A stretch of DNA of 64,000 bases from Arenibacter antarcticus (GTDB taxonomy: Bacteria; Bacteroidota; Bacteroidia; Flavobacteriales; Flavobacteriaceae): NCBI RefSeq assembly GCF_041320605.1, contig NZ_CP166679.1:124001-188000 (forward strand), in the 5' to 3' direction. Numbering within the stretch: position 1 is the stretch's first letter; every line of letters begins with the position of its first letter. The notes under the pieces were generated by a model. That model saw only the letters and a list, made by a program, of their open reading frames with translations, did not search any database and had not been told where the DNA came from. Positions 1 to 64,000 of the stretch are shown piece by piece. Made by a program: the position numbers and the translations under genes.

Positions 1-1038
1 TATATCTCCATAATTGGTTAGCACCCACAAATTGTTCCTTAGGTCTTCATTTATATGGATTACCGTATTGGTACTTAAAGAAAACATGTTTAGGTCATTA
101 TGCCTATATATTCTCACTGCTCCAGATATGGGGTCTACCCTATATAGCCCATTACCGTCTGTACCCAACCATACAAAACCATCCACGTCACAATACATGG
201 CACTGAACAGCTCATTAATTTGGCCCTTTGGCTGGATTTTAAAAAGCGTATTCTGCACAAAGGCTTCCTTATCAAAATCATAAACTAAAATCCCCAAGCT
301 AACATAAGAGGATCCTACCCACAACCGATCTTGCTTATCTAAGAGCAACAAGGTATTGTCGGATAAGGAGTAATCATACGGGAAATTCAATATATTCTTG
401 GTTTTATCCTGTAAGTCATACAAATATATGGGCCCCTTATAAGTGCTTAGGATCAACTGCTTAGATTGTCTAACTACCATAGAGCTTATCCCATACCTAC
501 CATGTCCTGTAATTGGTATGCTGGTTATACTATCCATCTTTCTTTGGGCATGGTCATAAGAATAGACTACTCCCGTTTTCGTAGCCATCCAAATTTTATC
601 ACCATCGGGAGATACTTCCTCTATAGAATAATTCTTTGCAAATCCTTGTATATGTTGATCAAGGGGTGAAAATGTCCCATTCTTTTGCAAGAAAGAAAGG
701 TCTCCGTTAAGGGAAAGTGCCCAAATTACGCCGAGACCGTCCCTAAAAACAGATTTCACTTCATCGGAGGAAACCGCGTTGTTAAAAATGCGGTCTCTGG
801 GGATAAATTCAAAATTATAACCATCGTATTTGGATATTCCGGAGGCATGGGCCAACCAGATATACCCCATATCATCTTGAACCGAATGGGTGACCTTAAC
901 ACTTTGGTTGTTTATATTAAATGGTAGTCTTACGAAATTGGAAGGGTTTTGCGAAAAAAGAAACACTCCGCACATATGCATTATCAGCACAATAAGACGC
1001 CTTTTCCATACTACTGATTCCAATTTGGTGTGCATCAT
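1..1038 (-). CDS. reg_prop two-component sensor, N-terminal part (runs off the window)
   Basis: Reading the reverse strand from the double ATG at 1038-1033 gives 346 codons without a stop up to the window edge. The N-terminus has a short basic stretch and a hydrophobic segment ending LFSQ, a plausible signal peptide. The rest shows the recurring pattern of two-component-regulator propeller repeats (DDMGYIWLAH, GDKIWMATKTGVV, DGFVWLGTDGNGLYRV, NNLWVLTNYGDI). In Bacteroidota such periplasmic propellers usually sit in hybrid two-component systems that sense glycan fragments and switch on a neighbouring susCD locus. The gene is divergent from the GH109-SusCD locus that begins 215 bp away, which suggests it controls that locus. 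The kinase and DNA-binding parts lie outside the window, so whether this is a hybrid sensor or a simple histidine kinase cannot be seen. Confidence 0.85.
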   Translation of the reverse strand, partial: MMHTKLESVVWKRRLIVLIMHMCGVFLFSQNPSNFVRLPFNINNQSVKVTHSVQDDMGYIWLAHASGISKYDGYNFEFIPRDRIFNNAVSSDEVKSVFRDGLGVIWALSLNGDLSFLQKNGTFSPLDQHIQGFAKNYSIEEVSPDGDKIWMATKTGVVYSYDHAQRKMDSITSIPITGHGRYGISSMVVRQSKQLILSTYKGPIYLYDLQDKTKNILNFPYDYSLSDNTLLLLDKQDRLWVGSSYVSLGILVYDFDKEAFVQNTLFKIQPKGQINELFSAMYCDVDGFVWLGTDGNGLYRVDPISGAVRIYRHNDLNMFSLSTNTVIHINEDLRNNLWVLTNYGDI

Positions 1039-1253
1039 AAACTTTTCTTAATATAAGCATTTCTATTCTTATAAATTTCCCTAATAAACAAACATCTGAC
1101 AGGGGGTAAATTCAGCAAAAAGGGGGAATAATTTTACAGAACGCCAAAAGATCCCAAAAACCACCCCTAGAAAGCGAAAATAAGCCACTTTACTATTTAA
1201 CACAATATTAATATTTGTAAAACACAAATCAGTTGAATACTTATTAGGGAACT

Positions 1254-2618
1254 ATGAATCAGAGAAGAGACTTTATTAAAAAAACGGCAATTACCTCTGC
1301 TGGCCTCGCCATCCTGCCTAATCTATCCTTAGGGAATACTAGTAGGAAAGCAGCCCAAAAATTAAGGGTAGGTGTCATCGGGGTAGGCCTAAGAGGCACC
1401 AATCATTTGGAGAACCTTTTAAAAAGAGATGATGTATTGGTTACCGCTATTTGCGATATAGACCAGACTAGAATTGATCTAGCACAGCAACACATTGAAA
1501 AAGCTGGACATAAGAAGGTGAAAGCTTTTGGGAAGAACGACTTGGATTACAAGAACCTCTTGGCTTTAGCAGAAGTAGATGCCGTTGTTATAGCAACCCC
1601 ATGGTTATGGCATACTAAAATGGCCGTAGACAGTATGAAGGCAGGTAAATATACCGGTTTGGAAGTCTCTGCCGCCAATACTCTAGAGGAGTGTTGGGAT
1701 CTGGTAAATACCCATGAAGCAACCGGGAGCCATTTAATGTTACTGGAGAATGTAAACTACAGAAGGGATGTCTTGGCCGTATTAAATATGGTGAAGCAAA
1801 ATGTGTTTGGGGAATTGTTGCATTTCACCTGTGGGTATCAGCACGATTTAAGGGGTGTAAAATTCAACGATGGGAAAACCGCCTATGGTAAGGGAGCCGA
1901 ATTTGGCAAAGAGGGAATTTCAGAATCCGCATGGCGTACCCAACATTCCTTACTTAGGAATGCAGATGTATATCCCACCCATGGCTTGGGACCTATAGCT
2001 GTTATGGCCGATGTAAACAGGGGCAACAGATTACTTTCCCTAACCTCACACGCAACCAAAGGTGTAGGATTGAACAAATATATTGTGGAGACTGGAGGGA
2101 AAGACCATCCCAATGCCAAATTAAAATTTAAGCAAGGTGATATCATTACCTCCACCATTGAGACTGCTAATGGGGAGACCATTATTGTTACCCATAATGT
2201 TAACAATCCCCACCCCTATTCATTAGGGTTTAAGGTACAGGGCGCACAGGGATTGACCGATTTTGATGCCCACACCCAAAGGATTCATATAGAAGGAGTC
2301 ACAAAAGGACAAGGCTGGGAGGATATGGACACCTGGTTTGAGAAGTACGATCATCCGTTATGGAAGAAATTTGGTGATGGCGCTACCGAAGCCGGTCATG
2401 GAGGAATAGATTTCTTTGTTATAAATGCCTTTGTAGAATCTGCCAAGGAAAATATTGCCCCACCGATGGATGCATACGATGCAGCAGCATGGAGCGCAGT
2501 AACTCCCCTATCTGAACTCTCTATAGAGAATAATGGGGAGCCTCAAGATTTTCCAGATTTCACCAGAGGGAACTGGATCAAGAGAAAACCGTATAACTGG
2601 ATCAAGGATACCTATTAA
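1254..2618 (+). CDS. GH109-type alpha-N-acetylgalactosaminidase (Gfo/Idh/MocA fold)
   Basis: A 454-residue protein with a Tat-type leader (MNQRRDFIKKTAIT) followed by a Rossmann dinucleotide site GVGLRG at residues 43-48. It differs from ordinary Gfo/Idh/MocA dehydrogenases in lacking the EKP motif and in carrying blocks that I recognise from GH109 glycosidases: TLEECWDLVNT, ENVNYRRD, YQHDLRGVKFN, THGLGPIA, AGHGGIDFFV, DAYDAAAWSA and DFPDFTRGNW at the C-terminus. GH109 enzymes keep a tightly bound NAD+ and remove alpha-linked GalNAc (blood group A or mucin-type O-glycans) by an oxidation/elimination/reduction cycle. The Tat leader puts it in the periplasm after folding with its cofactor. It is the first gene of a plus-strand run continuing into susC 159 bp downstream. 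The family call is strong; the exact substrate is inferred. Confidence 0.85.
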   Translation: MNQRRDFIKKTAITSAGLAILPNLSLGNTSRKAAQKLRVGVIGVGLRGTNHLENLLKRDDVLVTAICDIDQTRIDLAQQHIEKAGHKKVKAFGKNDLDYKNLLALAEVDAVVIATPWLWHTKMAVDSMKAGKYTGLEVSAANTLEECWDLVNTHEATGSHLMLLENVNYRRDVLAVLNMVKQNVFGELLHFTCGYQHDLRGVKFNDGKTAYGKGAEFGKEGISESAWRTQHSLLRNADVYPTHGLGPIAVMADVNRGNRLLSLTSHATKGVGLNKYIVETGGKDHPNAKLKFKQGDIITSTIETANGETIIVTHNVNNPHPYSLGFKVQGAQGLTDFDAHTQRIHIEGVTKGQGWEDMDTWFEKYDHPLWKKFGDGATEAGHGGIDFFVINAFVESAKENIAPPMDAYDAAAWSAVTPLSELSIENNGEPQDFPDFTRGNWIKRKPYNWIKDTY

Positions 2619-2777
2619 GTCTCTGTGAGAAAAATTGTTGAGTGTCGTTAACGCTCGTTCTTAAATGCCCATTTCCGCTCCCAAGACTAAATTTTAAACA
2701 ATATAAAGAGCATACCTAAATAAATTAATAACCCTATTAAAATTGACCAAATATTAAGCTAAAAACAAACTAATTTT

Positions 2778-5700
2778 ATGAAACAAAGAACAATTTTTTA
2801 TAAAAAGAGCCCCCATTTGGTCTCTATAAAAAAACGAGGGAGGTATGATCTTGTACTTGCCTCCTTAATAACCGCCTTATTATTATTACCCATTAATAAT
2901 GCCTACAGTTCAGTTGCGGAAGCGAAAGATGATTTTGACCTTACTCAACAGTTAAGAACTATAAAAGGAACTATTACCGACGAAAATGGAAGTATCCTTT
3001 TTGGAGTAAACGTAGTAGTTCTAGGCTCTACAAGAGGAGTTCAATCCAATTTTGATGGAGAGTACGAAATTAAAGCCAATGAAGGCGATATTTTAGAATT
3101 CTCCTATATTGGGATGCAGTCTAAAAGAATCACTATTGCTGATCAGGAAGTAATAGACATAGTAATGGCCGAAGATGCCGAAGCCCTAGATGAAGTTGTC
3201 CTTGTAAGTTTTGGTAAGCAAAAGAAGGCCAGTGTAATTTCGTCCATTTCTACCGTAAAGCCGGCAGATTTAAAAATACCTTCCAGTAACTTAACTACCG
3301 CTTTGGCTGGTAATGTTGCGGGGGTAATTGCCTACCAAAGATCTGGAGAACCGGGTGCAGATAACGCCCAATTCTTTATTAGGGGGGTTACTTCTTTTGG
3401 TTATGGAAATAGTCCTCTAATCCTTATAGATGGTGTAGAATTAACCACTCAGGATTTAGCGCGCTTACAGCCAGATGATATTGCTTCTTTCTCCATCATG
3501 AAGGATGCAACGGCCACCTCTTTATATGGTGCCCGTGGTGCCAACGGTGTTATTTACGTAACTACCAAGGAAGGTGTTGAAGGTCCTGCGAGAATTAGCG
3601 CAAGATATGAGACCACCATGTCTCAAGCCACCCAAAACATAGATTTTGCAGATCCCATTACCTATATGAGGATGCACAATGAGGCTATAAAAACTAGGGA
3701 CCCATTGGGTATATCCAAATACTCCCTAGAAAAAATAGATAAAACAATTGCTGGGGTGGACCCTATCCTTTATCCAAGTACAGATTGGCAAAAGGAATTA
3801 TTTAAGGACTATACCATTAACAAACGCTTTAATTTCAGTATTAATGGTGGTGGTAAAGTAGCCAAATACTATGTTTCATTAGCAGCTAGCCAAGATAATG
3901 GTGTTTTAGATGTGCCAAAAGTGAGCAATTTTAATAGCAATATAGATTATAAGCAATTTCAGTTACGGTCCAATACAAATATAGGCCTTACGGAAACCAC
4001 CAAATTAAAATTGAGCTTTATTGGGAATTATGATGATTATTCAGGTCCTCTGGATTCTGGACAAGACATTTATGGGAAAGTAATGAGAAGTAACCCAGTC
4101 CTATTTAGGCCTTTTTATGAAAAAGATGAAACCAATTCCTATATAAACCATATTCTTTTTGGGAATTATGATAATGGGAACTACCTGAACCCTTATGCCG
4201 ATATGGTTAAGGGCTACAAAGAGTCAGGTTCTTCCAAAATTATCTCCCAAATTGAATTGGAGCAAGACCTAAGTGCAGTTGTTGATGGTTTAATGGGGAA
4301 AGTAGTGGTAAATGCCAATAGGGAATCCGGAAATGGTGTAAATAGGTCCTATAGACCATATTTCTACGAGCCAAGAATTAATCCGGTAACCGATAAGATG
4401 ATTTTAACCCCATTAAATGAGGAGTTTGGTACGGAATATTTGGATTATGTAGAAACAGGAAAGTTTGTACATTCTTCCTCTTACCTAGAGTCTTCTTTAA
4501 CGTATAACAAAAACATCAACGATTTGTACGATGTTTCCGGGATGCTTGTATATACTATGAACAACAGAAGGATTTCCGGTGCTGGAAACCTTCAGGAGTC
4601 CCTACCTTATAGGAATATGGGATTGGCAGGACGTTTTACGCTCTCTAGTCGCGATAAATACTTTGGGGAGTTCACCTTTGGATACAATGGATCTGAACGT
4701 TTTCACAAAAAGGAACGTTGGGGTTATTTCCCGTCTTTAGCTGCTGGCTGGATCGTGTCTAACGAAGATTTCTTTGAAGAGTATAAAGATAAAGTCAACT
4801 TGTTGAAATTTAAGGTCACTTATGGTTTAGTGGGTAATGATCAGATTGGAAGTGCTGCCGATAGATTTTTCTATTTATCACAAGTAAACTTAAACGATTC
4901 TCGTTACGGGTTTGTTTCCGGTACTGATTTTGACAATTACTCTACTGGGGTTTCCATACAAAGATATCCCAATGAAAATATCACTTGGGAAACGGCAGAG
5001 AAATTTAACCTAGGAATTGAAGTTGGACTCTTCAATAAATTTACGCTAGAAGCCGATTATTTTACCGAGCATAGGTCCAATATTTTGGCCAACCGTATCA
5101 TAACCGCCAGTATGGGATTGGAGAGCAGTGTTAAAGCCAATATTGGTGAAGCTAAAAGTAGTGGTATTGATGGTTCATTGGTGTACAATAATAGTTTTAG
5201 CAGCGGATTTTGGTTGCAGGCAAGGGCTAACTTTACCTATTCTACTAATGAGATCACAAAAATGGAGGAGCCTGATTATACGGACACCCCATGGCTTTCA
5301 CGTGTAGGACAACCTATTAACCAACAATGGGGTTATGTAGCTGAACGTTTGTTTGTTGATCAAGATGAAGTAAACAATTCTCCCGTACAATCTTTTGGTG
5401 AGTATGCTGGAGGTGATATTAAGTATAAGGATATTAATGGCGACGGAAGGATTTCTGGATTAGACAGGGTGCCTATTGGAAACCCAACTTCACCAGAAAT
5501 CGTTTACGGATTTGGGGCATCTGCAGGTTATAAAGGTTTTGACCTTTCTGTTTTCTTTCAAGGTATAGGAAACGAATCCTTCTGGATCAACCCATACAAC
5601 ACAGCACCCTTTGTGGATATTTTCCCTGGTGGAAATGCAAACAATCAGTTGCTTCAAGTTTGGGCAGACAGTTATTGGTCTGAAGACAATAGAGATATAT

Positions 5701-5990
5701 ATGCCAAGTGGCCTAGATTGTCTACCTCTAACATAGGAAATAATACCCAGACCAGTACTTGGTTTATGCAAGACGGTACCTTCCTAAGATTAAAGTCTTT
5801 GGAAATAGGTTATACCCTTCCGGACAAATTACTGAATAAAATGAAAATGAGCCAAGTTAGAATTTATATGACGGGTAATAATTTATTATCCTTCAGCCAA
5901 TTTAAACTTTGGGATCCAGAAATGGGTGGAAATGGTTTAGGGTATCCCATCCAAAGAGTTATTAATGCAGGTATTCAAATATCATTATAA
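2778..5990 (+). CDS. SusC/RagA-family TonB-dependent outer-membrane transporter
   Basis: A 1070-residue protein with an N-terminal signal segment, a carboxypeptidase-D-regulatory-like domain (about residues 62-140, with TRGVQSNFDGEYEI and SYIGMQ), then a TonB-box-like stretch LDEVVLVSFGKQKKA, a plug domain (about 150-260, including FFIRGV, LILIDG and YGARGANGVIYVTTKEG) and a long beta-barrel ending in an aromatic-rich strand. This is the standard SusC arrangement: a TonB-powered barrel importing oligosaccharides or glycopeptides together with its SusD lid. SusD starts 11 bp downstream, so the two are surely co-transcribed. The cargo is probably a GalNAc-containing glycan or glycopeptide, judging from the GH109 and M60 neighbours. 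Confidence 0.95.
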   Translation: MKQRTIFYKKSPHLVSIKKRGRYDLVLASLITALLLLPINNAYSSVAEAKDDFDLTQQLRTIKGTITDENGSILFGVNVVVLGSTRGVQSNFDGEYEIKANEGDILEFSYIGMQSKRITIADQEVIDIVMAEDAEALDEVVLVSFGKQKKASVISSISTVKPADLKIPSSNLTTALAGNVAGVIAYQRSGEPGADNAQFFIRGVTSFGYGNSPLILIDGVELTTQDLARLQPDDIASFSIMKDATATSLYGARGANGVIYVTTKEGVEGPARISARYETTMSQATQNIDFADPITYMRMHNEAIKTRDPLGISKYSLEKIDKTIAGVDPILYPSTDWQKELFKDYTINKRFNFSINGGGKVAKYYVSLAASQDNGVLDVPKVSNFNSNIDYKQFQLRSNTNIGLTETTKLKLSFIGNYDDYSGPLDSGQDIYGKVMRSNPVLFRPFYEKDETNSYINHILFGNYDNGNYLNPYADMVKGYKESGSSKIISQIELEQDLSAVVDGLMGKVVVNANRESGNGVNRSYRPYFYEPRINPVTDKMILTPLNEEFGTEYLDYVETGKFVHSSSYLESSLTYNKNINDLYDVSGMLVYTMNNRRISGAGNLQESLPYRNMGLAGRFTLSSRDKYFGEFTFGYNGSERFHKKERWGYFPSLAAGWIVSNEDFFEEYKDKVNLLKFKVTYGLVGNDQIGSAADRFFYLSQVNLNDSRYGFVSGTDFDNYSTGVSIQRYPNENITWETAEKFNLGIEVGLFNKFTLEADYFTEHRSNILANRIITASMGLESSVKANIGEAKSSGIDGSLVYNNSFSSGFWLQARANFTYSTNEITKMEEPDYTDTPWLSRVGQPINQQWGYVAERLFVDQDEVNNSPVQSFGEYAGGDIKYKDINGDGRISGLDRVPIGNPTSPEIVYGFGASAGYKGFDLSVFFQGIGNESFWINPYNTAPFVDIFPGGNANNQLLQVWADSYWSEDNRDIYAKWPRLSTSNIGNNTQTSTWFMQDGTFLRLKSLEIGYTLPDKLLNKMKMSQVRIYMTGNNLLSFSQFKLWDPEMGGNGLGYPIQRVINAGIQISL

Positions 5991-6001
5991 AAAAAACAAT
6001 C

Positions 6002-7894
6002 ATGAGAAATAATAAGTCTTTATTAATTTTCTTTTTCGTCACCTTGTTAACATCGTGCGATAAAGATTATTTGGACATCGTTCCAGATAACCTGGCAACT
6101 GTAGATCTAGCCTTTTCTAACCGATACAACGCAGAAAAATACTTGGCTACCTGTTATAGCTATTTGCCAAATGAAAGCGGTATAAATCAAAATCCGGCAT
6201 TAAATTCGGGAGATGAAATTTGGTATCCAGATACCCAAAGGAACTCTAATGGCCCCACTGTGGCCCAAGGTTTCCAAAACATTAGCAACCCAAGATTTGA
6301 TTATTGGGTCGGTAGTTGGGGTGGTAAATCTTTATATATCGCGATTAGAAATTGTAATATATTTTTAGAGAATGTAGAAAGTGTACCTGGAGTGGATCAA
6401 TTTGTAAAAACCAAATGGACGGCAGAGGTGAATTTTCTAAAAGCGTATTACCATTTCTATTTGCTACGGATGTACGGGCCCATCGTGATTAACGACGAGG
6501 CAATATCCGTATCTGCTTCTACTGAAGATACAAGAGTAAATAGGAATACCTTGGAAGAATCTTTTGAGTATGTTATTGCTACTATGGATAAGGCCATTAC
6601 CGGTCTTCCCGAGACCCTACAATTTGAAGATGAGGAAATGGGACGTATAACCAAGCCTATTGCTGCGGCAATAAAGGCAAGGATTTTAATGGAGTATGCA
6701 AGCCCCCTGTTCAACGGGAATCCTGTTTATAACAGTGTTAAAAATGCAGAAGGCAAACAAATGTTCCCTACTAGCTTTGATGCCTCTAAATGGCAAAGAG
6801 CCGCAGATGCAACTAAAGTGGCCATTGATTTGGCAGAAAGTGTTGGGATTTCGCTTTTTCAAAAAGAAGATTATTTAGATCCTTTGGAACAGAACGACAC
6901 CACCTTGCTAAAATCTGCCCTAAGAAGCAGGGTTACAGAAAGATGGAACAAAGAAATAATTTGGGGATCTACTGAATTTAGTTCGTTCCTACAATTTTCA
7001 GCAATGCCTAGATTGTATCCATATACTACCAATCCAGTGGCTTCAAACCATGCTCCTACTTTGAGGATTGCTGAAATGTATTATACCGAAAATGGCGTGC
7101 CTATTGAGGAAGATGTGAACTATGACTATACCAATAGATATAAGACCAAACAAGCATCTGGTAAGGACCGCTTTTATATTGAGCCAGGACAGAAAACAGC
7201 TGTTTTAAACTTTAATAGGGAAACCAGATTCTATGCAGATCTTTCATTTGACAGAGGTGTTTGGTTTGGCAACGGAAGGGAATTGGATACTGACCCATGG
7301 TATATACGGGCAAGAAGAGGAGAGTTTGCTTCTATTTTTGAGATTAACAACCATTCCGTTACCGGTTATTGGCCCAAGAAATTGGTTAGCATGAAAACTA
7401 CCGTAAAAAGCGGTACCGATTTTAGTGCTTACAGATACGCTTTCCCTATAATACGTTTGGCAGATCTTTACTTATATTATGCTGAAGCATTAAACGAGGT
7501 AAAAGGAGCGCCAGACAATGAGGTATACAGGTATATAGACCTAGTAAGAGAAAGAGCTGGCTTGAACGGAGTAGTGAGTAGTTGGGCGCAATTTTCCAAA
7601 GATCCTAGTAAACCAACAACCAAAGAAGGGATGAGAGATATTATTCGGCGCGAACGAATGATCGAAATGTCATTTGAAGGGAATAGGTATTGGGATCTTA
7701 GAAGATGGAAATTATTGGAGCAGTATATGAACAAACCTATCAGAGGCTGGAGTGTTTTGGTAAATGACCTAGACGATTATTATACGGTTAGGGTATTACA
7801 TAATCCCACTTTTAATCAAAAAGATTATTTGTGGCCCATTAAGGAGGAAGAATTGATCAATAACCCCAACCTTCAGCAAAATCCAGGATGGTAA
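6002..7894 (+). CDS. SusD/RagB-family surface glycan-binding lipoprotein
   Basis: A 630-residue lipoprotein: the signal peptide ends LLTSCDKDYLDIVPDN, with the lipidated cysteine followed by the usual DxLDxxP-type SusD start. The C-terminal part has the typical SusD_RagB blocks (IRLADLYLYYAEALNEV, RYIDLVRERAGL, RRERMIEMSFEGNRYWDLRRW, LWPIKEEELINNPNLQQNPGW). It forms the hinged lid over the SusC barrel encoded just upstream and captures the substrate at the cell surface. Confidence 0.95.
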   Translation: MRNNKSLLIFFFVTLLTSCDKDYLDIVPDNLATVDLAFSNRYNAEKYLATCYSYLPNESGINQNPALNSGDEIWYPDTQRNSNGPTVAQGFQNISNPRFDYWVGSWGGKSLYIAIRNCNIFLENVESVPGVDQFVKTKWTAEVNFLKAYYHFYLLRMYGPIVINDEAISVSASTEDTRVNRNTLEESFEYVIATMDKAITGLPETLQFEDEEMGRITKPIAAAIKARILMEYASPLFNGNPVYNSVKNAEGKQMFPTSFDASKWQRAADATKVAIDLAESVGISLFQKEDYLDPLEQNDTTLLKSALRSRVTERWNKEIIWGSTEFSSFLQFSAMPRLYPYTTNPVASNHAPTLRIAEMYYTENGVPIEEDVNYDYTNRYKTKQASGKDRFYIEPGQKTAVLNFNRETRFYADLSFDRGVWFGNGRELDTDPWYIRARRGEFASIFEINNHSVTGYWPKKLVSMKTTVKSGTDFSAYRYAFPIIRLADLYLYYAEALNEVKGAPDNEVYRYIDLVRERAGLNGVVSSWAQFSKDPSKPTTKEGMRDIIRRERMIEMSFEGNRYWDLRRWKLLEQYMNKPIRGWSVLVNDLDDYYTVRVLHNPTFNQKDYLWPIKEEELINNPNLQQNPGW

Positions 7895-8023
7895 TCCCTA
7901 ATTTTCTAATTGCATAAATTATGAAATCGGACATATTCCATTTAGATACTGAACAAGATGTTAGATATACTGTCCCGAAAAATATTAGGACCTCTAACGA
8001 CAAAAACATTAAAATATAAACAA

Positions 8024-9220
8024 ATGAAAAAAATAGTTAGCCTTATATTGATCAGCTTCTTTGTTATGGCTGGTTGCGAAGAAGATTACGAACATTTACC
8101 CACGGCCAAAGATAGCGTTGCGCCCAAGCAGATAGAGAATTTACAGTACGAACCCATACATGGTGGATTTAATATATCCTATGATATTCCTTCAGACAAG
8201 GATGTTCTCTATGTAAAAGCCACCTATGTTAACACTAAAGGGGAAACTTCAGAAGTAAGGGCATCAGCCTACAATAACAAGCTTCAAATTTTAGGGTTTG
8301 GGGATACTTCCGAAAGAACCATAGATGTTTATGTAGTGGACCGGTCCGAAAACGTGTCCAAGCCTGTCACCTTTAAAGCGCAACCATTAGAATCACCTGT
8401 AAACGTCATTAAAGAATCAATGGACATTTCGGCAGATTTTGGGGGAGCCAAATTTCATTGGATCAATGAGTTGAAAACACCTATTTCAATATTGTTGTTC
8501 ACAGCTGATAATAAAGGGGTATGGAAAGAAGTTCAGACGGTGTACACTTCCCAATCGGAAACCAGTACCGCTATTAGAGGGTTTGAATCGGTTCCTACGA
8601 AGTTTGCCGCACTAATCAGGGATAGGTATGACAATACTACCGATACCATCTACCCGGGGACAACCGATAAAATGTTAACGCCCCTATTTGAAGAACGCTT
8701 GGACAAAACTAAGTTCAAAAAAATTGTTCTTGCCGATGATACTAATTGGGATGCATGGGAAGGCGATTATTACCATTTCTTTGATGATAAATTGGAAACC
8801 ATTGTACATACCCAAGGAGATCATCCGTTTCCTCAAATTTATACTATAGACCTAGGCGTTACGGTAAAATTAAGCAGGTTTATTGTACACCAACGTTACA
8901 CCCCACAAACCCATTTTGGTTTCACCCATGGTAATCCTAAGAAATATACACTTTATGGTGCCAAGGAATTACCGGCAGACAGTGGTGGTTTTGAAGGCTG
9001 GATCAAATTAAAGGAATGTGAGTCCGTTAAGCCTTCAGGTTTACCTATAGGTCAAAATAGCGATGAAGATATTGCGCAGCTAGACTTAGGGGATGAATAT
9101 ACTTTTGAACTGGAAGTACCAGAGCTAAGATATTTTAGGATGGCCGTAGAAGACACATGGGATGGTGCAGGTTATATTAATGCATCCCAAATTACCTTCT
9201 GGGGAAATATCACTAACTAA
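8024..9220 (+). CDS. Surface-type lipoprotein, DUF4959/DUF5126/DUF5000 architecture
   Basis: The ATG at 8024 is chosen over an in-frame upstream ATG at 7958 because it directly starts a clean lipoprotein signal (MKKIVSLILISFFVMAGCEEDY). The mature protein begins with a fibronectin-like DUF4959 region (APKQIENLQYEP...GGFNISYDIP), has a middle DUF5126-like region (about 130-220) and a C-terminal DUF5000/discoidin-like beta-sandwich (FPQIYTIDLGVTVKLSRFIVHQR to the end). Such proteins follow susD in many Bacteroidota loci and act, or are thought to act, as extra surface glycan-binding proteins. It lies 129 bp after susD on the same strand. Domain boundaries are by eye. Confidence 0.82.
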   Translation: MKKIVSLILISFFVMAGCEEDYEHLPTAKDSVAPKQIENLQYEPIHGGFNISYDIPSDKDVLYVKATYVNTKGETSEVRASAYNNKLQILGFGDTSERTIDVYVVDRSENVSKPVTFKAQPLESPVNVIKESMDISADFGGAKFHWINELKTPISILLFTADNKGVWKEVQTVYTSQSETSTAIRGFESVPTKFAALIRDRYDNTTDTIYPGTTDKMLTPLFEERLDKTKFKKIVLADDTNWDAWEGDYYHFFDDKLETIVHTQGDHPFPQIYTIDLGVTVKLSRFIVHQRYTPQTHFGFTHGNPKKYTLYGAKELPADSGGFEGWIKLKECESVKPSGLPIGQNSDEDIAQLDLGDEYTFELEVPELRYFRMAVEDTWDGAGYINASQITFWGNITN

Positions 9221-9251
9221 TAGGAAAAATAAAATGAAATGAGTCATAAGA

Positions 9252-9295
9252 GTTTATCATTTCGATCCAATAAGTATTGTTAAGAAATGATAAAC
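9252..9295. repeat. Intergenic inverted repeat
   Basis: Twelve-base perfect arms GTTTATCATTTC (9252-9263) and GAAATGATAAAC (9284-9295) enclose a 20-base loop between two lipoprotein genes of the same operon. No T-tract follows on the plus strand, so it is not a classical terminator. It may be a processing or mRNA-stability structure. A second degenerate element (CCCGCCTG...GTCGGGCAGG, 9309-9335) follows immediately. Confidence 0.5.
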
Positions 9296-9367
9296 ATGAC
9301 GAATTTCACCCGCCTGAATGACGTAGTCGGGCAGGTCTGAGTAAAACAATCAAATACATATAAACAG

Positions 9368-10789
9368 ATGAAAACAATATATAATACATTTAAATTGTTT
9401 CTCCTTTTGGTTTCCGGGGCATTTATATCTTGCCAGGACATGAACGAGGTTCATGAAGAATATATCAAGGACGGGGAAATTATATATACTAACAAGGTAG
9501 ATTCGTTGTCTACTTTTGGAGGGAAAAACCGAGTAAAGATAAAAGGGTACATCACAGGGGCCTTTAACGTTAATGAGATAGTAGTAACATGGCAAGATGG
9601 TGAGGGCCAACAAATCTTTCCCTATAACAAATCTACTCAGGACACGGACTCACTAGCCCTTATAGTTACCGAATTAGAAGAAAATAGCTATGAATTTAAA
9701 GTGACTAGTAGGGATGCAGATGGTAATCTTTCCGTAGCCAACATAGCATTTGGTACTGCTTACGGAGAAAGGTACCGCTCCAATTTAGAAGCAAGGACAA
9801 TTAACCACCTTTCTTTTGATGGTTCAAACATGGAGGTCCTAATGGGGCTTGGCACCGAGCTTCAAAGAGGAACAGAGGTGAAATATACTAACACCGATAA
9901 TGAAGAAATAATTACTACAGTGGTGAGGGAGGAAAATAATGTGCTTTTAGAGAATGTTTCTATTAACAGCCCAATAGCCTACCGCACGTTTTATGTACCT
10001 ACAGCAGCTAATGAAGGCATTGAATCTACAATTGATGAATTTGAGTCAGACTGGGAAACTCTGGTAGTGCCTAGTTTTGGAAATGTACTTAATAGCGTAG
10101 TATTTAACCCAGTTCTAGGTGGTTTGGAGATGGAATGGTCTAATCCAGATGGTGCGGTCTTAGTTTATACTATAACATATACGGTTAATGGCGTAATAAA
10201 AACCCAAACGATCAACTCTTCAGATGTTAACGGGGAAGCCATTGTATCTGGAATGGATGAGGGAGAACAGATTATAAACGTTAGCGTTGCCGATGCTTAT
10301 GGAAACTCCTTTGGACCAAAAGACTTTACGGTAACCCCAATACCAGCTCAGCTTTTGGACAAGAGTGCGTGGACAATATTTGATTTCTCATCAGAGGAAG
10401 CCGGTGGCGAAGGCCTAGTTAATGGTTATGCTACTGCAGCTATTGATGGTGATGTAAATACATTTTGGCATACACAATGGGGAGGCGCCTCTCCACCATT
10501 CCCACATCATTTTTCTGTGGACATGGGAGCCGAAAAAACGATTGCAAGTTTTGAGACCTTTAGAAGACAAGGAAACGGCAACGGACAAACGAAAATTAAG
10601 TTTTTAATAAGTACCGATGGAGAGACTTGGACAGATCTAGGGGAGTTTAGTGTGGATTCCAAAACTAATGATGGGCAGGTATCTGCTATCAAATCTGCAC
10701 CAACAGCCAGATATTTTAGATATGTGGCAGTGGAAGGCCCTACCAATTTCGCCTACTTGGGTGAGGTAAATGTGTATGGCTTAGAATAA
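9368..10789 (+). CDS. DUF4998/discoidin-domain surface lipoprotein
   Basis: A 473-residue lipoprotein (signal ending SGAFISCQDMNEVHEEY). The N-terminal part matches the DUF4998 type (EEYIKDGEIIYTNKVDSL...GGKNRVKIKGYI), the middle resembles fibronectin-like strands, and the C-terminal about 135 residues form an F5/8 type C (discoidin) domain: AIDGDVNTFWHTQWGG, HHFSVDMGAEKTIASFE, IKFLISTDGETWTDLGEF, ARYFRYVAVEG. Discoidin modules commonly bind galactose or GalNAc-type glycans. It is the last gene before a strong terminator at 10808-10840, so it closes the GH109-susC-susD transcription unit. Role as an accessory surface glycan-binding protein is inferred. Confidence 0.85.
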   Translation: MKTIYNTFKLFLLLVSGAFISCQDMNEVHEEYIKDGEIIYTNKVDSLSTFGGKNRVKIKGYITGAFNVNEIVVTWQDGEGQQIFPYNKSTQDTDSLALIVTELEENSYEFKVTSRDADGNLSVANIAFGTAYGERYRSNLEARTINHLSFDGSNMEVLMGLGTELQRGTEVKYTNTDNEEIITTVVREENNVLLENVSINSPIAYRTFYVPTAANEGIESTIDEFESDWETLVVPSFGNVLNSVVFNPVLGGLEMEWSNPDGAVLVYTITYTVNGVIKTQTINSSDVNGEAIVSGMDEGEQIINVSVADAYGNSFGPKDFTVTPIPAQLLDKSAWTIFDFSSEEAGGEGLVNGYATAAIDGDVNTFWHTQWGGASPPFPHHFSVDMGAEKTIASFETFRRQGNGNGQTKIKFLISTDGETWTDLGEFSVDSKTNDGQVSAIKSAPTARYFRYVAVEGPTNFAYLGEVNVYGLE

Positions 10790-10807
10790 TTAATACCATT
10801 TATTAAG

Positions 10808-10841
10808 AATGGGGAGTGATTTAGGTCTCTCCCCATTTTTT
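10808..10841 (+). terminator. Rho-independent terminator
   Basis: Stem AATGGGGAG (10808-10816) pairs with CTCCCCATT (10829-10837) and is followed by a T run. It sits 19 bp after the stop of the discoidin lipoprotein and ends the first glycan operon. Confidence 0.85.
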
Positions 10842-10974
10842 TATAAAAAATTACATTCTGTTCTCCATATAAAACCATGGAAACTAAACTTTACCATAGG
10901 GCGCTTACCTTGTCTAAATCTAGGCATGAAGCTTGAGTCTTAATTATAGGAGTTCAAATAAAAATCGATTATCA

Positions 10975-11427
10975 ATGAAAAACATATTTACTTTATTTCT
11001 ACTTGTTTCATTATCACTACCATTAACGGCACAGATAAAAGAAACCCACATTCCCGTCTCCAACACCCTAGTTGGGATCTGGAAACAGACTGGTATAACC
11101 AATCCCAAAACCGGAAAAATAATGGAAGTTCAAACCGGTAATTATAAGGTACTCAATGCAGATGGCACCTATTATACTTTTATAACATGGGGAACTGGAA
11201 ATCCAACAAACGACACCACAATCGCACAATATGGTACTTATGAAATTACTTCTGAAAACCTTATGGCCGAGCAAATCATAGAACATACCATGAATCCTAA
11301 ATTGAATGGAAAAAACAGTACTATCAAATTTGAATTGATTAACAGTAAAACATTATTGATGTCATGGAGTCCTAATGATATTGATTGGATAGATGAAAAG
11401 TGGACACGCTTACCATTGTCATTATAA
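10975..11427 (+). CDS. Small secreted DUF4488-like protein
   Basis: The ATG at 10975 is preferred to an in-frame ATG at 10933 because it starts a clean signal peptide (MKNIFTLFLLVSLSLPLTAQ). The mature part of about 130 residues looks lipocalin-like: LVGIWKQTG at the start, then short beta strands (GNYKVLNADGTYYTFITWG, YGTYEITSE, KWTRLPL at the end). This resembles DUF4488 proteins seen near Bacteroidota glycan loci. No enzymatic motif is visible and the function is unknown. Confidence 0.65.
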   Translation: MKNIFTLFLLVSLSLPLTAQIKETHIPVSNTLVGIWKQTGITNPKTGKIMEVQTGNYKVLNADGTYYTFITWGTGNPTNDTTIAQYGTYEITSENLMAEQIIEHTMNPKLNGKNSTIKFELINSKTLLMSWSPNDIDWIDEKWTRLPLSL

Positions 11428-11483
11428 ATACAGAAATTTAAAACAACCAACATTTCCTGAAATTTTTATAACCATTATTTATC

Positions 11484-11921
11484 ATGGAAAAACAACAATC
11501 CTTTAACATGAATGTGCCTTTTATAGAAGGATATGATGTGCTTTTTGTGAAATTAGTACTCACTATCATCCTATTTTGTACCCTCCTTTCAATCTTGAAT
11601 TTTTTGCGAGACAAATTCATCAATAAAACAACTGAACCTAAAAAGCAAGATTTCACCACACTTTTAATCGTCATGAATAAATTGTTTTTCATAGGCGGAT
11701 TCGGTTTTGTGATCGCTAATATTATCAGTGTAATCTTTTCCCAAATGAGACGGAATTCAAATTTACCTAACCTTAGAGTGGGGGGAGAATGGGACTACCT
11801 TATATTTGGTATCATCCTAATATTTATCGGAATAGCATTTAAAACGAGTAGAAAGGTGCTAAAAAAGGAAAGTGTACTAGAAATAGAAGTTGAAACCCCT
11901 AAGACAGCAATAAAGGGATAG
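11484..11921 (+). CDS. Small inner-membrane protein of unknown function
   Basis: I do not recognise the family. The 145 residues contain three clear hydrophobic segments: about residues 20-42 (LFVKLVLTIILFCTLLSIL), 60-86 (VMNKLFFIGGFGFVIANII) and 105-122 (YLIFGIILIFIGIAFKT), with a charged cytoplasmic-type C-terminal tail. It follows the DUF4488-like gene by 56 bp on the same strand. Confidence 0.6.
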   Translation: MEKQQSFNMNVPFIEGYDVLFVKLVLTIILFCTLLSILNFLRDKFINKTTEPKKQDFTTLLIVMNKLFFIGGFGFVIANIISVIFSQMRRNSNLPNLRVGGEWDYLIFGIILIFIGIAFKTSRKVLKKESVLEIEVETPKTAIKG

Positions 11922-12174
11922 ATAATTCCTTGTAAATCAAAAAAACATCGCACACAGTTTAGAGCCTTGCTGGGTAACAGCAATTGCATCCATAGTTTAA
12001 GGAACTACAATTCTAGCAATTTTAAAGTGGTTGCTTCCTCTTAAGGGAGCAATTCCTGTGCTAAAATACCAAACTTTCCCTGCGATTTCATTACAATGAA
12101 CTTCCAAATCATACACCGACCTCATTACACTACAATACGGATGTACATTTTTTCAAATTTAAAACCAAAATAAA

Positions 12175-14385
12175 ATGCAAACCAAACTATTCTTTTTACT
12201 ACTAACAGTATTCCTTATTTCCATTGGTTGCTCAGATAAGAGCGACCCAATAGTTGAACCGGAAACAGATAATTCTGCTTCTCTAAAAGACCCTGATTAT
12301 TATGCACCCACTAGTGCAAGTGCTATCGATAAAGATGACTTGATATCTGCGAATACAGCATCATCTAGCGAACATCAAAATGGATCAGATATAGAAAAGA
12401 CACTTGATGGAGATAAAAAAACTATCTATCACAGTAGATGGGGAAACCAAACCAAATACCCCGTTGATCTGATCTATAATTTTGAAGAAAAGAACAAACA
12501 GATTGATTATTTTGTGCTTTACCCAAGAAGTGATAGTAATAACGGAATAATCCTAGAGGTAACGGTTTATACTAAAGCTCAAGGAGAAAGTGAATTCAAA
12601 AAATTTAAGGATTTTGTATTTAAGAGTGGAAACACACCAAAGATCATAACATTTCCTGAAGGTTTTGAAAACCCAGGAGCTATTAAATTATCAGTTACCA
12701 AAGGAGTTAATGACTTTGTGAGCTTAGCTGAAATAGAGTTTTACAAAAGAAATACTTCTTTAGAAGCTAGTCTTAGCGTTTTTAATGACAAGGCTTGTAC
12801 TGAGTTAAAATCGGGCATCACTAAAGACGATATTATGGCGATTGAGAATAAATTTGTTCAAAACATGGCGCTTGCTATTTACAATAAGGTTTATGATAAA
12901 TTCAGAATAGGCAACTTTAAAAGTTATCCTTATCCCGGAATTATTGCTAGCACAAACAAAACAAGCACCTATGGTATTTATGATAATGTTACTGGTATTT
13001 ACGTTAGACGGGGTACGGAAATGGTAGTTTTTATGGATGACTTTGAAGGAGAAATATCCTTACGTGTTGTTAACCATAATGAAGGCTTTGGCGGTATAGA
13101 TTATGTAATGCAACCTGGGGTTAATCGTTTTAAAGTGGATACGGAAGGACTTGCTTATTTAATGTATCAAGATGAAAATGAATACGAAGTAAAGGCCAAC
13201 TTTGCCACAGGTAAAATCAACGGTTATTTTGATATTGCCCAACATACAAATGATGATTGGAAAGAATTAATTACGAATGCAGAGTATAGCTTTTTTGATG
13301 TGTTAGGCGAATTTGCACACTTAACATTTACTACGGACGATCTTCGTCAACATACTCCCGATATTACAGAACTCATTGGTCTTTATGATGATATAGTTGA
13401 TTTAGAACAAGACTTTTTAGGCCTATACAAATACGATAGAGCCAATAAGACGCGTATGTATTTTAGAACCAATACGCATCAGGATATGTATATGTATGCA
13501 ACTTCGTATAGAACTGAGTATCATAAAGGAACCATGCCAGCACTTTGTAACCCCAGTACATTAAAAGCGTCACCTTGGGGACCTGCACATGAGGTAGGGC
13601 ATGTAAATCAAACAAGACCTGGATTAAGATGGTTGGGAATGACCGAAGTTTCCAATAACATTTATAGCCTTTATGTACAGACCACCTGGGGAAATGATGC
13701 CAGAATTGATGCAGAGCAGCTTAATCCATACAACAATCGTTATGAAAAGGCTTTTACAGAAATTATAGCTGATAATCTTGCTCATGGTGAGCATGGCGAT
13801 GTGTTTTGTAAACTAGTACCATTTTGGCAATTACAACTATATTTTTCAAATGTATTAGGTAACGAAGATTTTTATAAAGACGTACATGAAAGAATTAGAG
13901 TAAGCGACAATCCATCTTCTCATGGGGCTGCACAAGTTGAGTTTGCTAAAATTTGTTCTGATATTGCAGAAACAGATTTAACAGCGTTCTTTACCGCTTG
14001 GGGCTTTCTTAAAGCAGTAAATGCTGATCTAGATGATTATGGTCAAGGAACCATTACCGTAACACAGTCTATGGTAGATGAAGCCATATCCTATATCCAA
14101 TCTAAAGGCTATCCAGAACCTGAGATGAAATTGCAATTTTTACATGAACAAAATTTACATATTTTTAAAAACAAAGGAGCTCTTAGTGTTGGAAAAGCAT
14201 ATGTATCTAATAAAAAGATTACTATTTCTGGAACAAATAACGCTGCAGTTTATCAACAAGAGCGAGGGGGTGCTGTTATACATATATCACCTAGAGATGC
14301 CTTTACCGTTACCTCTTTTAGCCCTACCGACAAAATATTTGCAGTTGGCTATGATGGCGAACGAAAAGAAATTTCAGTACAGTAA
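12175..14385 (+). CDS. M60-family (enhancin/O-glycopeptidase-like) metallopeptidase lipoprotein
   Basis: A 736-residue lipoprotein (lipobox ISIGCSDKSDP, C19). Residues about 50-200 form an F5/8 type C/CBM32-like module (NGSDIEKTLDGDKKTIYHSRWG, LSVTKGVNDFVSLAEIEFY). The catalytic part carries the gluzincin motif HEVGH at 472-476, and a Glu 15 residues later (E491, GMTEVSNN) fits the third zinc ligand. This HExxHx(8,28)E pattern plus the preceding ALCNPSTLKASPWGPA block is typical of peptidase M60, whose gut members cleave mucin-type glycoproteins next to O-glycans. With the GH109 gene 10 kb upstream this suggests attack on O-glycosylated protein. To the eye its codons are more AT-rich than those of the SusCD genes, which may mean separate acquisition; I have not computed this. 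Confidence 0.85.
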   Translation: MQTKLFFLLLTVFLISIGCSDKSDPIVEPETDNSASLKDPDYYAPTSASAIDKDDLISANTASSSEHQNGSDIEKTLDGDKKTIYHSRWGNQTKYPVDLIYNFEEKNKQIDYFVLYPRSDSNNGIILEVTVYTKAQGESEFKKFKDFVFKSGNTPKIITFPEGFENPGAIKLSVTKGVNDFVSLAEIEFYKRNTSLEASLSVFNDKACTELKSGITKDDIMAIENKFVQNMALAIYNKVYDKFRIGNFKSYPYPGIIASTNKTSTYGIYDNVTGIYVRRGTEMVVFMDDFEGEISLRVVNHNEGFGGIDYVMQPGVNRFKVDTEGLAYLMYQDENEYEVKANFATGKINGYFDIAQHTNDDWKELITNAEYSFFDVLGEFAHLTFTTDDLRQHTPDITELIGLYDDIVDLEQDFLGLYKYDRANKTRMYFRTNTHQDMYMYATSYRTEYHKGTMPALCNPSTLKASPWGPAHEVGHVNQTRPGLRWLGMTEVSNNIYSLYVQTTWGNDARIDAEQLNPYNNRYEKAFTEIIADNLAHGEHGDVFCKLVPFWQLQLYFSNVLGNEDFYKDVHERIRVSDNPSSHGAAQVEFAKICSDIAETDLTAFFTAWGFLKAVNADLDDYGQGTITVTQSMVDEAISYIQSKGYPEPEMKLQFLHEQNLHIFKNKGALSVGKAYVSNKKITISGTNNAAVYQQERGGAVIHISPRDAFTVTSFSPTDKIFAVGYDGERKEISVQ

Positions 14386-14447
14386 CTATCAAGTAAAAAA
14401 TTTAATTAGTTGAAGAACTAAACCATTTATCCTTTTGAGATAGTTAG

Positions 14448-14486
14448 AAAAGCCTTTACGTATTAAATACGTAGCGGCTTTTTATT
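14448..14486 (+). terminator. Rho-independent terminator after the M60 gene
   Basis: AAAAGCC (14448-14454) pairs with GGCTTTT (14476-14482), with an inner TACGTA/TACGTA stem (14457-14462 and 14468-14473) and a T-rich tail. It lies about 60 bp after the peptidase stop. Confidence 0.75.
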
Positions 14487-14540
14487 TTATCAGGCCCTAG
14501 TATAGTACTGCTTGGACAGTAGTATGCTGCGATTAAACAA

Positions 14541-14585
14541 AAAAATCCCAAGTCCTCTTAAACAGTAAGATTACTTGGGATTTTT
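14541..14585 (-). terminator. Rho-independent terminator for the leftward Gfo/Idh/MocA gene
   Basis: Perfect 13-base arms AAAAATCCCAAGT (14541-14553) and ACTTGGGATTTTT (14573-14585) lie 20 bp beyond the stop of the minus-strand oxidoreductase. The A/T flanks make it potentially bidirectional. Confidence 0.8.
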
Positions 14586-14605
14586 AATTTATAAATTAGT
14601 CCAAA

Positions 14606-15952
14606 CTATATTACAACCGTCTTTCCTGGTGTTGGAATAGTATAGGTTCCATCTGCATTTGGCTGTACTGGAGCTGGGGAATCCCAGGTAAGATCATCCG
14701 GAGCCAAATCTATGTTAGACCCCATAGCCTCTTCCAGTTTAATGATTTTCCCAGAGTAGGTGGCCATACGACCTATAATTGCGCTCATAGTACTCTTGGC
14801 ACCATTTTCCGCATCACTAATTACCCCATTGTTTCTAATGGATTGAAAAAGTTTTACATGTTCTACCTGATATGGATTAGGATCGTCCTTGCCCCTATGG
14901 GTAAATACTTCTCCTCCATCGTAGTCTTTAACAAAAGTATTGTCGCCATACGTCTCAATAGTACCCTTAGTACCTTGGAACATCTCGGCTACCTTACTCA
15001 TTGTTTCAGGATGATGACGACATTGACTGGCAATTACCGCACCACTAGGATAGGTATATTCCACAAAGTGATGGTCAAATATTTCCCCATGGTCTTTTCC
15101 AGTACGGACCTGTCTACCTCCCATCCCTTGGGCGGAAATTGGGTACTCTCCAATAAACCAATTGGCCACATCTATATTATGAATATGTTGTTCCAAAATA
15201 TGGTCCCCGCATAACCAGTTGAAATAGTACCAATTACGCATCTGGTATTCCAATTCGGACTGTCCAGGCTGTCTCTCCCGAACCCATACACCTCCACTGT
15301 TCCAATATACCTGTCCAGAAACTATTTTTCCGATCTTATTTTCCTTTATTTGCTGAAGTCCAGCCAAATAGTTGTCTTGGTAATGCCTTTGCAGCCCTAC
15401 TACTACATTTAACTTCTTGTCCTTAGCTATTTTTGCTGCTGCCAATACCTTGCGTACCCCGGGCGCATCTGTTGCTACCGGTTTTTCCATAAACACGTGT
15501 TTCCCGGCATTTACGGCAAATTCAAAATGTTGAGGCCTAAATCCTGGAGGAGTGGCCAAGATAACCACATCGGCCAGCGCCATTGCTTTTTCCGCTCCGT
15601 CAAAGCCTACAAACTGATTTTTCTTGGGAACATTTACTCTTTTGGTACCGTCAAATGCCTTTTTCACGTTCATTAAACTTCCCTCTAACCTATCTTCAAA
15701 TGCATCTGCCATGGCTACTAATTCCGTGTTTGGATCAGCATTTAAAGCCTGAATTACAGCACCAGTACCTCGACCACCGCAACCCACCAAGGCTATTTTC
15801 AACATTTTATCGTTGGCACCATTTACCATGGCGTTCATTTGCATGGCAGGCAAGATCATAGCCCCTGTAACCAAAGCGCTACTCTTACAAAAATCCCTTC
15901 TGCTATTTTTCGTGTTAGCAGTAGGTTCTTTAGAATTATTATCAATTTTCAT
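14606..15952 (-). CDS. Tat-exported Gfo/Idh/MocA-family oxidoreductase
   Basis: A 448-residue protein with a twin-arginine leader (NSRRDFCKSSALVTGAM), a Rossmann site (VGCGGRGTGAV), the family EKP motif (HVFMEKPVATD) and the C-terminal Gfo/Idh/MocA alpha/beta region with DHILEQHIHNIDVANW. These NAD(P)-dependent enzymes oxidise or reduce sugar hydroxyls; the Tat leader means it is folded with cofactor before export. It is transcribed alone, divergent from the GH63 gene and convergent with the M60 gene. The exact sugar is unknown; similarity to inositol 2-dehydrogenase is only at family level. Confidence 0.85.
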   Translation of the reverse strand: MKIDNNSKEPTANTKNSRRDFCKSSALVTGAMILPAMQMNAMVNGANDKMLKIALVGCGGRGTGAVIQALNADPNTELVAMADAFEDRLEGSLMNVKKAFDGTKRVNVPKKNQFVGFDGAEKAMALADVVILATPPGFRPQHFEFAVNAGKHVFMEKPVATDAPGVRKVLAAAKIAKDKKLNVVVGLQRHYQDNYLAGLQQIKENKIGKIVSGQVYWNSGGVWVRERQPGQSELEYQMRNWYYFNWLCGDHILEQHIHNIDVANWFIGEYPISAQGMGGRQVRTGKDHGEIFDHHFVEYTYPSGAVIASQCRHHPETMSKVAEMFQGTKGTIETYGDNTFVKDYDGGEVFTHRGKDDPNPYQVEHVKLFQSIRNNGVISDAENGAKSTMSAIIGRMATYSGKIIKLEEAMGSNIDLAPDDLTWDSPAPVQPNADGTYTIPTPGKTVVI

Positions 15953-16364
15953 CTATTAAGGTTTATTTATTTAACACCTAATATACCCAGAATGATTTTT
16001 ACTAAGACCATGAAGGCATAATACAAGCAGTTAAGGTAGGTATTAATTGGGAAACGTACAATTTACATTTAAATTTTATTCACCCCCTATTAGCCCTTGT
16101 TGGAAATCAGATCTTTTTACGCATTTCACTTCTTTACAGATGATCAAATACAATACCCTAGGCAATGATATTTTTGTGTAAGACCCGAGAATACCAACTA
16201 ATAAATACAAGCCAACACAGTGGATAATTTCCGACATATTCAAGTGCCACATAAATTTTAGGTTTCTATATTGTTAAACTAATAGTATCTTTGATTCCTG
16301 AAATTAGAGACCTAGAAAGCTTCTATTACAGGGGAATACCTTTTTATATAGAGAGAAAACATAG
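15953..16364. other. 412-bp divergent intergenic region
   Basis: AT-rich spacer between the leftward oxidoreductase and the rightward GH63 gene. I see no ORF, RNA or repeat in it, only the promoter-like site listed at 16263-16293. Confidence 0.6.
16263..16293 (+). promoter_or_regulatory. Bacteroidota-type promoter candidate for the GH63 gene
   Basis: TTTC at 16263-16266, a 19-base spacer and TATCTTTG at 16286-16293 match the Bacteroidota sigma-ABfr pattern (TTTG-N19-TAnnTTTG) with one mismatch in the upstream box. The GH63 ATG is at 16365, leaving a leader of about 65 nt. Confidence 0.5.
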
Positions 16365-19004
16365 ATGGCAAAGAAAAAGATTATTGAAGAAGAAAAACGC
16401 TTAGAGGAAAACCTGATCAATTCTAAAGATTGGCATAAATGGGGACCTTATTTAAGTGAGCGTCAATGGGGCACCGTGAGGGAAGACTATAGTCCAAATG
16501 GAGATGCATGGAATTATTTTTCACATGATAGCTCTCGTAGTAGAACTTATCGATGGGGAGAGGATGGTATTGCAGGAATTTCGGACAGATATTGCAATAT
16601 TTGCTTTGGAGTGGCGCTATGGAATGGAAAGGACAGTATCCTTAAAGAACGCCTTTTTGGACTGACAGGTCCGCAGGGGAACCATGGGGAAGATGTAAAG
16701 GAACTCTACTACTATTTAGAGAGTACGCCATCCCATTCCTATATGAAACACCTCTATAAGTATCCACAAAATGAATTTCCCTACAAAGAATTGGTAGAGG
16801 AAAACGGTAAACGAGGGAAACAAGATCTGGAATACGAAATTTTGGATACCGGTATCTTTGACAATAACGAATATTTTGATGTTTTTACGGAATACGCCAA
16901 GGCCGATACCCAAGATATACTGATAAAAATAACTGTCAGTAACAGAAGTTCAAAACCAGCCCCACTCTATTTATTGCCCACCTTATGGATACGCAATTTT
17001 TGGAGTTTTGTTGGAATGCCTGAAAAACCCAGTATAAAAAAACAACTTCACAAGGGAATTCCCTATGTATCCATAGACCACATCTACGTTGGCAAATACA
17101 ATATGTATTTTGAGGAGCCTTCCCAATTGCTCTTTACCGAGAACGAGACCAACATGGAAAAAATCTATGTTCAGGCCAATGATCACCCCTATAAAAAGGA
17201 TCTTTTTCACGATATGGTAATCAATGGGGATTTTTCTAAAACGAAAAAGAAACAGGAGGGCACCAAATTTTCGCCCATGTATAAAATGCAGTTGGAGGCA
17301 GGGGAAACCAAAACAATTAAAGTAAGACTTACCAACGGCACCTTGGAAACCCCTTTTGACGATGAATTCGATTCGGTTTTCGCCAAAAGGATAGCGGAAT
17401 CTCAAGAGTTTTTGGAAGCAACTTTTCCAAATTCGGACAAAGAAGCCTTGGAACTCCAAAAACAGGCCGTAGCAGGACTACTTTGGTCTAAACAATACTA
17501 CAATTACGAGGTAGAGAAATGGCTTCAGGGCGATTTTAAAGAATTTCCTCCATCCCCAAATCGATTAAACGGTAGGAACAACCAGTGGAAAACACTTAGG
17601 ATCCACGATATACTTGCCATGCCAGACAAATGGGAATATCCTTGGTTTGCAGCCTGGGACACTGCATTTCACTGTGTTTCCCTTGCACTGGTAGATTCCA
17701 ATTTTGCCAAAGACCAATTGCTTTTATTTACCAAGGAATGGTATATGTCCCCTAGTGGTCAAATTCCCGCATACGAATGGAATTTTAGCGATGTTAACCC
17801 CCCGGTACAGGCTTGGGCCTCCCTACAGGTATTCCAAATTGAAAAAAAGAAGACAGGAAAAGGCGACGTTGAATTTTTAAAAAGGATGTTCAACAAATTG
17901 GCCCTGAACTTTACCTGGTGGGTGAACCGGGTAGATAGGGATGAGAAAAATGTTTTTGAGGGCGGGTTTTTAGGCCTCGATAATATTGGAGTTTTTGACA
18001 GAAGCAACGGGGTGCCCGGAGGTGGTGTCTTAGAACAGGTAGACGGCACATCTTGGATGGCACTATACTGTCTTAATATGTTGGAAATGGCCTTGGAAAT
18101 ATCCTTGGAAGACAAGTCCTTCGAAGATATGGCCATGAAATATTTTGGACACTTTGTATTTATAGCAGAAGCCTTGAATACTATAAAAGAAGGATATAAA
18201 GGCTCATGGGACCAAAACGACGGATTTTTCTATGACAACCTAATATTACCCACTGGAGAATCGTTCCACATAAAGGTAAGGTCTATATCTGGACTACTCT
18301 CCTTAGCGGCGGTATTGAATATTAAAAAAGAATATTTAGAAAAGCTTCCGCGCTTCTGTAAAAGTATGGAGTGGTTCCGAAAACACCGGATAGAAAACTC
18401 CAAATACCAAGTAATGGAGGAGTACACTAGAGGGGAAGATGTGCTGTTGTCACTAGTGCCCAAAGCACGATTAAACATATTGATGAGCAGTGTTTTAAAT
18501 GAGAAAGAATTTTTGTCCCCATACGGTATACGATCCTTGTCCAAAGTACATGAAAAACCGTATAACATCTCTATAAAAGGGACCAATTATAGTATTAACT
18601 ACGAACCTGCAGAATCTTCAACACGACTCTTTGGAGGCAATTCTAATTGGCGTGGGCCCATTTGGATGCCAATGAATTATTTATTTATAGATTCATTACG
18701 GGAATATCATAGTTATTTCGGCGATAAACTTAAGTTTAATTTCCCAACAGGAAACGATAACAACCTTAATTTAAGAGATATAAGTGACCAGATAGGAAAG
18801 CGGTTGATCCAAATATTCGAAAAGGATTCTGAGGGCAATCGTCCTATTCATAAATTACACCAAGAGAAGTACCAAGACCCACATTTTAAGGAATTGATCC
18901 TTTTTTATGAATACTTTGATGGGAATAATGGCAGGGGAGCCGGTGCCTCTCACCAAACAGGGTGGACTGCCTTGGTTGCTAATTTATTAAAAGATATAGA
19001 TTAA
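16365..19004 (+). CDS. GH63-type glucosidase (mannosyl/glucosylglycerate hydrolase-like), cytoplasmic
   Basis: An 879-residue protein without a signal peptide. The start WHKWGPYLSERQWGTVREDYS and the following GDAWNYFSHD and FGLTGPQGNHGED are typical of the bacterial GH63 'glucosidase' group. The C-terminal half is an (alpha/alpha)6 barrel with WDTAFH (D432, candidate general acid), IPAYEWNFSDVNPP and NWRGPIWMP (761-769), the last being a GH63/GH37-type signature. Related enzymes hydrolyse mannosyl- or glucosyl-glycerate, or alpha-glucosides. Its cytoplasmic location fits intracellular compatible-solute or oligosaccharide turnover. It has its own promoter candidate and terminator, so it is monocistronic. 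Confidence 0.82.
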   Translation: MAKKKIIEEEKRLEENLINSKDWHKWGPYLSERQWGTVREDYSPNGDAWNYFSHDSSRSRTYRWGEDGIAGISDRYCNICFGVALWNGKDSILKERLFGLTGPQGNHGEDVKELYYYLESTPSHSYMKHLYKYPQNEFPYKELVEENGKRGKQDLEYEILDTGIFDNNEYFDVFTEYAKADTQDILIKITVSNRSSKPAPLYLLPTLWIRNFWSFVGMPEKPSIKKQLHKGIPYVSIDHIYVGKYNMYFEEPSQLLFTENETNMEKIYVQANDHPYKKDLFHDMVINGDFSKTKKKQEGTKFSPMYKMQLEAGETKTIKVRLTNGTLETPFDDEFDSVFAKRIAESQEFLEATFPNSDKEALELQKQAVAGLLWSKQYYNYEVEKWLQGDFKEFPPSPNRLNGRNNQWKTLRIHDILAMPDKWEYPWFAAWDTAFHCVSLALVDSNFAKDQLLLFTKEWYMSPSGQIPAYEWNFSDVNPPVQAWASLQVFQIEKKKTGKGDVEFLKRMFNKLALNFTWWVNRVDRDEKNVFEGGFLGLDNIGVFDRSNGVPGGGVLEQVDGTSWMALYCLNMLEMALEISLEDKSFEDMAMKYFGHFVFIAEALNTIKEGYKGSWDQNDGFFYDNLILPTGESFHIKVRSISGLLSLAAVLNIKKEYLEKLPRFCKSMEWFRKHRIENSKYQVMEEYTRGEDVLLSLVPKARLNILMSSVLNEKEFLSPYGIRSLSKVHEKPYNISIKGTNYSINYEPAESSTRLFGGNSNWRGPIWMPMNYLFIDSLREYHSYFGDKLKFNFPTGNDNNLNLRDISDQIGKRLIQIFEKDSEGNRPIHKLHQEKYQDPHFKELILFYEYFDGNNGRGAGASHQTGWTALVANLLKDID

Positions 19005-19016
19005 TATTAGATGTAC

Positions 19017-19057
19017 ACGCCACTTAAAACCAACTTTTTAAGTGGCGTTATTTTTAA
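19017..19057 (+). terminator. Rho-independent terminator after the GH63 gene
   Basis: Perfect 13-base arms ACGCCACTTAAAA (19017-19029) and TTTTAAGTGGCGT (19036-19048), loop CCAACT, followed by a T-rich tail. Confidence 0.88.
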
Positions 19058-19217
19058 TATACACGACCTATAAGCACTGCTGTAAACCATAAATAACGCT
19101 ATATCATCACCAAGAAAGAGTGCATTAATGAATATTTTTAATGGTTAATGCTCATCGTTATTTTTTGATAGGCCCAACAGAGCCCTAAGAAATATGGGGC
19201 GGTAAGAATTGAATAGA

Positions 19218-19475
19218 TTAAAGAGAAAAGAAACTCTTGCGTACGGCATGGAAACCCAAGGCGCTTACCTTGCGCTCAATATCGCTTATTTGCACAACTT
19301 TGGAGGTGTGGACTCTAAATTCTTTTGGAAAACCATCATTAAAGAGCACTTCCTTTATGCCTTCTATCTTCATCAATTGCTGTTTAATCATGTCCAAATC
19401 CTTTTTCTCCTTGGCATCCGTTCCAAAGATTTTACCATGATTTCCAGGAATTACATTTTCTGATACAAAGCTCAT
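19218..19475 (-). CDS. HMA-like ferredoxin-fold small protein lacking the metal-binding CxxC
   Basis: 85 residues. From about residue 27 the pattern DMIKQQLMKIEGIKEVLFND followed by EFRVHTSKVVQISDIERKV and ALGFHAV matches the beta-alpha-beta-beta-alpha-beta layout of heavy-metal-associated (HMA) domains. The usual MxCxxC metal loop is absent and there is no cysteine at all, so copper or zinc chaperoning by the classical mechanism is unlikely. It is transcribed leftward and ends convergent with the GH63 gene. Confidence 0.6.
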   Translation of the reverse strand: MSFVSENVIPGNHGKIFGTDAKEKKDLDMIKQQLMKIEGIKEVLFNDGFPKEFRVHTSKVVQISDIERKVSALGFHAVRKSFFSL

Positions 19476-19744
19476 ACTGTATATGGTTTATTAATACTGG
19501 TTTGGACTTGGGGTGGTTTATACCATCCTTCTTTATGGAAAAATAACTTCATAGACCACCTCTATATAAATATACAAAATTAGGAAATACCTTTTACCGT
19601 GTATTTTATAGAATTACACTAATGGAGTCGGAAGTAATTATCCATAAACACAGATAGACCAGTAATAGCCCATTAAGCGGAGGTATTTACCCTAATCCAA
19701 AGGGCCAGAGCAGGGCTACAATTTGAAAAGGTTATTGGCTTCGG

Positions 19745-21475
19745 TCAAACAATCATCCTAACCTCTCCCAATTCCTGAATCTTATAGGGAAACTTATTAC
19801 TAGGAGAACCAATAAACATAAAATTAGTGGGAATGTCCCATCGCTTGGAAAACTCTTTTATTTTGGCGGGACCAAACACCCCATCCTCCACAATGAATTG
19901 AATATCGATCTCTGGATAGGCCCTATTTAATACATCTATATCCTGCTTTAATCGGATAGGGATGGTATCATTTTTATCCAATACAGCAACAATTTTCAAG
20001 TTTCTGGTAGGTTCGTTCTGGGTAATATAAAGCATAACCTTGTTCAGGGTGGCTACATTGTCATTTTTGGTAAAAAAAACAAATTGTTGTTTTCTTATCG
20101 AGGTCAATACCCTTTGGGTATGTTGGTGCAGCTTTTTAAATAAGGGGCCCCTATCGGGGAAAATATAGGTTAAGACTACTAAAATAATTTTAAAGATAGC
20201 GGTCCGGTATAACATAAAGAACACTACCACTAGCGTAGGGATCAGGTACTCCGTAAAAATCGCCAAATAATAGGGGTTTAAGATAATATTCCCAAGCAAT
20301 GCTGCAATTACTGCAAGTATAGCCACTAGAAGTCCTAGCCAGCTAGCCCTTTCGGGACGTGGTAATTTTGCACGATTTATCTTTAGCATCAAATTTCCGA
20401 TTCCGAAAAGGATCATAACAGACAAAAAGGCAATGGTATAAACCCCTGCCAATTTTGCGAGGTTTCCTTTAGTTACCAATAAGATGGATATACATAACAA
20501 AAAGAACATAATATGGATCATATAAGGACTCTTCCTTTTATTCTTCTTCAAGAGAAATTTGGGTAAAATACGGTCCAACGCCATACGTTCCATCAATCCA
20601 CCTACCCCTACAAAAGAAGTAAGCACAGCGCCACTTAACACCAGCGCCGCATCTATGCCAATAAGCAGCGATAGCCAATTGCCACCCGACACACCCCCTA
20701 AATAGGATAACAATGCATCTTGATTGGAGTTGATATCAGTCATTGGGACAATGGCCAAGGCCAAAAAAGCAATCAACGGATTAAAAACGGTTACTACCAC
20801 CCACATATTCCGCAAAGTTTTAGGAAATACCCCATCTTGTTGTTCCTCTACATAGTTAGCGGAACTCTCAAAACCGCTTATCCCAAGCATGGCTGCAGAA
20901 AATCCTAAAAACAACGCATTTAAAATACTTCCTTTTATGGGGCTTCTAAAGTTTAACAGAAGGATGTCTAATCCATTTTCCACAAAAAAAACGATACAGA
21001 AAGTACATAAGAGGGTTAATGAAAAGAGGTGAAAAATAAAAATGACTACAGCTACTTTTGAAGATTCACTGATCCCTATAATAACCAGTCCCATAAAGAC
21101 TGCTAAGAGACCTATAGTTACGGGGACTACTGGAAAAACATCCCATATACTATAGGCATATTTTACCGCCTCGCTGGCAGATATGACCGCGGTGGCCATG
21201 TAGGATAACACGGTTAACGAAGCGGCCAATGAGGCTGTAGATTTTTTGGTGGTATTCAATAAGGCGTTATAGGCTCCCCCATTTAATGGGAGCGCACCTA
21301 CTACTTCTCCATAAATCCTCCGAAATAGAAATAAAACCCCTGCCACCATCAAAAGGGATATCCAGGCATATTGTCCTGCATAGACAATGGCCAAAGCGGA
21401 AACATACAAACAGGAAGAGCTTATATCATTGCCGCAAATTGCGGTAGCTTCAAGTTCATTGAGTTTTTTCTTCAT
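19745..21475 (-). CDS. APC-superfamily amino acid permease with C-terminal cytoplasmic domain
   Basis: 576 residues with about 12 hydrophobic segments in the first 450 or so. The N-terminus (LNELEATAICGNDISSSCLYV) and FRRIYGEVVGALPLNGGAYNALLNTTKK resemble the APC glycine-rich first helix and helix 2-3 loop. The last 110 residues or so are soluble (FVFFTKNDNVATLNKVMLYI to the end), a regulatory-type tail with a beta-alpha pattern somewhat like Usp domains. It probably imports an amino acid or polyamine by proton or sodium symport; the substrate cannot be read from the sequence. Confidence 0.82.
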   Translation of the reverse strand: MKKKLNELEATAICGNDISSSCLYVSALAIVYAGQYAWISLLMVAGVLFLFRRIYGEVVGALPLNGGAYNALLNTTKKSTASLAASLTVLSYMATAVISASEAVKYAYSIWDVFPVVPVTIGLLAVFMGLVIIGISESSKVAVVIFIFHLFSLTLLCTFCIVFFVENGLDILLLNFRSPIKGSILNALFLGFSAAMLGISGFESSANYVEEQQDGVFPKTLRNMWVVVTVFNPLIAFLALAIVPMTDINSNQDALLSYLGGVSGGNWLSLLIGIDAALVLSGAVLTSFVGVGGLMERMALDRILPKFLLKKNKRKSPYMIHIMFFLLCISILLVTKGNLAKLAGVYTIAFLSVMILFGIGNLMLKINRAKLPRPERASWLGLLVAILAVIAALLGNIILNPYYLAIFTEYLIPTLVVVFFMLYRTAIFKIILVVLTYIFPDRGPLFKKLHQHTQRVLTSIRKQQFVFFTKNDNVATLNKVMLYITQNEPTRNLKIVAVLDKNDTIPIRLKQDIDVLNRAYPEIDIQFIVEDGVFGPAKIKEFSKRWDIPTNFMFIGSPSNKFPYKIQELGEVRMIV

Positions 21476-21600
21476 CTACAAACCGATTACAGAAAAGAAT
21501 TCCTACTTAAAGGTACGGGTAAATCAATGACATAAAGGTTATTAGAGCTTAAAAATGCATTACATTTAAAGTATAAAACATCTGATCACGAAATGAGTAT

Positions 21601-21698
21601 GACCAAAAATTGGTCGCAAATACAAATGAAGGTATGCGAACCTAACTGTCGTTAGGCAAGTTTACCTACCTGTACTGGAGTTTACCTGCCGAAGGCAG
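21601..21698. repeat. Cluster of three short hairpins in a divergent spacer
   Basis: Within 100 bp lie GACCAA-AAA-TTGGTC (21601-21615), CCTAAC-TGTC-GTTAGG (21641-21656) and CTGCC-GAA-GGCAG (21686-21698). They sit between the divergent APC permease and DUF1003 genes. The last element resembles short palindromic intergenic repeats common in Flavobacteriaceae. No gene is visible here. Confidence 0.5.
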
Positions 21699-21736
21699 TC
21701 GAAGTATGACCGTTAAAGAACAATATATAGCTACCT

Positions 21737-22447
21737 ATGAAAACATTTATAAGCGGAATTTCAGAAAAAGAATATCCCATCAGCGAGCTGATTCCCGCAA
21801 AGACTATTAGAAAGTCTATTTTTATTTTAATGCAAAAGGAGCACCCTAAACTAACTTATAAAAGTTGTATTTCCGTATCCGAACTTAATCAATACCGACA
21901 AAAATACCTCTCGGAATACCTTGTTCGAGAAGTTGGTGAACTAAGCACTTTAGAAGAAGACGTGCTACAAACCATCCACAATGAAAAAACCATTTCCACC
22001 AAAAGGGACGGATTGGATGATTGGGAAAATTACTCCTATGGACAACGTTTGGCCGATAAGGTAGCCACCTTTGGAGGGAGTTGGAAATTTATTATCCTCT
22101 TCGGAATTTTCATATTTATTTGGATGTTGATCAATATAATATTCTTATTCAACAAGGGATTTGACCCCTACCCCTTTATCCTATTAAATTTAATCTTGTC
22201 CTGTTTAGCTGCCCTACAGGCCCCGGTTATTATGATGAGCCAAAACAGACAAGAGGAAAAAGACAGGGAACGGGCAAAACAAGATTATATGATCAACCTA
22301 AAATCGGAGTTGGAGATCCGAGTGCTTCATGAAAAAATAGACCACCTAATCATTCATCAACAGGAAGAATTATTAACCATCCAGCAAATTCAAATAGAAA
22401 TGATGAATGATATTATGGTTCAAATTAAAGGGCATCAGAAACTATAA
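21737..22447 (+). CDS. DUF1003 inner-membrane protein
   Basis: 236 residues. Two adjacent transmembrane segments (FIILFGIFIFIWMLINIIFLF and ILLNLILSCLAALQAPVIMM) preceded by RLADKVATFGGSWKF and followed by SQNRQEEKDRERAKQDYMINLKSE are the hallmark of DUF1003. The C-terminal part is a charged helix (ELEIRVLHEKIDHLI) that may form a coiled coil. The N-terminal ~90 residues are an unassigned soluble region. Function of the family is unknown. Confidence 0.88.
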   Translation: MKTFISGISEKEYPISELIPAKTIRKSIFILMQKEHPKLTYKSCISVSELNQYRQKYLSEYLVREVGELSTLEEDVLQTIHNEKTISTKRDGLDDWENYSYGQRLADKVATFGGSWKFIILFGIFIFIWMLINIIFLFNKGFDPYPFILLNLILSCLAALQAPVIMMSQNRQEEKDRERAKQDYMINLKSELEIRVLHEKIDHLIIHQQEELLTIQQIQIEMMNDIMVQIKGHQKL

Positions 22448-22589
22448 GTGCTGTTATCCGCTTAATTTAATTTTTCGGTATCTTTAAAGCTAAAGACCCA
22501 ACGTTTCATTTCTTTTAGGTAATCGTATTTAAATACTAAAAAATAACCATCTTCTAAATCAACTGCAAGGAAGTTAAAACCACAATAGT

Positions 22590-23966
22590 ATGGACCAAAA
22601 CATATTTAACATTAATCGGAGACATTTTTTAAAAGGGACCACAGCTGCCATGGTGCTCTCTTCTTTTGGCGCCTATGGCTTTGAATTGATGCACCGAGCA
22701 AAGCCGTGGCGTGTTGGTCTTATTGGAACTGGCTGGTATGGAAAGAGCGATCTTTTTAGATTGATGCAGGTGACCCAGGTAGAGGTAATTTCCATTTGCG
22801 ATGTAGACCGAAAATTACTCACCGAAGCCGCTACCCTAATCAGTCAAAGGCAGCAATCGCGCAAAACGCCAAGAATGTATGGGGATTACCGAAACATGCT
22901 CGCGGAAAAAGATCTGGATATTGTAATCATTGGTACTCCGGACCATTGGCATGCCCTACAGACCATAGAAGCCCTGAAATCTGGCGCCCATGTTTATGTG
23001 CAAAAACCTATAAGTACCGATATTGTAGAAGGTGAAGCCATGGTTGCCGCAGCACGTAAATACAATAAAATTGTACAGGTGGGCACCCAGCGAAAAAGTA
23101 CGCCCCACCTAATAGACGCCAAGAAAAACATAGTAGATGCAGGCCTTTTGGGCAAAGTGTCCCATGTAGAGATGTGCTGCTATTACCATATGAGAGCCAA
23201 TGACAACCCTCCCATACAATCTATCCCCGAGTATTTGGATTATGAAATGTGGACCGGCCCAGCCCCTCTAAGACCTTATGACGGCCTTCCCCATACAAGG
23301 TGGTGGCGCACATTTATGGAATATGGAAATGGTATTATGGGCGATATGTGTGTACATATGCTAGATACCGTGCGCTGGATGCTAGCGTTGGATTGGCCAA
23401 AACAAATAAGCTCTACCGGCGGTATCTACGTGCAAAAGGAGGGGAAATCTAACATTGCCGATACCCAAACCGCTATCTTCGAGTTTGAAGAACTAAATTG
23501 CGTTTGGCAGCACCGATCCTGGGGCACCCCTGCAGATCCAGAGTATCCATGGTCCTTTAAATTATATGGCGAGAAGGGTACCCTTATGGGCAGTACTATG
23601 AAGTACGATTTTATTCCCCATGGCGAAGGAAAAAAAATACATATGGATGTAGTCTACGAAAAGGAGAAATATCCTGAAGATCTTACGGAAAAGGGCATAG
23701 AATTAAATGCGGCTCCTGCTACTAGGGGGCATATGTTGGATTTCTTGACGGCTATAGACCAAAACACCTTGCCCATTGCTGATATCCGTGAAGGCCATAT
23801 CTCTACCGCCAGCTGTATTTTGGCCAACCTTTCCATGGCCACCGGCCGCCCGTTAATCTATGATCCCCATAAAATTATAGTGGTGAACGATCAGGAAGCG
23901 ACCGCTCTTTTACAACGGGAGTACCGAGCACCTTGGAAACATCCGCATCCCAAGGATTTTTTATAA
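22590..23966 (+). CDS. Tat-exported Gfo/Idh/MocA-family oxidoreductase (QKP variant)
   Basis: 458 residues with a twin-arginine leader (NINRRHFLKGTTAAMV), a Rossmann site (LIGTGWYG), GTPDHWHALQTIEALKSG and a C-terminal substrate domain (MWTGPAPLRPYD, RWWRTFMEYGNGIMGDMCVHMLD). The family EKP motif reads QKP (VYVQKPISTD), a substitution of the glutamate that I see in one branch of exported Bacteroidota/Planctomycetota members. It is monocistronic. Substrate unknown; probably a sugar or inositol derivative. Confidence 0.85.
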   Translation: MDQNIFNINRRHFLKGTTAAMVLSSFGAYGFELMHRAKPWRVGLIGTGWYGKSDLFRLMQVTQVEVISICDVDRKLLTEAATLISQRQQSRKTPRMYGDYRNMLAEKDLDIVIIGTPDHWHALQTIEALKSGAHVYVQKPISTDIVEGEAMVAAARKYNKIVQVGTQRKSTPHLIDAKKNIVDAGLLGKVSHVEMCCYYHMRANDNPPIQSIPEYLDYEMWTGPAPLRPYDGLPHTRWWRTFMEYGNGIMGDMCVHMLDTVRWMLALDWPKQISSTGGIYVQKEGKSNIADTQTAIFEFEELNCVWQHRSWGTPADPEYPWSFKLYGEKGTLMGSTMKYDFIPHGEGKKIHMDVVYEKEKYPEDLTEKGIELNAAPATRGHMLDFLTAIDQNTLPIADIREGHISTASCILANLSMATGRPLIYDPHKIIVVNDQEATALLQREYRAPWKHPHPKDFL

Positions 23967-24172
23967 GTGAATATTTTCTGCTAGAAGGTCACATAACACG
24001 CGTTCTAATAATAGTTTTATTCTGGGCGTTCCCCTATTGGGTGGAAACGGTACCTAGCTTAACCTTATTATCCAAGTAATTTAAACACTTATAGTAGTTC
24101 TAGGTACTACATTCATTTCATCGCAACTGCATCCAGATCATAGGCTGCGAGTACTTTATACTTCCTATAAAA

Positions 24173-24910
24173 TTATATGACCAGTCCTCCATCCACGCTT
24201 AGGGTGGTCCCATTAATAAAACTGGCTTCTTCGGACGATAAAAAAACATAGGCATTGGCAATGTCCTCAGGTTTACCCAAACGCCCAAGCGGAGTTTTGC
24301 CCTCTAGATCGGCAATTAGCTTTTTGGGAATGGTCTCTACCATTTCGGTAGCAATAAATCCGGGGGCAACGGCATTTACATTGATCCCCTTTCTACCCAA
24401 TTCCCTAGCCCATTCCTTAGTAAGTCCAATAACTCCCGCTTTTGTTGCCACATAATTGCTCTGTCCAAAATTTCCGTACAGTCCTACAACGGAAGAAGCG
24501 TTAACAATCTTTCCACTTCCCTTTTCCACCATATGTCCAGAAATTACCTGAGTACAATTAAATACCCCAGTAAGGTTAACATCCAAAACAGACTGCCATT
24601 GGTCTTGGGTCATTTTCATTAAGGTAGCATCTCTAGTAATCCCAGCATTATTGATTAGAATATCTATGGCACCATATTCCTCCATAATTTGAGCAGCGGC
24701 CTTTTCTACCTCGGTGATTTTTATGGTGTCGACTTTATTAAATTTTAAGTTTCTGCCCTTATTTTCCTCCAACAACCTATTTCCTGCCTCGGTGTTGATA
24801 TCCCAACAGAAAACTATGGCACCTTCGTCCAAAAATTTGTTCACCGTTACTTTCCCAATTCCATTTGCACCTCCAGTAATCACGGCCACTTTACCCTTTA
24901 ATCTATTCAT
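24173..24910 (-). CDS. FabG-like short-chain dehydrogenase/reductase
   Basis: 245 residues, the usual length for classical SDRs. It has the NAD(P) site TGGANGIG (12-19), NNAG (87-90) and the catalytic S140, Y153 and K157 (VNASSVVG, YVATK), with PGFIATEM after it and a C-terminal FINGTTLSVDGG. This pattern is closest to 3-oxoacyl-ACP reductase (FabG) and acetoacetyl-CoA reductase. Standing alone, outside a fatty-acid synthesis cluster, it may be a paralogue rather than the housekeeping FabG. Confidence 0.82.
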   Translation of the reverse strand: MNRLKGKVAVITGGANGIGKVTVNKFLDEGAIVFCWDINTEAGNRLLEENKGRNLKFNKVDTIKITEVEKAAAQIMEEYGAIDILINNAGITRDATLMKMTQDQWQSVLDVNLTGVFNCTQVISGHMVEKGSGKIVNASSVVGLYGNFGQSNYVATKAGVIGLTKEWARELGRKGINVNAVAPGFIATEMVETIPKKLIADLEGKTPLGRLGKPEDIANAYVFLSSEEASFINGTTLSVDGGLVI

Positions 24911-25461
24911 CTTTTAAGTTTTACCTCAAATCTATTGTTTATTTGTTGAGTGAGCTTAAGAAAAATAAAATATGAACTATACCCTTTTGTATAAAATAAA
25001 AATCTTCAAATCCCCTTAAATCTAATGGAGTCCTTTCATTCTAAAAAAGTGCCTATCCAACAGGGGTATGGTCTCACCGAGGCATGTCTAAATCTAATTT
25101 CCCTGCACCAACATGATGCGCATAGAAAGCAACCCTTCACAGGCAAGCCTAACTTTTAGGTGTAAATACGAATATGCCCGAGTCACACCCAAAATGGTGA
25201 GAATGTAGCATCGCCTTCCTGGTATCGGACTCAGAGCAGTAAAACAAAACGGCTTGAACTTCCATAAAGAAATTCAAGCCGATATCGTTTTATAAAAAAG
25301 TACTGCTTTTTCTAATTCTATCTATTCAAAAGTAATCTCAAGGTTATTTTATTGAGAAGTAGTATTTAAAACCGCCTTTACAATAGCTGAAATAGGGAAG
25401 ATTTGCTCACCATAAACGTAATTGGCTTTTGATACTTGGCCAATCTAGTAGTACCGGAATT
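24911..25461. other. 551-bp intergenic region with a leftward terminator
   Basis: AT-rich spacer between the SDR start and the end of the YceI operon. The only structured element is the hairpin at 25250-25281. A 31-codon open stretch on the minus strand (25349-25444) is noted under rejected items. Confidence 0.55.
25241..25281 (-). terminator. Rho-independent terminator of the YceI-porin operon
   Basis: Nine-base arms CGGCTTGAA (25250-25258) and TTCAAGCCG (25273-25281). Read leftward, the stem is followed by TTTTGTTTT, giving a terminator about 180 bp after the last YceI stop. Confidence 0.7.
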
Positions 25462-26046
25462 CTATCCCATTTGTAATTCCAAATCGAAATTAATGGTAAT
25501 GGAATCGTGGACCACAATAAGACCTAGTGCTTTTTTAGGGGCTTTGAGCTTAAAGTCGCCCAAACTTAATTTTAATGCACCTGAAACACAACTAGGTTTG
25601 TTATCCGCTATGGCGACTGGAATTCTATAAGAATTTTTGATGCCTGCAATTTTTATTTCTACCACAGCCGTTAATGCCGAAGCGTTTAATATGTCTCCTA
25701 TAATCTCTTTGAGTTTTAATTCTATCTGTGGATATTCCTCAGATTCTAAAAGATCGTGGAAGTCTCTATTTATACCTCTGTTACCACAGTCAAAACCAAA
25801 GTTGTTCAATACTAAAGTAGCTTTTTGGAAAATATATTTCTCACCAATTTTTTCGAAATGGACAGGGATAGGTTCCTTTAATCTATCGGTGTCAAAATCA
25901 CAGCTAAAGGTATTGATATTGGTAGTCCCAGATATCATTAACCTACTTTCCGGTGCAATGGTAATTACCGAATGGTTTACTGGAGAATCTTTGAAATTAA
26001 AAGCAAGTAGTAATAAAATTGTAGTGAAGCCCAATACCTTTTTCAT
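25462..26046 (-). CDS. YceI-like secreted protein (second copy in operon)
   Basis: 194 residues with a signal peptide (MKKVLGFTTILLLLAFNF). The mature protein follows the YceI lipocalin-like pattern: SRLMISGTTNINTFSCDF near the start, NRDFHDLLESEEYPQIELKL in the middle and SLGDFKLKAPKKALGLIVVHDSITINFDLEL at the end. YceI proteins bind polyisoprenoids or other long hydrophobic molecules in the periplasm. It is the third gene of a leftward YceI-porin-YceI operon and is clearly divergent from the first copy (27459-28043). Confidence 0.8.
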   Translation of the reverse strand: MKKVLGFTTILLLLAFNFKDSPVNHSVITIAPESRLMISGTTNINTFSCDFDTDRLKEPIPVHFEKIGEKYIFQKATLVLNNFGFDCGNRGINRDFHDLLESEEYPQIELKLKEIIGDILNASALTAVVEIKIAGIKNSYRIPVAIADNKPSCVSGALKLSLGDFKLKAPKKALGLIVVHDSITINFDLELQMG

Positions 26047-26082
26047 TATCTGTGTTTAGGAAGTTGTTCATCTGCTTTTTAA

Positions 26083-26124
26083 AGTTTGCCCGAGCATTAT
26101 CCTACTCTTGTGCCCGGGCAAACT
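26083..26124 (-). terminator. Intercistronic hairpin between porin and YceI genes
   Basis: Ten-base arms AGTTTGCCCG (26083-26092) and CGGGCAAACT (26115-26124), read leftward with a weak T tail (TTTAAAAAG). It could be a partial terminator or attenuator that lowers expression of the last gene. Confidence 0.55.
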
Positions 26125-26163
26125 ATAATAAAAACTATGTCTTTGGGTTAGACCCAATACTAT

Positions 26164-27432
26164 TTAGAAACTAATAACCGCTTCTAGCATCAATCCTTTA
26201 AATTCTCCTTCATTTAGGATACTAGCAGTTGGGAAATCATTGTATTGTTGATTTACATATTCTAGTTTGGCAAGAATATTTTTCGTCATAAACCATCCAG
26301 CTCCTAATTGGAATCTTGAGATATCGATTTCATCCCCACTCATTTCCTCTGAATTTACCACATTATATCTGCCTCCCAAAAATAAATTTTCATCTTGGCC
26401 AAATCTGTAGATCAATTCACCAGCGTATTGCGTTGCTGTTCTGTTGGAGGTTTCTGTATTCGCTTTTCCGCTAGTATGCTCAAAAGTTCCGAAAAATTCC
26501 AATCCTCTGTATTTAACAAATGGGTTGATCATAACCGCTGTTACTTGGTTTTTCATGTTAGGATTATATCTTCCTGACCTGAAATTACCACTAGTAGAAG
26601 CGTTTTCATCCTCCATCACGAAATAGTACCTAGATCCCGCACGGTCTGCGCTATACAAGTAAGAAGTTTGCACATACCCAGTAGTGTATAGAGATCCAGT
26701 GATCCGATATCTTAAATCTTCACTGGTTTGCTTGTCGTATCCCAATTTCGCCATGAAAGAGGCACCACCAGTTGTCCCGTCGCTCTTATTCACAGCCTGA
26801 TTTAATTTACCATTGGCAACTCCCAACATGCTTATAAAACCATTTTTACGGAAGTACACTTCCCCTCCTACCTCTGTAGTAAAGGCATCCATAATTAAGT
26901 TTCCTACAAATGGATTGTACATGGCCTGAGCATTATCTGTTCTTCTAAAATGAGCATCCCCATAGTTATTCTCCATATGCCCTACCTTAATAGTAACGTA
27001 TTGCATAACGTTTTCCATAAACCCTTCATGGATAAAATCTAGTTTATCTATTTGGAAATACCCTCCCTTAACATATGGTTCAGGATGGTGTCTTGAGGAC
27101 AAATAAGTTCTCAAGTGCATTCTTACCCCATCAAACAAAGCAACATCCAAATCTAGGTTGGCAGTTGCCAAATTAAAATTATAACCTATACTCTTTAGGG
27201 CTACAGCACCAGAATTACTATGGTCTACGGCCTGATATTGTAGGGTGGACGATCCCCCTATTCTTACTTTTACCCCATCGAATGTGGAGACGGAATCCTT
27301 TGGTGCCTCAAATACATTAATTCCACTTTTATCGGGTTGTCTGAAATTATCCAGTTTACGATCCTGTGCATTTAAACCGAATCCGGCTAAAACTACTACT
27401 GCACAAACGGCATTTTTAATTATTGATGTCAT
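26164..27432 (-). CDS. Outer-membrane porin-like beta-barrel (phosphate-selective-porin type)
   Basis: 422 residues with a signal peptide (AVVVLAGFGLNAQ) and a series of amphipathic beta strands (VRIGGSSTLQYQAVDH, RMHLRTYLSSRH, YVTIKVGHMENNYGDAHFRRTDNAQA, EFFGTFEHTSG, AGELIYRFGQDENLFLGGRYN) ending in an aromatic residue (LMLEAVISF), as expected for a barrel inserted by BAM. The layout is that of OprO/OprP-like porins common in Bacteroidota. It lies 26 bp after the first YceI gene, so it is co-expressed with the two YceI proteins. The transported solute is unknown. Confidence 0.75.
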   Translation of the reverse strand: MTSIIKNAVCAVVVLAGFGLNAQDRKLDNFRQPDKSGINVFEAPKDSVSTFDGVKVRIGGSSTLQYQAVDHSNSGAVALKSIGYNFNLATANLDLDVALFDGVRMHLRTYLSSRHHPEPYVKGGYFQIDKLDFIHEGFMENVMQYVTIKVGHMENNYGDAHFRRTDNAQAMYNPFVGNLIMDAFTTEVGGEVYFRKNGFISMLGVANGKLNQAVNKSDGTTGGASFMAKLGYDKQTSEDLRYRITGSLYTTGYVQTSYLYSADRAGSRYYFVMEDENASTSGNFRSGRYNPNMKNQVTAVMINPFVKYRGLEFFGTFEHTSGKANTETSNRTATQYAGELIYRFGQDENLFLGGRYNVVNSEEMSGDEIDISRFQLGAGWFMTKNILAKLEYVNQQYNDFPTASILNEGEFKGLMLEAVISF

Positions 27433-27458
27433 ACTTCTATATTTAATTGATTATAATT

Positions 27459-28043
27459 CTATTTAGTTAAAACGGTATTAAATTTTATGGTGATGTCATC
27501 ACCGGTGGTAATAGTTCCCAATAGCGCTTTAGGCGGGTCAATTTTGAAATCTGTCATTTTTATTTTCTTTGCTCCAACAAGAGTAACCTTATTGCTTGCT
27601 ACTGTCATATCAAGATCCAGTGAAGTAGCTCTCTTTACACCGGCAATGGTCAGATCTCCTAATACCTTTACCTTAAATTTGCCGCTACCGTTTGGTTTCA
27701 CTTCTTTTACTTCGGATAGTTGGAAGAGAATCTTTTTATGGCTCTTCGTATTCAATGCCTTGTAGGTGTTTTTGTCCATTGCAGACTTACCACTTTTTAA
27801 GCTTTCGGTAATTATCTCTAGACTTAAGTGGTCCAATTCCCCGGTCTCTGCATTTTTAAGTATCAAGACTCCTGCCTGGTTTTCAGCGACAATTTCCCAA
27901 TCGTGTATGCTGGAAGTACCGAGTACTAGTAAGGACGATTCCCCATTTACCAATTGGTACTTTTGTGCTGTAAGGCTGTTGCCAAACAGTAAAAACATAA
28001 ATAAAACCCCTGTTACGATTCTGCTTAAATTGAATCTCATCAT
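27459..28043 (-). CDS. YceI-family secreted protein (first copy in operon)
   Basis: 194 residues, signal peptide ending GNSLTAQ. It has the YceI blocks LLVLGTSSIHDWEI, GKSAMDKNTYKAL, LGDLTIAGVKRATSLDLDMTV and MTDFKIDPPKALLGTITTGDDITIKFN. It is the first gene of the leftward operon and overlaps nothing; the porin start is 26 bp downstream. Likely a periplasmic lipid- or isoprenoid-binding protein. Confidence 0.88.
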   Translation of the reverse strand: MMRFNLSRIVTGVLFMFLLFGNSLTAQKYQLVNGESSLLVLGTSSIHDWEIVAENQAGVLILKNAETGELDHLSLEIITESLKSGKSAMDKNTYKALNTKSHKKILFQLSEVKEVKPNGSGKFKVKVLGDLTIAGVKRATSLDLDMTVASNKVTLVGAKKIKMTDFKIDPPKALLGTITTGDDITIKFNTVLTK

Positions 28044-28436
28044 AATAGTATTCTTTAGTATTATGATGCAAATTACAGGCTTAAAAACCCCTTAAAGAAT
28101 GACATATATCATCTTTAAAACAATAAGATGCATGGTCACTTCCTAATGGTGTTATAAGATTTTTGGATGTTTAATTTAAAACGCTGTACCTCAGCAGACT
28201 TATAGGTGTGGCTCTTAAAAGGAAAGGAATTTGTCTCTTTTTATTTTTTTTAACAAAAGATTTTAATTCAACTATTCCGTAGGAACGTTAAATATGGCAT
28301 ATAGAAATAGCTTTGAAAATCTTAAAAATATGTACTGATAATTGATAACGTACAAAAGAAAGGCATGGAAAGGGATAGAAAGCGTAAGTCAAGGTCTAGC
28401 TGACTAGACACAAATCCTTACGCCTTCACTTCGCTC
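28044..28436. other. 393-bp intergenic region
   Basis: AT-rich spacer upstream of the YceI operon and downstream of the aldo/keto reductase. It contains a compound hairpin at 28382-28423 (GCGTAAG/CTTACGC outside, GTCTAG/CTAGAC inside) just after the reductase stop that may serve as its 3' end. No gene is visible. Confidence 0.45.
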
Positions 28437-29453
28437 CTATCCCAATACTGATTTTATTTCTTTTAATTCGGACTCAGAAAATTTTATGTTTTTCAAGGCC
28501 TCCAAATTATCGAGCAATTGCTCTTTCTTACTTACCCCTACTAGAACCGTAGAAATTCGTTCATCTTTTAACAACCAGGCGATGGCCATTTGGGCAAGAC
28601 TCTGTCCCCTATTTTTTGCGATATTGTTCAGAGCACCTACCTTCTTCAAAAGTTCAGGCGTAATTTGGGATTCCTTTAAATATCGTCCGTCTTTAGTTGC
28701 GCGACTGTCCTTTGGAATGCCGTTTAGATATTTATTGGTGAGTATCCCTTGTTCTAGGGGAGAAAATGCAATAGCCCCCATTCCTTGTTTTTCCAATTCC
28801 CCCAACAATCCATCTTCTACCCAACGGTCCAGCATATTATATCTCGGTTGATGGATCAAAAGAGGGGTCCCTAGATCTTTCATTATTTTAGCTGCTCTGG
28901 CAGTCAGATCTGCCGGGTATTGTGAAATGCCCGCATAAAGTGCCTTTCCCTTTTGCACCAAATGGTGCAACGCACCCATAGTCTCCTCTAAGGGTGTGTC
29001 TGGATCGGGTCTGTGATGGTAAAAAATATCCACATAATCCAGCCCCATACGTTTAAGACTCTGATCTAAGGAGGCTACCAGATATTTACGGGAACCAAAA
29101 TTTCCATAAGGCCCAGGCCACATATCCCAGCCAGCTTTACTGGAAATCAAAAGTTCATCGCGATAGGGCTGAAAATCTTCCTTAAAAATCCGACCAAAAT
29201 TTTCTTCGGCAGCCCCGTATGGGGGACCGTAGTTATTGGCCAGATCAAAATGGGTAATCCCATTATCAAAAGCACAGCGCAGTAAACTACGTCCTGTTTC
29301 CAAATCATTGGTATGACCAAAATTATGCCATAATCCCAAGGAGATAAGGGGCAATAGTATGCCGCTATTACCACAACGGCGGTATTGCATTGTGTTGTAT
29401 CGTGTATCATCGGCCTTATAAGGCCTAGGACCAAAAGAATCTTTTACTTTCAT
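28437..29453 (-). CDS. Aldo/keto reductase, YghZ/L-glyceraldehyde-3-phosphate reductase type
   Basis: 338 residues. The AKR tetrad is visible: Asp in THFDLANNYG, Tyr in the same block, Lys in LLISSKAGWDMWPGPYG and His in YVDIFYHHRPD. GPPYGAAEENFGRIF, MWPGPYGNFGSRKYL and the C-terminal LLKDERISTVLVGVS are features of the AKR14/YghZ branch, which reduces L-glyceraldehyde 3-phosphate and methylglyoxal with NADPH. Monocistronic, cytoplasmic. Confidence 0.85.
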   Translation of the reverse strand: MKVKDSFGPRPYKADDTRYNTMQYRRCGNSGILLPLISLGLWHNFGHTNDLETGRSLLRCAFDNGITHFDLANNYGPPYGAAEENFGRIFKEDFQPYRDELLISSKAGWDMWPGPYGNFGSRKYLVASLDQSLKRMGLDYVDIFYHHRPDPDTPLEETMGALHHLVQKGKALYAGISQYPADLTARAAKIMKDLGTPLLIHQPRYNMLDRWVEDGLLGELEKQGMGAIAFSPLEQGILTNKYLNGIPKDSRATKDGRYLKESQITPELLKKVGALNNIAKNRGQSLAQMAIAWLLKDERISTVLVGVSKKEQLLDNLEALKNIKFSESELKEIKSVLG

Positions 29454-29685
29454 TATATCTATTACATTAAAATTCAGCAGTAGGCTATTGTGCTTTACAA
29501 TATCCTATGAGATCCCTAAGATAAAAAAACTTTAATGGGAATGGCAATTTGTTGATGGGGTAGATTTTGGATTTTTAAACGATAAGTGGAACAATACGAT
29601 AGTTGCCTTTGATAATTCTATAAATCCACACGCATTGAATGCCATAGCATCAGTGTTGGAAGAAATTTGAAATTCGGGAATAGAT

Positions 29686-30603
29686 TTAAAAGGCATTTAA
29701 AGGCGGAACCTTATAGTCTTCTACCTCCCATTGGGCACATTTTGCCCCAGCTTGATAGGCACTTTCCAAAAAATTTAAAACCTCATTTCTTGGATCCTTG
29801 CTATTTATAATATCCCCAAATTTTAACATGGCCATTGGACTTCCATTGGCATCCATCCAAAAAGCACTTTTTGGTTTTAGGGGTTCTTTTTTCAATTTCG
29901 GTGGCGCTGGAAAAGTATAGGAATAGTACGCAGGTTCGGGCATATTATCATCACCGGCCCAGAACCCAAAACTAATTACTTCATGTGAATAAGCATCTTT
30001 TTCCAGTATCCTTGCATTGACATCCATAGGCGGTGCCAATTTACCAGAAAATCTGGTGACTGTAAGATCCATGTGATGCCAATAAATATGTACTGGACAG
30101 GTCTTACCATAAAATAAGCCACTAAACTCTTTTAGTACGCCATCATTCCAAAGCATCATCTGCCAAAAGGTGTGTATGGATGCCCAATCATAATGATGGA
30201 ATTCAGAAATTTCATCAAAAGGTTTCTCGACGCCCATATCCAATGGTTTATTTATGAACTTGGGCGTTACCCCCCATCCCTTTAAAATTGCCATGGAATC
30301 AGTATAAAATTGACCTACGGAGTAGCCGTCTTGCAGAAGAATCTCCCGATATTCCCCTTTACTATTTTTAAATTGGACCATTTTTTTATGAACATTAAGG
30401 GTGATTTCAAAGGTATTTAACCCGTCATTCATCGGGATAGGATGTGTAGAAAACCCCGCTATTGAAACATACTCGGTAACATACCACCAATGGTTTTTTC
30501 TTGGCATGATGGCGAGTCTTATTTTTCCAATTATTTGCAAAATTAAATGTATGGTAATCCTGGTGTCTTTCCAGGAATTGTATGGAAGATACGGTAAGGT
30601 CAT
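29686..30603 (-). CDS. DUF5996-family protein
   Basis: The family usually begins near LPYLPYNSWKDTRITIHL, so the ATG at 30603 (MTLPYLPYNSW) is preferred to one 22 codons upstream at 30669. The 305 residues carry the conserved blocks QIIGKIRLA, NHWWYVTEYV, VHIYWHHMDLTVTRFSG, SHEVISFGFWAGDDNMPEPAYYSYT and GAKCAQWEVEDY. The His/Trp-rich YWHHMDL block hints at metal or substrate binding, but no activity is known for DUF5996. Confidence 0.8.
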   Translation of the reverse strand: MTLPYLPYNSWKDTRITIHLILQIIGKIRLAIMPRKNHWWYVTEYVSIAGFSTHPIPMNDGLNTFEITLNVHKKMVQFKNSKGEYREILLQDGYSVGQFYTDSMAILKGWGVTPKFINKPLDMGVEKPFDEISEFHHYDWASIHTFWQMMLWNDGVLKEFSGLFYGKTCPVHIYWHHMDLTVTRFSGKLAPPMDVNARILEKDAYSHEVISFGFWAGDDNMPEPAYYSYTFPAPPKLKKEPLKPKSAFWMDANGSPMAMLKFGDIINSKDPRNEVLNFLESAYQAGAKCAQWEVEDYKVPPLNAF

Positions 30604-30960
30604 AATTAGGAATATTAGATTAGTATCGTAATCGACTACCTCAGGGAGACAGTCAGGGTGGGGAAACACAAAACTTTAACACTACCCCTAAGATAAGAAA
30701 TACCTAATAACCAACTTGTTAAACTCCAGTATATTATATAATAAACCTCATTTTATAAGTACAAACGCGACTAACAATTTAATTTCCAGTTATGGACAAC
30801 GAATCATTTCTACAGCATTTCACTTTAAAAAGCTCAAAGACTTAACTATTTAATTCGTACAAAAGTCTTTTTTTGAAGAAGACATAACGGTAATTTGATG
30901 CATCACGTAATGACCCCATAAATAGAGGTCTTAAAAACTTAGAATTCCGAAAAACATCGA
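30604..30960. other. 357-bp intergenic region
   Basis: AT-rich spacer between the universal stress protein gene and the DUF5996 gene, both leftward. I see no RNA gene, repeat or clear terminator in it. Confidence 0.45.
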
Positions 30961-32121
30961 TTACTTTAAGGAGGATTTATAGTGCTTCCTTATTTTTTCC
31001 TCTAGTTTTTCGTCCCAAAGTCGGGTTAATAATTCCTTAGCCATATTGTCATAATAAATAGCTTTTGCTTCGTCTCCCATAAGTTTATAAACTTCGGACA
31101 GTTTATAAATGGCCGGGATATACATGGTGTTGATACGCAAACAGGCAGTAAATTCCCGTATTGCCCCTTTATGTTCTCCCTTGTCGGCCAATTTAACACC
31201 CTTTTTAAAATGGGTTTCTATTTCCTTTACCTCATTATAAAACCGTAAATGCAGAATGTCTTTAGATTTTGTAGTGATAAAAGAACAGGGAAGTTCTCGG
31301 GTAACCTTATTGGTAACACTCCCCATTAATACGCGCTTTAAACCAGAACGCCCGGTGGTCCCCATTATAAGCAAGTCATGGTTGTGCTTTTTAATCATAT
31401 TCAATATAGTCATAGGAACATTTCCTGCATAAATGTCTACCACGTAGTCTATACCAGCAAAATCAAAATCTTTTAAAAAGTCCCCCATTTCCTTTTCCAA
31501 CTGCTGCATCCTACGTGTGTTTTCCTCTTCCAAGTCATCTAACTGATACCTTGGCGAAAGGTTAAGTACAGGTTCTACAACACCCAAAACCCTAAGGGTT
31601 GCGTTAAAATCCCCTGCTAAGGAAATGGCGTTATTGAGTGCGCCTCTAGCTGGCTCCGAAAAATCTACTGGGCAAATTATATTGCTGATTTTCGACTCCG
31701 TTTTGGTGGTAGCTACCCATACTGGGATATGCGAGTATCGCATAAGCTTTTCGGCATTATTGCCAAGTTTATGACCTTTGTCTTTTAATCTATATCCAGA
31801 TCCTGCAACGATTAAATTAACGTCTTGTTTAGTGGCTACTTTTAGAATATTTTCTATTAGCTTGCCGTGCTTAATAATTGGATCCTTAGTGATTATCCGT
31901 TCCTTTTTCAGGGTGTCATTTATCTTGTTCAAGGACTCTAATACACTGTCTAACAGCATCTTTCTCATACTGATACTCCCACTTCCAGCTTCTTCCGAGA
32001 GGACATGTACAATAATAATCTCAGAATTATAAACATGGGCAATTTTAATTGCCGTGTTCAATTGTTCACTGTAATCGCCATTGATGTCGATTGGTACCAG
32101 AATTTTTTCGAGCTGCTTCAT
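30961..32121 (-). CDS. Tandem universal stress protein with C-terminal TPR-like extension
   Basis: 386 residues containing two Usp domains: residues 1-145 (KILVPIDINGDYSEQLNTAI ... HIPVWVATT) and about 150-295 (NIICPVDFSEPARGALNNAI ... LLIMGTTGRSGLKRVLMGSVTNKVTREL). The second has the ATP-binding-type G-x2-G-x9-G(S/T) pattern GTTGRSGLKRVLMGSVT. The last ~85 residues (LRFYNEVKEIETHFKKGVKLADKGEHKGAIREF, then YIPAIYKLSEVYKLMGDEAKA) look like a pair of TPR helices, which is unusual for Usp proteins and suggests a protein partner. Expression is probably stress-linked. Confidence 0.85.
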   Translation of the reverse strand: MKQLEKILVPIDINGDYSEQLNTAIKIAHVYNSEIIIVHVLSEEAGSGSISMRKMLLDSVLESLNKINDTLKKERIITKDPIIKHGKLIENILKVATKQDVNLIVAGSGYRLKDKGHKLGNNAEKLMRYSHIPVWVATTKTESKISNIICPVDFSEPARGALNNAISLAGDFNATLRVLGVVEPVLNLSPRYQLDDLEEENTRRMQQLEKEMGDFLKDFDFAGIDYVVDIYAGNVPMTILNMIKKHNHDLLIMGTTGRSGLKRVLMGSVTNKVTRELPCSFITTKSKDILHLRFYNEVKEIETHFKKGVKLADKGEHKGAIREFTACLRINTMYIPAIYKLSEVYKLMGDEAKAIYYDNMAKELLTRLWDEKLEEKIRKHYKSSLK

Positions 32122-32146
32122 GTTTTCTCTTTTGAAAGGATAAAAC

Positions 32147-32177
32147 CAAAATTAACAAATGATTATATTAAAGCTAA
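32147..32177 (-). promoter_or_regulatory. Promoter candidate for the universal stress protein gene
   Basis: On the minus strand TAATTTTG (32154-32147) matches the Bacteroidota TAnnTTTG box and is preceded, after a 19-base spacer, by TTAG (one mismatch to TTTG). It lies about 25 bp before the ATG. Confidence 0.35.
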
Positions 32178-32418
32178 GATATTCATAAAATATCTTTATA
32201 AACTAGATTAATATCATGAAATATGTGCTTTTTTGGGTTTATTATGGCCAGTTTATCCAGACCAAACGCTTGTAAAAATATTGTGAGAATAAACATCGCA
32301 TATAGATACTACGTAGAACCAACGCTTATGTTTTTAACCAACAAAAAAACAATTGATCCATCCATGAGTTTAATGTCTCTATCACCAAGAGCGTTTTAGC
32401 TTTATAATTATGTAGTAT

Positions 32419-34044
32419 TTAGTGCCTATTAAGCTGATTAACCTCCAAATTATCAAGTATAAAGTCCTGACTTACCGACGCTACCGAAAGCGTCTCGAAT
32501 GGTGCATTGGGAAAGAAAATTTCCGTCATCACCGTCGACCCATCGTCATAAAACAACTCTATGGAGGTCTTATCTAAAAGTAGGGTCCCAGTCAGTTGTT
32601 TACTACTGGAAATCCGTTCCGCAGTACTCCTCTTATTAGAGAAAGTTGTGGAAAATCCTGTTTTGCCGGATTTACTACGGTCGAGGAAATAAGTATTGTT
32701 GGTCCCATCGTAACCAAAGGATAACTCGTCCCCTACTTTGTTGGAAAGTTTAAAGGTGAAACTATCCTTTTTTAGTTCTGAAATGGTAAAGTTGATCGCA
32801 GCGCGTGAAAGATCAACCTTCTCAACCTTGATGAGAGCTGTTTCTCCATCGACCTGAATATTTTCTTTCTTATACTTACCCACTTTATATGCATCAATTT
32901 CATCTACTGGATGAGAAGCTAATCTGTAAGATTTGTCATCTTTGAACATTTTTATTTCTCTGGCCACGGTCATGGCACTACGCCAGGTTTCGGTAGGGAC
33001 TTTATTGGCATATTCCCAATTGGACATCCAGCCCATATAAAATTTTCCTCCGTCCTTAGAGGTGACATTAGAAAAGCTGACCCCTGCATAATTGTCCTTC
33101 CCAAAATCAAGCCAATGGTTCTGTCCCTTATTCAGGACAGCTTCAAATTCCGTATCCATGATAAATTTTGTGCCATCAAAATCACCAATGAAATATTGCG
33201 TGGCACTACCCCCGTTAGGTCCGCCAGGATTAATACTTACAAGGAGCACCCATTTGGTTTCCTCAGAACCCTCTACTGGAATGGGAAAAAGATCTGGGCA
33301 TTCCCAGACACCTCCGTGTGTTCCTAGCTCCCTATCCCAATCTCCGCCAAAATCCGATAACAGCTCCCAGCTTTTTAAATCTTTGGACCCATAGAACATC
33401 ACTTTATCATTGGCAGCCAGGACCATAATCCATTTTTTTTGTTCCTTGTTCCAAGAAACCTTGGGATCCCTAAAATTTCTAATTCCCGGGTTCTCTATAA
33501 CCGGATTACCTGAATATTTGGTCCAAGTAAGTCCTTCGTCTAAGGAATAGGCAATGGCCTGGGATTCCACATCTATTCCTTTGGCCTTTTTAATATCCGT
33601 ATTATGATAGGTAAACATGGCAATGATGGGCACTTTCCCTCCTATGCCAAAGCCAGAGGTATTTTCCAGATCCACCACCGCACTTCCAGAAAAAATATAT
33701 CCCTTTTCGTCCGGATAAAGTGCAATAGGTTGCTCCTTCCACGCTACCATATCGGTACTTATGGCGTGACCCCAATGCATGGGCCCCCATTTATTACCGT
33801 CTGGATAATGCTGATAATATAAATGGTAATATCCATTGTAATAGAACATTCCATTCGGATCATTCATCCAACCTACCTTTGGCGTAAAATGAAAATTTGG
33901 ACGATACATTTCCGCTTCCGTATCCAACGCATTCTCACTATGGACCGCGGGGTCTTTATCCTCCTTCTTCCCTTGATCTTTACAAGCTAAAACTAGGCAA
34001 AGTGCTGCAAGAACTAGCACAAATTTTAAGTGATGATTTTTCAT
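32419..34044 (-). CDS. GH32 fructan/sucrose hydrolase lipoprotein
   Basis: 541 residues. Lipoprotein signal LVLACKDQGKK with the lipidated Cys at 21. The five-bladed GH32 catalytic domain starts at FHFTPKVGWMNDPNG (WMNDPNG 59-65, nucleophile D62), with FRDP (191-194, transition-state stabiliser D193) and WECPDLFP (acid/base E248). A C-terminal GH32 beta-sandwich follows (about 390-541, including IELFYDDGSTVMTEIFFP). GH32 enzymes release fructose from sucrose, levan or inulin-type chains. The sugar-porter MFS starts upstream with a 29-bp gap, so released fructose is probably imported by that protein. No susCD pair accompanies them. Confidence 0.92.
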   Translation of the reverse strand: MKNHHLKFVLVLAALCLVLACKDQGKKEDKDPAVHSENALDTEAEMYRPNFHFTPKVGWMNDPNGMFYYNGYYHLYYQHYPDGNKWGPMHWGHAISTDMVAWKEQPIALYPDEKGYIFSGSAVVDLENTSGFGIGGKVPIIAMFTYHNTDIKKAKGIDVESQAIAYSLDEGLTWTKYSGNPVIENPGIRNFRDPKVSWNKEQKKWIMVLAANDKVMFYGSKDLKSWELLSDFGGDWDRELGTHGGVWECPDLFPIPVEGSEETKWVLLVSINPGGPNGGSATQYFIGDFDGTKFIMDTEFEAVLNKGQNHWLDFGKDNYAGVSFSNVTSKDGGKFYMGWMSNWEYANKVPTETWRSAMTVAREIKMFKDDKSYRLASHPVDEIDAYKVGKYKKENIQVDGETALIKVEKVDLSRAAINFTISELKKDSFTFKLSNKVGDELSFGYDGTNNTYFLDRSKSGKTGFSTTFSNKRSTAERISSSKQLTGTLLLDKTSIELFYDDGSTVMTEIFFPNAPFETLSVASVSQDFILDNLEVNQLNRH

Positions 34045-34073
34045 GTTTTAAAAGATTGAGCTTAAAATTTAAC

Positions 34074-35435
34074 TTATTCATCTTTTTTAAGCAGTACTAC
34101 TTTCCCCGTATTAGACCCCTTGGAGCTACTCAGGGATTTACTAAGGACTTCCAATGAAATCCCCTTCGTTTCGGGCATAAAAAATGCCACAAATAGCAGT
34201 TGTAAAACCATCATAAAAGCAAAGATGGCAAATACGGTTCCTGCACCTATTGCAGTAAATAATACAGGAATAAGGGAAGGAATAACAGCCGCCAGGATCC
34301 AGTGAACGGAACTACCAAAAGATTGCCCTGAACCTCGTAAGTGGTTCGGGAAAATTTCGGATATAAATACCCAAATGACAGTGCCCTGTCCTACCGCATG
34401 TGCAGCAATGAATAGGAAGAGGAATATAGCTACGGACATCCCCTCCCAATCTAAGTAAAAGGCACATGACACTAAGGTGAGTGATACTATATATCCGAAG
34501 GAACCGATATACATTAATTGCTTTCGTCCCAGCCTATCGATAAGAAAAATGCCCAAGAGCGTAAAAAGAAGATTGATAACCCCGATTCCTATACTGCTCA
34601 ATAAGGCAGTACTTTCTCCAAGACCTGCCTCTCCTAAAATTCTAGGGGCATAGTATAAAAAGGCATTGATACCCGAGGCTTGATTAAAAAAGGCCATACA
34701 AAAGGCAAGGATCAATGGGAACCGGTATTTCTTCATAAAAATGTTCTCCCCCGGAACCTTATTCTCGTTTTCCTGATTTATTTCCAACATCAGTTTTTCC
34801 ACATCCTGACCTGGATGTATCACTTGAAGTACCTTTCTTGCTTCTGTGGTACGCAACTTGGTCAGAAGCCACCTGGGACTCTGGGGAACGGTCAAGACAA
34901 ATAGGGTATAAATCACAGCAGGAATGGCCTCTACCCCAAGCATCCATCGCCAGGCATTTTCACCAATACCACTTAATAGGTAATTGGATAAGAAGGCTAC
35001 TAATATCCCGAAGACGATATTAAACTGATACAAGCCTACCAATTTTCCCCTATCCTTTGCGGGGGCTATTTCAGAAATATAAGCAGGAGCGGCAATCGTG
35101 GAAGCACCCACACCCAAGCCTCCCAAAAACCTAAAGATTGCAAAGGTGGTAGGGTCATTTGCCAAAGCCGAACCCAAGGCGGATACGGTATAAAAAACAC
35201 CTATCCAAAACAAGGTTTTCTTTCTACCCAACCTATTCGTAGGTATTCCGCCGAATAATGCACCTACCACGGTCCCCCATAAGGCCATGGCCATTACTAC
35301 GGAACCATGGAACACATCCGAAGATCCCCATAGGAGTTGCAATTTTTTATCGGCTCCGGATATCACTACCGTGTCAAACCCAAATAAAAATCCCGCTAAA
35401 GCTGCCGTAATAGACCACACCAAAATTTTCTTCAT
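34074..35435 (-). CDS. Sugar-porter MFS transporter
   Basis: 453 residues, 12 predicted membrane segments, with the sugar-porter signatures NRLGRKKTLFWIG after TM2, IDRLGRKQLMYIG in the second half and FFMPETKGISLEVL after TM12. FLFGFDTVVISGA in TM1 is also typical. It likely imports a hexose by proton symport; the co-directional GH32 gene 29 bp downstream points to fructose. Confidence 0.9.
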   Translation of the reverse strand: MKKILVWSITAALAGFLFGFDTVVISGADKKLQLLWGSSDVFHGSVVMAMALWGTVVGALFGGIPTNRLGRKKTLFWIGVFYTVSALGSALANDPTTFAIFRFLGGLGVGASTIAAPAYISEIAPAKDRGKLVGLYQFNIVFGILVAFLSNYLLSGIGENAWRWMLGVEAIPAVIYTLFVLTVPQSPRWLLTKLRTTEARKVLQVIHPGQDVEKLMLEINQENENKVPGENIFMKKYRFPLILAFCMAFFNQASGINAFLYYAPRILGEAGLGESTALLSSIGIGVINLLFTLLGIFLIDRLGRKQLMYIGSFGYIVSLTLVSCAFYLDWEGMSVAIFLFLFIAAHAVGQGTVIWVFISEIFPNHLRGSGQSFGSSVHWILAAVIPSLIPVLFTAIGAGTVFAIFAFMMVLQLLFVAFFMPETKGISLEVLSKSLSSSKGSNTGKVVLLKKDE

Positions 35436-36019
35436 ATCCCTGTTTTTTTAAGTATAAAAGCTATAGTAATACACATTAACAGGAAGTTATTTCTCCCTTT
35501 TTATCATCGGTTGTGATTTCGCTAATCCTTTTTCATAAATAGATAACACCTATAATAATCAATGTTTTAAGGAGAAGTATTTGACCAATATTACTAATAC
35601 CAGTTACCTAAGGTAAGTAAAAAGATTAAAAAAGATATATGGTAATCAGCGCAATAGATAAAAAACCTAAAAGTGATTATATATAGCCGCCCGGACGAAT
35701 ACCATGTTTGACAGTAAAGAAGGAGGACGAGTAATTTTGGGATATAAAGTTGCCTACAACTGCATGGTATTATTTAAAGATTATCTCCACTCGTCATTGC
35801 TCATAGCTTGGAAACTTTATCCGAAATCCCTACTTTTCCATTGCCTGAATACAGGAGAAATTAACAGAAGGAATAAAATCGATATCCTTAAAAAGAACCT
35901 TCTTATTGGCCATCAGCTTCCAAAAGAGGAACTCACTAGAGATTAGTAGCGCTTCCAAATATTTAACTCGGATATAAAAGCCATTACTTCAGGTCTAATT
36001 CTTAGATCCCCCCATTGTT
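35436..36019. other. 584-bp intergenic region
   Basis: AT-rich spacer between the MFS start and the sulfatase stop, both leftward. A 13-base near-palindrome (TTACCTAAGGTAA, 35604-35616) lies about 170 bp upstream of the MFS gene and could be an operator. An 80-codon plus-strand ORF inside was rejected as unsupported. Confidence 0.4.
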
Positions 36020-37546
36020 CTAGTTTCTTATTTTCTCATAATCAGTAACTAATTCTTGAAGTTTATCTAAATTGGATTTGGCTAAATTTTCCTTTTGACC
36101 TGGATCTTTTTCCAGATTATACAGTTGATATTCCTCGGAATTGCCCAACTCAATTTTCACCTGCTTGTTTATTACCGCTCCCTTATACGGTGGAATCATA
36201 GCCCAATTACCCTTTCTAAAAGCCGTTCTTGTAGTAGCTTCCAAAACCAGTTCCTCTCGTCCCTTATTGGACTTGCCCAAGAATTCATCCAAAAGATTTA
36301 TACTATCTTCTCCTTTTACCTCACTCCCCACCAAGGCAGCCAAGGAGGTCAGCAAGTCTAACTGACATACCATGGCGTTAGATTTACTAGGGGTTATGGT
36401 ACCCTTCCAATACGTGATAAATGGAACCTTGGTACCCGCATCGTATAAACTGTATTTCCCACCTCGTAAAATACCTGAAGGGGTATGATTACCTAGTTTT
36501 TCTTCGGAGTCGTCGTAGTAACCATCGTTGACTACAGGACCATTATCACTAGAGAAGACGATTAATGTATTTTCAAGAATGCCTTCCTCCTTCAAGGTTT
36601 TCATGAATTCACCTATGATCCAGTCGGCCTCCAAAATAACATCCCCTCTTGGACCCATTCCGGTTTTTCCTGCAAATCGCGGATGCGGTGTACGTGGCAC
36701 ATGTGGCTGTTGCAAGGCGTAATAAAGAAAGAAAGGTGCACTTTTTTGCTCTTTTACATACTGTTGGGCCTTGGCCAGAAAATGATCGGCCATATCAATA
36801 TCGCTCCATTTGGCAGCCTCCCCTCCTTTCATAAACCCTATTCTAGGGATACCGTTCACTATGCTGTTATTATGACCGTGATGCCATTTCATAGTAGTTA
36901 ATTCAGGGTTTTCTAAGCCGGTTGGTTCGCCTTCAAAGTTTTTGTGATAACTTACTTCAATAGGGTCATCTGGGTCTAACCCATCTACAAGACCGTCTGC
37001 AATGTACACCGTTGGTACCCTATCCTGGGTTGCAGCCATAATATAGGAATAATCAAAACCAACTTCATTTGGTCCAGGTGATACCCTTTCATTCCAATTT
37101 ACATTTCCACTCCCAAGTCCCAAATGCCATTTACCCACAATACCAGTGGCATAACCTTCTCCTTGCAACATTTTAGGCACAGTCATTTGAGCCGTATCAA
37201 TTATCAGAGGTGCGGTACCCGGTAATATTCTGGCATCCTTGTTGCGCCAGGGATACCTACCCGTTAATATTCCATACCTACTCGGGGTGCAAGTGGCGGA
37301 AGTAGCATAGCCATTGGTAAATTGAATTCCTCCCTTAGCCAAGGCATCCATATTAGGAGTACTGATCTCCGTTGCACCGTAAGCACTTAAATCACCGTAC
37401 CCCAAATCGTCCATATAAATAAATATAATATTGGGTTTTTTGGGATTCGCCTCCGTAACCATTACCTTTTCTACTTTTGTTTTACATCCCAGAAAAAGCA
37501 ATGCAAAGATTAGAGTCAGGAGTAAGCTTCTTGTAATAATTCTCAT
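36020..37546 (-). CDS. S1-family sulfatase lipoprotein
   Basis: 508 residues with a lipoprotein signal (LIFALLFLGCKTK, C21). The sulfatase consensus CTPSR (86-90) provides the cysteine converted to formylglycine, followed by YGILTGRYPW. Metal-binding Asp pair D46-D47 (IFIYMDDLGYGD), GIVGKWHLG and IVFSSDNGP complete the S1 arylsulfatase-type active site. It hydrolyses sulfate esters, probably from a sulfated sugar or polysaccharide. No maturation enzyme is visible in the window. Transcribed leftward 584 bp before the MFS-GH32 pair. Confidence 0.9.
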   Translation of the reverse strand: MRIITRSLLLTLIFALLFLGCKTKVEKVMVTEANPKKPNIIFIYMDDLGYGDLSAYGATEISTPNMDALAKGGIQFTNGYATSATCTPSRYGILTGRYPWRNKDARILPGTAPLIIDTAQMTVPKMLQGEGYATGIVGKWHLGLGSGNVNWNERVSPGPNEVGFDYSYIMAATQDRVPTVYIADGLVDGLDPDDPIEVSYHKNFEGEPTGLENPELTTMKWHHGHNNSIVNGIPRIGFMKGGEAAKWSDIDMADHFLAKAQQYVKEQKSAPFFLYYALQQPHVPRTPHPRFAGKTGMGPRGDVILEADWIIGEFMKTLKEEGILENTLIVFSSDNGPVVNDGYYDDSEEKLGNHTPSGILRGGKYSLYDAGTKVPFITYWKGTITPSKSNAMVCQLDLLTSLAALVGSEVKGEDSINLLDEFLGKSNKGREELVLEATTRTAFRKGNWAMIPPYKGAVINKQVKIELGNSEEYQLYNLEKDPGQKENLAKSNLDKLQELVTDYEKIRN

Positions 37547-37669
37547 TTCTTAAATTTATTTCATTTATTAAAATGTAGGCGTTATCGTCCGTTGATGGTA
37601 ATAATTTAATATTTAAATCTAACTATTCCATTTTTTTAAATCCATGAGTTCGTAAAGAATCTTAATATT

Positions 37670-37701
37670 ATAACCTTTTGTCGACTTCGACAAAAGGTTA
37701 T
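37670..37701. repeat. 32-bp perfect palindrome upstream of the sulfatase
   Basis: Arms ATAACCTTTTGTCGA (37670-37684) and TCGACAAAAGGTTAT (37687-37701) are exact complements around a CT centre. It lies about 125 bp upstream of the sulfatase ATG. No T-tract follows on either strand, so it may be an operator or a relic of an inverted junction rather than a terminator. Confidence 0.7.
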
Positions 37702-37932
37702 ATGGATTTCATAAAAAAATACAATCACAAATTATTAAGATCTTAATTCTCCGCTGATTCCTATAAAACCGAACAGGATCAATTTAACAAGATACAAAAG
37801 CGGTATATATATTTTCATAAAAGAATGTATTTGTTTTTAATATTTTCTCTTGAATAGTGTTTTAAAAAAAATAAAAGTTGCCCAATAGCTCCTTCTTTCT
37901 TTGATTCCCTAGCTCAACATACAACGTCCTCC

Positions 37933-38013
37933 CTATTCAATTAGCTCCTTTTCCGGATAAAATATATTGTAGAACAGCGCCACAAATTCAGCGATCTGTT
38001 CCTTGATAGCCTT
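37933..38013 (-). pseudogene. Possible transposase C-terminal relic
   Basis: After a stop codon, the minus strand reads 26 codons with the pattern KAIKEQIAEFVALFYNIFYP, reminiscent of the helix near the C-terminus of IS3-type transposases (…AI.EYI..FYN…). The HSxLGY-type ending is missing. The stretch is too short to be sure. Confidence 0.25.
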
Positions 38014-38185
38014 CTAGTGGAAAGGGAATCGAGTTTCGCAGTTACATTCTTTTGCTCTTAATTAATTTGCTCTGTCCCTAAAGATAAGTTGGTGATACTC
38101 TTCTCTATCCCCACAAAAGTTCTGTAAGACAAAGACCAACCAACTTCTTGCATAACCTCTTTATTTAAGATAAAAGTAAGGAAGG

Positions 38186-39158
38186 CTATTCGTATTTTAA
38201 AAACTTGGTTATCCTTCTATTTTTCCGACGATCGTTTTCATAAGTATATGGAGCGATTGGCTCCACTTCCGCTTTAGATAGAACAGTTATTCTATCCTCA
38301 GCAATTCCCTTAGAAATCAAATAATCTGCTGCCGACTTTGCACGAAGAAGACCTAATAGATGATTATCCCATGGACTTCCAATAGCGCACGTATGTCCTA
38401 TTATTTCTATAGTAGCATCAGGCTGTCGCTGCAGTATATCAGACACCTCATCCAAATTTCCCCTTTGCGAGTTATTGAGCGACGTATTACTTATTGTCCC
38501 AAAGATCAATTCTTTTTCAATAATCCCTTTCTCTTCCTCTGTAATTAATTTTTCATTTTCCACAGGTAAAACAGTTTCATCCTGTGCTATGATCGAAGAC
38601 TCACTTTTTTGATCCCCTTTGGAAGTTTCTAGGATCAATTCTTCAGTATCCTTCATCTCCATTTCCTGTTTTGTTGCCTTTAACCTTATGGACTTTCCAA
38701 AAGCTAATTTCAACTGAACACCTAGATTAAATGGTTTTCATACAGAGCTCACTCCTTCTGTACCTATGGCACTATTGGGTCTTCCCTTCCAAACTGGTAG
38801 TATGATAACTCACCAATGAGGATTTTTCATTTTTACGCATATCGGATAAACCGTAGACGGCATAAATTCCACTATATAATTTAAACCGATCAGAGATATC
38901 AAAAGCAATACCTGTTTCGGCTATTAAAGCAGTTCCAATTTTCAATAGATTGTCGGTTTCGTAAGACCAGTTTTGAAGTTGCCCCATTCCATGTTCTGGA
39001 AAATCGTCTATTTCAATATTCATATCTGGGTAATAAGCACTTAACCGCAGATTGTCTGATGAAACCTTACTCTTGCTTGCTATAGGTACAAAAACTTGAA
39101 TCCCCCCAGAAATATACCATGAGGTTTTGGTTGGTCCCGCCATTCCTTTCCTTAGCAC
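38186..39158 (-). pseudogene. OmpA-family outer-membrane protein, broken 3' part
   Basis: Two open stretches are parts of one former gene. 39158-38772 encodes a piece of the N-terminal barrel (TSWYISGGIQVFVPI, NLRLSAYYPDMNIEIDDFPEHG, ISDRFKLYSGIYAVYG) and stops at TAG. In the next frame the barrel end continues (RPNSAIGTEGVSSV, TGA at about 38736, KPFNLGVQLKLAFGKS) into 38713-38186, which carries the OmpA peptidoglycan-binding domain (IEIIGHTCAIGSPWDNHLLGLLRAKSA, ISKGIAEDRI, NDRRKNRRI). So there is one frameshift and one in-frame stop, plus loss of the first ~100 residues and the signal peptide, which are replaced by a tail-collar gene fragment. A short ORF for the OmpA domain alone remains, but without a signal peptide. 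Confidence 0.72.
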
Positions 39159-39414
39159 CTATGGGGGCCCTACCTCTTAATTCGGGAAACGCAAATGTAG
39201 TTCGGCCATCACCACCATAGGTAGTTCCGAATAGAGAATAAAGGGCTTGGTTTTGATTTATAGGTAAAAGTTGTCCGTGGCAAAAAGCCCAACCACGTGG
39301 CGGAAAATTACCGCCAAACATTCTAATTTCACCTAAAAATGGATCTTGGGCCTTTACTAAAGAAGTGATACAGAAAAACAGGATAAATACAAAAGCAGTA
39401 ATCTTTTTATTCAT
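39067..39414 (-). pseudogene. Tail-collar-domain protein, truncated and fused out of frame
   Basis: From the ATG at 39414 the signal peptide (MNKKITAFVFILFFCITSLVKAQ) and the first ~60 residues of a phage tail-collar-type domain are intact (GEIRMFGGNFPPRGWAFCHG, LPINQNQALYSLFGTTYGGDG, RTTFAFPELRGRAPIGA). The expected remainder (normally another ~110 residues) is missing; after about 39155 the frame runs into OmpA-gene DNA and stops at 39067. Secreted collar-domain proteins of this kind (microcystin-dependent-protein-like) are common in Flavobacteriaceae. This copy was cut by a deletion. Confidence 0.72.
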
Positions 39415-39660
39415 ATTGGTTGGTTGGCAAAAAAATAGTTCTGCACTTCCCATAATTAATTGAAGTGCAAGTGCTTAACTATTTTAAGAGACGCCAAAAA
39501 TATATTTTTAATTTTAAAAACCTAGTGAAAAACTAGGAAAGGTATTTTTAGTCGGTGTAATTCTAGTATTAGCACAACACCATATCTTCCTATTGGTACC
39601 GCCTAACTAAAGGGATGATATTTGCAATTATTCTAAAGGAAAGATGATTTGGTTGCATCC

Positions 39661-40227
39661 TTAATTCCCCTTCATAATCCTTGTTTCTGACGTAAATTCA
39701 ACATCCCCAAGATAGGGTCCAGGAATGGGAGCGTAATCTAAGTTTTGTTTCACCCCTTGTTCTGTTGAGAAGTAAATAGTAACTACAAGCATTTTAAATC
39801 TGCGAAAAAAAGGTTCTAAATTGACCTTTTCTACCGCATTTGCTTCCTTCTCCAATCTATTGAGATAATCCTGTTTTTCCGATTCGTTAAGCTCAAGGAA
39901 ATTATTACCTGTAAAAGCCTTACAATTCTCATCAAACTCATCCAGTCCTTTTAAAAAACTATTCTTATACGCATCTTCAAATACTTCATTAAGCATTAGA
40001 TCCAAATATAGATTCACCTTTACATCGGAGGCACTAGGTGTTTCCGTTCTAGGAAGAATGGAATCTGCAATAGCAGTTACCAATTTGTCCTGTTCCTTAC
40101 TAAATACATAAAGATTAGCACTAGAAACCTCACTTTTACAACTTAGGAATCCTGTAAAAATAGAGGGGGCCAAATAAACAGATTTCAAAATCCATGATAT
40201 TTTTATAACCGCTTCCCTTCTTTCCAT
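39661..40227 (-). CDS. Gluconate 2-dehydrogenase subunit 3-like protein (small subunit of GMC dehydrogenase)
   Basis: 188 residues. N-terminal leader MERREAVIKISWILKS with twin arginines and a cysteine (FLSCKSE) suggests Tat export with possible lipidation. The rest follows the Gluconate_2-dh3 pattern: VFSKEQDKLVTAIADSILPRTETPSA, VNLYLDLMLNEVF, FLELNESEKQDYLNRLEKEA and a C-terminal IPGPYLGDVEF. Such small subunits pair with, and export, GMC-type flavoprotein dehydrogenases. The GMC gene lies 71 bp upstream in the same operon and has no signal of its own, as expected for hitchhiker export. Last gene of the leftward arm. Confidence 0.82.
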   Translation of the reverse strand: MERREAVIKISWILKSVYLAPSIFTGFLSCKSEVSSANLYVFSKEQDKLVTAIADSILPRTETPSASDVKVNLYLDLMLNEVFEDAYKNSFLKGLDEFDENCKAFTGNNFLELNESEKQDYLNRLEKEANAVEKVNLEPFFRRFKMLVVTIYFSTEQGVKQNLDYAPIPGPYLGDVEFTSETRIMKGN

Positions 40228-40298
40228 AATCTTATAATTGTTTCATTATTATAGCTGTCCTAATGCGCTATAAACCTAGATTTCCCATTAAATTGTCA

Positions 40299-41987
40299 TT
40301 AAAATATATTGTCTTTCATTTGTTTTACTGCATAATCGCAAGCCCTTGCGGTTAAAGCCATATAAGTAAGGGATGGACTCATATAACTAGAAGAGCTCAT
40401 ACAGGAACCATCGGTCACGAAAAGATTTGGAATGTCATGGCTCTGGTTATATGCATTAAGGAATGAAGTTTTAGGATCCCGTCCCATTCTAGCAGTTCCC
40501 ATTTCATGTACAGAATCTCCTTGAATACTAGGTCCTTCGCTGACTTTAACCTCTTTAAGTCCCGCCACTTCCAATACCTCCTTCGCCTGTTCTTTCATAT
40601 CCTCGCGCATTTTCATTTCATTATCACCAAATTCTGCTGATATTCTTATTAAAGGAAGTCCCCATTGATCGGTTAATTCTTGGTCTAATTCCACCTTATT
40701 CTCATAGTACGGCAAACATTCCCCATACGCTAAAAGAGACATCTTCCATGGTCCAGGAATGGCCAAAGAATTTTTAAAATCCACTCCAACCCCATCCTTA
40801 TCTGGATTTACACCCACTCTATGGGCCGATCCCCACATACCATATCCCCTTAGAAAATCCATTTTATTACCGTCTACGTTTCTAAATCTCGGAAGTGCTA
40901 CCGAGGTAGGCCTATTTCCTTTGTATATACTATCCAAATGGCCTTCAAGGGTTCCCGAAGAAGAAATGTTCTTATGATGATCCATTAAATAATGCCCCAA
41001 AACTCCACTTGAATTCCCCAAACCATTGGGAAAACTTTCCGATTTGGAATTTAGTAAGAGTCCCGTAGAAGCTATGGTAGATGCACATAGGAATACGACT
41101 CTGGCAAAATATTCGGTTACTTCTTTGGTACTCCCATCCATGACACGAACGCCAGAAACACGATTATTACTTTCGTTATAAATTAAGGAAATAACGATAG
41201 AATTAGATTTCAATGTCATTTTACCCGTATCCTGAGCTGCAGGAAGGGTAGAACTATTACTACTAAAATAGGCGCCGAAGGGACATCCAGTGTGACACAT
41301 ATTACGGGTCATACATTGCGACCTCCCCTTAAACTGACCAGGTTTTACTTGGGTAAGGTGCGCAGCCCTATTCGGTATTAGTTTACGGGTCTTATAATGC
41401 GATTCTAGCCTTTGCTTTATTACCTTTTCAGCCCGATTCATCTCAAAAGGAGGAAGGAATTGCCCATCTGGAAAATGATGAATATTTTCCTTTGACCCGC
41501 AGACCCCTATAAAACGTTCCACATAATCATACCAAGGTTCTAAATCCTTATATCTTATTGGCCAGTCCACTCCCATCCCGTCTTTTAGGTTGGCCTCAAA
41601 ATCAAGATCACTAAAACGATAGGCACCCCGTCCCCAAATTAAGGAGCGCCCACCTGTTTGATATCCTCTAAACCATCTATAAGGTTTATCTTCAGGATGT
41701 GTATAGGGATGCTCAAGATCATTTACAAAAAAGGGCTTACTCGCGGTATTAAAATTGTACTTCTTACTCTGGATATGGTAGGCCTTTTTGTCCTCAAGTG
41801 AAACCGCTCCAAAGTTTTTAAAGTCCCATGGGGCCTTATACGTATTTGTATAACCTTCAGGATGTTGAACTTCCTTCCCCCTTTCCAAAACAAGGGTTCC
41901 AAGCCCTTTTTCCGTTAACTCCTTAGCGGCCCATCCTCCGGTAATGCCAGACCCAATAACAATAGCATCGTATGTATTATTCTTCAT
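40299..41987 (-). CDS. GMC-family FAD sugar dehydrogenase (glucoside 3-dehydrogenase-like large subunit)
   Basis: 562 residues without signal peptide. FAD site AIVIGSGITGGWAAKEL at the N-terminus, GRSLIWGRGAYRFSDLDF, a cysteine-rich block (CMTRNMCHTGCPFGA) and the C-terminal catalytic segment VHEMGTARMG (H494) with SPSLTYMALTARACDYAV. The second active-site position, usually Asn or His (xNPxLT), is Ser537 here. GMC large subunits with a Gluconate_2-dh3 partner include the D-glucoside 3-dehydrogenases, which make 3-keto-glycosides in the periplasm and pass electrons to the respiratory chain. Its place in a susCD operon with two exported Gfo/Idh/MocA proteins supports a sugar substrate. C3 specificity is inferred. 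Confidence 0.85.
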   Translation of the reverse strand: MKNNTYDAIVIGSGITGGWAAKELTEKGLGTLVLERGKEVQHPEGYTNTYKAPWDFKNFGAVSLEDKKAYHIQSKKYNFNTASKPFFVNDLEHPYTHPEDKPYRWFRGYQTGGRSLIWGRGAYRFSDLDFEANLKDGMGVDWPIRYKDLEPWYDYVERFIGVCGSKENIHHFPDGQFLPPFEMNRAEKVIKQRLESHYKTRKLIPNRAAHLTQVKPGQFKGRSQCMTRNMCHTGCPFGAYFSSNSSTLPAAQDTGKMTLKSNSIVISLIYNESNNRVSGVRVMDGSTKEVTEYFARVVFLCASTIASTGLLLNSKSESFPNGLGNSSGVLGHYLMDHHKNISSSGTLEGHLDSIYKGNRPTSVALPRFRNVDGNKMDFLRGYGMWGSAHRVGVNPDKDGVGVDFKNSLAIPGPWKMSLLAYGECLPYYENKVELDQELTDQWGLPLIRISAEFGDNEMKMREDMKEQAKEVLEVAGLKEVKVSEGPSIQGDSVHEMGTARMGRDPKTSFLNAYNQSHDIPNLFVTDGSCMSSSSYMSPSLTYMALTARACDYAVKQMKDNIF

Positions 41988-42117
41988 AAAGTTATTAAGT
42001 GATTTTTAGATTCACTTACCCATTTCAGGCAACAAACACTAGCTAGCCCACCTTTGTAGTAGATTGGCAAAAAGCGGTCTTCCCAACGTCTTAAAACTCT
42101 CCCAATGACACTAAAGA

Positions 42118-43464
42118 CTAGGAAAAGAGTTTTTCCCATCCTGGCTCGTAATCTCTACTCCAGTATTTCATTGCTTCATTATTACTCAATATATGTCCAT
42201 TTTCGGGGTCAATGTTCAACGTACTGCCAGAACGCAAGGCGATGTTGCCCAATTGAACTAACAAGGTGCTTTGATGTCCTCCAATAATATCTGAATTTAA
42301 GGGAGTCCCTTTTCGGATGGCATCAAATAAATTTTGAATATGCAGCACATCCAAATCCTGCGATGGATTTGATAAATTTCCTGTGCCTATCTTCCGGCTT
42401 CCGCTGACTTCTTTTATCAGTTTGTTCTTTAAATCATAAATTTTATAGGAATTGCCCCCTTCAATTACCATAGAGCCATCTTCTCCATAAAAAATCACCC
42501 CTACGCCTGCTCCCTCAACAGAGCGTCCGTTACAACTACGCCCTTCCCATGACATTAAGGTATTATTGGAGAACTCCAGATTTATAACCTGTGTATCCGG
42601 TGTCTCCCAATCATCTTCGTAACGGTACCTACCACCATTAGAACTTACCTTGGTTGGATAGTCCACACCCAGTCCCCACCTTGCCAAATCTACGAAGTGA
42701 GTGCCATTGTTCAATGCTTCACCAGTACCCCAGTTCCAAAACCAATGCCAATTATAATGAACAATATTATCTTTAAAGGCCTCCCTAGGAGCGGGACCTT
42801 GCCATAAATCATAATTTAACCAGGAAGGTACTTCGGTAATCTTTCCGGTCCCTATTGAGGGTCTATTATTAGAATACCAGGTTTTAGCAAAATACGGACG
42901 GCCAATAATTCCATTTTTTAATTCCCCGATAGCTGTAATAACATTTGGCCATGAACGGCGCTGATTTCCCATCTGGACCACCCTATTATACCTTTTTGCA
43001 GCTGCCACTGCCAGTTCCCCTTCATGAGGATTATGGCTCGCCGGCTTTTCCAAATAAACATGTTTCCCTGCCTTGCACGCCATAATAGCAGCTGGTGCAT
43101 GCCAGTGATCTGGTGCCGCAACAATTAAAATATCTACATCCTTATCATCTAAGGCCTTCCTGAAATCCGTGGCATGTTTGGGTTTTTTGCCCTGGATTTT
43201 GGCTATGCTATTGATGAATTTTTCGGACGCTCTAGAATCCACATCACAGGAGTACAAAACTTCACAATTCGGCTGCAATGCAAAGTTGGAACCTACGGCA
43301 TGACCCCTACTGTTTACCCCCATACTGGCCACCTTAAGACGTTCGTTCGCCCCTATAATATTACTATAACTCTTGGCACTGAACCCTGGCAGTATACCTC
43401 CAATTGTGACTGCAGATGCACCTATCGCCGTTTTTTTAATAAATGACCTTCTTTTGTTTTCCAT
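42118..43464 (-). CDS. Tat-exported Gfo/Idh/MocA-family oxidoreductase
   Basis: 448 residues with a twin-arginine leader (ENKRRSFIKKTAIGASA), Rossmann region (KVASMGVNSRGHAVG), APDHWHAPAAIMACKAGKHVYLEKPASHNP (intact EKP) and the C-terminal domain with YDLWQGPAPREAF and NWHWFWNWGTGEALNNGTHFVDLARWGLG. It lies third-last in the leftward susCD operon, 130 bp before the GMC gene. Probably a periplasmic enzyme with bound NAD(P) that oxidises, reduces or epimerises a sugar unit. Confidence 0.87.
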   Translation of the reverse strand: MENKRRSFIKKTAIGASAVTIGGILPGFSAKSYSNIIGANERLKVASMGVNSRGHAVGSNFALQPNCEVLYSCDVDSRASEKFINSIAKIQGKKPKHATDFRKALDDKDVDILIVAAPDHWHAPAAIMACKAGKHVYLEKPASHNPHEGELAVAAAKRYNRVVQMGNQRRSWPNVITAIGELKNGIIGRPYFAKTWYSNNRPSIGTGKITEVPSWLNYDLWQGPAPREAFKDNIVHYNWHWFWNWGTGEALNNGTHFVDLARWGLGVDYPTKVSSNGGRYRYEDDWETPDTQVINLEFSNNTLMSWEGRSCNGRSVEGAGVGVIFYGEDGSMVIEGGNSYKIYDLKNKLIKEVSGSRKIGTGNLSNPSQDLDVLHIQNLFDAIRKGTPLNSDIIGGHQSTLLVQLGNIALRSGSTLNIDPENGHILSNNEAMKYWSRDYEPGWEKLFS

Positions 43465-43541
43465 GTGATTCTTTTTTAATATTTGATGTTCAAAATTATT
43501 TGATACTTCTAACCCTTGTCATTTTTAAAATACCTGTTTAT

Positions 43542-44711
43542 TTATTTTGGGTGATGAGCACCATACTTTAAAAAATATTCTAAAAACAGATATATATGTT
43601 CGTTGGATTCCTGGTTTGGAGAATGCTCTGGCCTATTGGTCATACCTACACGATGCTCATACCCCAATAGCTTATTAACTGCAATGGTATGATTTAGGGC
43701 TTTCCATCGATCTACCGGGTCTTCGGCTCCCCCAGAAACCAAAAATGGTCTTGGCGCCATAAGGGCATGTAGTTCCGTTAGGTCATAACCCTCCTTTATT
43801 AATTTTGGATACAATCCCCTTGCCGGATTTTCCTTTGTAATTAGTCCTCGTTTCCGCCATGGTTTGGGGTGATATCCCAAATACCATGGCTCCCAATAAT
43901 TCACAGATTCCCGTGACTCATCAAAGACAATACCAGGATCCGACCAGACTGATGCAGCAAACTTTTCATATAAACTAGCTCCGAACATTGCCCATTTACC
44001 TCCAAATGAATGCCCCACAATACCAATCCGAGCGGAATCTACCTTCTCCACTTTGGATAGTACCTCCCACGCATTCGCGGCCGCGTATCCAAGCATGGAT
44101 AATGGCTGGACCTGTGCATTGTTAATATTAGGGTAGTATAATGAGAAGGTTTTATTTTTAGTAGCTTCTGTAGTCCCTATCGATAAGGTAACAAACCCCC
44201 GCTTAGCCAATTGATAGGCAAAATCGCGATACGGTTTATCAGAATAACCTATGGCAGTTTCTGGCTCATAAAAAACAGTGATGACCGCCGGTTTTTGTCC
44301 TTCCCCATCAGGAACCAACAGGTATCCTTCTGTCTGCTCTCCGGGTTGCCAATAAAACCGCACCCTATGCTGCATAAAATTTTCGCGCCTTACCGTATCC
44401 AAGATTTCAAGCTTCTGATTTGTGATAACTTCTGGCCAATGCCCCATCATTTCTTGCCACCTTTGCCGAATCTCCTTTTTCCTTTTCTGCCAATCCTTAG
44501 GTGTCCTAACCTTTTTTCCATTATAAAATTTCAACGGCGATCGGTATTGGCCATAATCTTCAGAAAAAACCTCGGGCACAGAGAAATCTGAGGCTATTAT
44601 ATCCCATACCCTTGCAGCACCTGATTCCAATTTCGATTTTTCCTGGTTTTGCGCCATTCCACTATTGAATAATAGTATCGACAAAAGCAATAATTTAATT
44701 CTAATCCCCAT
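43542..44711 (-). CDS. Secreted alpha/beta hydrolase (acetyl-esterase-like)
   Basis: 389 residues, signal peptide ending NSGMAQ. Nucleophile elbow GHSFGG (S235), acid residue likely in GGAEDPVDRW (D331 or D334) and His in RPEHSP (H363). Long N-terminal region with WQEMMGHWPEV and HRVRFYWQPGEQTEGYLLVP is typical of large carbohydrate-esterase-like members of the family. In this operon it would remove an acyl group (acetyl or similar) from the incoming sugar before or after oxidation. CE15 glucuronoyl esterase is less likely, as the GxSRxGK motif is absent. Confidence 0.75.
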   Translation of the reverse strand: MGIRIKLLLLSILLFNSGMAQNQEKSKLESGAARVWDIIASDFSVPEVFSEDYGQYRSPLKFYNGKKVRTPKDWQKRKKEIRQRWQEMMGHWPEVITNQKLEILDTVRRENFMQHRVRFYWQPGEQTEGYLLVPDGEGQKPAVITVFYEPETAIGYSDKPYRDFAYQLAKRGFVTLSIGTTEATKNKTFSLYYPNINNAQVQPLSMLGYAAANAWEVLSKVEKVDSARIGIVGHSFGGKWAMFGASLYEKFAASVWSDPGIVFDESRESVNYWEPWYLGYHPKPWRKRGLITKENPARGLYPKLIKEGYDLTELHALMAPRPFLVSGGAEDPVDRWKALNHTIAVNKLLGYEHRVGMTNRPEHSPNQESNEHIYLFLEYFLKYGAHHPK

Positions 44712-44803
44712 GGTTCATTATAAATATAGGTAGACTGTATAATCCAAAACACGCTACACAAAATCGGACATCAACAAAGTCCTACTTTATTCGTTTTGGG
44801 TTG

Positions 44804-45844
44804 TTACCTTTTCTGTAGCTGCATTTCTGCTTTACGCATCATTTCCTCCAACACAACCGGCTTCCCTCTCCTTAGCTTGCTTTCGTCTGCCGCTGCCATA
44901 AAGGCGAAAATCTCCAAGGTTTCTGTACGACTGACTGGCACTACACCAGTCTTGAAAAAATTAATAATCTCTACGATCAACGGATCATATCCATCCAAGA
45001 TCTTAACCTTTTCCGCTACTCCCTTGCTTCCGTGGACCACTCCTCCAAATGAAGCTTTCCCACCTTCGGGAGTTGCAGTAAAAACCCCTATCCTACCATC
45101 GCTCCAAACTCCTGTAACCACAGTGGAGCTGGGGGTGTCAAATCTTGTCACCTCTTTACAACCCGTTCCCATTAAAGTGAAAAGTGCCTCAATGCCATGA
45201 ATTCCATAATATGCCATATCCAGATGCCCTAGCTGCTTTCCTGCAGGGCCATAGGTATGGGCTCCCAAAACCTCACCAATAGCTTCATTACCTTTAATTA
45301 TAGCTACGGATTCTGGAGCAAATCTAGTACTGGAAGCCGAAAACATAGGTGCATTATATTTTTTTGAAGCTTCAAAAAGTGCTACAGCCCCTTCCAAAGA
45401 GTTTGAAAGTGGTTTATCAACAAACATTCGCTTACCCGATTTTAACACTGGCAATGCTTCTTCAAGATGCCTTCTTCCATCGACAGATTCCAACAAAATA
45501 AAATCTACCTTAGTTAAAAGCTCTTCAATAGAAGTGACTATTTCGACCCCCATAGCCCTAATTTCCTCAGTAAACTTATCCAACCGATCTATGCTAGCTG
45601 GCATATCGGCACTTCCTTTAGTGGGATAAGCAGCAACAACGGAAAACCCTTTAAACTCAGCTCTTTCGGCATCATTGATGGACTTAGTAAAAGCAGTGAC
45701 ATGTGAAGTATCCAATCCAATGATCCCTATCCTTCCCTTTGAGGTACTTTTACTATTGGCGTACAGTGAAATGTTACCGGCGAGACCTAACCCTATTCCG
45801 GCCAATGTTGTTGATTTAATAAAATTACGGCGATTATTTCCCAT
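44804..45844 (-). CDS. Tat-exported Gfo/Idh/MocA-family oxidoreductase (short, DKP variant)
   Basis: 346 residues. Tat-type leader GNNRRNFIKSTTLAGIG, then GRIGIIGLDTSHVTAFTKSI in place of a typical GxGxxG loop, and MFVDKPLSNSLEGAVALF where EKP reads DKP. C-terminal half has GQVLGAHTYGP-like GEVLGAHTYGPAGK and YYGIHGIEALFTLMGTG. The atypical cofactor loop, ending in a His, suggests altered cofactor handling or a role other than plain dehydrogenation. First gene after susD, 78 bp downstream. Confidence 0.82.
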   Translation of the reverse strand: MGNNRRNFIKSTTLAGIGLGLAGNISLYANSKSTSKGRIGIIGLDTSHVTAFTKSINDAERAEFKGFSVVAAYPTKGSADMPASIDRLDKFTEEIRAMGVEIVTSIEELLTKVDFILLESVDGRRHLEEALPVLKSGKRMFVDKPLSNSLEGAVALFEASKKYNAPMFSASSTRFAPESVAIIKGNEAIGEVLGAHTYGPAGKQLGHLDMAYYGIHGIEALFTLMGTGCKEVTRFDTPSSTVVTGVWSDGRIGVFTATPEGGKASFGGVVHGSKGVAEKVKILDGYDPLIVEIINFFKTGVVPVSRTETLEIFAFMAAADESKLRRGKPVVLEEMMRKAEMQLQKR

Positions 45845-45922
45845 TAGTTTTTAATTATTGATTTACATATTTACAGATTGTATCTAATACTTCCAAGGTT
45901 TATTATAATATTTAGATGATAA

Positions 45923-47629
45923 TTAATTATAACCAGGGTTTTGACTAAATTCCGACTCGATATTTAAATCGATTTCACTTTGAGGTATTGGAAACAAATT
46001 ATTATAATCTTGAATATTAGCCCCTGGCAACATAGGATTATCATGATATTTTCTGGTTCTTTCTATCAACTTGTTTGTACGCATAAGGGTCAAAATTCTC
46101 CATTCCTCAAAATAGAGTTCACGTATCCGTTCATCTAAAATATAATCGACATCTACATCTGCTGGTAAAACAGGAATTGCGTTTGCACGACCCCTGACTT
46201 CATTAATATCTTTGGCCGCTGCAATTTGATCGTTATTATTACACAAATGCGCTTCCGCCCTTAAAAGATAGGTTTCCGCTAAGCGCATGGCGTAGAAATC
46301 AGTAGAAACAGCACCACCGCCACCTCGGTTAGGATCGGCAATTGTGGCCTGCACTATTGGTTCCCAGCCTTTCATGAAAAATGGATATATGTAATTGGTA
46401 GTGTCTTTCAATAGATTTCTGGAGCCTGGTGCGTAATCAGAAAGATCAATTTTCTTACCATGGTATTCGGACTCCGGATTTTCGTAATAGAAATTCCGCT
46501 TTATATTATGTTCAGCATTTCGTATATCGTTATCCCAATTCCCTTTCCAAACGTCGTAAAACACCAAGTTAGTCCCTCGTGTCCGAGCCACCTGTCTGCC
46601 TAATGTATCGGAGAAAGTTTTGATAAATGCTGGTTTGCCATCCGGAGCGGCACCCAAACTAAAAATACGAGGACCATAGATTCCAGACCAATAATGGTCG
46701 GAGCCTCCCAGTTCTAGTTTTGGCTCAAATTGGATTGTCCAAATCGCCTCTGTATTTAAAGGCGGGTTTTGGTTCCCATATCGGAAAAGATCCCAATAAA
46801 CATCTCCAGACCCCAACACATCATTTTGTGCTCCAAATCGTTCTGTCATTAATCCATATCCTAATTTCTCAATTACCGTTGTTGCTGCATTAATGGCTAG
46901 ATCACATTTGTTCTGAGAAAGGTATACTTCTGTCAACAGGTGATACGCTGCACCCTGGGTTAAACGTCCGGGTAAAGCTTCATGCCCACGGGCAGGTAAA
47001 TTTTTAGCTGCAAAGGTCAGATCTACTTCCATCTGTTTGTACACCTCCTGTTTGGGTGTCCTTATGAAATCAACTTTCGCTTCTTCTATGACCTCTGTGA
47101 TAAGAGGCACATCGCCCCATAGAATAACTGCAAGACGATATGCCCAGGCCCTAAAAAACATAGCCTCAGCTAATAATGAATTCTTTTGAGCATCGTTTTT
47201 CCACAAGTCTCCATCAACTTCATTTATTGCCCTAATGAGAACATTGGCAGACTGAATGTTTCTGTAGGCACTGTTCCACCAATCTCTAATTTCTGGTGAC
47301 TGTGGTGTAACACTAGTTTCATAATTTGTTAAAAACCGCTGCCCCCCCGGAGTTTCCCCGTCATAGCCCACATCGGTACCATTACCATGTAATGTATGTG
47401 CCTGATTAGCTAATCTAAACCAATTATCCCGAATGTCCGAATACATGCCTATAAGCCCAGATTCTATACCTTCGGGCGTTTTGTAGGCATTTTCAGGTGT
47501 TAAAAAATCCAATGGCTCTTCCTTTAAAAACTCTTCTTCACTACAAGAGAGAAAAAAGGCAAACAAAATGAATGCTACGGCCAATGCTCTACTGCTAACC
47601 AAAACCTTTAAGATATCTATATTTCTCAT
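45923..47629 (-). CDS. SusD/RagB-family surface glycan-binding lipoprotein
   Basis: 568 residues. Lipoprotein signal ending AFFLSCSEEEFLKEEPLDFLTPEN with the usual SusD N-terminal block, TPR-type helices in the middle (LLAEAMFFRAWAYRLAVILWGDVPLITEV) and SusD_RagB C-terminal blocks (YAMRLAETYLLRAEAHL, LDERIRELYFEEWRILTLMRTNKL, FPIPQSEIDLN, FSQNPGYN). Encoded 37 bp after susC. Confidence 0.95.
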   Translation of the reverse strand: MRNIDILKVLVSSRALAVAFILFAFFLSCSEEEFLKEEPLDFLTPENAYKTPEGIESGLIGMYSDIRDNWFRLANQAHTLHGNGTDVGYDGETPGGQRFLTNYETSVTPQSPEIRDWWNSAYRNIQSANVLIRAINEVDGDLWKNDAQKNSLLAEAMFFRAWAYRLAVILWGDVPLITEVIEEAKVDFIRTPKQEVYKQMEVDLTFAAKNLPARGHEALPGRLTQGAAYHLLTEVYLSQNKCDLAINAATTVIEKLGYGLMTERFGAQNDVLGSGDVYWDLFRYGNQNPPLNTEAIWTIQFEPKLELGGSDHYWSGIYGPRIFSLGAAPDGKPAFIKTFSDTLGRQVARTRGTNLVFYDVWKGNWDNDIRNAEHNIKRNFYYENPESEYHGKKIDLSDYAPGSRNLLKDTTNYIYPFFMKGWEPIVQATIADPNRGGGGAVSTDFYAMRLAETYLLRAEAHLCNNNDQIAAAKDINEVRGRANAIPVLPADVDVDYILDERIRELYFEEWRILTLMRTNKLIERTRKYHDNPMLPGANIQDYNNLFPIPQSEIDLNIESEFSQNPGYN

Positions 47630-47666
47630 TACAAATTATTTATTTTCTTATTGAATTCCATTCTCT

Positions 47667-50600
47667 TTAATAACTTAACCTAAGTCCCATACTAATATTC
47701 CTTATCATTAAGGAGTACCCACTTTCAGGGTCATATCCCTCCCAATTGGTCCATGTGTACAAATTTTGCCCACTCAAGTAGATTTGAAAATCTTGTGCCT
47801 TAAGGGTGTCTAAAATATTCTGGTTAAACTTATATCCTAAAGAGATGTCCTGTAATCTCACAAAGCTTCTATCCTGATAATTTCCAGAGGATACACTTGG
47901 ATAATTATATACTGCTGGGGCATCATTAACTCCATTATCAGGTGTCCAATTTTGTCTAATTGCAGGTTGATTGGCCCTTTGCGCATAATCAAAACTGGAT
48001 GTGGCTTCTAGCAAGTACTTAAGATCTCCAATATAATACCCATCCCCCCCTTGAACGGAATTAATAAGGAAGGACAGGGATAGGTTTTTGTATGCTAAGC
48101 TATTATTGATACTGAACCTATATTTAGGCTCCGTATTCCCAACAATGGTCCTATCGTCCGCAGTTATTCTATTATCACCATTCAGATCTGCCAATTTAAA
48201 TTGACCAGGATAAAAGTTGTCGAGTGTTTCTCCATCATACAGCTCTTCCTCAGACCATACACCACCTGTTCGTTTATAGTCGTATATAGCTCCAATAGGC
48301 TCGCCAATAAACCAACTGTTGCCTACATCGTCCCTACCATCTCCATAGAGTTCAATAATTTCATTTCGATTTAACGAAAACACCAATCTACTTTCCCACC
48401 GCAATGGGCCATCCAAATTTACGGTCGATACTTCAGCTTCAATTCCTTTATTAGCAATCTCCCCTATATTAGCCCATACGCTTTTATACCCTGTGGCACC
48501 TGGCAATGATCTATTCACCAACACATTTTTTGTATCCGCCTTATAAACATCGATGGATCCTGAAATCCTGTTATTTGCAAATGAATAATCCAAACCAACA
48601 TTTGTGGATAAAGTGGTTTCCCAACTTAATCCGGCATTCCCCATAGAAGTCGGAAGCGTACCAATGGCTGACCCTGAACCAAACGCATAATATCTAGCAC
48701 TTAACCTCGATAAACTGGAGTACGCCCCAATCCCTTGGTTACCATTTTCACCATGAGAGACTCTCACTTTTAAGGTATTAAGCCAGTCCGATGTGCTTTT
48801 CATAAATACTTCTTCCGTAACATTCCAAGCTGCGGAAAGCGCAAAGAAGTCTACAAACTTATTCTTTTTCCCAAATCCTGAATAACCATCCCTACGGTAG
48901 GTACCCGTAAGTAGGTAACGACTGTCGAACCCATAATTTATTCTAGCCATATAACCTACAACACTTTCCTCCCATGCACCAGAACCAACAGTATATTGCT
49001 CTGCCAATCCCATATCATTAAATCCAAGAATTTCGCTCGTAAACCTATTGGCATCCATAACAGATCCATTCCAAGCGGTATGGTCTCTGGTATAAACCAA
49101 TGTCATGTCTATATTGTGCATTTGAGCAACACTCTTCCGGTAGTTAAAAATATGATTGTATGTCCAGTTTGTCCGTTCATTATTTTCGATTTTCCCGCGA
49201 CCATTTACAGCGGAAGCTTCCTCTACCGTACTTGGATAAAAAGTTCTATTTCTTTGGCTTGTTGTATTGCTGGAGTAATTAAAATCATAATTTAACCCCT
49301 CAACACCAGGTACCTCCACCTTCATATAAGCGGTAACGAATAAATTTTTTCGAATATCATCATTTTCAACATATTCATAACGCAGCGGATGTGCCATTAA
49401 AAATTCCTGATTAAATCGGCTTGGATATATCCCATTTTCATCAAATTTACTAGCCAAGGGGCTAGCATTTAAAGCGGACCCCATAGGAGCTGCCAATCCT
49501 GAATGATCTTGGTAGGAATACGACATATTCACCCCTACGGTAACCCAATCAACCAAGTCCCCCTCTACTTTACTATTTAAAGTATTTCTTTTAAATTGAT
49601 CTCCTATTAAAACACCCTTTTGGTCTGTTGACGACCCAGAAACATAATAAGAAAAGCCATCACCAGCCCCTGAAATACTTAGATTGTAATTAGATATTGG
49701 TGCCGTTCTAGTAACCTCATCAATCCAATTAATTTCATTTCCCGCAACATAATTAGCCCTTTCATCATCTGATTTTAAAACATTGAGAACACTTTGTTCC
49801 TGATAACCAGGATGAACCGGCCTTCCGGCCTGATCACTTGGCCCCGATGGATTTTTCCCATACCAACTATACAAACTCTGAAAGTAATTATAATCGACTA
49901 ACCTTTTCGCATATTGCTCACCATTCATATATTTCACTGGGTTATTTGCGTACCCTTGCAAACCACTATTAGCACTGAAGTTTATCTTAGGACCTTCCCC
50001 CCTCTTTCCTTTTTTCGTAGTAACAAGCACTACCCCGTTTGCAGATCTAGAACCATAAACAGCTGCAGCACTAGCACCCTTCAAAATATCAACCTTTTCG
50101 ATATCTGATACATTTATACTAGACATAGTTCCATTATAGATAATACCATCCAATACAATTAAAGGCCCATTACTCGCGGACAAAGAAGTTTTTCCTCTAA
50201 TGGTAAAACTAGGCTCACTTCCCGCCATAGAACCTCCGTCCACATTTAGGCCTGCCGTTTGTCCCCGCATCGCCTGCATGACATTTGTATTTGCCGAAGG
50301 TGGCATGGCATCAACATTAACACTTGTAATAGCACCAGTAAGATCCTTCCTTTTTTGAGTACCATATCCTACCACCACCACTTCATCTAATTTCTCCGCA
50401 TCTTCATCCAAAACAACATTTATAATTTCTTGACCCTTTACAACCACCTCTTGCTTAACATAGCCTATATATGATATTAAAAGGACAGCATCCTTTTCAG
50501 AAACCATTAATGAGAAATTCCCATCAAAATCTGTCATGGTACCATTTGAAGTACCCTTTTCCACAATAGTCGCACCAGGTAATGGCACCCCAGCCTTATC

Positions 50601-50801
50601 GAGTATCCTACCTGTTACATCCCAACCTTGAACAACACCCAGTCTTTTAATTTCACTAGCATTAGGCGTCCTAGTATTCACCATTTCAACGGGGGCCGTA
50701 TCACTGAAGGCCTTCATTGAATTATTACACTCACCATTTACTGGAAATAGAAATGCCACAGCCGCCATACCACTCCCTAAAATTAATTTTAATTTTTCCA
50801 T
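47667..50801 (-). CDS. SusC/RagA-family TonB-dependent outer-membrane transporter
   Basis: 1044 residues. Signal peptide, then a carboxypeptidase-D-regulatory-like domain (about 60-135: GRILDKAGVPLPGATIVEKG, TMTDFDGNFSLMV, SYIGYVKQEV), TonB box region LDEVVVVGYGTQKRKDLTG, plug with LIVLDGIIYNG and YGSRSANGVVLVTTKKGK, and a long barrel ending SGQNLYTWTNWEGYDPE...GLRLSY. It imports the substrate of the leftward operon. The 470-bp region upstream holds three palindromic operator candidates shared with the divergent LacI gene. Confidence 0.95.
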   Translation of the reverse strand: MEKLKLILGSGMAAVAFLFPVNGECNNSMKAFSDTAPVEMVNTRTPNASEIKRLGVVQGWDVTGRILDKAGVPLPGATIVEKGTSNGTMTDFDGNFSLMVSEKDAVLLISYIGYVKQEVVVKGQEIINVVLDEDAEKLDEVVVVGYGTQKRKDLTGAITSVNVDAMPPSANTNVMQAMRGQTAGLNVDGGSMAGSEPSFTIRGKTSLSASNGPLIVLDGIIYNGTMSSINVSDIEKVDILKGASAAAVYGSRSANGVVLVTTKKGKRGEGPKINFSANSGLQGYANNPVKYMNGEQYAKRLVDYNYFQSLYSWYGKNPSGPSDQAGRPVHPGYQEQSVLNVLKSDDERANYVAGNEINWIDEVTRTAPISNYNLSISGAGDGFSYYVSGSSTDQKGVLIGDQFKRNTLNSKVEGDLVDWVTVGVNMSYSYQDHSGLAAPMGSALNASPLASKFDENGIYPSRFNQEFLMAHPLRYEYVENDDIRKNLFVTAYMKVEVPGVEGLNYDFNYSSNTTSQRNRTFYPSTVEEASAVNGRGKIENNERTNWTYNHIFNYRKSVAQMHNIDMTLVYTRDHTAWNGSVMDANRFTSEILGFNDMGLAEQYTVGSGAWEESVVGYMARINYGFDSRYLLTGTYRRDGYSGFGKKNKFVDFFALSAAWNVTEEVFMKSTSDWLNTLKVRVSHGENGNQGIGAYSSLSRLSARYYAFGSGSAIGTLPTSMGNAGLSWETTLSTNVGLDYSFANNRISGSIDVYKADTKNVLVNRSLPGATGYKSVWANIGEIANKGIEAEVSTVNLDGPLRWESRLVFSLNRNEIIELYGDGRDDVGNSWFIGEPIGAIYDYKRTGGVWSEEELYDGETLDNFYPGQFKLADLNGDNRITADDRTIVGNTEPKYRFSINNSLAYKNLSLSFLINSVQGGDGYYIGDLKYLLEATSSFDYAQRANQPAIRQNWTPDNGVNDAPAVYNYPSVSSGNYQDRSFVRLQDISLGYKFNQNILDTLKAQDFQIYLSGQNLYTWTNWEGYDPESGYSLMIRNISMGLRLSY

Positions 50802-50905
50802 ATAATTATCTTATTTATATTGGTTATTCATATTGGTTATACGTTACTTATCGAAACTAACAGATTTCCGCACAATCTACCGAAACCCTTCTACGTCAAC
50901 TTAAG

Positions 50906-50933
50906 TTAATAATGTGTAGGTACACATTATTAA
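50906..50933. promoter_or_regulatory. Operator candidate O1 (LacI-type), susC-proximal
   Basis: Perfect 13-base arms TTAATAATGTGTA (50906-50918) and TACACATTATTAA (50921-50933) around GG. The core TGTGTAGGTACACA (50913-50926) shares TGTGTnnnnACACA with two other sites in this spacer. It lies 105 bp upstream of the susC ATG, at or above its promoter. Confidence 0.7.
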
Positions 50934-51110
50934 AAAAAATAAAAAAATAGCAACGTTTGCTTTTCTTATCATTTACTGGATTCCCTTACACTTATACCTT
51001 CTAACACCCTATATATAGTATACTTTCAAAACGTTTATATTTAAGGGCAATCAAATATCGAATCTCGAAATTAAGTAAATATTTTTAAAAAACAAGAAAA
51101 TTATGAAAAA

Positions 51111-51124
51111 TGTGTGGCTACACA
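51111..51124. promoter_or_regulatory. Operator candidate O2 (LacI-type), central
   Basis: TGTGTGGCTACACA matches the TGTGTnnnnACACA pattern with imperfect centre. It lies between O1 and O3 and could allow DNA looping. Confidence 0.55.
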
Positions 51125-51215
51125 AATATATAGTACAGAAACATATAACACCAAATATTAGCATGATAATATTGAAATATTCGATATTAAATTCATTTAT
51201 ATAATATAAATTTTA

Positions 51216-51235
51216 TACATTTGTGTGCGCACACA
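51216..51235. promoter_or_regulatory. LacI promoter box overlapped by operator candidate O3
   Basis: TACATTTG at 51216-51223 matches the Bacteroidota TAnnTTTG box for rightward transcription, although no clear TTTG lies 19 bp upstream. The perfect palindrome TGTGTGCGCACACA (51222-51235) overlaps its end, so bound regulator would block polymerase: a layout for autorepression. Confidence 0.6.
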
Positions 51236-51270
51236 TAAGCAGCTATTGCGCTGCTCTATTTTTTACAACA

Positions 51271-52380
51271 ATGGGTAAAGTGAAAAAAACAACTATTCAG
51301 GACCTCGCCGATTATGCAAATGTTTCTATAGGAACCGTTGACAGGGTGATACACAAAAGAGGGAAAGTCTCCGCGGTAAAACAAAAAAAAGTCGAGGAGG
51401 CGATCAAAAATCTCAATTTCAACCCCAATCTTTTGGCCAGAACCCTAGCCCTGGGACAACAGTTCAATATATGCAGTCTTCTTCCCAGAGCGAGCAACCC
51501 AAATAGCTATTGGAGCCTTCCCAAGCGAGGCATAGAAGAAGCAATTGTTGATTACAGAGATTTTGGCATCGCCTGTCATTCTATTGAATACAATCTTTTT
51601 GACGAATCGAGTTTTGTAGAAAGTGCAGATGCTTTACTCGCTATGAATCCCAATGGCGTAATACTAGCCCCTCTTTTTGAAAAAGAGAGCCTATTGTTTA
51701 TTAAAAAGCTCGACGCCAAAAAAATCCCTTACATCTTTATCGATGCAATTATCCCAAACCAAAACAATCTTTCTTATATAGGACCCGACCTTAACGGAAG
51801 TGGCCATGTGGCAGGCAAGCTTATGAGCTCCATATTGAACAGTTCCGATGACATTCTTATATTGAATTTTGTAAAAGGTCTGGAAAACAGCCATATTAAT
51901 ATCATTGAAAAAGGATTTCGCGAATTTTTCCATTCTTTGAAAGAAACAGGAAAAGGAAAGATAAATACCATTACGGTACCCTCTATCGAAGAAGTGGATA
52001 TTACACGGGAACTCACAAAATACTACATTAAGAACCCGGGAACTAAAGGGGTTTTCGTCACCAATTCCAGAGCCCATATCATAGCAAAATATCACACCAT
52101 GCACGAACTTTCAATTAAAGTAGTAGGGTTTGACATGCTGCAGGAAAATATCCGCGAAATGAAGAATGGGAATATCGATTTTCTTATATCCCAAAGGCCA
52201 ATTTCGCAAGGAACGATGGCCGTTAAGGCACTTTTCGAGTATTTTGTACACAAGAAATCTCTTGTAAAAATACAGCACCTACCACTAGATATTATTATAA
52301 AAGAAAATATAGATTATTATATAAAGTTTCAGGAACCTGTTGTTGTCGATCAACCCAATACTATGAAAAATCCAGATTAA
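51271..52380 (+). CDS. LacI-family transcriptional regulator
   Basis: The ATG at 51271 (MGKVKKTTIQDLADYANVS) is preferred to an in-frame GTG at 51223, because that GTG lies inside the operator palindrome and promoter box. 369 residues: LacI helix-turn-helix (TIQDLADYANVSIGTVDRVI, hinge region KVEEAIKNLNFNPNLLARTLA), then a periplasmic-binding-protein-like effector domain (NICSLLPRASNP, YIFIDAIIPNQNNLSYIGPDL, VVGFDMLQENIREMKNGNIDFLISQRP). The Asp in TVDRVI is typical of the Bacteroidota substrate-binding-type LacI members. It probably controls both the leftward susCD operon and its own rightward operon through the three palindromes upstream. Confidence 0.9.
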   Translation: MGKVKKTTIQDLADYANVSIGTVDRVIHKRGKVSAVKQKKVEEAIKNLNFNPNLLARTLALGQQFNICSLLPRASNPNSYWSLPKRGIEEAIVDYRDFGIACHSIEYNLFDESSFVESADALLAMNPNGVILAPLFEKESLLFIKKLDAKKIPYIFIDAIIPNQNNLSYIGPDLNGSGHVAGKLMSSILNSSDDILILNFVKGLENSHINIIEKGFREFFHSLKETGKGKINTITVPSIEEVDITRELTKYYIKNPGTKGVFVTNSRAHIIAKYHTMHELSIKVVGFDMLQENIREMKNGNIDFLISQRPISQGTMAVKALFEYFVHKKSLVKIQHLPLDIIIKENIDYYIKFQEPVVVDQPNTMKNPD

Positions 52381-52532
52381 AAGTTAAATCTAACATATAA
52401 AGAGCATTACAAAAAACACAGAGTCTAGCATCAAAAATTAGTGCGTAATACCATAGAATCAGCAGTGCTCTAACATTAGGAAAAGAATCTTAACAAAGCA
52501 ATGCGAGAGGTAAAAGGATGAAATAATAAAAA

Positions 52533-53336
52533 ATGAAAATGAAAAAGTTACTCATAGGAGTTATACTACCCACTTTGCTTATTATAAGCTGCAAGTCAAA
52601 GCAAGAAGAAAAAAACTCCCAACAGAAAGAAAGCGCAATCAATACATTAACTACCGCAGAAACAAACGAAGGATGGATACTACTTTTCGACGGTAAAACC
52701 TTTAATGGATGGCGAAGTCTAGGTCGGGATATGGTCCAGAAGGAACATTGGAAGATCGAAGACGGTGCGATACGGAAACTGAACTCTGGCGAGGTTCCAT
52801 CCCTTGCCGATGGACAACCAATGGAAGGTGGAGATCTAATGACCGAAGATTCTTTTGACAACTTTGAATTATATTTTGAATGGAAAATATCCAATCAAGG
52901 AAATACCGGCCTAAAGTATAATGTATCAGAGGAAATGTCACAAAAATACGATTCCAAATATTCTGCTTTGGGATTTGAATATCAATTACTCGACGACAAG
53001 GATAGCACCTATGCCGGGAAGTTAAAACCCTCACAATACACCGGTGGTCTGTACGATTTGGTCATTCCAAAAAATACCAGAATCAAACCTGTGGGAGAAT
53101 ATAATTCAAGCAAAATTTCCATTAATGGCAATCATGTTGAACATTGGTTAAATGGGGACCTTGTATTAACCTATGAATTGGGTTCCCCGCATTTGGACTC
53201 TTTGTTCCAAGCCAGTAAATATAGGGACATTCCTCAATTTTTAGAAAAACGAAAAGGACATATAGTCCTGCAAAACCATAAGGACGATGCTTGGTTCAGA
53301 AATATCAAGATTAGAAAAACCCCAGCAAAGGAATAA
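52533..53336 (+). CDS. DUF1080 (3-keto-disaccharide hydrolase family) lipoprotein
   Basis: 267 residues. Lipoprotein signal PTLLIISCKSKQEE. The domain has the concanavalin-like DUF1080 pattern: EGWILLFDGKTFNGWRSLG at the start, EHWKIEDGAIRKL, GGDLMTEDSFDNFELYFEWKIS, GNTGLKYNVSEE, YEYQLLDD-type FEYQLLDDKDS, SGGLYDL-type TGGLYDLVIP and a C-terminal GHIVLQNHKDDAWFRNIKIR. Members of PF06439 are linked with cleavage of 3-keto-glycosides formed by sugar dehydrogenases. Periplasmic or surface location fits action on products of the GMC and Gfo/Idh/MocA enzymes of the divergent arm. An in-frame ATG two codons later is also possible as start. Confidence 0.87.
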   Translation: MKMKKLLIGVILPTLLIISCKSKQEEKNSQQKESAINTLTTAETNEGWILLFDGKTFNGWRSLGRDMVQKEHWKIEDGAIRKLNSGEVPSLADGQPMEGGDLMTEDSFDNFELYFEWKISNQGNTGLKYNVSEEMSQKYDSKYSALGFEYQLLDDKDSTYAGKLKPSQYTGGLYDLVIPKNTRIKPVGEYNSSKISINGNHVEHWLNGDLVLTYELGSPHLDSLFQASKYRDIPQFLEKRKGHIVLQNHKDDAWFRNIKIRKTPAKE

Positions 53337-53496
53337 TATACACCACTTACCAAATAAGAACCACTTAAGGGGTTACGGTACTGTTTGGAGGCCAGGCTGC
53401 AACTTACAACATTTAGTATTCTTAGTGCTGTGTAAGCTCTTAAGCTTGTCGAATAAAGTAGAAATATTGTTAAAAAAGTGACTAAAAAATTTGTAT

Positions 53497-54255
53497 ATGA
53501 AGACTGATCTAACTATTGAAAACATCTCAATATCCATTTATGAAAACCCTGACGAAATGGGAGGTGCCGCAGCGAATTTTGTAGAGAGTAAGCTGAAAGA
53601 GGCGATTGCCTTAAAAGGGTATGCCAATCTTATTTTGGCGACCGGAGCTTCCCAGTTTACATTTTTAAAGGATTTGAAGAACAAGGAGATCGACTGGCAA
53701 AAAATAACGGTCTTTCACTTGGATGAATACAGGGGGATTTCTAACACGCACCCTGCCAGTTTCCGAAAATATCTAAAGGAAAGAATTCTGGATGAAGTGG
53801 AACCAAAAAAAGTGTATTTCTTAAACGGGGATGCGGTAGATATTGAACAAGAGATACAACAATATGCCATTGAGCTGAAAAAACATCCTATAGACATTGC
53901 CTGTATCGGCATTGGTGAGAACGGCCACATTGCCTTTAACGATCCACCAGTGGCTGATTTTAACGATCCTGAATGGGTAAAACTGGTAACACTAGACGAA
54001 GCATGTAAAAACCAGCAAATTGGAGAAGGATGGTTCCCTACCATGGACGATGTTCCAAAACAGGCTTTAACGGTGACCATTCCGGCAATATTAAGCTGTA
54101 AAACAATTAGCTGTGTAGTTCCCGACCAAAGAAAGGCCCAAGCAGTGTACAATACCCTTTATAATCCAATAAGTACTGAATGCCCTGCTACAATTTTAAG
54201 AAAACATCCCGATACAAGAATGTTCCTTGACAAGGGTTCTGCAGCGAAGCTATAA
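53497..54255 (+). CDS. nagB: Glucosamine-6-phosphate deaminase-like protein
   Basis: The ATG at 53497 is used instead of an in-frame TTG at 53491. 252 residues of the NagB/SugIso fold: LILATGASQFTFL, VFHLDEYRGIS (D76), IDIACIGIGENGHIAFNDPP (139-152) and a C-terminal TIPAILSCKTISCVVPDQRKAQAVYNTL. Compared with E. coli NagB, the positions of catalytic Asp141 and Glu148 read Asn and Asp (GENGHIAFND). Asn at the first position occurs in Bacillus-type enzymes, while Asp at the second is more unusual. It should act on GlcN-6-P, or on another hexosamine phosphate such as GalN-6-P, giving a ketose phosphate and ammonia. Upstream of nagA with two genes in between, in a rightward operon. Confidence 0.8.
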   Translation: MKTDLTIENISISIYENPDEMGGAAANFVESKLKEAIALKGYANLILATGASQFTFLKDLKNKEIDWQKITVFHLDEYRGISNTHPASFRKYLKERILDEVEPKKVYFLNGDAVDIEQEIQQYAIELKKHPIDIACIGIGENGHIAFNDPPVADFNDPEWVKLVTLDEACKNQQIGEGWFPTMDDVPKQALTVTIPAILSCKTISCVVPDQRKAQAVYNTLYNPISTECPATILRKHPDTRMFLDKGSAAKL

Positions 54256-54383
54256 TAGATTTATTCGTTTTGTGCACCGTTTATTGGGTATGAAGACCGT
54301 TACGGCCGAAATAAGCTATATGGAAATAACACAAAACAGTCATTCAACGCATTAATACTGAACAAATAATTACTAATAAAATT

Positions 54384-55415
54384 ATGGATAGAAAAAAACT
54401 CGGATTTGGAATCATAGGAACAGGTGCTATTGCATCACACCACGCCAAGAGTATTCAAGAACTTGAAGACTGTAAATTAATAGCGGTCTGCAGTTCTACT
54501 CCGGAAAGGGCAAAAGTAGCCTCCGAAAAATTTGGGGTACCTGCCTATTCAAATTTAGAAGAGTTTTTGCTCAGGGACGACTTAGATATTATTTCTGTTT
54601 GTACCGAGAGCGGCAGGCATATGGAACCCATACTAGCGGCGGCTATGGCAGGGAAGCATGTGATTGTAGAAAAACCTTTAGAGGTGACAGTAGAACGGGC
54701 CAGCCGTATTATAGCGGTATGCCGTGCGCAAAACGTGAAACTGGGGGTCATTTTTCAAAATCGATTCAATCCAGCCTATTTACGGCTGAAACAAGCAGTC
54801 CATCAGGGTGCTTTGGGGAAATTAATTTTGGGAAATGCGTACATCAAATGGTATCGGGATGAAGCCTATTATAAAACTAGCGACTGGAAAGGGACTCTCA
54901 CGGGGGACGGCGGGGCAGCCTTAATAAACCAAGGCATCCATACCATTGATCTGTTACTAGATATCATGGGAGATGTGGAGAGCGTTTTTGGCAAAGTAAA
55001 GACCATGGTGCACGATATAGAGGGGGAAGATATTGGAATTGCCATGTTAGATTTTAAAAATGGCGCTATGGGGACCATTGAAGGAGGCACATCATTATAT
55101 CCTGGCTATAAGGACCGTTTGGAAATATTTGGTGAAAACGGAAGTATTATCTATGAGGGGGGTGAAATAGTTAGCTGGAATTTAAAAGGTTGTGAAGCAA
55201 CAACAAAAAAGACTGATGAAATATCTTCTAGTGGCGCATCAGACCCCATGTCTGTAGATTATCGTTTGCACTTGGCTCAACTAAAAGAAATGGTTCTGGC
55301 AGTTCGCAATGATCGAGACCCCGAAGTAAATGGAGAAAGCGCCCTTAAATCCTTGGAACTGATTTCGGCCATTTATAAATCTTCCAAGGAAAAACAAATA
55401 ATCGAATTAAAATAA
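54384..55415 (+). CDS. Cytoplasmic Gfo/Idh/MocA-family oxidoreductase
   Basis: 343 residues without leader, so cytoplasmic, unlike the other Gfo/Idh/MocA members in the window. Rossmann site FGIIGTGAIASHHAKSI, CTESGRHMEPILAAMAGKH-type block (CTESGRHMEPILAAAMAGK), VIVEKPLEVTVERASRI (intact EKP), FQNRFNPAYLRLK and GDGGAALINQGIHTIDLLLDIMGDV typical of sugar dehydrogenases or 3-keto-sugar reductases. In this operon it may re-reduce an imported keto-sugar or oxidise its free form. Confidence 0.87.
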   Translation: MDRKKLGFGIIGTGAIASHHAKSIQELEDCKLIAVCSSTPERAKVASEKFGVPAYSNLEEFLLRDDLDIISVCTESGRHMEPILAAAMAGKHVIVEKPLEVTVERASRIIAVCRAQNVKLGVIFQNRFNPAYLRLKQAVHQGALGKLILGNAYIKWYRDEAYYKTSDWKGTLTGDGGAALINQGIHTIDLLLDIMGDVESVFGKVKTMVHDIEGEDIGIAMLDFKNGAMGTIEGGTSLYPGYKDRLEIFGENGSIIYEGGEIVSWNLKGCEATTKKTDEISSSGASDPMSVDYRLHLAQLKEMVLAVRNDRDPEVNGESALKSLELISAIYKSSKEKQIIELK

Positions 55416-55461
55416 CAACCAAATTTAAAACTGTCCTTACAGAACCAATAATCAAACAACT

Positions 55462-56928
55462 ATGGAATTAAACTATATCGATTTTTTAGTCATTGGCATC
55501 TTTTTTTTATCAATGATTCTCATAGGTGTATATGCCTATTTTAAAAACAAGAGTTCAGAGGATTTTTTTGTTGCTGGCGGCCACTTACCTTGGTGGTTAT
55601 CTGGTATTTCCCATCATGTTTCAGGATATAGTGGCGCTGTTTTTGTGGCTTATGCAGCCCTTGCCTATACGTATGGATTTTCGCTTTATATCTGGTGGGC
55701 ATTTACAATTGGAACGGCAATAATAGCGACCGCTAAAATTTTCCCCGTCTATTGGGTACGTTTGCGGAAAAAATTTAAAATACAATCCCCATTGGAATAT
55801 TTAGCTATACGCTATAATGTTTTTACCCAACAGCTGATAGCCTGGGTAGGTGTAACGCTAAAACTTTTTGATGTTGGTGCCAAGTGGGCAGCCATTGCCA
55901 TACTGCTTAACGTAACTACAGGAATTTCCTTTACTCATGGAATATTGATATCGGGCGGTGTTTCATTGATATATATAACTATTGGTGGACTTTGGGCCGT
56001 AATTTTGACCGATCTAGCTCAATTCTTGGTACAACTGGTAGCTGGGATTACCATGTTTGTTGTGGTATTGAACCGATTTGAAGGCTGGGACTCAATTTTT
56101 GGTATATGGGATCAACTCCCTTCTGAAAACAGTCAATTATTCAACGATCCCTATACTGTAGGCTTCGCCTTGGTCTTTCTCTTTATTAACTTCCTGAGTT
56201 ATAACGGGGGAAGCTGGCCACTTGCCACAAGGTACATTTCATCTAACACCGAAGGTGAAGCTTCAAAAGCGGCCTATCTCTCGGGGATTCTCTATTTAAT
56301 ATGGCCCTTGATCCTATTTTTCCCTATGTGGGCAGCCCCCCTTATTCTACCTGAGATGGAGGACCCTTCTGAATCCTATGGCCTTTTAATACAAAACCTT
56401 TTGCCCAATGGACTGATCGGTCTGGTCATTGCTTCTTTGTTTGCTAATACCATGTCCATGACCTCGTCTGATGTAAATACTATTTCTGCCGTTATCACAC
56501 GGGATATACTTCCAGTAGTGTCTGGTAAATTTAAAAACAAAGGGACTTCATTGTTTACCGCTAGGATAACTACCTTTGTTTTTACCACACTTACCATTAT
56601 AATCGCGTTTCAATATGAATATTTTGGAGGGGTATTAGGACTTATTGTTACTTGGTTTGGTGCCCTTTTGGGGCCTATTGCGGTACCGCTCTTGTTTGGA
56701 TTGATACCTATGTTCAGAAACTGTGGCCCAATAGCTGCTATTTCCTCAGTTTTAGCAGGATTAACCGCCTTCAGCATAACCAAAATAATACCTATGGATA
56801 GTATGGCCTTGGAAGTAGGCATGCCGGTAATTGTCAGTATGTTAGTCTATTGTATACTTGGATGGATCTTAAAGGAACCTATTTCCAACGAAGTAAAAGA
56901 TTTAGAGACAGCAATAGCGGATATATAA
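55462..56928 (+). CDS. Sodium:solute symporter (SSS family), probable amino-sugar importer
   Basis: 488 residues with about 13 membrane segments. SSS features: FFVAGGHLPWWLSGISHHVSGYSGAVFVAYAAL-type segment near residue 35-65 (FFVAGGHLPWWLSGISHHVS), LEYLAIRYN, LITIGGLWAV-type IYITIGGLWAVILTDLAQFLVQL and LFANTMSMTSSDVNTISAVITRDI. SSS members import sugars or sialic acids with Na+. Its position 7 bp before nagA and after nagB indicates uptake of GlcNAc or a related amino sugar across the inner membrane. Confidence 0.88.
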   Translation: MELNYIDFLVIGIFFLSMILIGVYAYFKNKSSEDFFVAGGHLPWWLSGISHHVSGYSGAVFVAYAALAYTYGFSLYIWWAFTIGTAIIATAKIFPVYWVRLRKKFKIQSPLEYLAIRYNVFTQQLIAWVGVTLKLFDVGAKWAAIAILLNVTTGISFTHGILISGGVSLIYITIGGLWAVILTDLAQFLVQLVAGITMFVVVLNRFEGWDSIFGIWDQLPSENSQLFNDPYTVGFALVFLFINFLSYNGGSWPLATRYISSNTEGEASKAAYLSGILYLIWPLILFFPMWAAPLILPEMEDPSESYGLLIQNLLPNGLIGLVIASLFANTMSMTSSDVNTISAVITRDILPVVSGKFKNKGTSLFTARITTFVFTTLTIIIAFQYEYFGGVLGLIVTWFGALLGPIAVPLLFGLIPMFRNCGPIAAISSVLAGLTAFSITKIIPMDSMALEVGMPVIVSMLVYCILGWILKEPISNEVKDLETAIADI

Positions 56929-56935
56929 ATAAACT

Positions 56936-58123
56936 ATGCAAAAACTCGTAATACACAACGGAAAAATTATTACTCCCTTTAGAATAATTCCCAAGGGAAC
57001 CATTGAAATTTTTGGAAACAAAATCACTGCAATATACGAAGGCGAAGTCAAAAAGGTAGACAATGCCATCGTAATTGATGCCAAAGATCGGTATATCTCA
57101 CCTGGCTTTATTGATATCCATGTTCATGGTGGTGGTGGACACGATTTTATGGATGGAGAGGTAACGGGTTTTCTGAAAATTGCCGAATTGCATGCCAAGT
57201 ATGGTACAACGGCTATGTTACCAACCACCTTAACAGGGAGTAAGGACGATTTACTAAACACCTTGGAGATTTACGAACAGGCCAATAACATCAATAACAA
57301 CGGTGCTGAATTTTTAGGACTACACTTAGAAGGACCGTATTTCGCCATGAGCCAAAGAGGCGCACAGGACCCCAGATATATCCGGGATCCAAATCCAGTT
57401 GAATACCAGGAAATTCTGCAAAGATCCAAACATATAGTACGTTGGAGTGCCGCACCGGAACTAAAGGGCGCTATGGAATTTGGGCGTTATCTTCGCGAAA
57501 ATAAGGTTCTGGCATCCATTGCCCATACGGATGCTATTTACGAAGAGGTGGTAGATGCCGTAGAAAACGGCTTTTCATTGTCGACTCACCTCTATTCCGG
57601 CATGTCTGGAGTAAGCCGAAAAAATGCCTTCCGATTTGCAGGCGTAATAGAAAGTTCCTTATTGATGGACGAATTGGACGTGGAAATAATTGCTGATGGA
57701 ATCCACCTTCCCTCCCCCCTACTAAAATTGATTTACAAAGTAAAGGGTCCTCATAAAATAGCACTGATAACAGATGCCATGCGCGCTGCAGGATGTTCAC
57801 CAGGAGAAAGTGTTCTTGGACATAAAGACCATGGATTAAAGGTTATTGTAGAAGATGGCGTAGCAAAACTACCAGATCGCACTGCCTTTGCTGGAAGTGT
57901 TGCTACCGCTGACCGCCTAGTTAGAAATATGATAAGAATGGCGGATGTATCGCTGCTAGATGCCATAATGATGATGACTACTACCCCGGCACGTATTATG
58001 GGCATCGATCATAAAAAGGGAAGCTTATCTGTTGGAAAAGACGCCGACATTGTTATTTTTGATCAAAATATAGAAATTCAGGAAACCATCGTTGGAGGAA
58101 AACGAGTATACAGCCGGAATTAA
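56936..58123 (+). CDS. nagA: N-acetylglucosamine-6-phosphate deacetylase
   Basis: 395 residues, 7 bp after the transporter. All metal and active-site positions of NagA are present: HVH (62-64), E132 in HLEGPYF, H197 (SIAHTDA), H218 (STHLYSGM), H257 (DGIHLPS) and D280 (LITDAM). These match the spacing of E. coli NagA closely. It removes the acetyl group from GlcNAc-6-P, feeding the NagB-like enzyme. No GlcNAc kinase is present in the window, so phosphorylation must be encoded elsewhere. Confidence 0.92.
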   Translation: MQKLVIHNGKIITPFRIIPKGTIEIFGNKITAIYEGEVKKVDNAIVIDAKDRYISPGFIDIHVHGGGGHDFMDGEVTGFLKIAELHAKYGTTAMLPTTLTGSKDDLLNTLEIYEQANNINNNGAEFLGLHLEGPYFAMSQRGAQDPRYIRDPNPVEYQEILQRSKHIVRWSAAPELKGAMEFGRYLRENKVLASIAHTDAIYEEVVDAVENGFSLSTHLYSGMSGVSRKNAFRFAGVIESSLLMDELDVEIIADGIHLPSPLLKLIYKVKGPHKIALITDAMRAAGCSPGESVLGHKDHGLKVIVEDGVAKLPDRTAFAGSVATADRLVRNMIRMADVSLLDAIMMMTTTPARIMGIDHKKGSLSVGKDADIVIFDQNIEIQETIVGGKRVYSRN

Positions 58124-58225
58124 GAATAATAAATGTCGGATTATCAAGTATTTTAAATAAACCTTATCCGTAGTGATTTTGGTTCAAAAAAAAGACTTTT
58201 ACTTTTTCATAAACTTGATACAAAC

Positions 58226-58260
58226 AAAAAATCCGATCACAAATGTGATCGGATTTTTTT
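58226..58260. terminator. Bidirectional rho-independent terminator between nagA and tRNA-Pro
   Basis: AAAAAATCCGATCAC (58226-58240) and GTGATCGGATTTTTT (58245-58259) form a perfect stem with loop AAAT. A runs on one side and T runs on the other let it stop both the rightward nag operon and the leftward tRNA transcript. Confidence 0.9.
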
Positions 58261-58261
58261 T

Positions 58262-58339
58262 TGGTCGGGGTGGCAGGATTCGAACCTGCGACCTCCTGCT
58301 CCCAAAGCAGGCGCGATAACCGGGCTACGCTACACCCCG
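58262..58339 (-). tRNA. tRNA-Pro (anticodon TGG)
   Basis: The minus strand folds as a full cloverleaf: acceptor CGGGGTG/CACCCCG with discriminator A and encoded CCA (58264-58262), anticodon stem CCTGC/GCAGG with loop TTTGGGA (TGG = Pro), and T-arm CAGG-TTCGAAT-CCTG. The first bases overlap the stop codon of the GIY-YIG gene copy A. Confidence 0.95.
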
Positions 58340-58569
58340 AAATGGTTATCTATAAAACGTTTTGCTCCTCGATTCTTTATTCTTTGCTCCAAAACTACGG
58401 CTTCGGATCGTGATAATACCTCAATTTGCAAAACTAATTCCCAAGGAATTCCACTCTTTGTTGAGGGAACAATTCCTAAGTTATGTCTTTTCAATCTTTT
58501 TTCAATATCTGCAGTCTGACCTACATAATATCTTGAACGTTTCTCGCTATATAAAATATAAACGACCAT
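58330..58569 (-). CDS. GIY-YIG nuclease-domain protein, copy A
   Basis: From the ATG at 58569 (MVVYILYSEKRSRYYVGQT) the product is 79 residues: a stand-alone GIY-YIG domain of the YhbQ/UvrC-N-terminal type, with YIL...YYVGQTADIEKRLKRHN, and the metal-binding Glu in EAVVLEQRIKNRGAKRFI. The ORF extends further upstream, but that part is pseudo-tRNA sequence and is unlikely to be protein. The TAG stop lies inside the 5' end of the genuine tRNA-Pro (GTGTAG). Copy B is almost identical. Confidence 0.8.
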   Translation of the reverse strand: MVVYILYSEKRSRYYVGQTADIEKRLKRHNLGIVPSTKSGIPWELVLQIEVLSRSEAVVLEQRIKNRGAKRFIDNHFGV

Positions 58570-58580
58570 AGTTACTTTTG

Positions 58581-58677
58581 CTAGGGTGGTCACGCTTAGA
58601 GCGTGACGACCTCCTGCTCCCAAAACAGGCGCGATAACCGGGCTAGACCTGCCACGCGTTTGGCGTGGTACACCTCG
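58581..58677 (-). pseudogene. tRNA-Pro-derived pseudo-tRNA 1 with replaced D and T arms
   Basis: The central part (TAGCCCGGTTATCGCGCC, then anticodon arm with one mismatch, CCTGTTTTGGGAGCAGG) is that of the neighbouring tRNA-Pro. The T-arm is replaced by a GTCACGCT-CTA-AGCGTGAC hairpin (58590-58608), and a CCACGC...GCGTGG hairpin is inserted at the D-arm (about 58651-58668). It cannot fold as a normal tRNA. Confidence 0.75.
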
Positions 58678-58907
58678 AAATGGTTATCTATAAAACGTTT
58701 TGCTCCTCGATTCTTTATTCTTTGCTCCAAAACTACGGCTTCGGATCGTGATAATACCTCAATTTGCAAAACTAATTCCCAAGGAATTCCACTCTTTGTT
58801 AAGGGAACAATTCCTAAGTTATGTCTTTTCAATCTTTTTTCAATATCTGCAGTCTGACCTACATAATATCTTGAACGTTTCTCGCTATATAAAATATAAA
58901 CGACCAT
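58596..58907 (-). CDS. GIY-YIG nuclease-domain protein, copy B
   Basis: From the ATG at 58907 the product is 103 residues. The nuclease part matches copy A except for one residue (VPLTKSG versus VPSTKSG). Because pseudo-tRNA 1 lacks the in-frame TAG that ends copy A, the frame reads through it and adds a 25-residue tail (VYHAKRVAGLARLSRLFWEQ and so on). An upstream in-frame ATG at 59063 would give 155 residues but starts across pseudo-tRNA 2. Confidence 0.75.
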   Translation of the reverse strand: MVVYILYSEKRSRYYVGQTADIEKRLKRHNLGIVPLTKSGIPWELVLQIEVLSRSEAVVLEQRIKNRGAKRFIDNHFEVYHAKRVAGLARLSRLFWEQEVVTL

Positions 58908-58918
58908 AGTTATTTTTG

Positions 58919-59015
58919 CTAGGGTGGTCACGCTTAGAGCGTGACGACCTCCTGCTCCCAAAGCAGGCGCGATAACCGGGCTAGACCTGCCACGCATTTG
59001 GCGTGGTACACCCCG
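58919..59015 (-). pseudogene. tRNA-Pro-derived pseudo-tRNA 2 with replaced D and T arms
   Basis: Same structure as pseudo-tRNA 1 and 338 bp from it, but with an intact acceptor 5' strand (CGGGGTG) and an intact anticodon arm (CCTGCTTTGGGAGCAGG). The D-arm carries the CCACGC...GCGTGG hairpin and the T-arm the GTCACGCT...AGCGTGAC hairpin. Confidence 0.75.
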
Positions 59016-59142
59016 AAAAAAAATAATTTTTTTCAGACTGCAAATATATAATAATCTTGCCAAATAAAAACTGATTGACCATAAATAAGAAATTAAAATA
59101 CTAAGTCCCCCAATTTACATAAGATTACATGGGTTAATCGCT

Positions 59143-62100
59143 TTATCTATAAAGTGTAAAATGCCCCATAAACCGTTGTTTATCCTGATCATTGGCATTT
59201 ACCTCATACCAATAATCCCCTGTAGGCAATTCCTTGCCTTCATAGGTTCCATCCCAACCGGATACCTGGTCTAGCAGTGCCACTACCCTTCCGTAGCGGT
59301 CATAGATCTTCACCTCAATATTTGGAAAGAAATCCCTATTTCCCGGGAACCACTTGTCGTTCTTATTATCCCCGTTTGGAGTAAAGAAATTCGGAATATC
59401 CAACTTTCCAGTAAATTTAAAGGGAATAGAGATGGTTGCCTCGCAACCCATTTGATCTACTACTCTTACAGTAACATTGGTATCTTGATTGGATAAAAAC
59501 ACATTTACCACTCCATAGGAATCCCCTTGGAAAAAGTATTCATAGCCTCCAAAACCACCAGAAGCCAAGGCGGTTAGCGCGTTGGGGCCAGTTTTTATCG
59601 CCGTCAAAGTCAAAGGCTCATAGGCATTAACTACAAAGTCAACAGATGTTGCACATCCATTTTCATGGTAGATATAAACAGTATGATCACCCACAGGCAA
59701 ATCTCCAAAACGAGTCTGGTTATTAGCCATTGTAATATCATCTATATCCAAGGAAAACAGCAATCGTGGAAGCAGACTAGCATCGTCCATCCTAATGTTT
59801 ACGGTACTGTTTGGGAATATCCCCTCACAACCATACGCTACTATTGCTTCCGAAGTTAAATCGACCCCTATTCGAATTGGTACACTAATATCTGTTTCAC
59901 AACCCATAGAGTCGCGGATAAACACCACATAAGTCTCCCCACCTATAAGATTATCTAAGAATAGCGAATTGTTTCTCACAAAAACCTCATCACCCACGGA
60001 ATTGGGTCCTATTAGTTTTGTCTCAAAGTATTCTGTACCATTAAGGACATCCAAGAATGGGGTACCTCCATTAACACTCAATTGTGCTGAGCCATCCGAA
60101 GCGTTTATACAGGTTTCGGGGGTGGTTACAACTGTAGTAGTTAGCTCATCTGGTTCTAAAATCGTTAAGGTTCTTTTCTCATTACATCCTTTTTCATCCT
60201 GTATCAATATTTCATAGTTTCCAGGTGCAAGGTCCGTAAAAGTAAATGCATTGGGATTTACAGGATCACTGAAAAATTTATTGAAATCTGGCGTAATGGC
60301 AAACTGAATCAACCCTTCCCCACCTAAAGTCACTTCTATTGCGATGGATCCATTTATCAATCCACTACATGTAACCGGATTGGAAGCTGTGTTAAACTCA
60401 ATTGGAGCCGGTCTGATGATTTCCATTGGTCCTTTTATATCCCCACAATTTAGGCCACTTGTAACCCCAATATAATAATCTGTGCCTTCTGGTAGCGCTT
60501 CAAAAGTACCATCATTTTGCGCGGGCCTAAAAATAGTTGACGTAGCATTTGGAGAAAAAGGATCACCCGGATTTCCCACATATAGGGTGTATAAATAATT
60601 ACCAACCCCACCAGCAGCAAATGATTCTATCCTACCATCTAATTCCGAGGCACAGGAAATATCATCCGGTAAATTGGGAACCAGTTCTACTTGTTCTGCA
60701 TCCACAAGACTTATCCCCTGTGACCGAACACTCTTACAAACATTAAGGCCTAATAGATCTTTCTTACGAATATCATATTGATAAAATCCTGGCCCAACAT
60801 TAATCAATTCAAAACTACCTATCATTTCTACATAAGGATCGGATGGTGTTGCATTATAAGCTCTATATTCATATACAAAACCTACTTCAGGATTCTCCAC
60901 ACTAAGCCTTATTTGGCCAAAGCCCCCGCAGCCCGGAGCCTGTACCTGTACTAATCTAGGTTGGATGGGTGCCGGCGGATTTACATAATAAGGTTGTGTT
61001 ACACCAATACAGTCATAACTTGAGGAAACTTCAATAGCATACCAGCCCCCGCTGATAAATCCTCCCGTTGTACTTTCAAATGTTGGTGAATCTTGAAGCC
61101 CACTTCTAGACAACTCGTCGGTTATATCATCGCTACCTAAATAGATCAACTGAAATTTATAGCCTGCTCCGAAAACACCGCCCGAAGCGCCTGCCGTTGC
61201 GGTTGAAGCATCTCCTGTTGTGGGGTCAAAAGCCTCCAAAACCGCGTTGTTCCCACCAGGACACACCAAACCTTTCGGCTCCCTTATACCAGCTATTATG
61301 GGATCAATAGGACTTAACAATATGTCATAGCTAGCTGCACACCCCTCCATATCCCTTATGGAGACCCTATAATTACCACTAGAGCGATTATCGAACTCAT
61401 TATTAACGCTAAAAGCCTCAATTTCCACAAAGTTATTGCTCCCCAATGGGCTTTCTACAGAAAGGGAGTACTCATAAGGTGCAATATCCCAACCGCCTAT
61501 TCCTGTGGCCTCTATCTTGCCGGTATTATCGTTACAACTAACGTTCCCTATTTCTATAGCGCTAATGGATAAAGTCCCATTTGGTGTTCTGATCGTTGCT
61601 ACACTGCTATTTCCAGAGCAATAGGGAACATCATCTGAACTGATGACTACATAAAAGTTACCTCCCGGCAGACCGGTAATTCTCTCTGGATTATCACTGC
61701 TATTAAAATTTCCTGTCATAAGAGAGGTTGAAGCGGTTAAATCATCACTTCTGTATACGTTGTAGGTATAATCCCCTAAATAATTGGTTACCTCTATAGC
61801 CAACTCACCATCATTTGCTCCAAAACAAGTTATAGGTTTGGCTTCGCTAATCACCACAACGGGTACCTCAGGATTATTTACCGTATGTTTCGGCATAGGA
61901 TAGGTGCATTTACCTATATTATCCGTAACCTCAAAGAGATAATCTCCAGCGGCAGGTAGATCTATCAGCGCAAAACTATTTCCTATAATCGTCACTGGTG
62001 CTACGGGAATCACTGAGTTAATGGTCACAGTAAAGTTGTTAGTTCCCACCACATCTATCCTAACTTTCTCAGGATCAATGCAATTAAGCACGCTTAGCAC

Positions 62101-64000
62101 TGATAAGTTGGGAATTACATTCGTTGGAGGGTTAATGGTGGGCAAGTCAACGAATGCCCTACACCCGTTACCATCAATCGCATAGACTGTAATATTCTGC
62201 GGTGTACCGTTATCTATTATTTCAAAAGTATTTGCCGTCTGGTAATTATTAAATCCAGTTATACTATACTGGTAACCAGAACCCAGGGTTCCAGCGTCTA
62301 CCACATTGACAGTAATAATAGTAGAACTATATCTATTTACTCCTACTTCACAAGCAAAATCTGGCGCACTGGCAGATATAGTAAAGTCTAGAGGTGCCAC
62401 AATTTCAATTAATTCCGACAAACCTTCACAATTCCTTGCAGAAACCACCTCTACTTCATAACGACCAGGAGATAGGCTACCAAAGGAACCTGAGCTATTA
62501 TTGATTATAAGTACCCTAGTATCAAAATTAACCAAACGGTAATCCATAGGACTATCTACATCACTTCCAGCACTAAGTGTAATATCAATACTTCCATCGT
62601 TAACGCCAAAACAGGAAACATCCTGCTTAATAACACCGGAGACATCTGGAGTAACAGGGTTTTGCAAAATTATTACAACCGTATCCTGACAAAAGGTTTC
62701 GGTATCTACTATATGTATACTATAATTTCCAGTGGCGATTCCTGTAAATACCCCTGCTGATCTATCACCTACTATAGGAGCTCCTATATTCCCTCCACCA
62801 TCATTTTTTAATTGATAACTAAAGTTGCCGCTACCCCCTACTACCTGAGTAGTTATTGTTCCATCTGCTATTAAACAATTGGGCATTGTAGTGAAACCAC
62901 CTCTTACAGATATAAATTCATATACATCTGCAATCGCTTGACTGCTACAACCATTCGCATCAACCACATCAACAGTATAAGCTCCTGGGCTATTTACATA
63001 AAAAGTAGCCTCATATACAGCTCCATTTAGCACTCCTATTTGGGTACTTCCCCCCAAAGTAAACCTAGGTGTATCCACACTATTTGGTATAGAAACATAA
63101 ATCTCAAATGAGGTAGCTGTAACCACACATTGATTTACTACACTTATTGTCGGTGGTGGTAATACTGGATTCAAATCAATTAAGGTGGCAATATCAAAAG
63201 AAGTACAGCCACTAGCATCCCTTACGTAAACATCATAGTTCCCTGCAGGCCCAGTGAAGGTTGTCACAGTAGAAAAAGTAGCTGTTGGATCAAATCCCGT
63301 AGGACCAAATGCAAACTCATAAGGACCACCTGAACCACCTGAGCCAACTACCGTAAATTGTCCATCTGCATTACAATTTGCAGGCTCTTCAATCAAAATA
63401 TCAATGTCAGGAAGGTTTTGATTAATAGTAATTAATGCTCCATCGCTACAACTATCTGTTTGATTGGTAACAATTACCTGATAATTGCCAGGTAAGGTTC
63501 CAAATGTATTCACATAAGAAATACTGGTTACATTTGTCGGATTATCAGTACTATGTAATGTACCATCATCCACATTGTAAATCTCAATCAATAAATCATC
63601 ACCTGAATTGAAGCCAGTAATGGTGAACTCTATTTGTCCGTTTCGGGTTGCATCGCAAAAACCCGCAGTAGAAGTAGCAGTAACATCCAAAGGCAAAGGA
63701 CCATCTATAGGATCAATAACTTCAATATAAGAACAGCCAGTAGCCACGTCCAACACCTCTACAGTATAACTTACACCATACTGCAGGTTATTGAATGTAT
63801 GCCTTCTTGGTGGGCTATTTACAGGAACAAAACTACTTATTGGATTTGTCACCAACCGTATTTCAAAACCTAAGGTTCCGTCTCCTCCATTAATTTCGAC
63901 TGTATTCGTAAATCCGCCAATAGCACAAACTGGTGCAGTTACCGAGTCAGGAACAATATCTAAATCTGAATCATCAACGACAACAACATCTTCATCTCTA
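59143..64000 (-). CDS. Giant SprB-repeat secreted protein with T9SS type B C-terminal domain (partial)
   Basis: The frame is open from the window edge to the stop at 59143, about 1619 codons; the true start lies outside. The visible part is a string of beta-sandwich repeats with recurring SprB-type blocks (VSCFGVNDGSIDITL, ITCFGANDGELAIEVT, VTCSGLINGSIAIEVT) and YxVxVxDxxGC-type strand ends. The last ~85 residues are the gliding-motility-associated/type B sorting domain (IPNFFTPNGDNKNDKWFPG, VKIYDRYGRVVALLD, WDGTYEGKELPTGDYWYEV, FMGHFTLYR), which directs export by the type IX secretion system. Probably a cell-surface adhesin. Leftward, 127 bp from the GIY-YIG array. Confidence 0.92.
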   Translation of the reverse strand, partial: RDEDVVVVDDSDLDIVPDSVTAPVCAIGGFTNTVEINGGDGTLGFEIRLVTNPISSFVPVNSPPRRHTFNNLQYGVSYTVEVLDVATGCSYIEVIDPIDGPLPLDVTATSTAGFCDATRNGQIEFTITGFNSGDDLLIEIYNVDDGTLHSTDNPTNVTSISYVNTFGTLPGNYQVIVTNQTDSCSDGALITINQNLPDIDILIEEPANCNADGQFTVVGSGGSGGPYEFAFGPTGFDPTATFSTVTTFTGPAGNYDVYVRDASGCTSFDIATLIDLNPVLPPPTISVVNQCVVTATSFEIYVSIPNSVDTPRFTLGGSTQIGVLNGAVYEATFYVNSPGAYTVDVVDANGCSSQAIADVYEFISVRGGFTTMPNCLIADGTITTQVVGGSGNFSYQLKNDGGGNIGAPIVGDRSAGVFTGIATGNYSIHIVDTETFCQDTVVIILQNPVTPDVSGVIKQDVSCFGVNDGSIDITLSAGSDVDSPMDYRLVNFDTRVLIINNSSGSFGSLSPGRYEVEVVSARNCEGLSELIEIVAPLDFTISASAPDFACEVGVNRYSSTIITVNVVDAGTLGSGYQYSITGFNNYQTANTFEIIDNGTPQNITVYAIDGNGCRAFVDLPTINPPTNVIPNLSVLSVLNCIDPEKVRIDVVGTNNFTVTINSVIPVAPVTIIGNSFALIDLPAAGDYLFEVTDNIGKCTYPMPKHTVNNPEVPVVVISEAKPITCFGANDGELAIEVTNYLGDYTYNVYRSDDLTASTSLMTGNFNSSDNPERITGLPGGNFYVVISSDDVPYCSGNSSVATIRTPNGTLSISAIEIGNVSCNDNTGKIEATGIGGWDIAPYEYSLSVESPLGSNNFVEIEAFSVNNEFDNRSSGNYRVSIRDMEGCAASYDILLSPIDPIIAGIREPKGLVCPGGNNAVLEAFDPTTGDASTATAGASGGVFGAGYKFQLIYLGSDDITDELSRSGLQDSPTFESTTGGFISGGWYAIEVSSSYDCIGVTQPYYVNPPAPIQPRLVQVQAPGCGGFGQIRLSVENPEVGFVYEYRAYNATPSDPYVEMIGSFELINVGPGFYQYDIRKKDLLGLNVCKSVRSQGISLVDAEQVELVPNLPDDISCASELDGRIESFAAGGVGNYLYTLYVGNPGDPFSPNATSTIFRPAQNDGTFEALPEGTDYYIGVTSGLNCGDIKGPMEIIRPAPIEFNTASNPVTCSGLINGSIAIEVTLGGEGLIQFAITPDFNKFFSDPVNPNAFTFTDLAPGNYEILIQDEKGCNEKRTLTILEPDELTTTVVTTPETCINASDGSAQLSVNGGTPFLDVLNGTEYFETKLIGPNSVGDEVFVRNNSLFLDNLIGGETYVVFIRDSMGCETDISVPIRIGVDLTSEAIVAYGCEGIFPNSTVNIRMDDASLLPRLLFSLDIDDITMANNQTRFGDLPVGDHTVYIYHENGCATSVDFVVNAYEPLTLTAIKTGPNALTALASGGFGGYEYFFQGDSYGVVNVFLSNQDTNVTVRVVDQMGCEATISIPFKFTGKLDIPNFFTPNGDNKNDKWFPGNRDFFPNIEVKIYDRYGRVVALLDQVSGWDGTYEGKELPTGDYWYEVNANDQDKQRFMGHFTLYR

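Follow-up and report, generated by a model that had tools for sequence, protein, structure and literature searches.

An Arenibacter antarcticus amino-sugar locus with candidate redox enzymes for N-acetylhexosamine release

The stretch from 39661 to 58123 of the window (the whole 64-kb stretch of DNA that was analysed) is very probably a catabolic locus for N-acetylhexosamine (HexNAc). It is best explained as a LacI-controlled locus in which the amino-sugar bond would be broken by redox chemistry in the periplasm, a reading of the sequence to which we give an even chance. All 13 genes named in the preliminary description were found where it had placed them, with Pfam/NCBIfam matches as described. 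The left arm, on the minus strand, has the order Gluconate_2-dh3, GMC, GFOtat1, alpha/beta hydrolase, GFOtat2, SusD and SusC, and the right arm, on the plus strand, has the order LacI, DUF1080, NagB-like, GFOcyt, SSS and NagA, as listed below.

39661..40227, minus: Gluconate_2-dh3 small subunit (G2DH3), GMC partner; PF13618 8.1e-29, 101 bits
40299..41987, minus: GMC flavoprotein dehydrogenase; PF05199 2.3e-19, 70.8 and 38.7 bits
42118..43464, minus: GFOtat1, exported Gfo/Idh/MocA oxidoreductase, BT2158-related; PF19051/PF01408
43542..44711, minus: alpha/beta hydrolase, esterase-like, apparent signal peptide, accessory; PF12715 2.4e-07
44804..45844, minus: GFOtat2, second exported Gfo-like protein; PF01408 2.8e-06, weak, 28.5 bits
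45923..47629, minus: SusD lipoprotein; PF07980 5.3e-32
47667..50801, minus: SusC TonB-dependent outer-membrane transporter; TIGR04056 792 bits
50913..50926, no strand: LacI-type operator palindrome 1 (TGTGTAGGTACACA), 112 bp upstream of susC
51111..51124, no strand: LacI-type operator palindrome 2 (TGTGTGGCTACACA)
51222..51235, no strand: LacI-type operator palindrome 3 (TGTGTGCGCACACA), 111 bp from palindrome 2
51271..52380, plus: LacI-family regulator; PF00356/PF13407, start moved from 51223
52533..53336, plus: DUF1080 / 3-keto-disaccharide hydrolase-domain lipoprotein; PF06439 1.2e-43
53491..54255, plus: NagBL, NagB-like sugar-phosphate deaminase/isomerase, short subfamily; 2bkv 6.5e-32
54384..55415, plus: GFOcyt, cytoplasmic Gfo/Idh/MocA; PF01408 2.3e-29
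55462..56928, plus: SSS sodium:sugar symporter; PF00474 2.5e-28
56936..58123, plus: NagA, N-acetylglucosamine-6-phosphate deacetylase; TIGR00221, 2vhl 1.1e-51

The amino-sugar product predicted earlier is borne out by NagA, which lies above the TIGR00221 equivalog cut-off (283.5 vs 225.65 bits), is the sole NagA match in the genome (E <= 1e-10), and aligns its HVHG, HLEGP and TDAM with HIHG, HLEGP and TDSM of 2vhl, which we take to be the metal and catalytic motifs. NagBL, with 137.3 bits, falls short of the 236.9 bits that TIGR00502 requires of a nagB equivalog; its nearest solved relatives are NagB, and it carries HLDEYRG and the subfamily motif GIGENGHIAFND. The SSS symporter is the proposed HexNAc importer. 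Seven loci from other genomes of the same taxonomic family (L046, L047, L049-L053) resemble this one in their homologous NagB-like, SSS (54-57%), NagA (about 30%) and SusC genes, but have GH20 beside them and neither GFOtat1 nor GFOtat2 in the stretches examined. The sugar is most likely GlcNAc, GalNAc being also possible. A NagX-like DUF5009 protein occurs in three related modules, L123 (by Pfam), L100 (45% to that of L123) and L181 (41%), and an excerpt of a published study links this family genetically to glucosamine use (PMC9007349).

The absence of a classical glycoside hydrolase, noted in the preliminary description together with a call for an HMM/CAZy search for missed GH families, stood up to a Pfam search: at E <= 0.001, none of the 13 proteins gave a GH or PL match. 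The alpha/beta hydrolase has a sub-cut-off match to a glucuronyl esterase family, which is not a GH, and no orthologue in the four close relative loci. Outside the locus the genome has five GH20 matches, spread over four reading frames, which leaves an ordinary route of HexNAc release open in trans. No kinase is found among the locus genes. The adjacent SusC/SusD pair (TIGR04056 792 bits, PF07980 112 bits) is that of a SusCD-type PUL, and the Tat leaders reported for the exported Gfo proteins are RRxF motifs read by eye, not taken from a predictor.

The reading of the two arms as a single locus under one LacI is supported: three putative LacI-type operator palindromes separate them. Three copies of the shared operator pattern were observed against 0.04 expected from shuffles of the window; genome-wide, the TGTGTNNNNACACA pattern has six copies, three between the arms and the other three within reading frames. 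Operator-like sites are conserved in 4/4 close relatives, with palindromes 2 and 3 at distances of 101, 101, 101 and 91 bp. Since the GTG at 51223 falls within an operator palindrome, the LacI start is probably at about 51271. LacI is proposed to repress both arms.

Five close loci were compared, namely the one in the window and those of two Arenibacter species, Sinomicrobium and one further genome of the same family. The divergent gene order recurs in all four relatives, and GFOtat1, GFOtat2, LacI, NagB-like, SSS and NagA, and nothing else, are common to the five, the two exported Gfo proteins being the constant partners. GFOcyt, a proposed keto-sugar reductase, is present in four. The earlier casting of GMC and DUF1080 as central catalysts is not supported by this comparison: the GMC/Gluconate_2-dh3 pair, found in three loci, is missing from A. 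latericius and Sinomicrobium, and DUF1080, which like SusCD is found in the window and Sinomicrobium, is missing from three. Six more modules whose NagA is orthologous (L098, L099, L100, L102, L103, L105) were checked over stretches of 9 to 20 kb, and neither GMC nor DUF1080 was found there. Among 19 GFOtat1/NagA loci, the stretches examined lack DUF1080 in 16 and GMC in 16; DUF1080 adjoins the module in two, and a third copy lies about 2 kb past NagA in L181. DUF1080 has 9-24 matches elsewhere in each of the 12/12 GFOtat1/NagA genomes searched; being locally absent and present elsewhere, it therefore acts in trans or elimination is not its job.

GFOtat1, whose closest counterpart is the glycoside 3-dehydrogenase BT2158, is placed by its tree in the BT2158-related family. 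Against BT_2158_fam (NF058561) it scores 142 bits (1.7e-41), below the cut-off of 750, and it matches the solved structure 8tdf at 2.5e-27. Among the 47 members of the family that were examined, 21 are close to DUF1080 only and 15 to NagA together with NagB-like; a re-check with the DUF1080 profile left these labels unchanged and added three rows at two loci. Columns K140, H120, H122 and H256 are common to both context groups. GFOtat2 accompanies GFOtat1 in 13 of the 15 NagA-linked rows, as against 0 of the 21 DUF1080-only rows, and is its usual partner in NagA-linked loci. Its conserved residues are D143-K144-P145, H207, D209 and H216, its structure model is poor (pLDDT 51), and it has no match to BT_2159_fam at 1e-3. 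The other two Gfo proteins remain far below the cut-off of 650 for a BT2159-type disaccharide 3-dehydrogenase, GFOcyt with 36.8 bits and GFOtat1 with 28. The redox or 3-keto type of chemistry claimed earlier is plausible in view of the kinship of GFOtat1 with BT2158 and of the 21 family members near DUF1080. The C3 position, the substrate and the step assigned to each enzyme are predictions. Redox-type release of HexNAc is a prediction that could go either way.

In the proposed mechanism, GFOtat1, BT2158-like and presumably with tightly bound NAD, would be the C3-oxidising, bond-breaking component acting on a HexNAc glycoside. The aglycone would leave by elimination, possibly assisted by a DUF1080 protein encoded in the locus here and in Sinomicrobium and elsewhere in the genome in other relatives. 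GFOtat2, for which 3-keto-sugar handling or reduction is proposed, would reduce the 3-keto amino sugar and close the redox cycle, and the GMC/Gluconate_2-dh3 pair, where encoded, may offer an additional FAD route to respiration. SSS would import HexNAc, or its 3-keto form to be reduced by GFOcyt; a kinase encoded outside the locus would phosphorylate the sugar, NagA would deacetylate it, and NagBL or a canonical NagB would deaminate it to fructose-6-phosphate.

GH20 or GH109 often fills the same place in related NagA/NagB-like loci. Among 26 loci centred on NagA/NagBL, eight have GFOtat1 only, ten GH20 only, one both and seven neither, two of these seven having GH109; the statistical support is weak (one-sided p 0.024), and related loci are not independent. 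Two further points weaken the replacement argument: the genome has GH20 genes outside the locus, and in one mixed locus (G534) a GFO-type set is joined by GH20 shortly past its MFS gene. GFOtat1 was not seen near two NagBL orthologues (66-70%), L038 (a 5.7-kb contig) and L041. Seven family codes include loci of the GFOtat1/GFOtat2-NagA type, and one of these codes belongs to another class than the window. Tentatively, and with less than even confidence, they may represent a recurrent amino-sugar route of Bacteroidota in which GFOtat1 and GFOtat2 replace GH20 (or GH109), free HexNAc by C3-oxidation/elimination and feed NagA/NagB-like, the route having branched from the DUF1080-partnered BT2158-like family with GFOtat2 succeeding DUF1080 as nearby partner.

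Other readings have to be weighed. The preliminary scheme, in which GMC/Gluconate_2-dh3 oxidises C3, DUF1080 cleaves and the Gfo proteins merely recycle the keto sugar, draws on a locus that encodes both catalysts and on the genetic link of LacABC and DUF1080 to Caulobacter lactose use described in an excerpt (PMC9007349), but is very improbable: among the five close loci the two catalysts occur together in that of the window alone, A. latericius lacks them both, and each of the five has the two exported Gfo proteins; among the 19 loci, GMC is in three and DUF1080 beside the module in two. It is unlikely that no glycosidic bond is cut and that the exported Gfo proteins (with the GMC pair) turn an amino sugar that is free or modified (for instance an epimer, a keto form or a derivative substituted at position 1) into importable HexNAc, GH20 elsewhere doing the cutting. 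The GH20 genes, the lack of SusCD and DUF1080 in three of the five close loci, which fits a small diffusible substrate, and a solved sugar-sugar oxidoreductase of the same fold (aldose-aldose oxidoreductase, 5a02) speak for it; against it, the GFOtat1 family is tied to DUF1080 and to BT2158, each of which the excerpts cited connect with the use of glycosides (PMC9007349, PMC11300592), the window and Sinomicrobium carry SusCD with DUF1080, and SusC/SusD recur in three related modules (L100, L103, L187).

It is also rather doubtful that GFOtat1, by itself or together with GFOtat2, acts as a full NAD-dependent glycosidase with a mechanism of the GH109 type, performing oxidation, elimination, hydration and reduction in a single active site, with DUF1080 and GMC unneeded. 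The 16/19 loci lacking each of these agree with it, as do the true GH109 adjoining NagBL in two relatives (L043, L174) and, in an excerpt, the freeing of GalNAc by GH109 BT4243 in B. thetaiotaomicron (PMC11992087). Moreover, others draw the GH109 border differently, since the part of a 2026 table cited puts BT_2158, as a dehydrogenase, in the GH109 row (PMC12834350). However, neither GFOtat1 nor GFOtat2 nor GFOcyt carries the GH109 C-terminal domain PF21252, the score of GFOtat1 is 96 bits with a BT2158 fragment and <= 45 bits with three GH109 proteins, and 21 of its relatives lie near DUF1080.

The 3-keto glycan pathway of B. thetaiotaomicron spans BT2156-BT2160, with BT2156 a TIM-barrel sugar isomerase/epimerase-like gene, BT2157 the DUF1080 protein and BT2158 the glycoside 3-dehydrogenase. 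On the best reading, the redox scheme preferred here would resemble it, with other parts and another putative substrate. Both have an exported BT2158-related Gfo, a second exported Gfo and DUF1080 (149.8 bits against the PF06439 cut-off of 26.8; 4.9e-36 to 8tda), with no need of a classical GH. A BT2156-type Pfam domain is absent from the 13 locus proteins. Unlike that pathway, the locus leads into a HexNAc route (NagA, NagB-like), its second Gfo is of another family, DUF1080 is optional, there may be an additional GMC/Gluconate_2-dh3 pair, and between the arms stands a regulator of LacI type. In the excerpt cited, BT2158 is required for the glucose disaccharides trehalose, leucrose and palatinose (PMC11300592).

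The GMC protein has fructose and glucose dehydrogenases as its closest solved structures, the best being the fructose dehydrogenase large subunit (phmmer 1.2e-34), and together with the small subunit it has the composition of a GMC-type glycoside 3-dehydrogenase. LacA of Caulobacter likewise belongs to the GMC proteins and has a small subunit. Homologues of the locus's GMC protein on plasmids reach 52%, with a subunit-3 gene co-annotated in 2 of the 20 records listed. The locus is like the Caulobacter lactose 3-dehydrogenase LacABC, as excerpted, in joining a periplasmic dehydrogenase with DUF1080 (PMC9007349), but has no cytochrome subunit, an amino-sugar output and a flavoprotein that is not constant.

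That glycans can be broken down by redox chemistry has become known only recently; in the excerpts cited the substrates are glucose disaccharides, lactose and glucosinolates (PMC11300592, PMC9007349). If it holds for N-acetylhexosamines by way of a dedicated, regulated locus, enzymes missed by GH searches could free the amino sugars of chitin, peptidoglycan or glycoproteins, and CAZyme-based substrate predictions for Bacteroidota would overlook them. For testing, the locus provides a compact set of parts, two Gfo proteins plus DUF1080 and a flavoprotein that are both optional, and natural variants without each optional part exist.

The GH109 HexNAc loci compared, BT4240-BT4250 of B. thetaiotaomicron and that of the GH109 at 1254-2618 of the window (outside the locus, PF21252 at 261 bits), likewise have an exported enzyme of Gfo/Idh/MocA fold that supplies HexNAc to import and phosphosugar catabolism, as is proposed here. 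They differ from the locus, whose three Gfo proteins lack the GH109 C-terminal domain and which has no dedicated kinase and no M60 protease. Two other proteins encoded in the window but outside the locus are GH63/MGH1-like (16365-19004) and GH32 (32419-34044).

All 13 genes attributed to the locus at 39661-58123 are present with the family matches first described for them, and the preliminary description was also right in finding no classical glycoside hydrolase (GH) or polysaccharide lyase (PL): a Pfam search over 13/13 proteins returned none besides PF06439 (DUF1080), which speaks against an overlooked GH or PL inside the locus. The host genome, a single contig of 4.69 Mb of which the window occupies positions 124001-188000, holds 23 PF06439 matches. 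By the NagB-like protein (NagBL), the nearest named relatives at the locus are from Arenibacter and Sinomicrobium (81-85%), both Flavobacteriaceae. A tRNA-Pro gene borders the locus, and beyond it lies a gene (59143-63855, minus strand) whose 1570-aa product combines SprB repeats with a CHU_C domain of type IX secretion; the space separating the locus from an OmpA-domain gene holds the gene of a small protein with a phage tail collar domain (PF07484; 39067-39453, minus strand).

The divergent gene order is found also in Arenibacter certesii (L032), A. latericius (L031), Sinomicrobium weinanense (L033) and L037 (L and G numbers denote compared loci and genomes), which form with the window the five close loci, defined by NagBL identity of at least 78%. 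Outside that count, NagBL orthologues at 66-70% occur in L039, where GFOtat1 (64%) and GFOtat2 (24%) accompany them, and in L041 and L038 (a 5.7-kb contig), where GFOtat1 was not found. Common to 5/5 close loci are the exported Gfo/Idh/MocA proteins GFOtat1 (42118-43464) and GFOtat2 (44804-45844), LacI, NagBL, the sodium:sugar symporter (SSS) and NagA; the cytoplasmic Gfo protein is present in 4/5, being absent from L037. The GMC flavoprotein and its Gluconate_2-dh3 partner occur in 3/5 (window, A. certesii, L037), DUF1080 and SusCD in 2/5 (window and Sinomicrobium), and the alpha/beta hydrolase in the window only; L037 is flanked by two other hydrolase-like genes, their kind read from sequence and one with a 22% match. 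The GMC pair and DUF1080 had been proposed as the central catalysts, by C3 oxidation and cleavage respectively; this role is not supported in that form, since each is missing from part of the close loci, and their patchy occurrence leaves less weight on these two carriers of the mechanism.

A conserved palindrome is visible in the intergenic alignment of the close loci. Between the arms of the window the pattern TGTGTNNNNACACA occurs in three copies, against 0.04 expected, and elsewhere in the genome just three further copies occur, which have A/T-only cores and all fall inside reading frames; its reversed form, used as a control, is present once genome-wide, and the four relatives have 2, 2, 3 and 3 copies. 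Because the copies lie between the arms, are few elsewhere and are kept in relatives, both arms are probably governed by a single repressor, whose regulon, under the exact pattern, is probably this locus alone. The operator-like sites and the synteny in four relatives rule out chance neighbours or unrelated arms and bear out the treatment of the two arms as one locus. The pair of sites nearest LacI (51111-51235) is spaced by 111 bp, and by 101, 101, 101 and 91 bp in the relatives; since these spacings differ by about whole helical turns (10-bp steps), they suggest that repression may involve a DNA loop between the two sites.

An amino sugar had been proposed as the product, and three proteins support this. 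NagA scores above its curated cut-off, has GlcNAc-6-phosphate deacetylases as nearest solved relatives and is the sole match in the genome (E <= 1e-10); NagBL, under the equivalog cut-off, belongs to a separate short subfamily beside NagB, its nearest family; SSS relatives (54-57%) stand with NagBL, NagA, GH20 and SusC in seven same-family loci (L046, L047, L049-L053), the GH20 of L046 being confirmed by PF00728. A 653-aa NagB-type frame lies elsewhere in the genome, as do two kinase candidates, a ROK protein and a BadF-type protein below its family cut-off, there being no kinase among the genes of the locus. A DUF5009/NagX-like membrane protein is found in three related modules (L100, L123, L181); in the accessible text of one report, genetic evidence ties NagX to the use of glucosamine, and acetylation of periplasmic glucosamine is its proposed role (PMC9007349). 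Nramp-type transporters beside NagB-like genes, an unexplained pairing, occur in same-family loci L039 and L043 (by Pfam), L041 (by identity), and L044 and L045 (by reading only).

The search for GFOtat1 in 395 genomes of the class, with up to four candidates scored per genome, turned up at least 49 places, spread over 32 genomes, at E <= 1e-90. Genomic context was compared in 47 rows, comprising 42 of these places (all except G534:C23, G534:C22, G245:C1:594041, G182, G449, G391:C55 and G469:C39) and five loci from other searches; the counts leave out the Gfo proteins of L043-L045, whose identity to GFOtat1 is 22-26%. NagA and NagBL are near in 15 rows, DUF1080 only in 21 and neither in 11, and DUF1080 is also present in two of the 15 NagA-linked rows (window and Sinomicrobium). 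The DUF1080 labels came from a single query and were re-tested with a profile, which left the NagA-linked labels unchanged and moved 3/11 'neither' rows, with divergent copies, to DUF1080 (L117 and two in L135); PF06439 near L117 was also retrieved by a separate search. On the maximum-likelihood tree, 13 NagA-linked and two 'neither' rows form one clade (support 99/97), apart from which stands the pair L121/L123, and the context labels are clustered beyond all shuffles, near-copies contributing to this. A tree that places every NagA-linked GFOtat1 in a single clade is marginally rejected (p-AU 0.03, for a group named after the tree was seen), so two origins are possible. The columns K140 (EKP motif), H120, H122 and H256, which we take to be active-site positions for this fold, are kept in the NagA-linked and DUF1080 groups alike; at 36 columns the NagA-linked rows are invariant and the DUF1080 rows vary or differ, a contrast due in part to the greater diversity of the latter. 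We infer a chemistry common to both groups, with a pocket that perhaps differs between them. In the window's own genome a GFOtat1 paralogue adjoins a tandem DUF1080 protein (L113), and another PF19051 Gfo/Idh/MocA protein, which scores 178 bits to GFOtat1 and has a Tat-like leader, is encoded at 22590-23966 of the window (plus strand).

The GFOtat2 profile is matched in 13/15 NagA-linked rows against 0/21 DUF1080-only rows (Fisher p 4.5e-08, treating related rows as independent). Its 23 relatives keep D-K-P and several H/D residues, and their N-terminal region has an invariant G-x-I-G-L-x3-H where the fold usually has a dinucleotide loop; the structure predicted from four close sequences only has a pLDDT of 51. 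The link to NagA is not strict: the copy in L185 adjoins a DUF1080 protein 53% identical to that of the window, and those in L183 and L190 adjoin quinoprotein/cytochrome dehydrogenases. PQQ or glucose/sorbosone dehydrogenase-cytochrome c proteins lie near GFOtat2-family genes in L183 and L190 (by Pfam), L039 (by reading) and L189 (35% identity to that of L039), and an electron route may perhaps be common to these neighbours. Beyond Bacteroidota, a possible counterpart is seen in a Clostridia MAG (L035:1960-3767), where the next gene after a NagB-like one (44%) encodes a Gfo protein 26% identical to GFOtat2. The phylum search, with up to five candidates scored per genome, added at least four loci with GFOtat1, GFOtat2 and NagA (L180, L181, L186, L187), of which L180 and L186 are outside the window's class and L186 has no NagBL in the stretch examined. 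The total of GFOtat1/NagA loci is thus at least 19, and the kin loci span seven family codes (f1, f16, f36, f57, f63, f68, f90). Within the examined stretches, DUF1080 and GMC each occur in 3/19, DUF1080 in the window, L033 and L181 (in the last some 2 kb past NagA); genome-wide, 9-24 DUF1080 matches were found in each of 12/12 genomes tested with NagA-linked GFOtat1.

The place of the releasing enzyme was compared in 26 loci, 16 from the NagBL search (E <= 1e-50) and 10 further ones by NagA (at least 54% identity, up to four candidates scored per genome). GFOtat1 is present in 9/26, GH20 (PF00728) in 11/26, both in one (G534) and neither in seven, two of which have GH109; GH20 was counted in the examined stretches, with L038 left out. 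With a modest deficit of co-occurrence (one-sided p 0.024) among loci that are themselves related, an alternation of GFOtat1 and GH20 in one slot is suggestive only. Strict mutual exclusion of GH20 and the Gfo pair is broken by G534, where GH20 lies just past the stretch examined, the 529-aa ORF being assigned to GH20 through a PF00728 match at this position. PF00728 was run on 15/19 genomes with GFO-type loci (all except G080, G469, G699 and G672); GH20 occurs somewhere in 19/19 genomes tested, the window's having five matches in four frames. Among 20 hand-picked unassigned ORFs of other GFO-type modules no sugar-releasing GH was found, one being a cell-wall transglycosylase/transpeptidase and one a nucleoside-hydrolase-like Sde182 protein. 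GH109 genes lie beside NagB-like genes at L043:8019-10214 and L174:9337-14011, and can be read as a third occupant of the place. Because NagBL adjoins GH109 in L043, and L174 has NagA, an MFS transporter, NagBL and GH109 side by side, GalNAc is kept as a possible sugar.

The best reading of these gene sets is a release of HexNAc through C3 oxidation and elimination by GFOtat1 with GFOtat2. GFOtat1 would oxidise C3 of a HexNAc glycoside, elimination would free the partner, with DUF1080 acting in cis here and perhaps in trans elsewhere, and the keto sugar would be handled by GFOtat2, the GMC pair being an optional FAD route; the freed HexNAc would then be taken up by SSS and processed by a kinase, NagA and NagBL/NagB. 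By sequence GFOtat1 is nearest to BT2158 of Bacteroides thetaiotaomicron (8tdf, 2.5e-27, versus 8.3e-07 for GH109 2ixa) and scores far under the NCBIfam BT2158 cut-off. BT2158 is described, in the accessible part of the source, as a periplasmic glycoside 3-dehydrogenase required to grow on trehalose, leucrose and palatinose (PMC11300592). A one-enzyme GH109-like reaction is a rival to stepwise release, and one published table, as far as its accessible part goes, enters BT_2158 under GH109 (PMC12834350). GFOtat1 is without the GH109 domain PF21252 and the pairwise scores speak against its membership of the family; GH109 is kept as a mechanistic rival. By PF21252 the locus does not count as a GH109 locus. 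The other rival is that a free modified amino sugar is converted with no bond cleavage.

The C3-oxidation reading resembles the 3-keto pathway BT2156-BT2160, reportedly the subject of a 2024 Nature paper, in its mode of working. Lacking both the BT2159-type partner and a counterpart of BT2156, the isomerase-type member of that pathway, the locus is not assigned to it. The coupling of 3-keto chemistry to GlcNAc catabolism, put forward as new, met no contradiction in literature covered mostly by titles and abstract starts, with subscription journals thinly represented; in the same material no description of this locus type was recognised and nothing related was found on 3-keto-, 3-oxo- or 3-dehydro-GlcNAc.

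Other sugar genes are present in the window. At its left end (1254-14385, plus strand) lies a second HexNAc-type PUL with GH109 (PF21252, 261 bits), Peptidase_M60, two ORFs of SusC and SusD size, and DUF4959/DUF5126/DUF5000 and DUF4998/F5_F8 proteins; it resembles BT4240-BT4250, a mucin-type locus in B. thetaiotaomicron, as presented in the accessible part of one article (PMC11992087). A GH63/MGH1-like hydrolase is encoded at 16365-19004 (plus strand), and a GH32 adjoins a sugar-porter MFS gene (32419-35435, minus strand), probably a separate sucrose/fructan unit.
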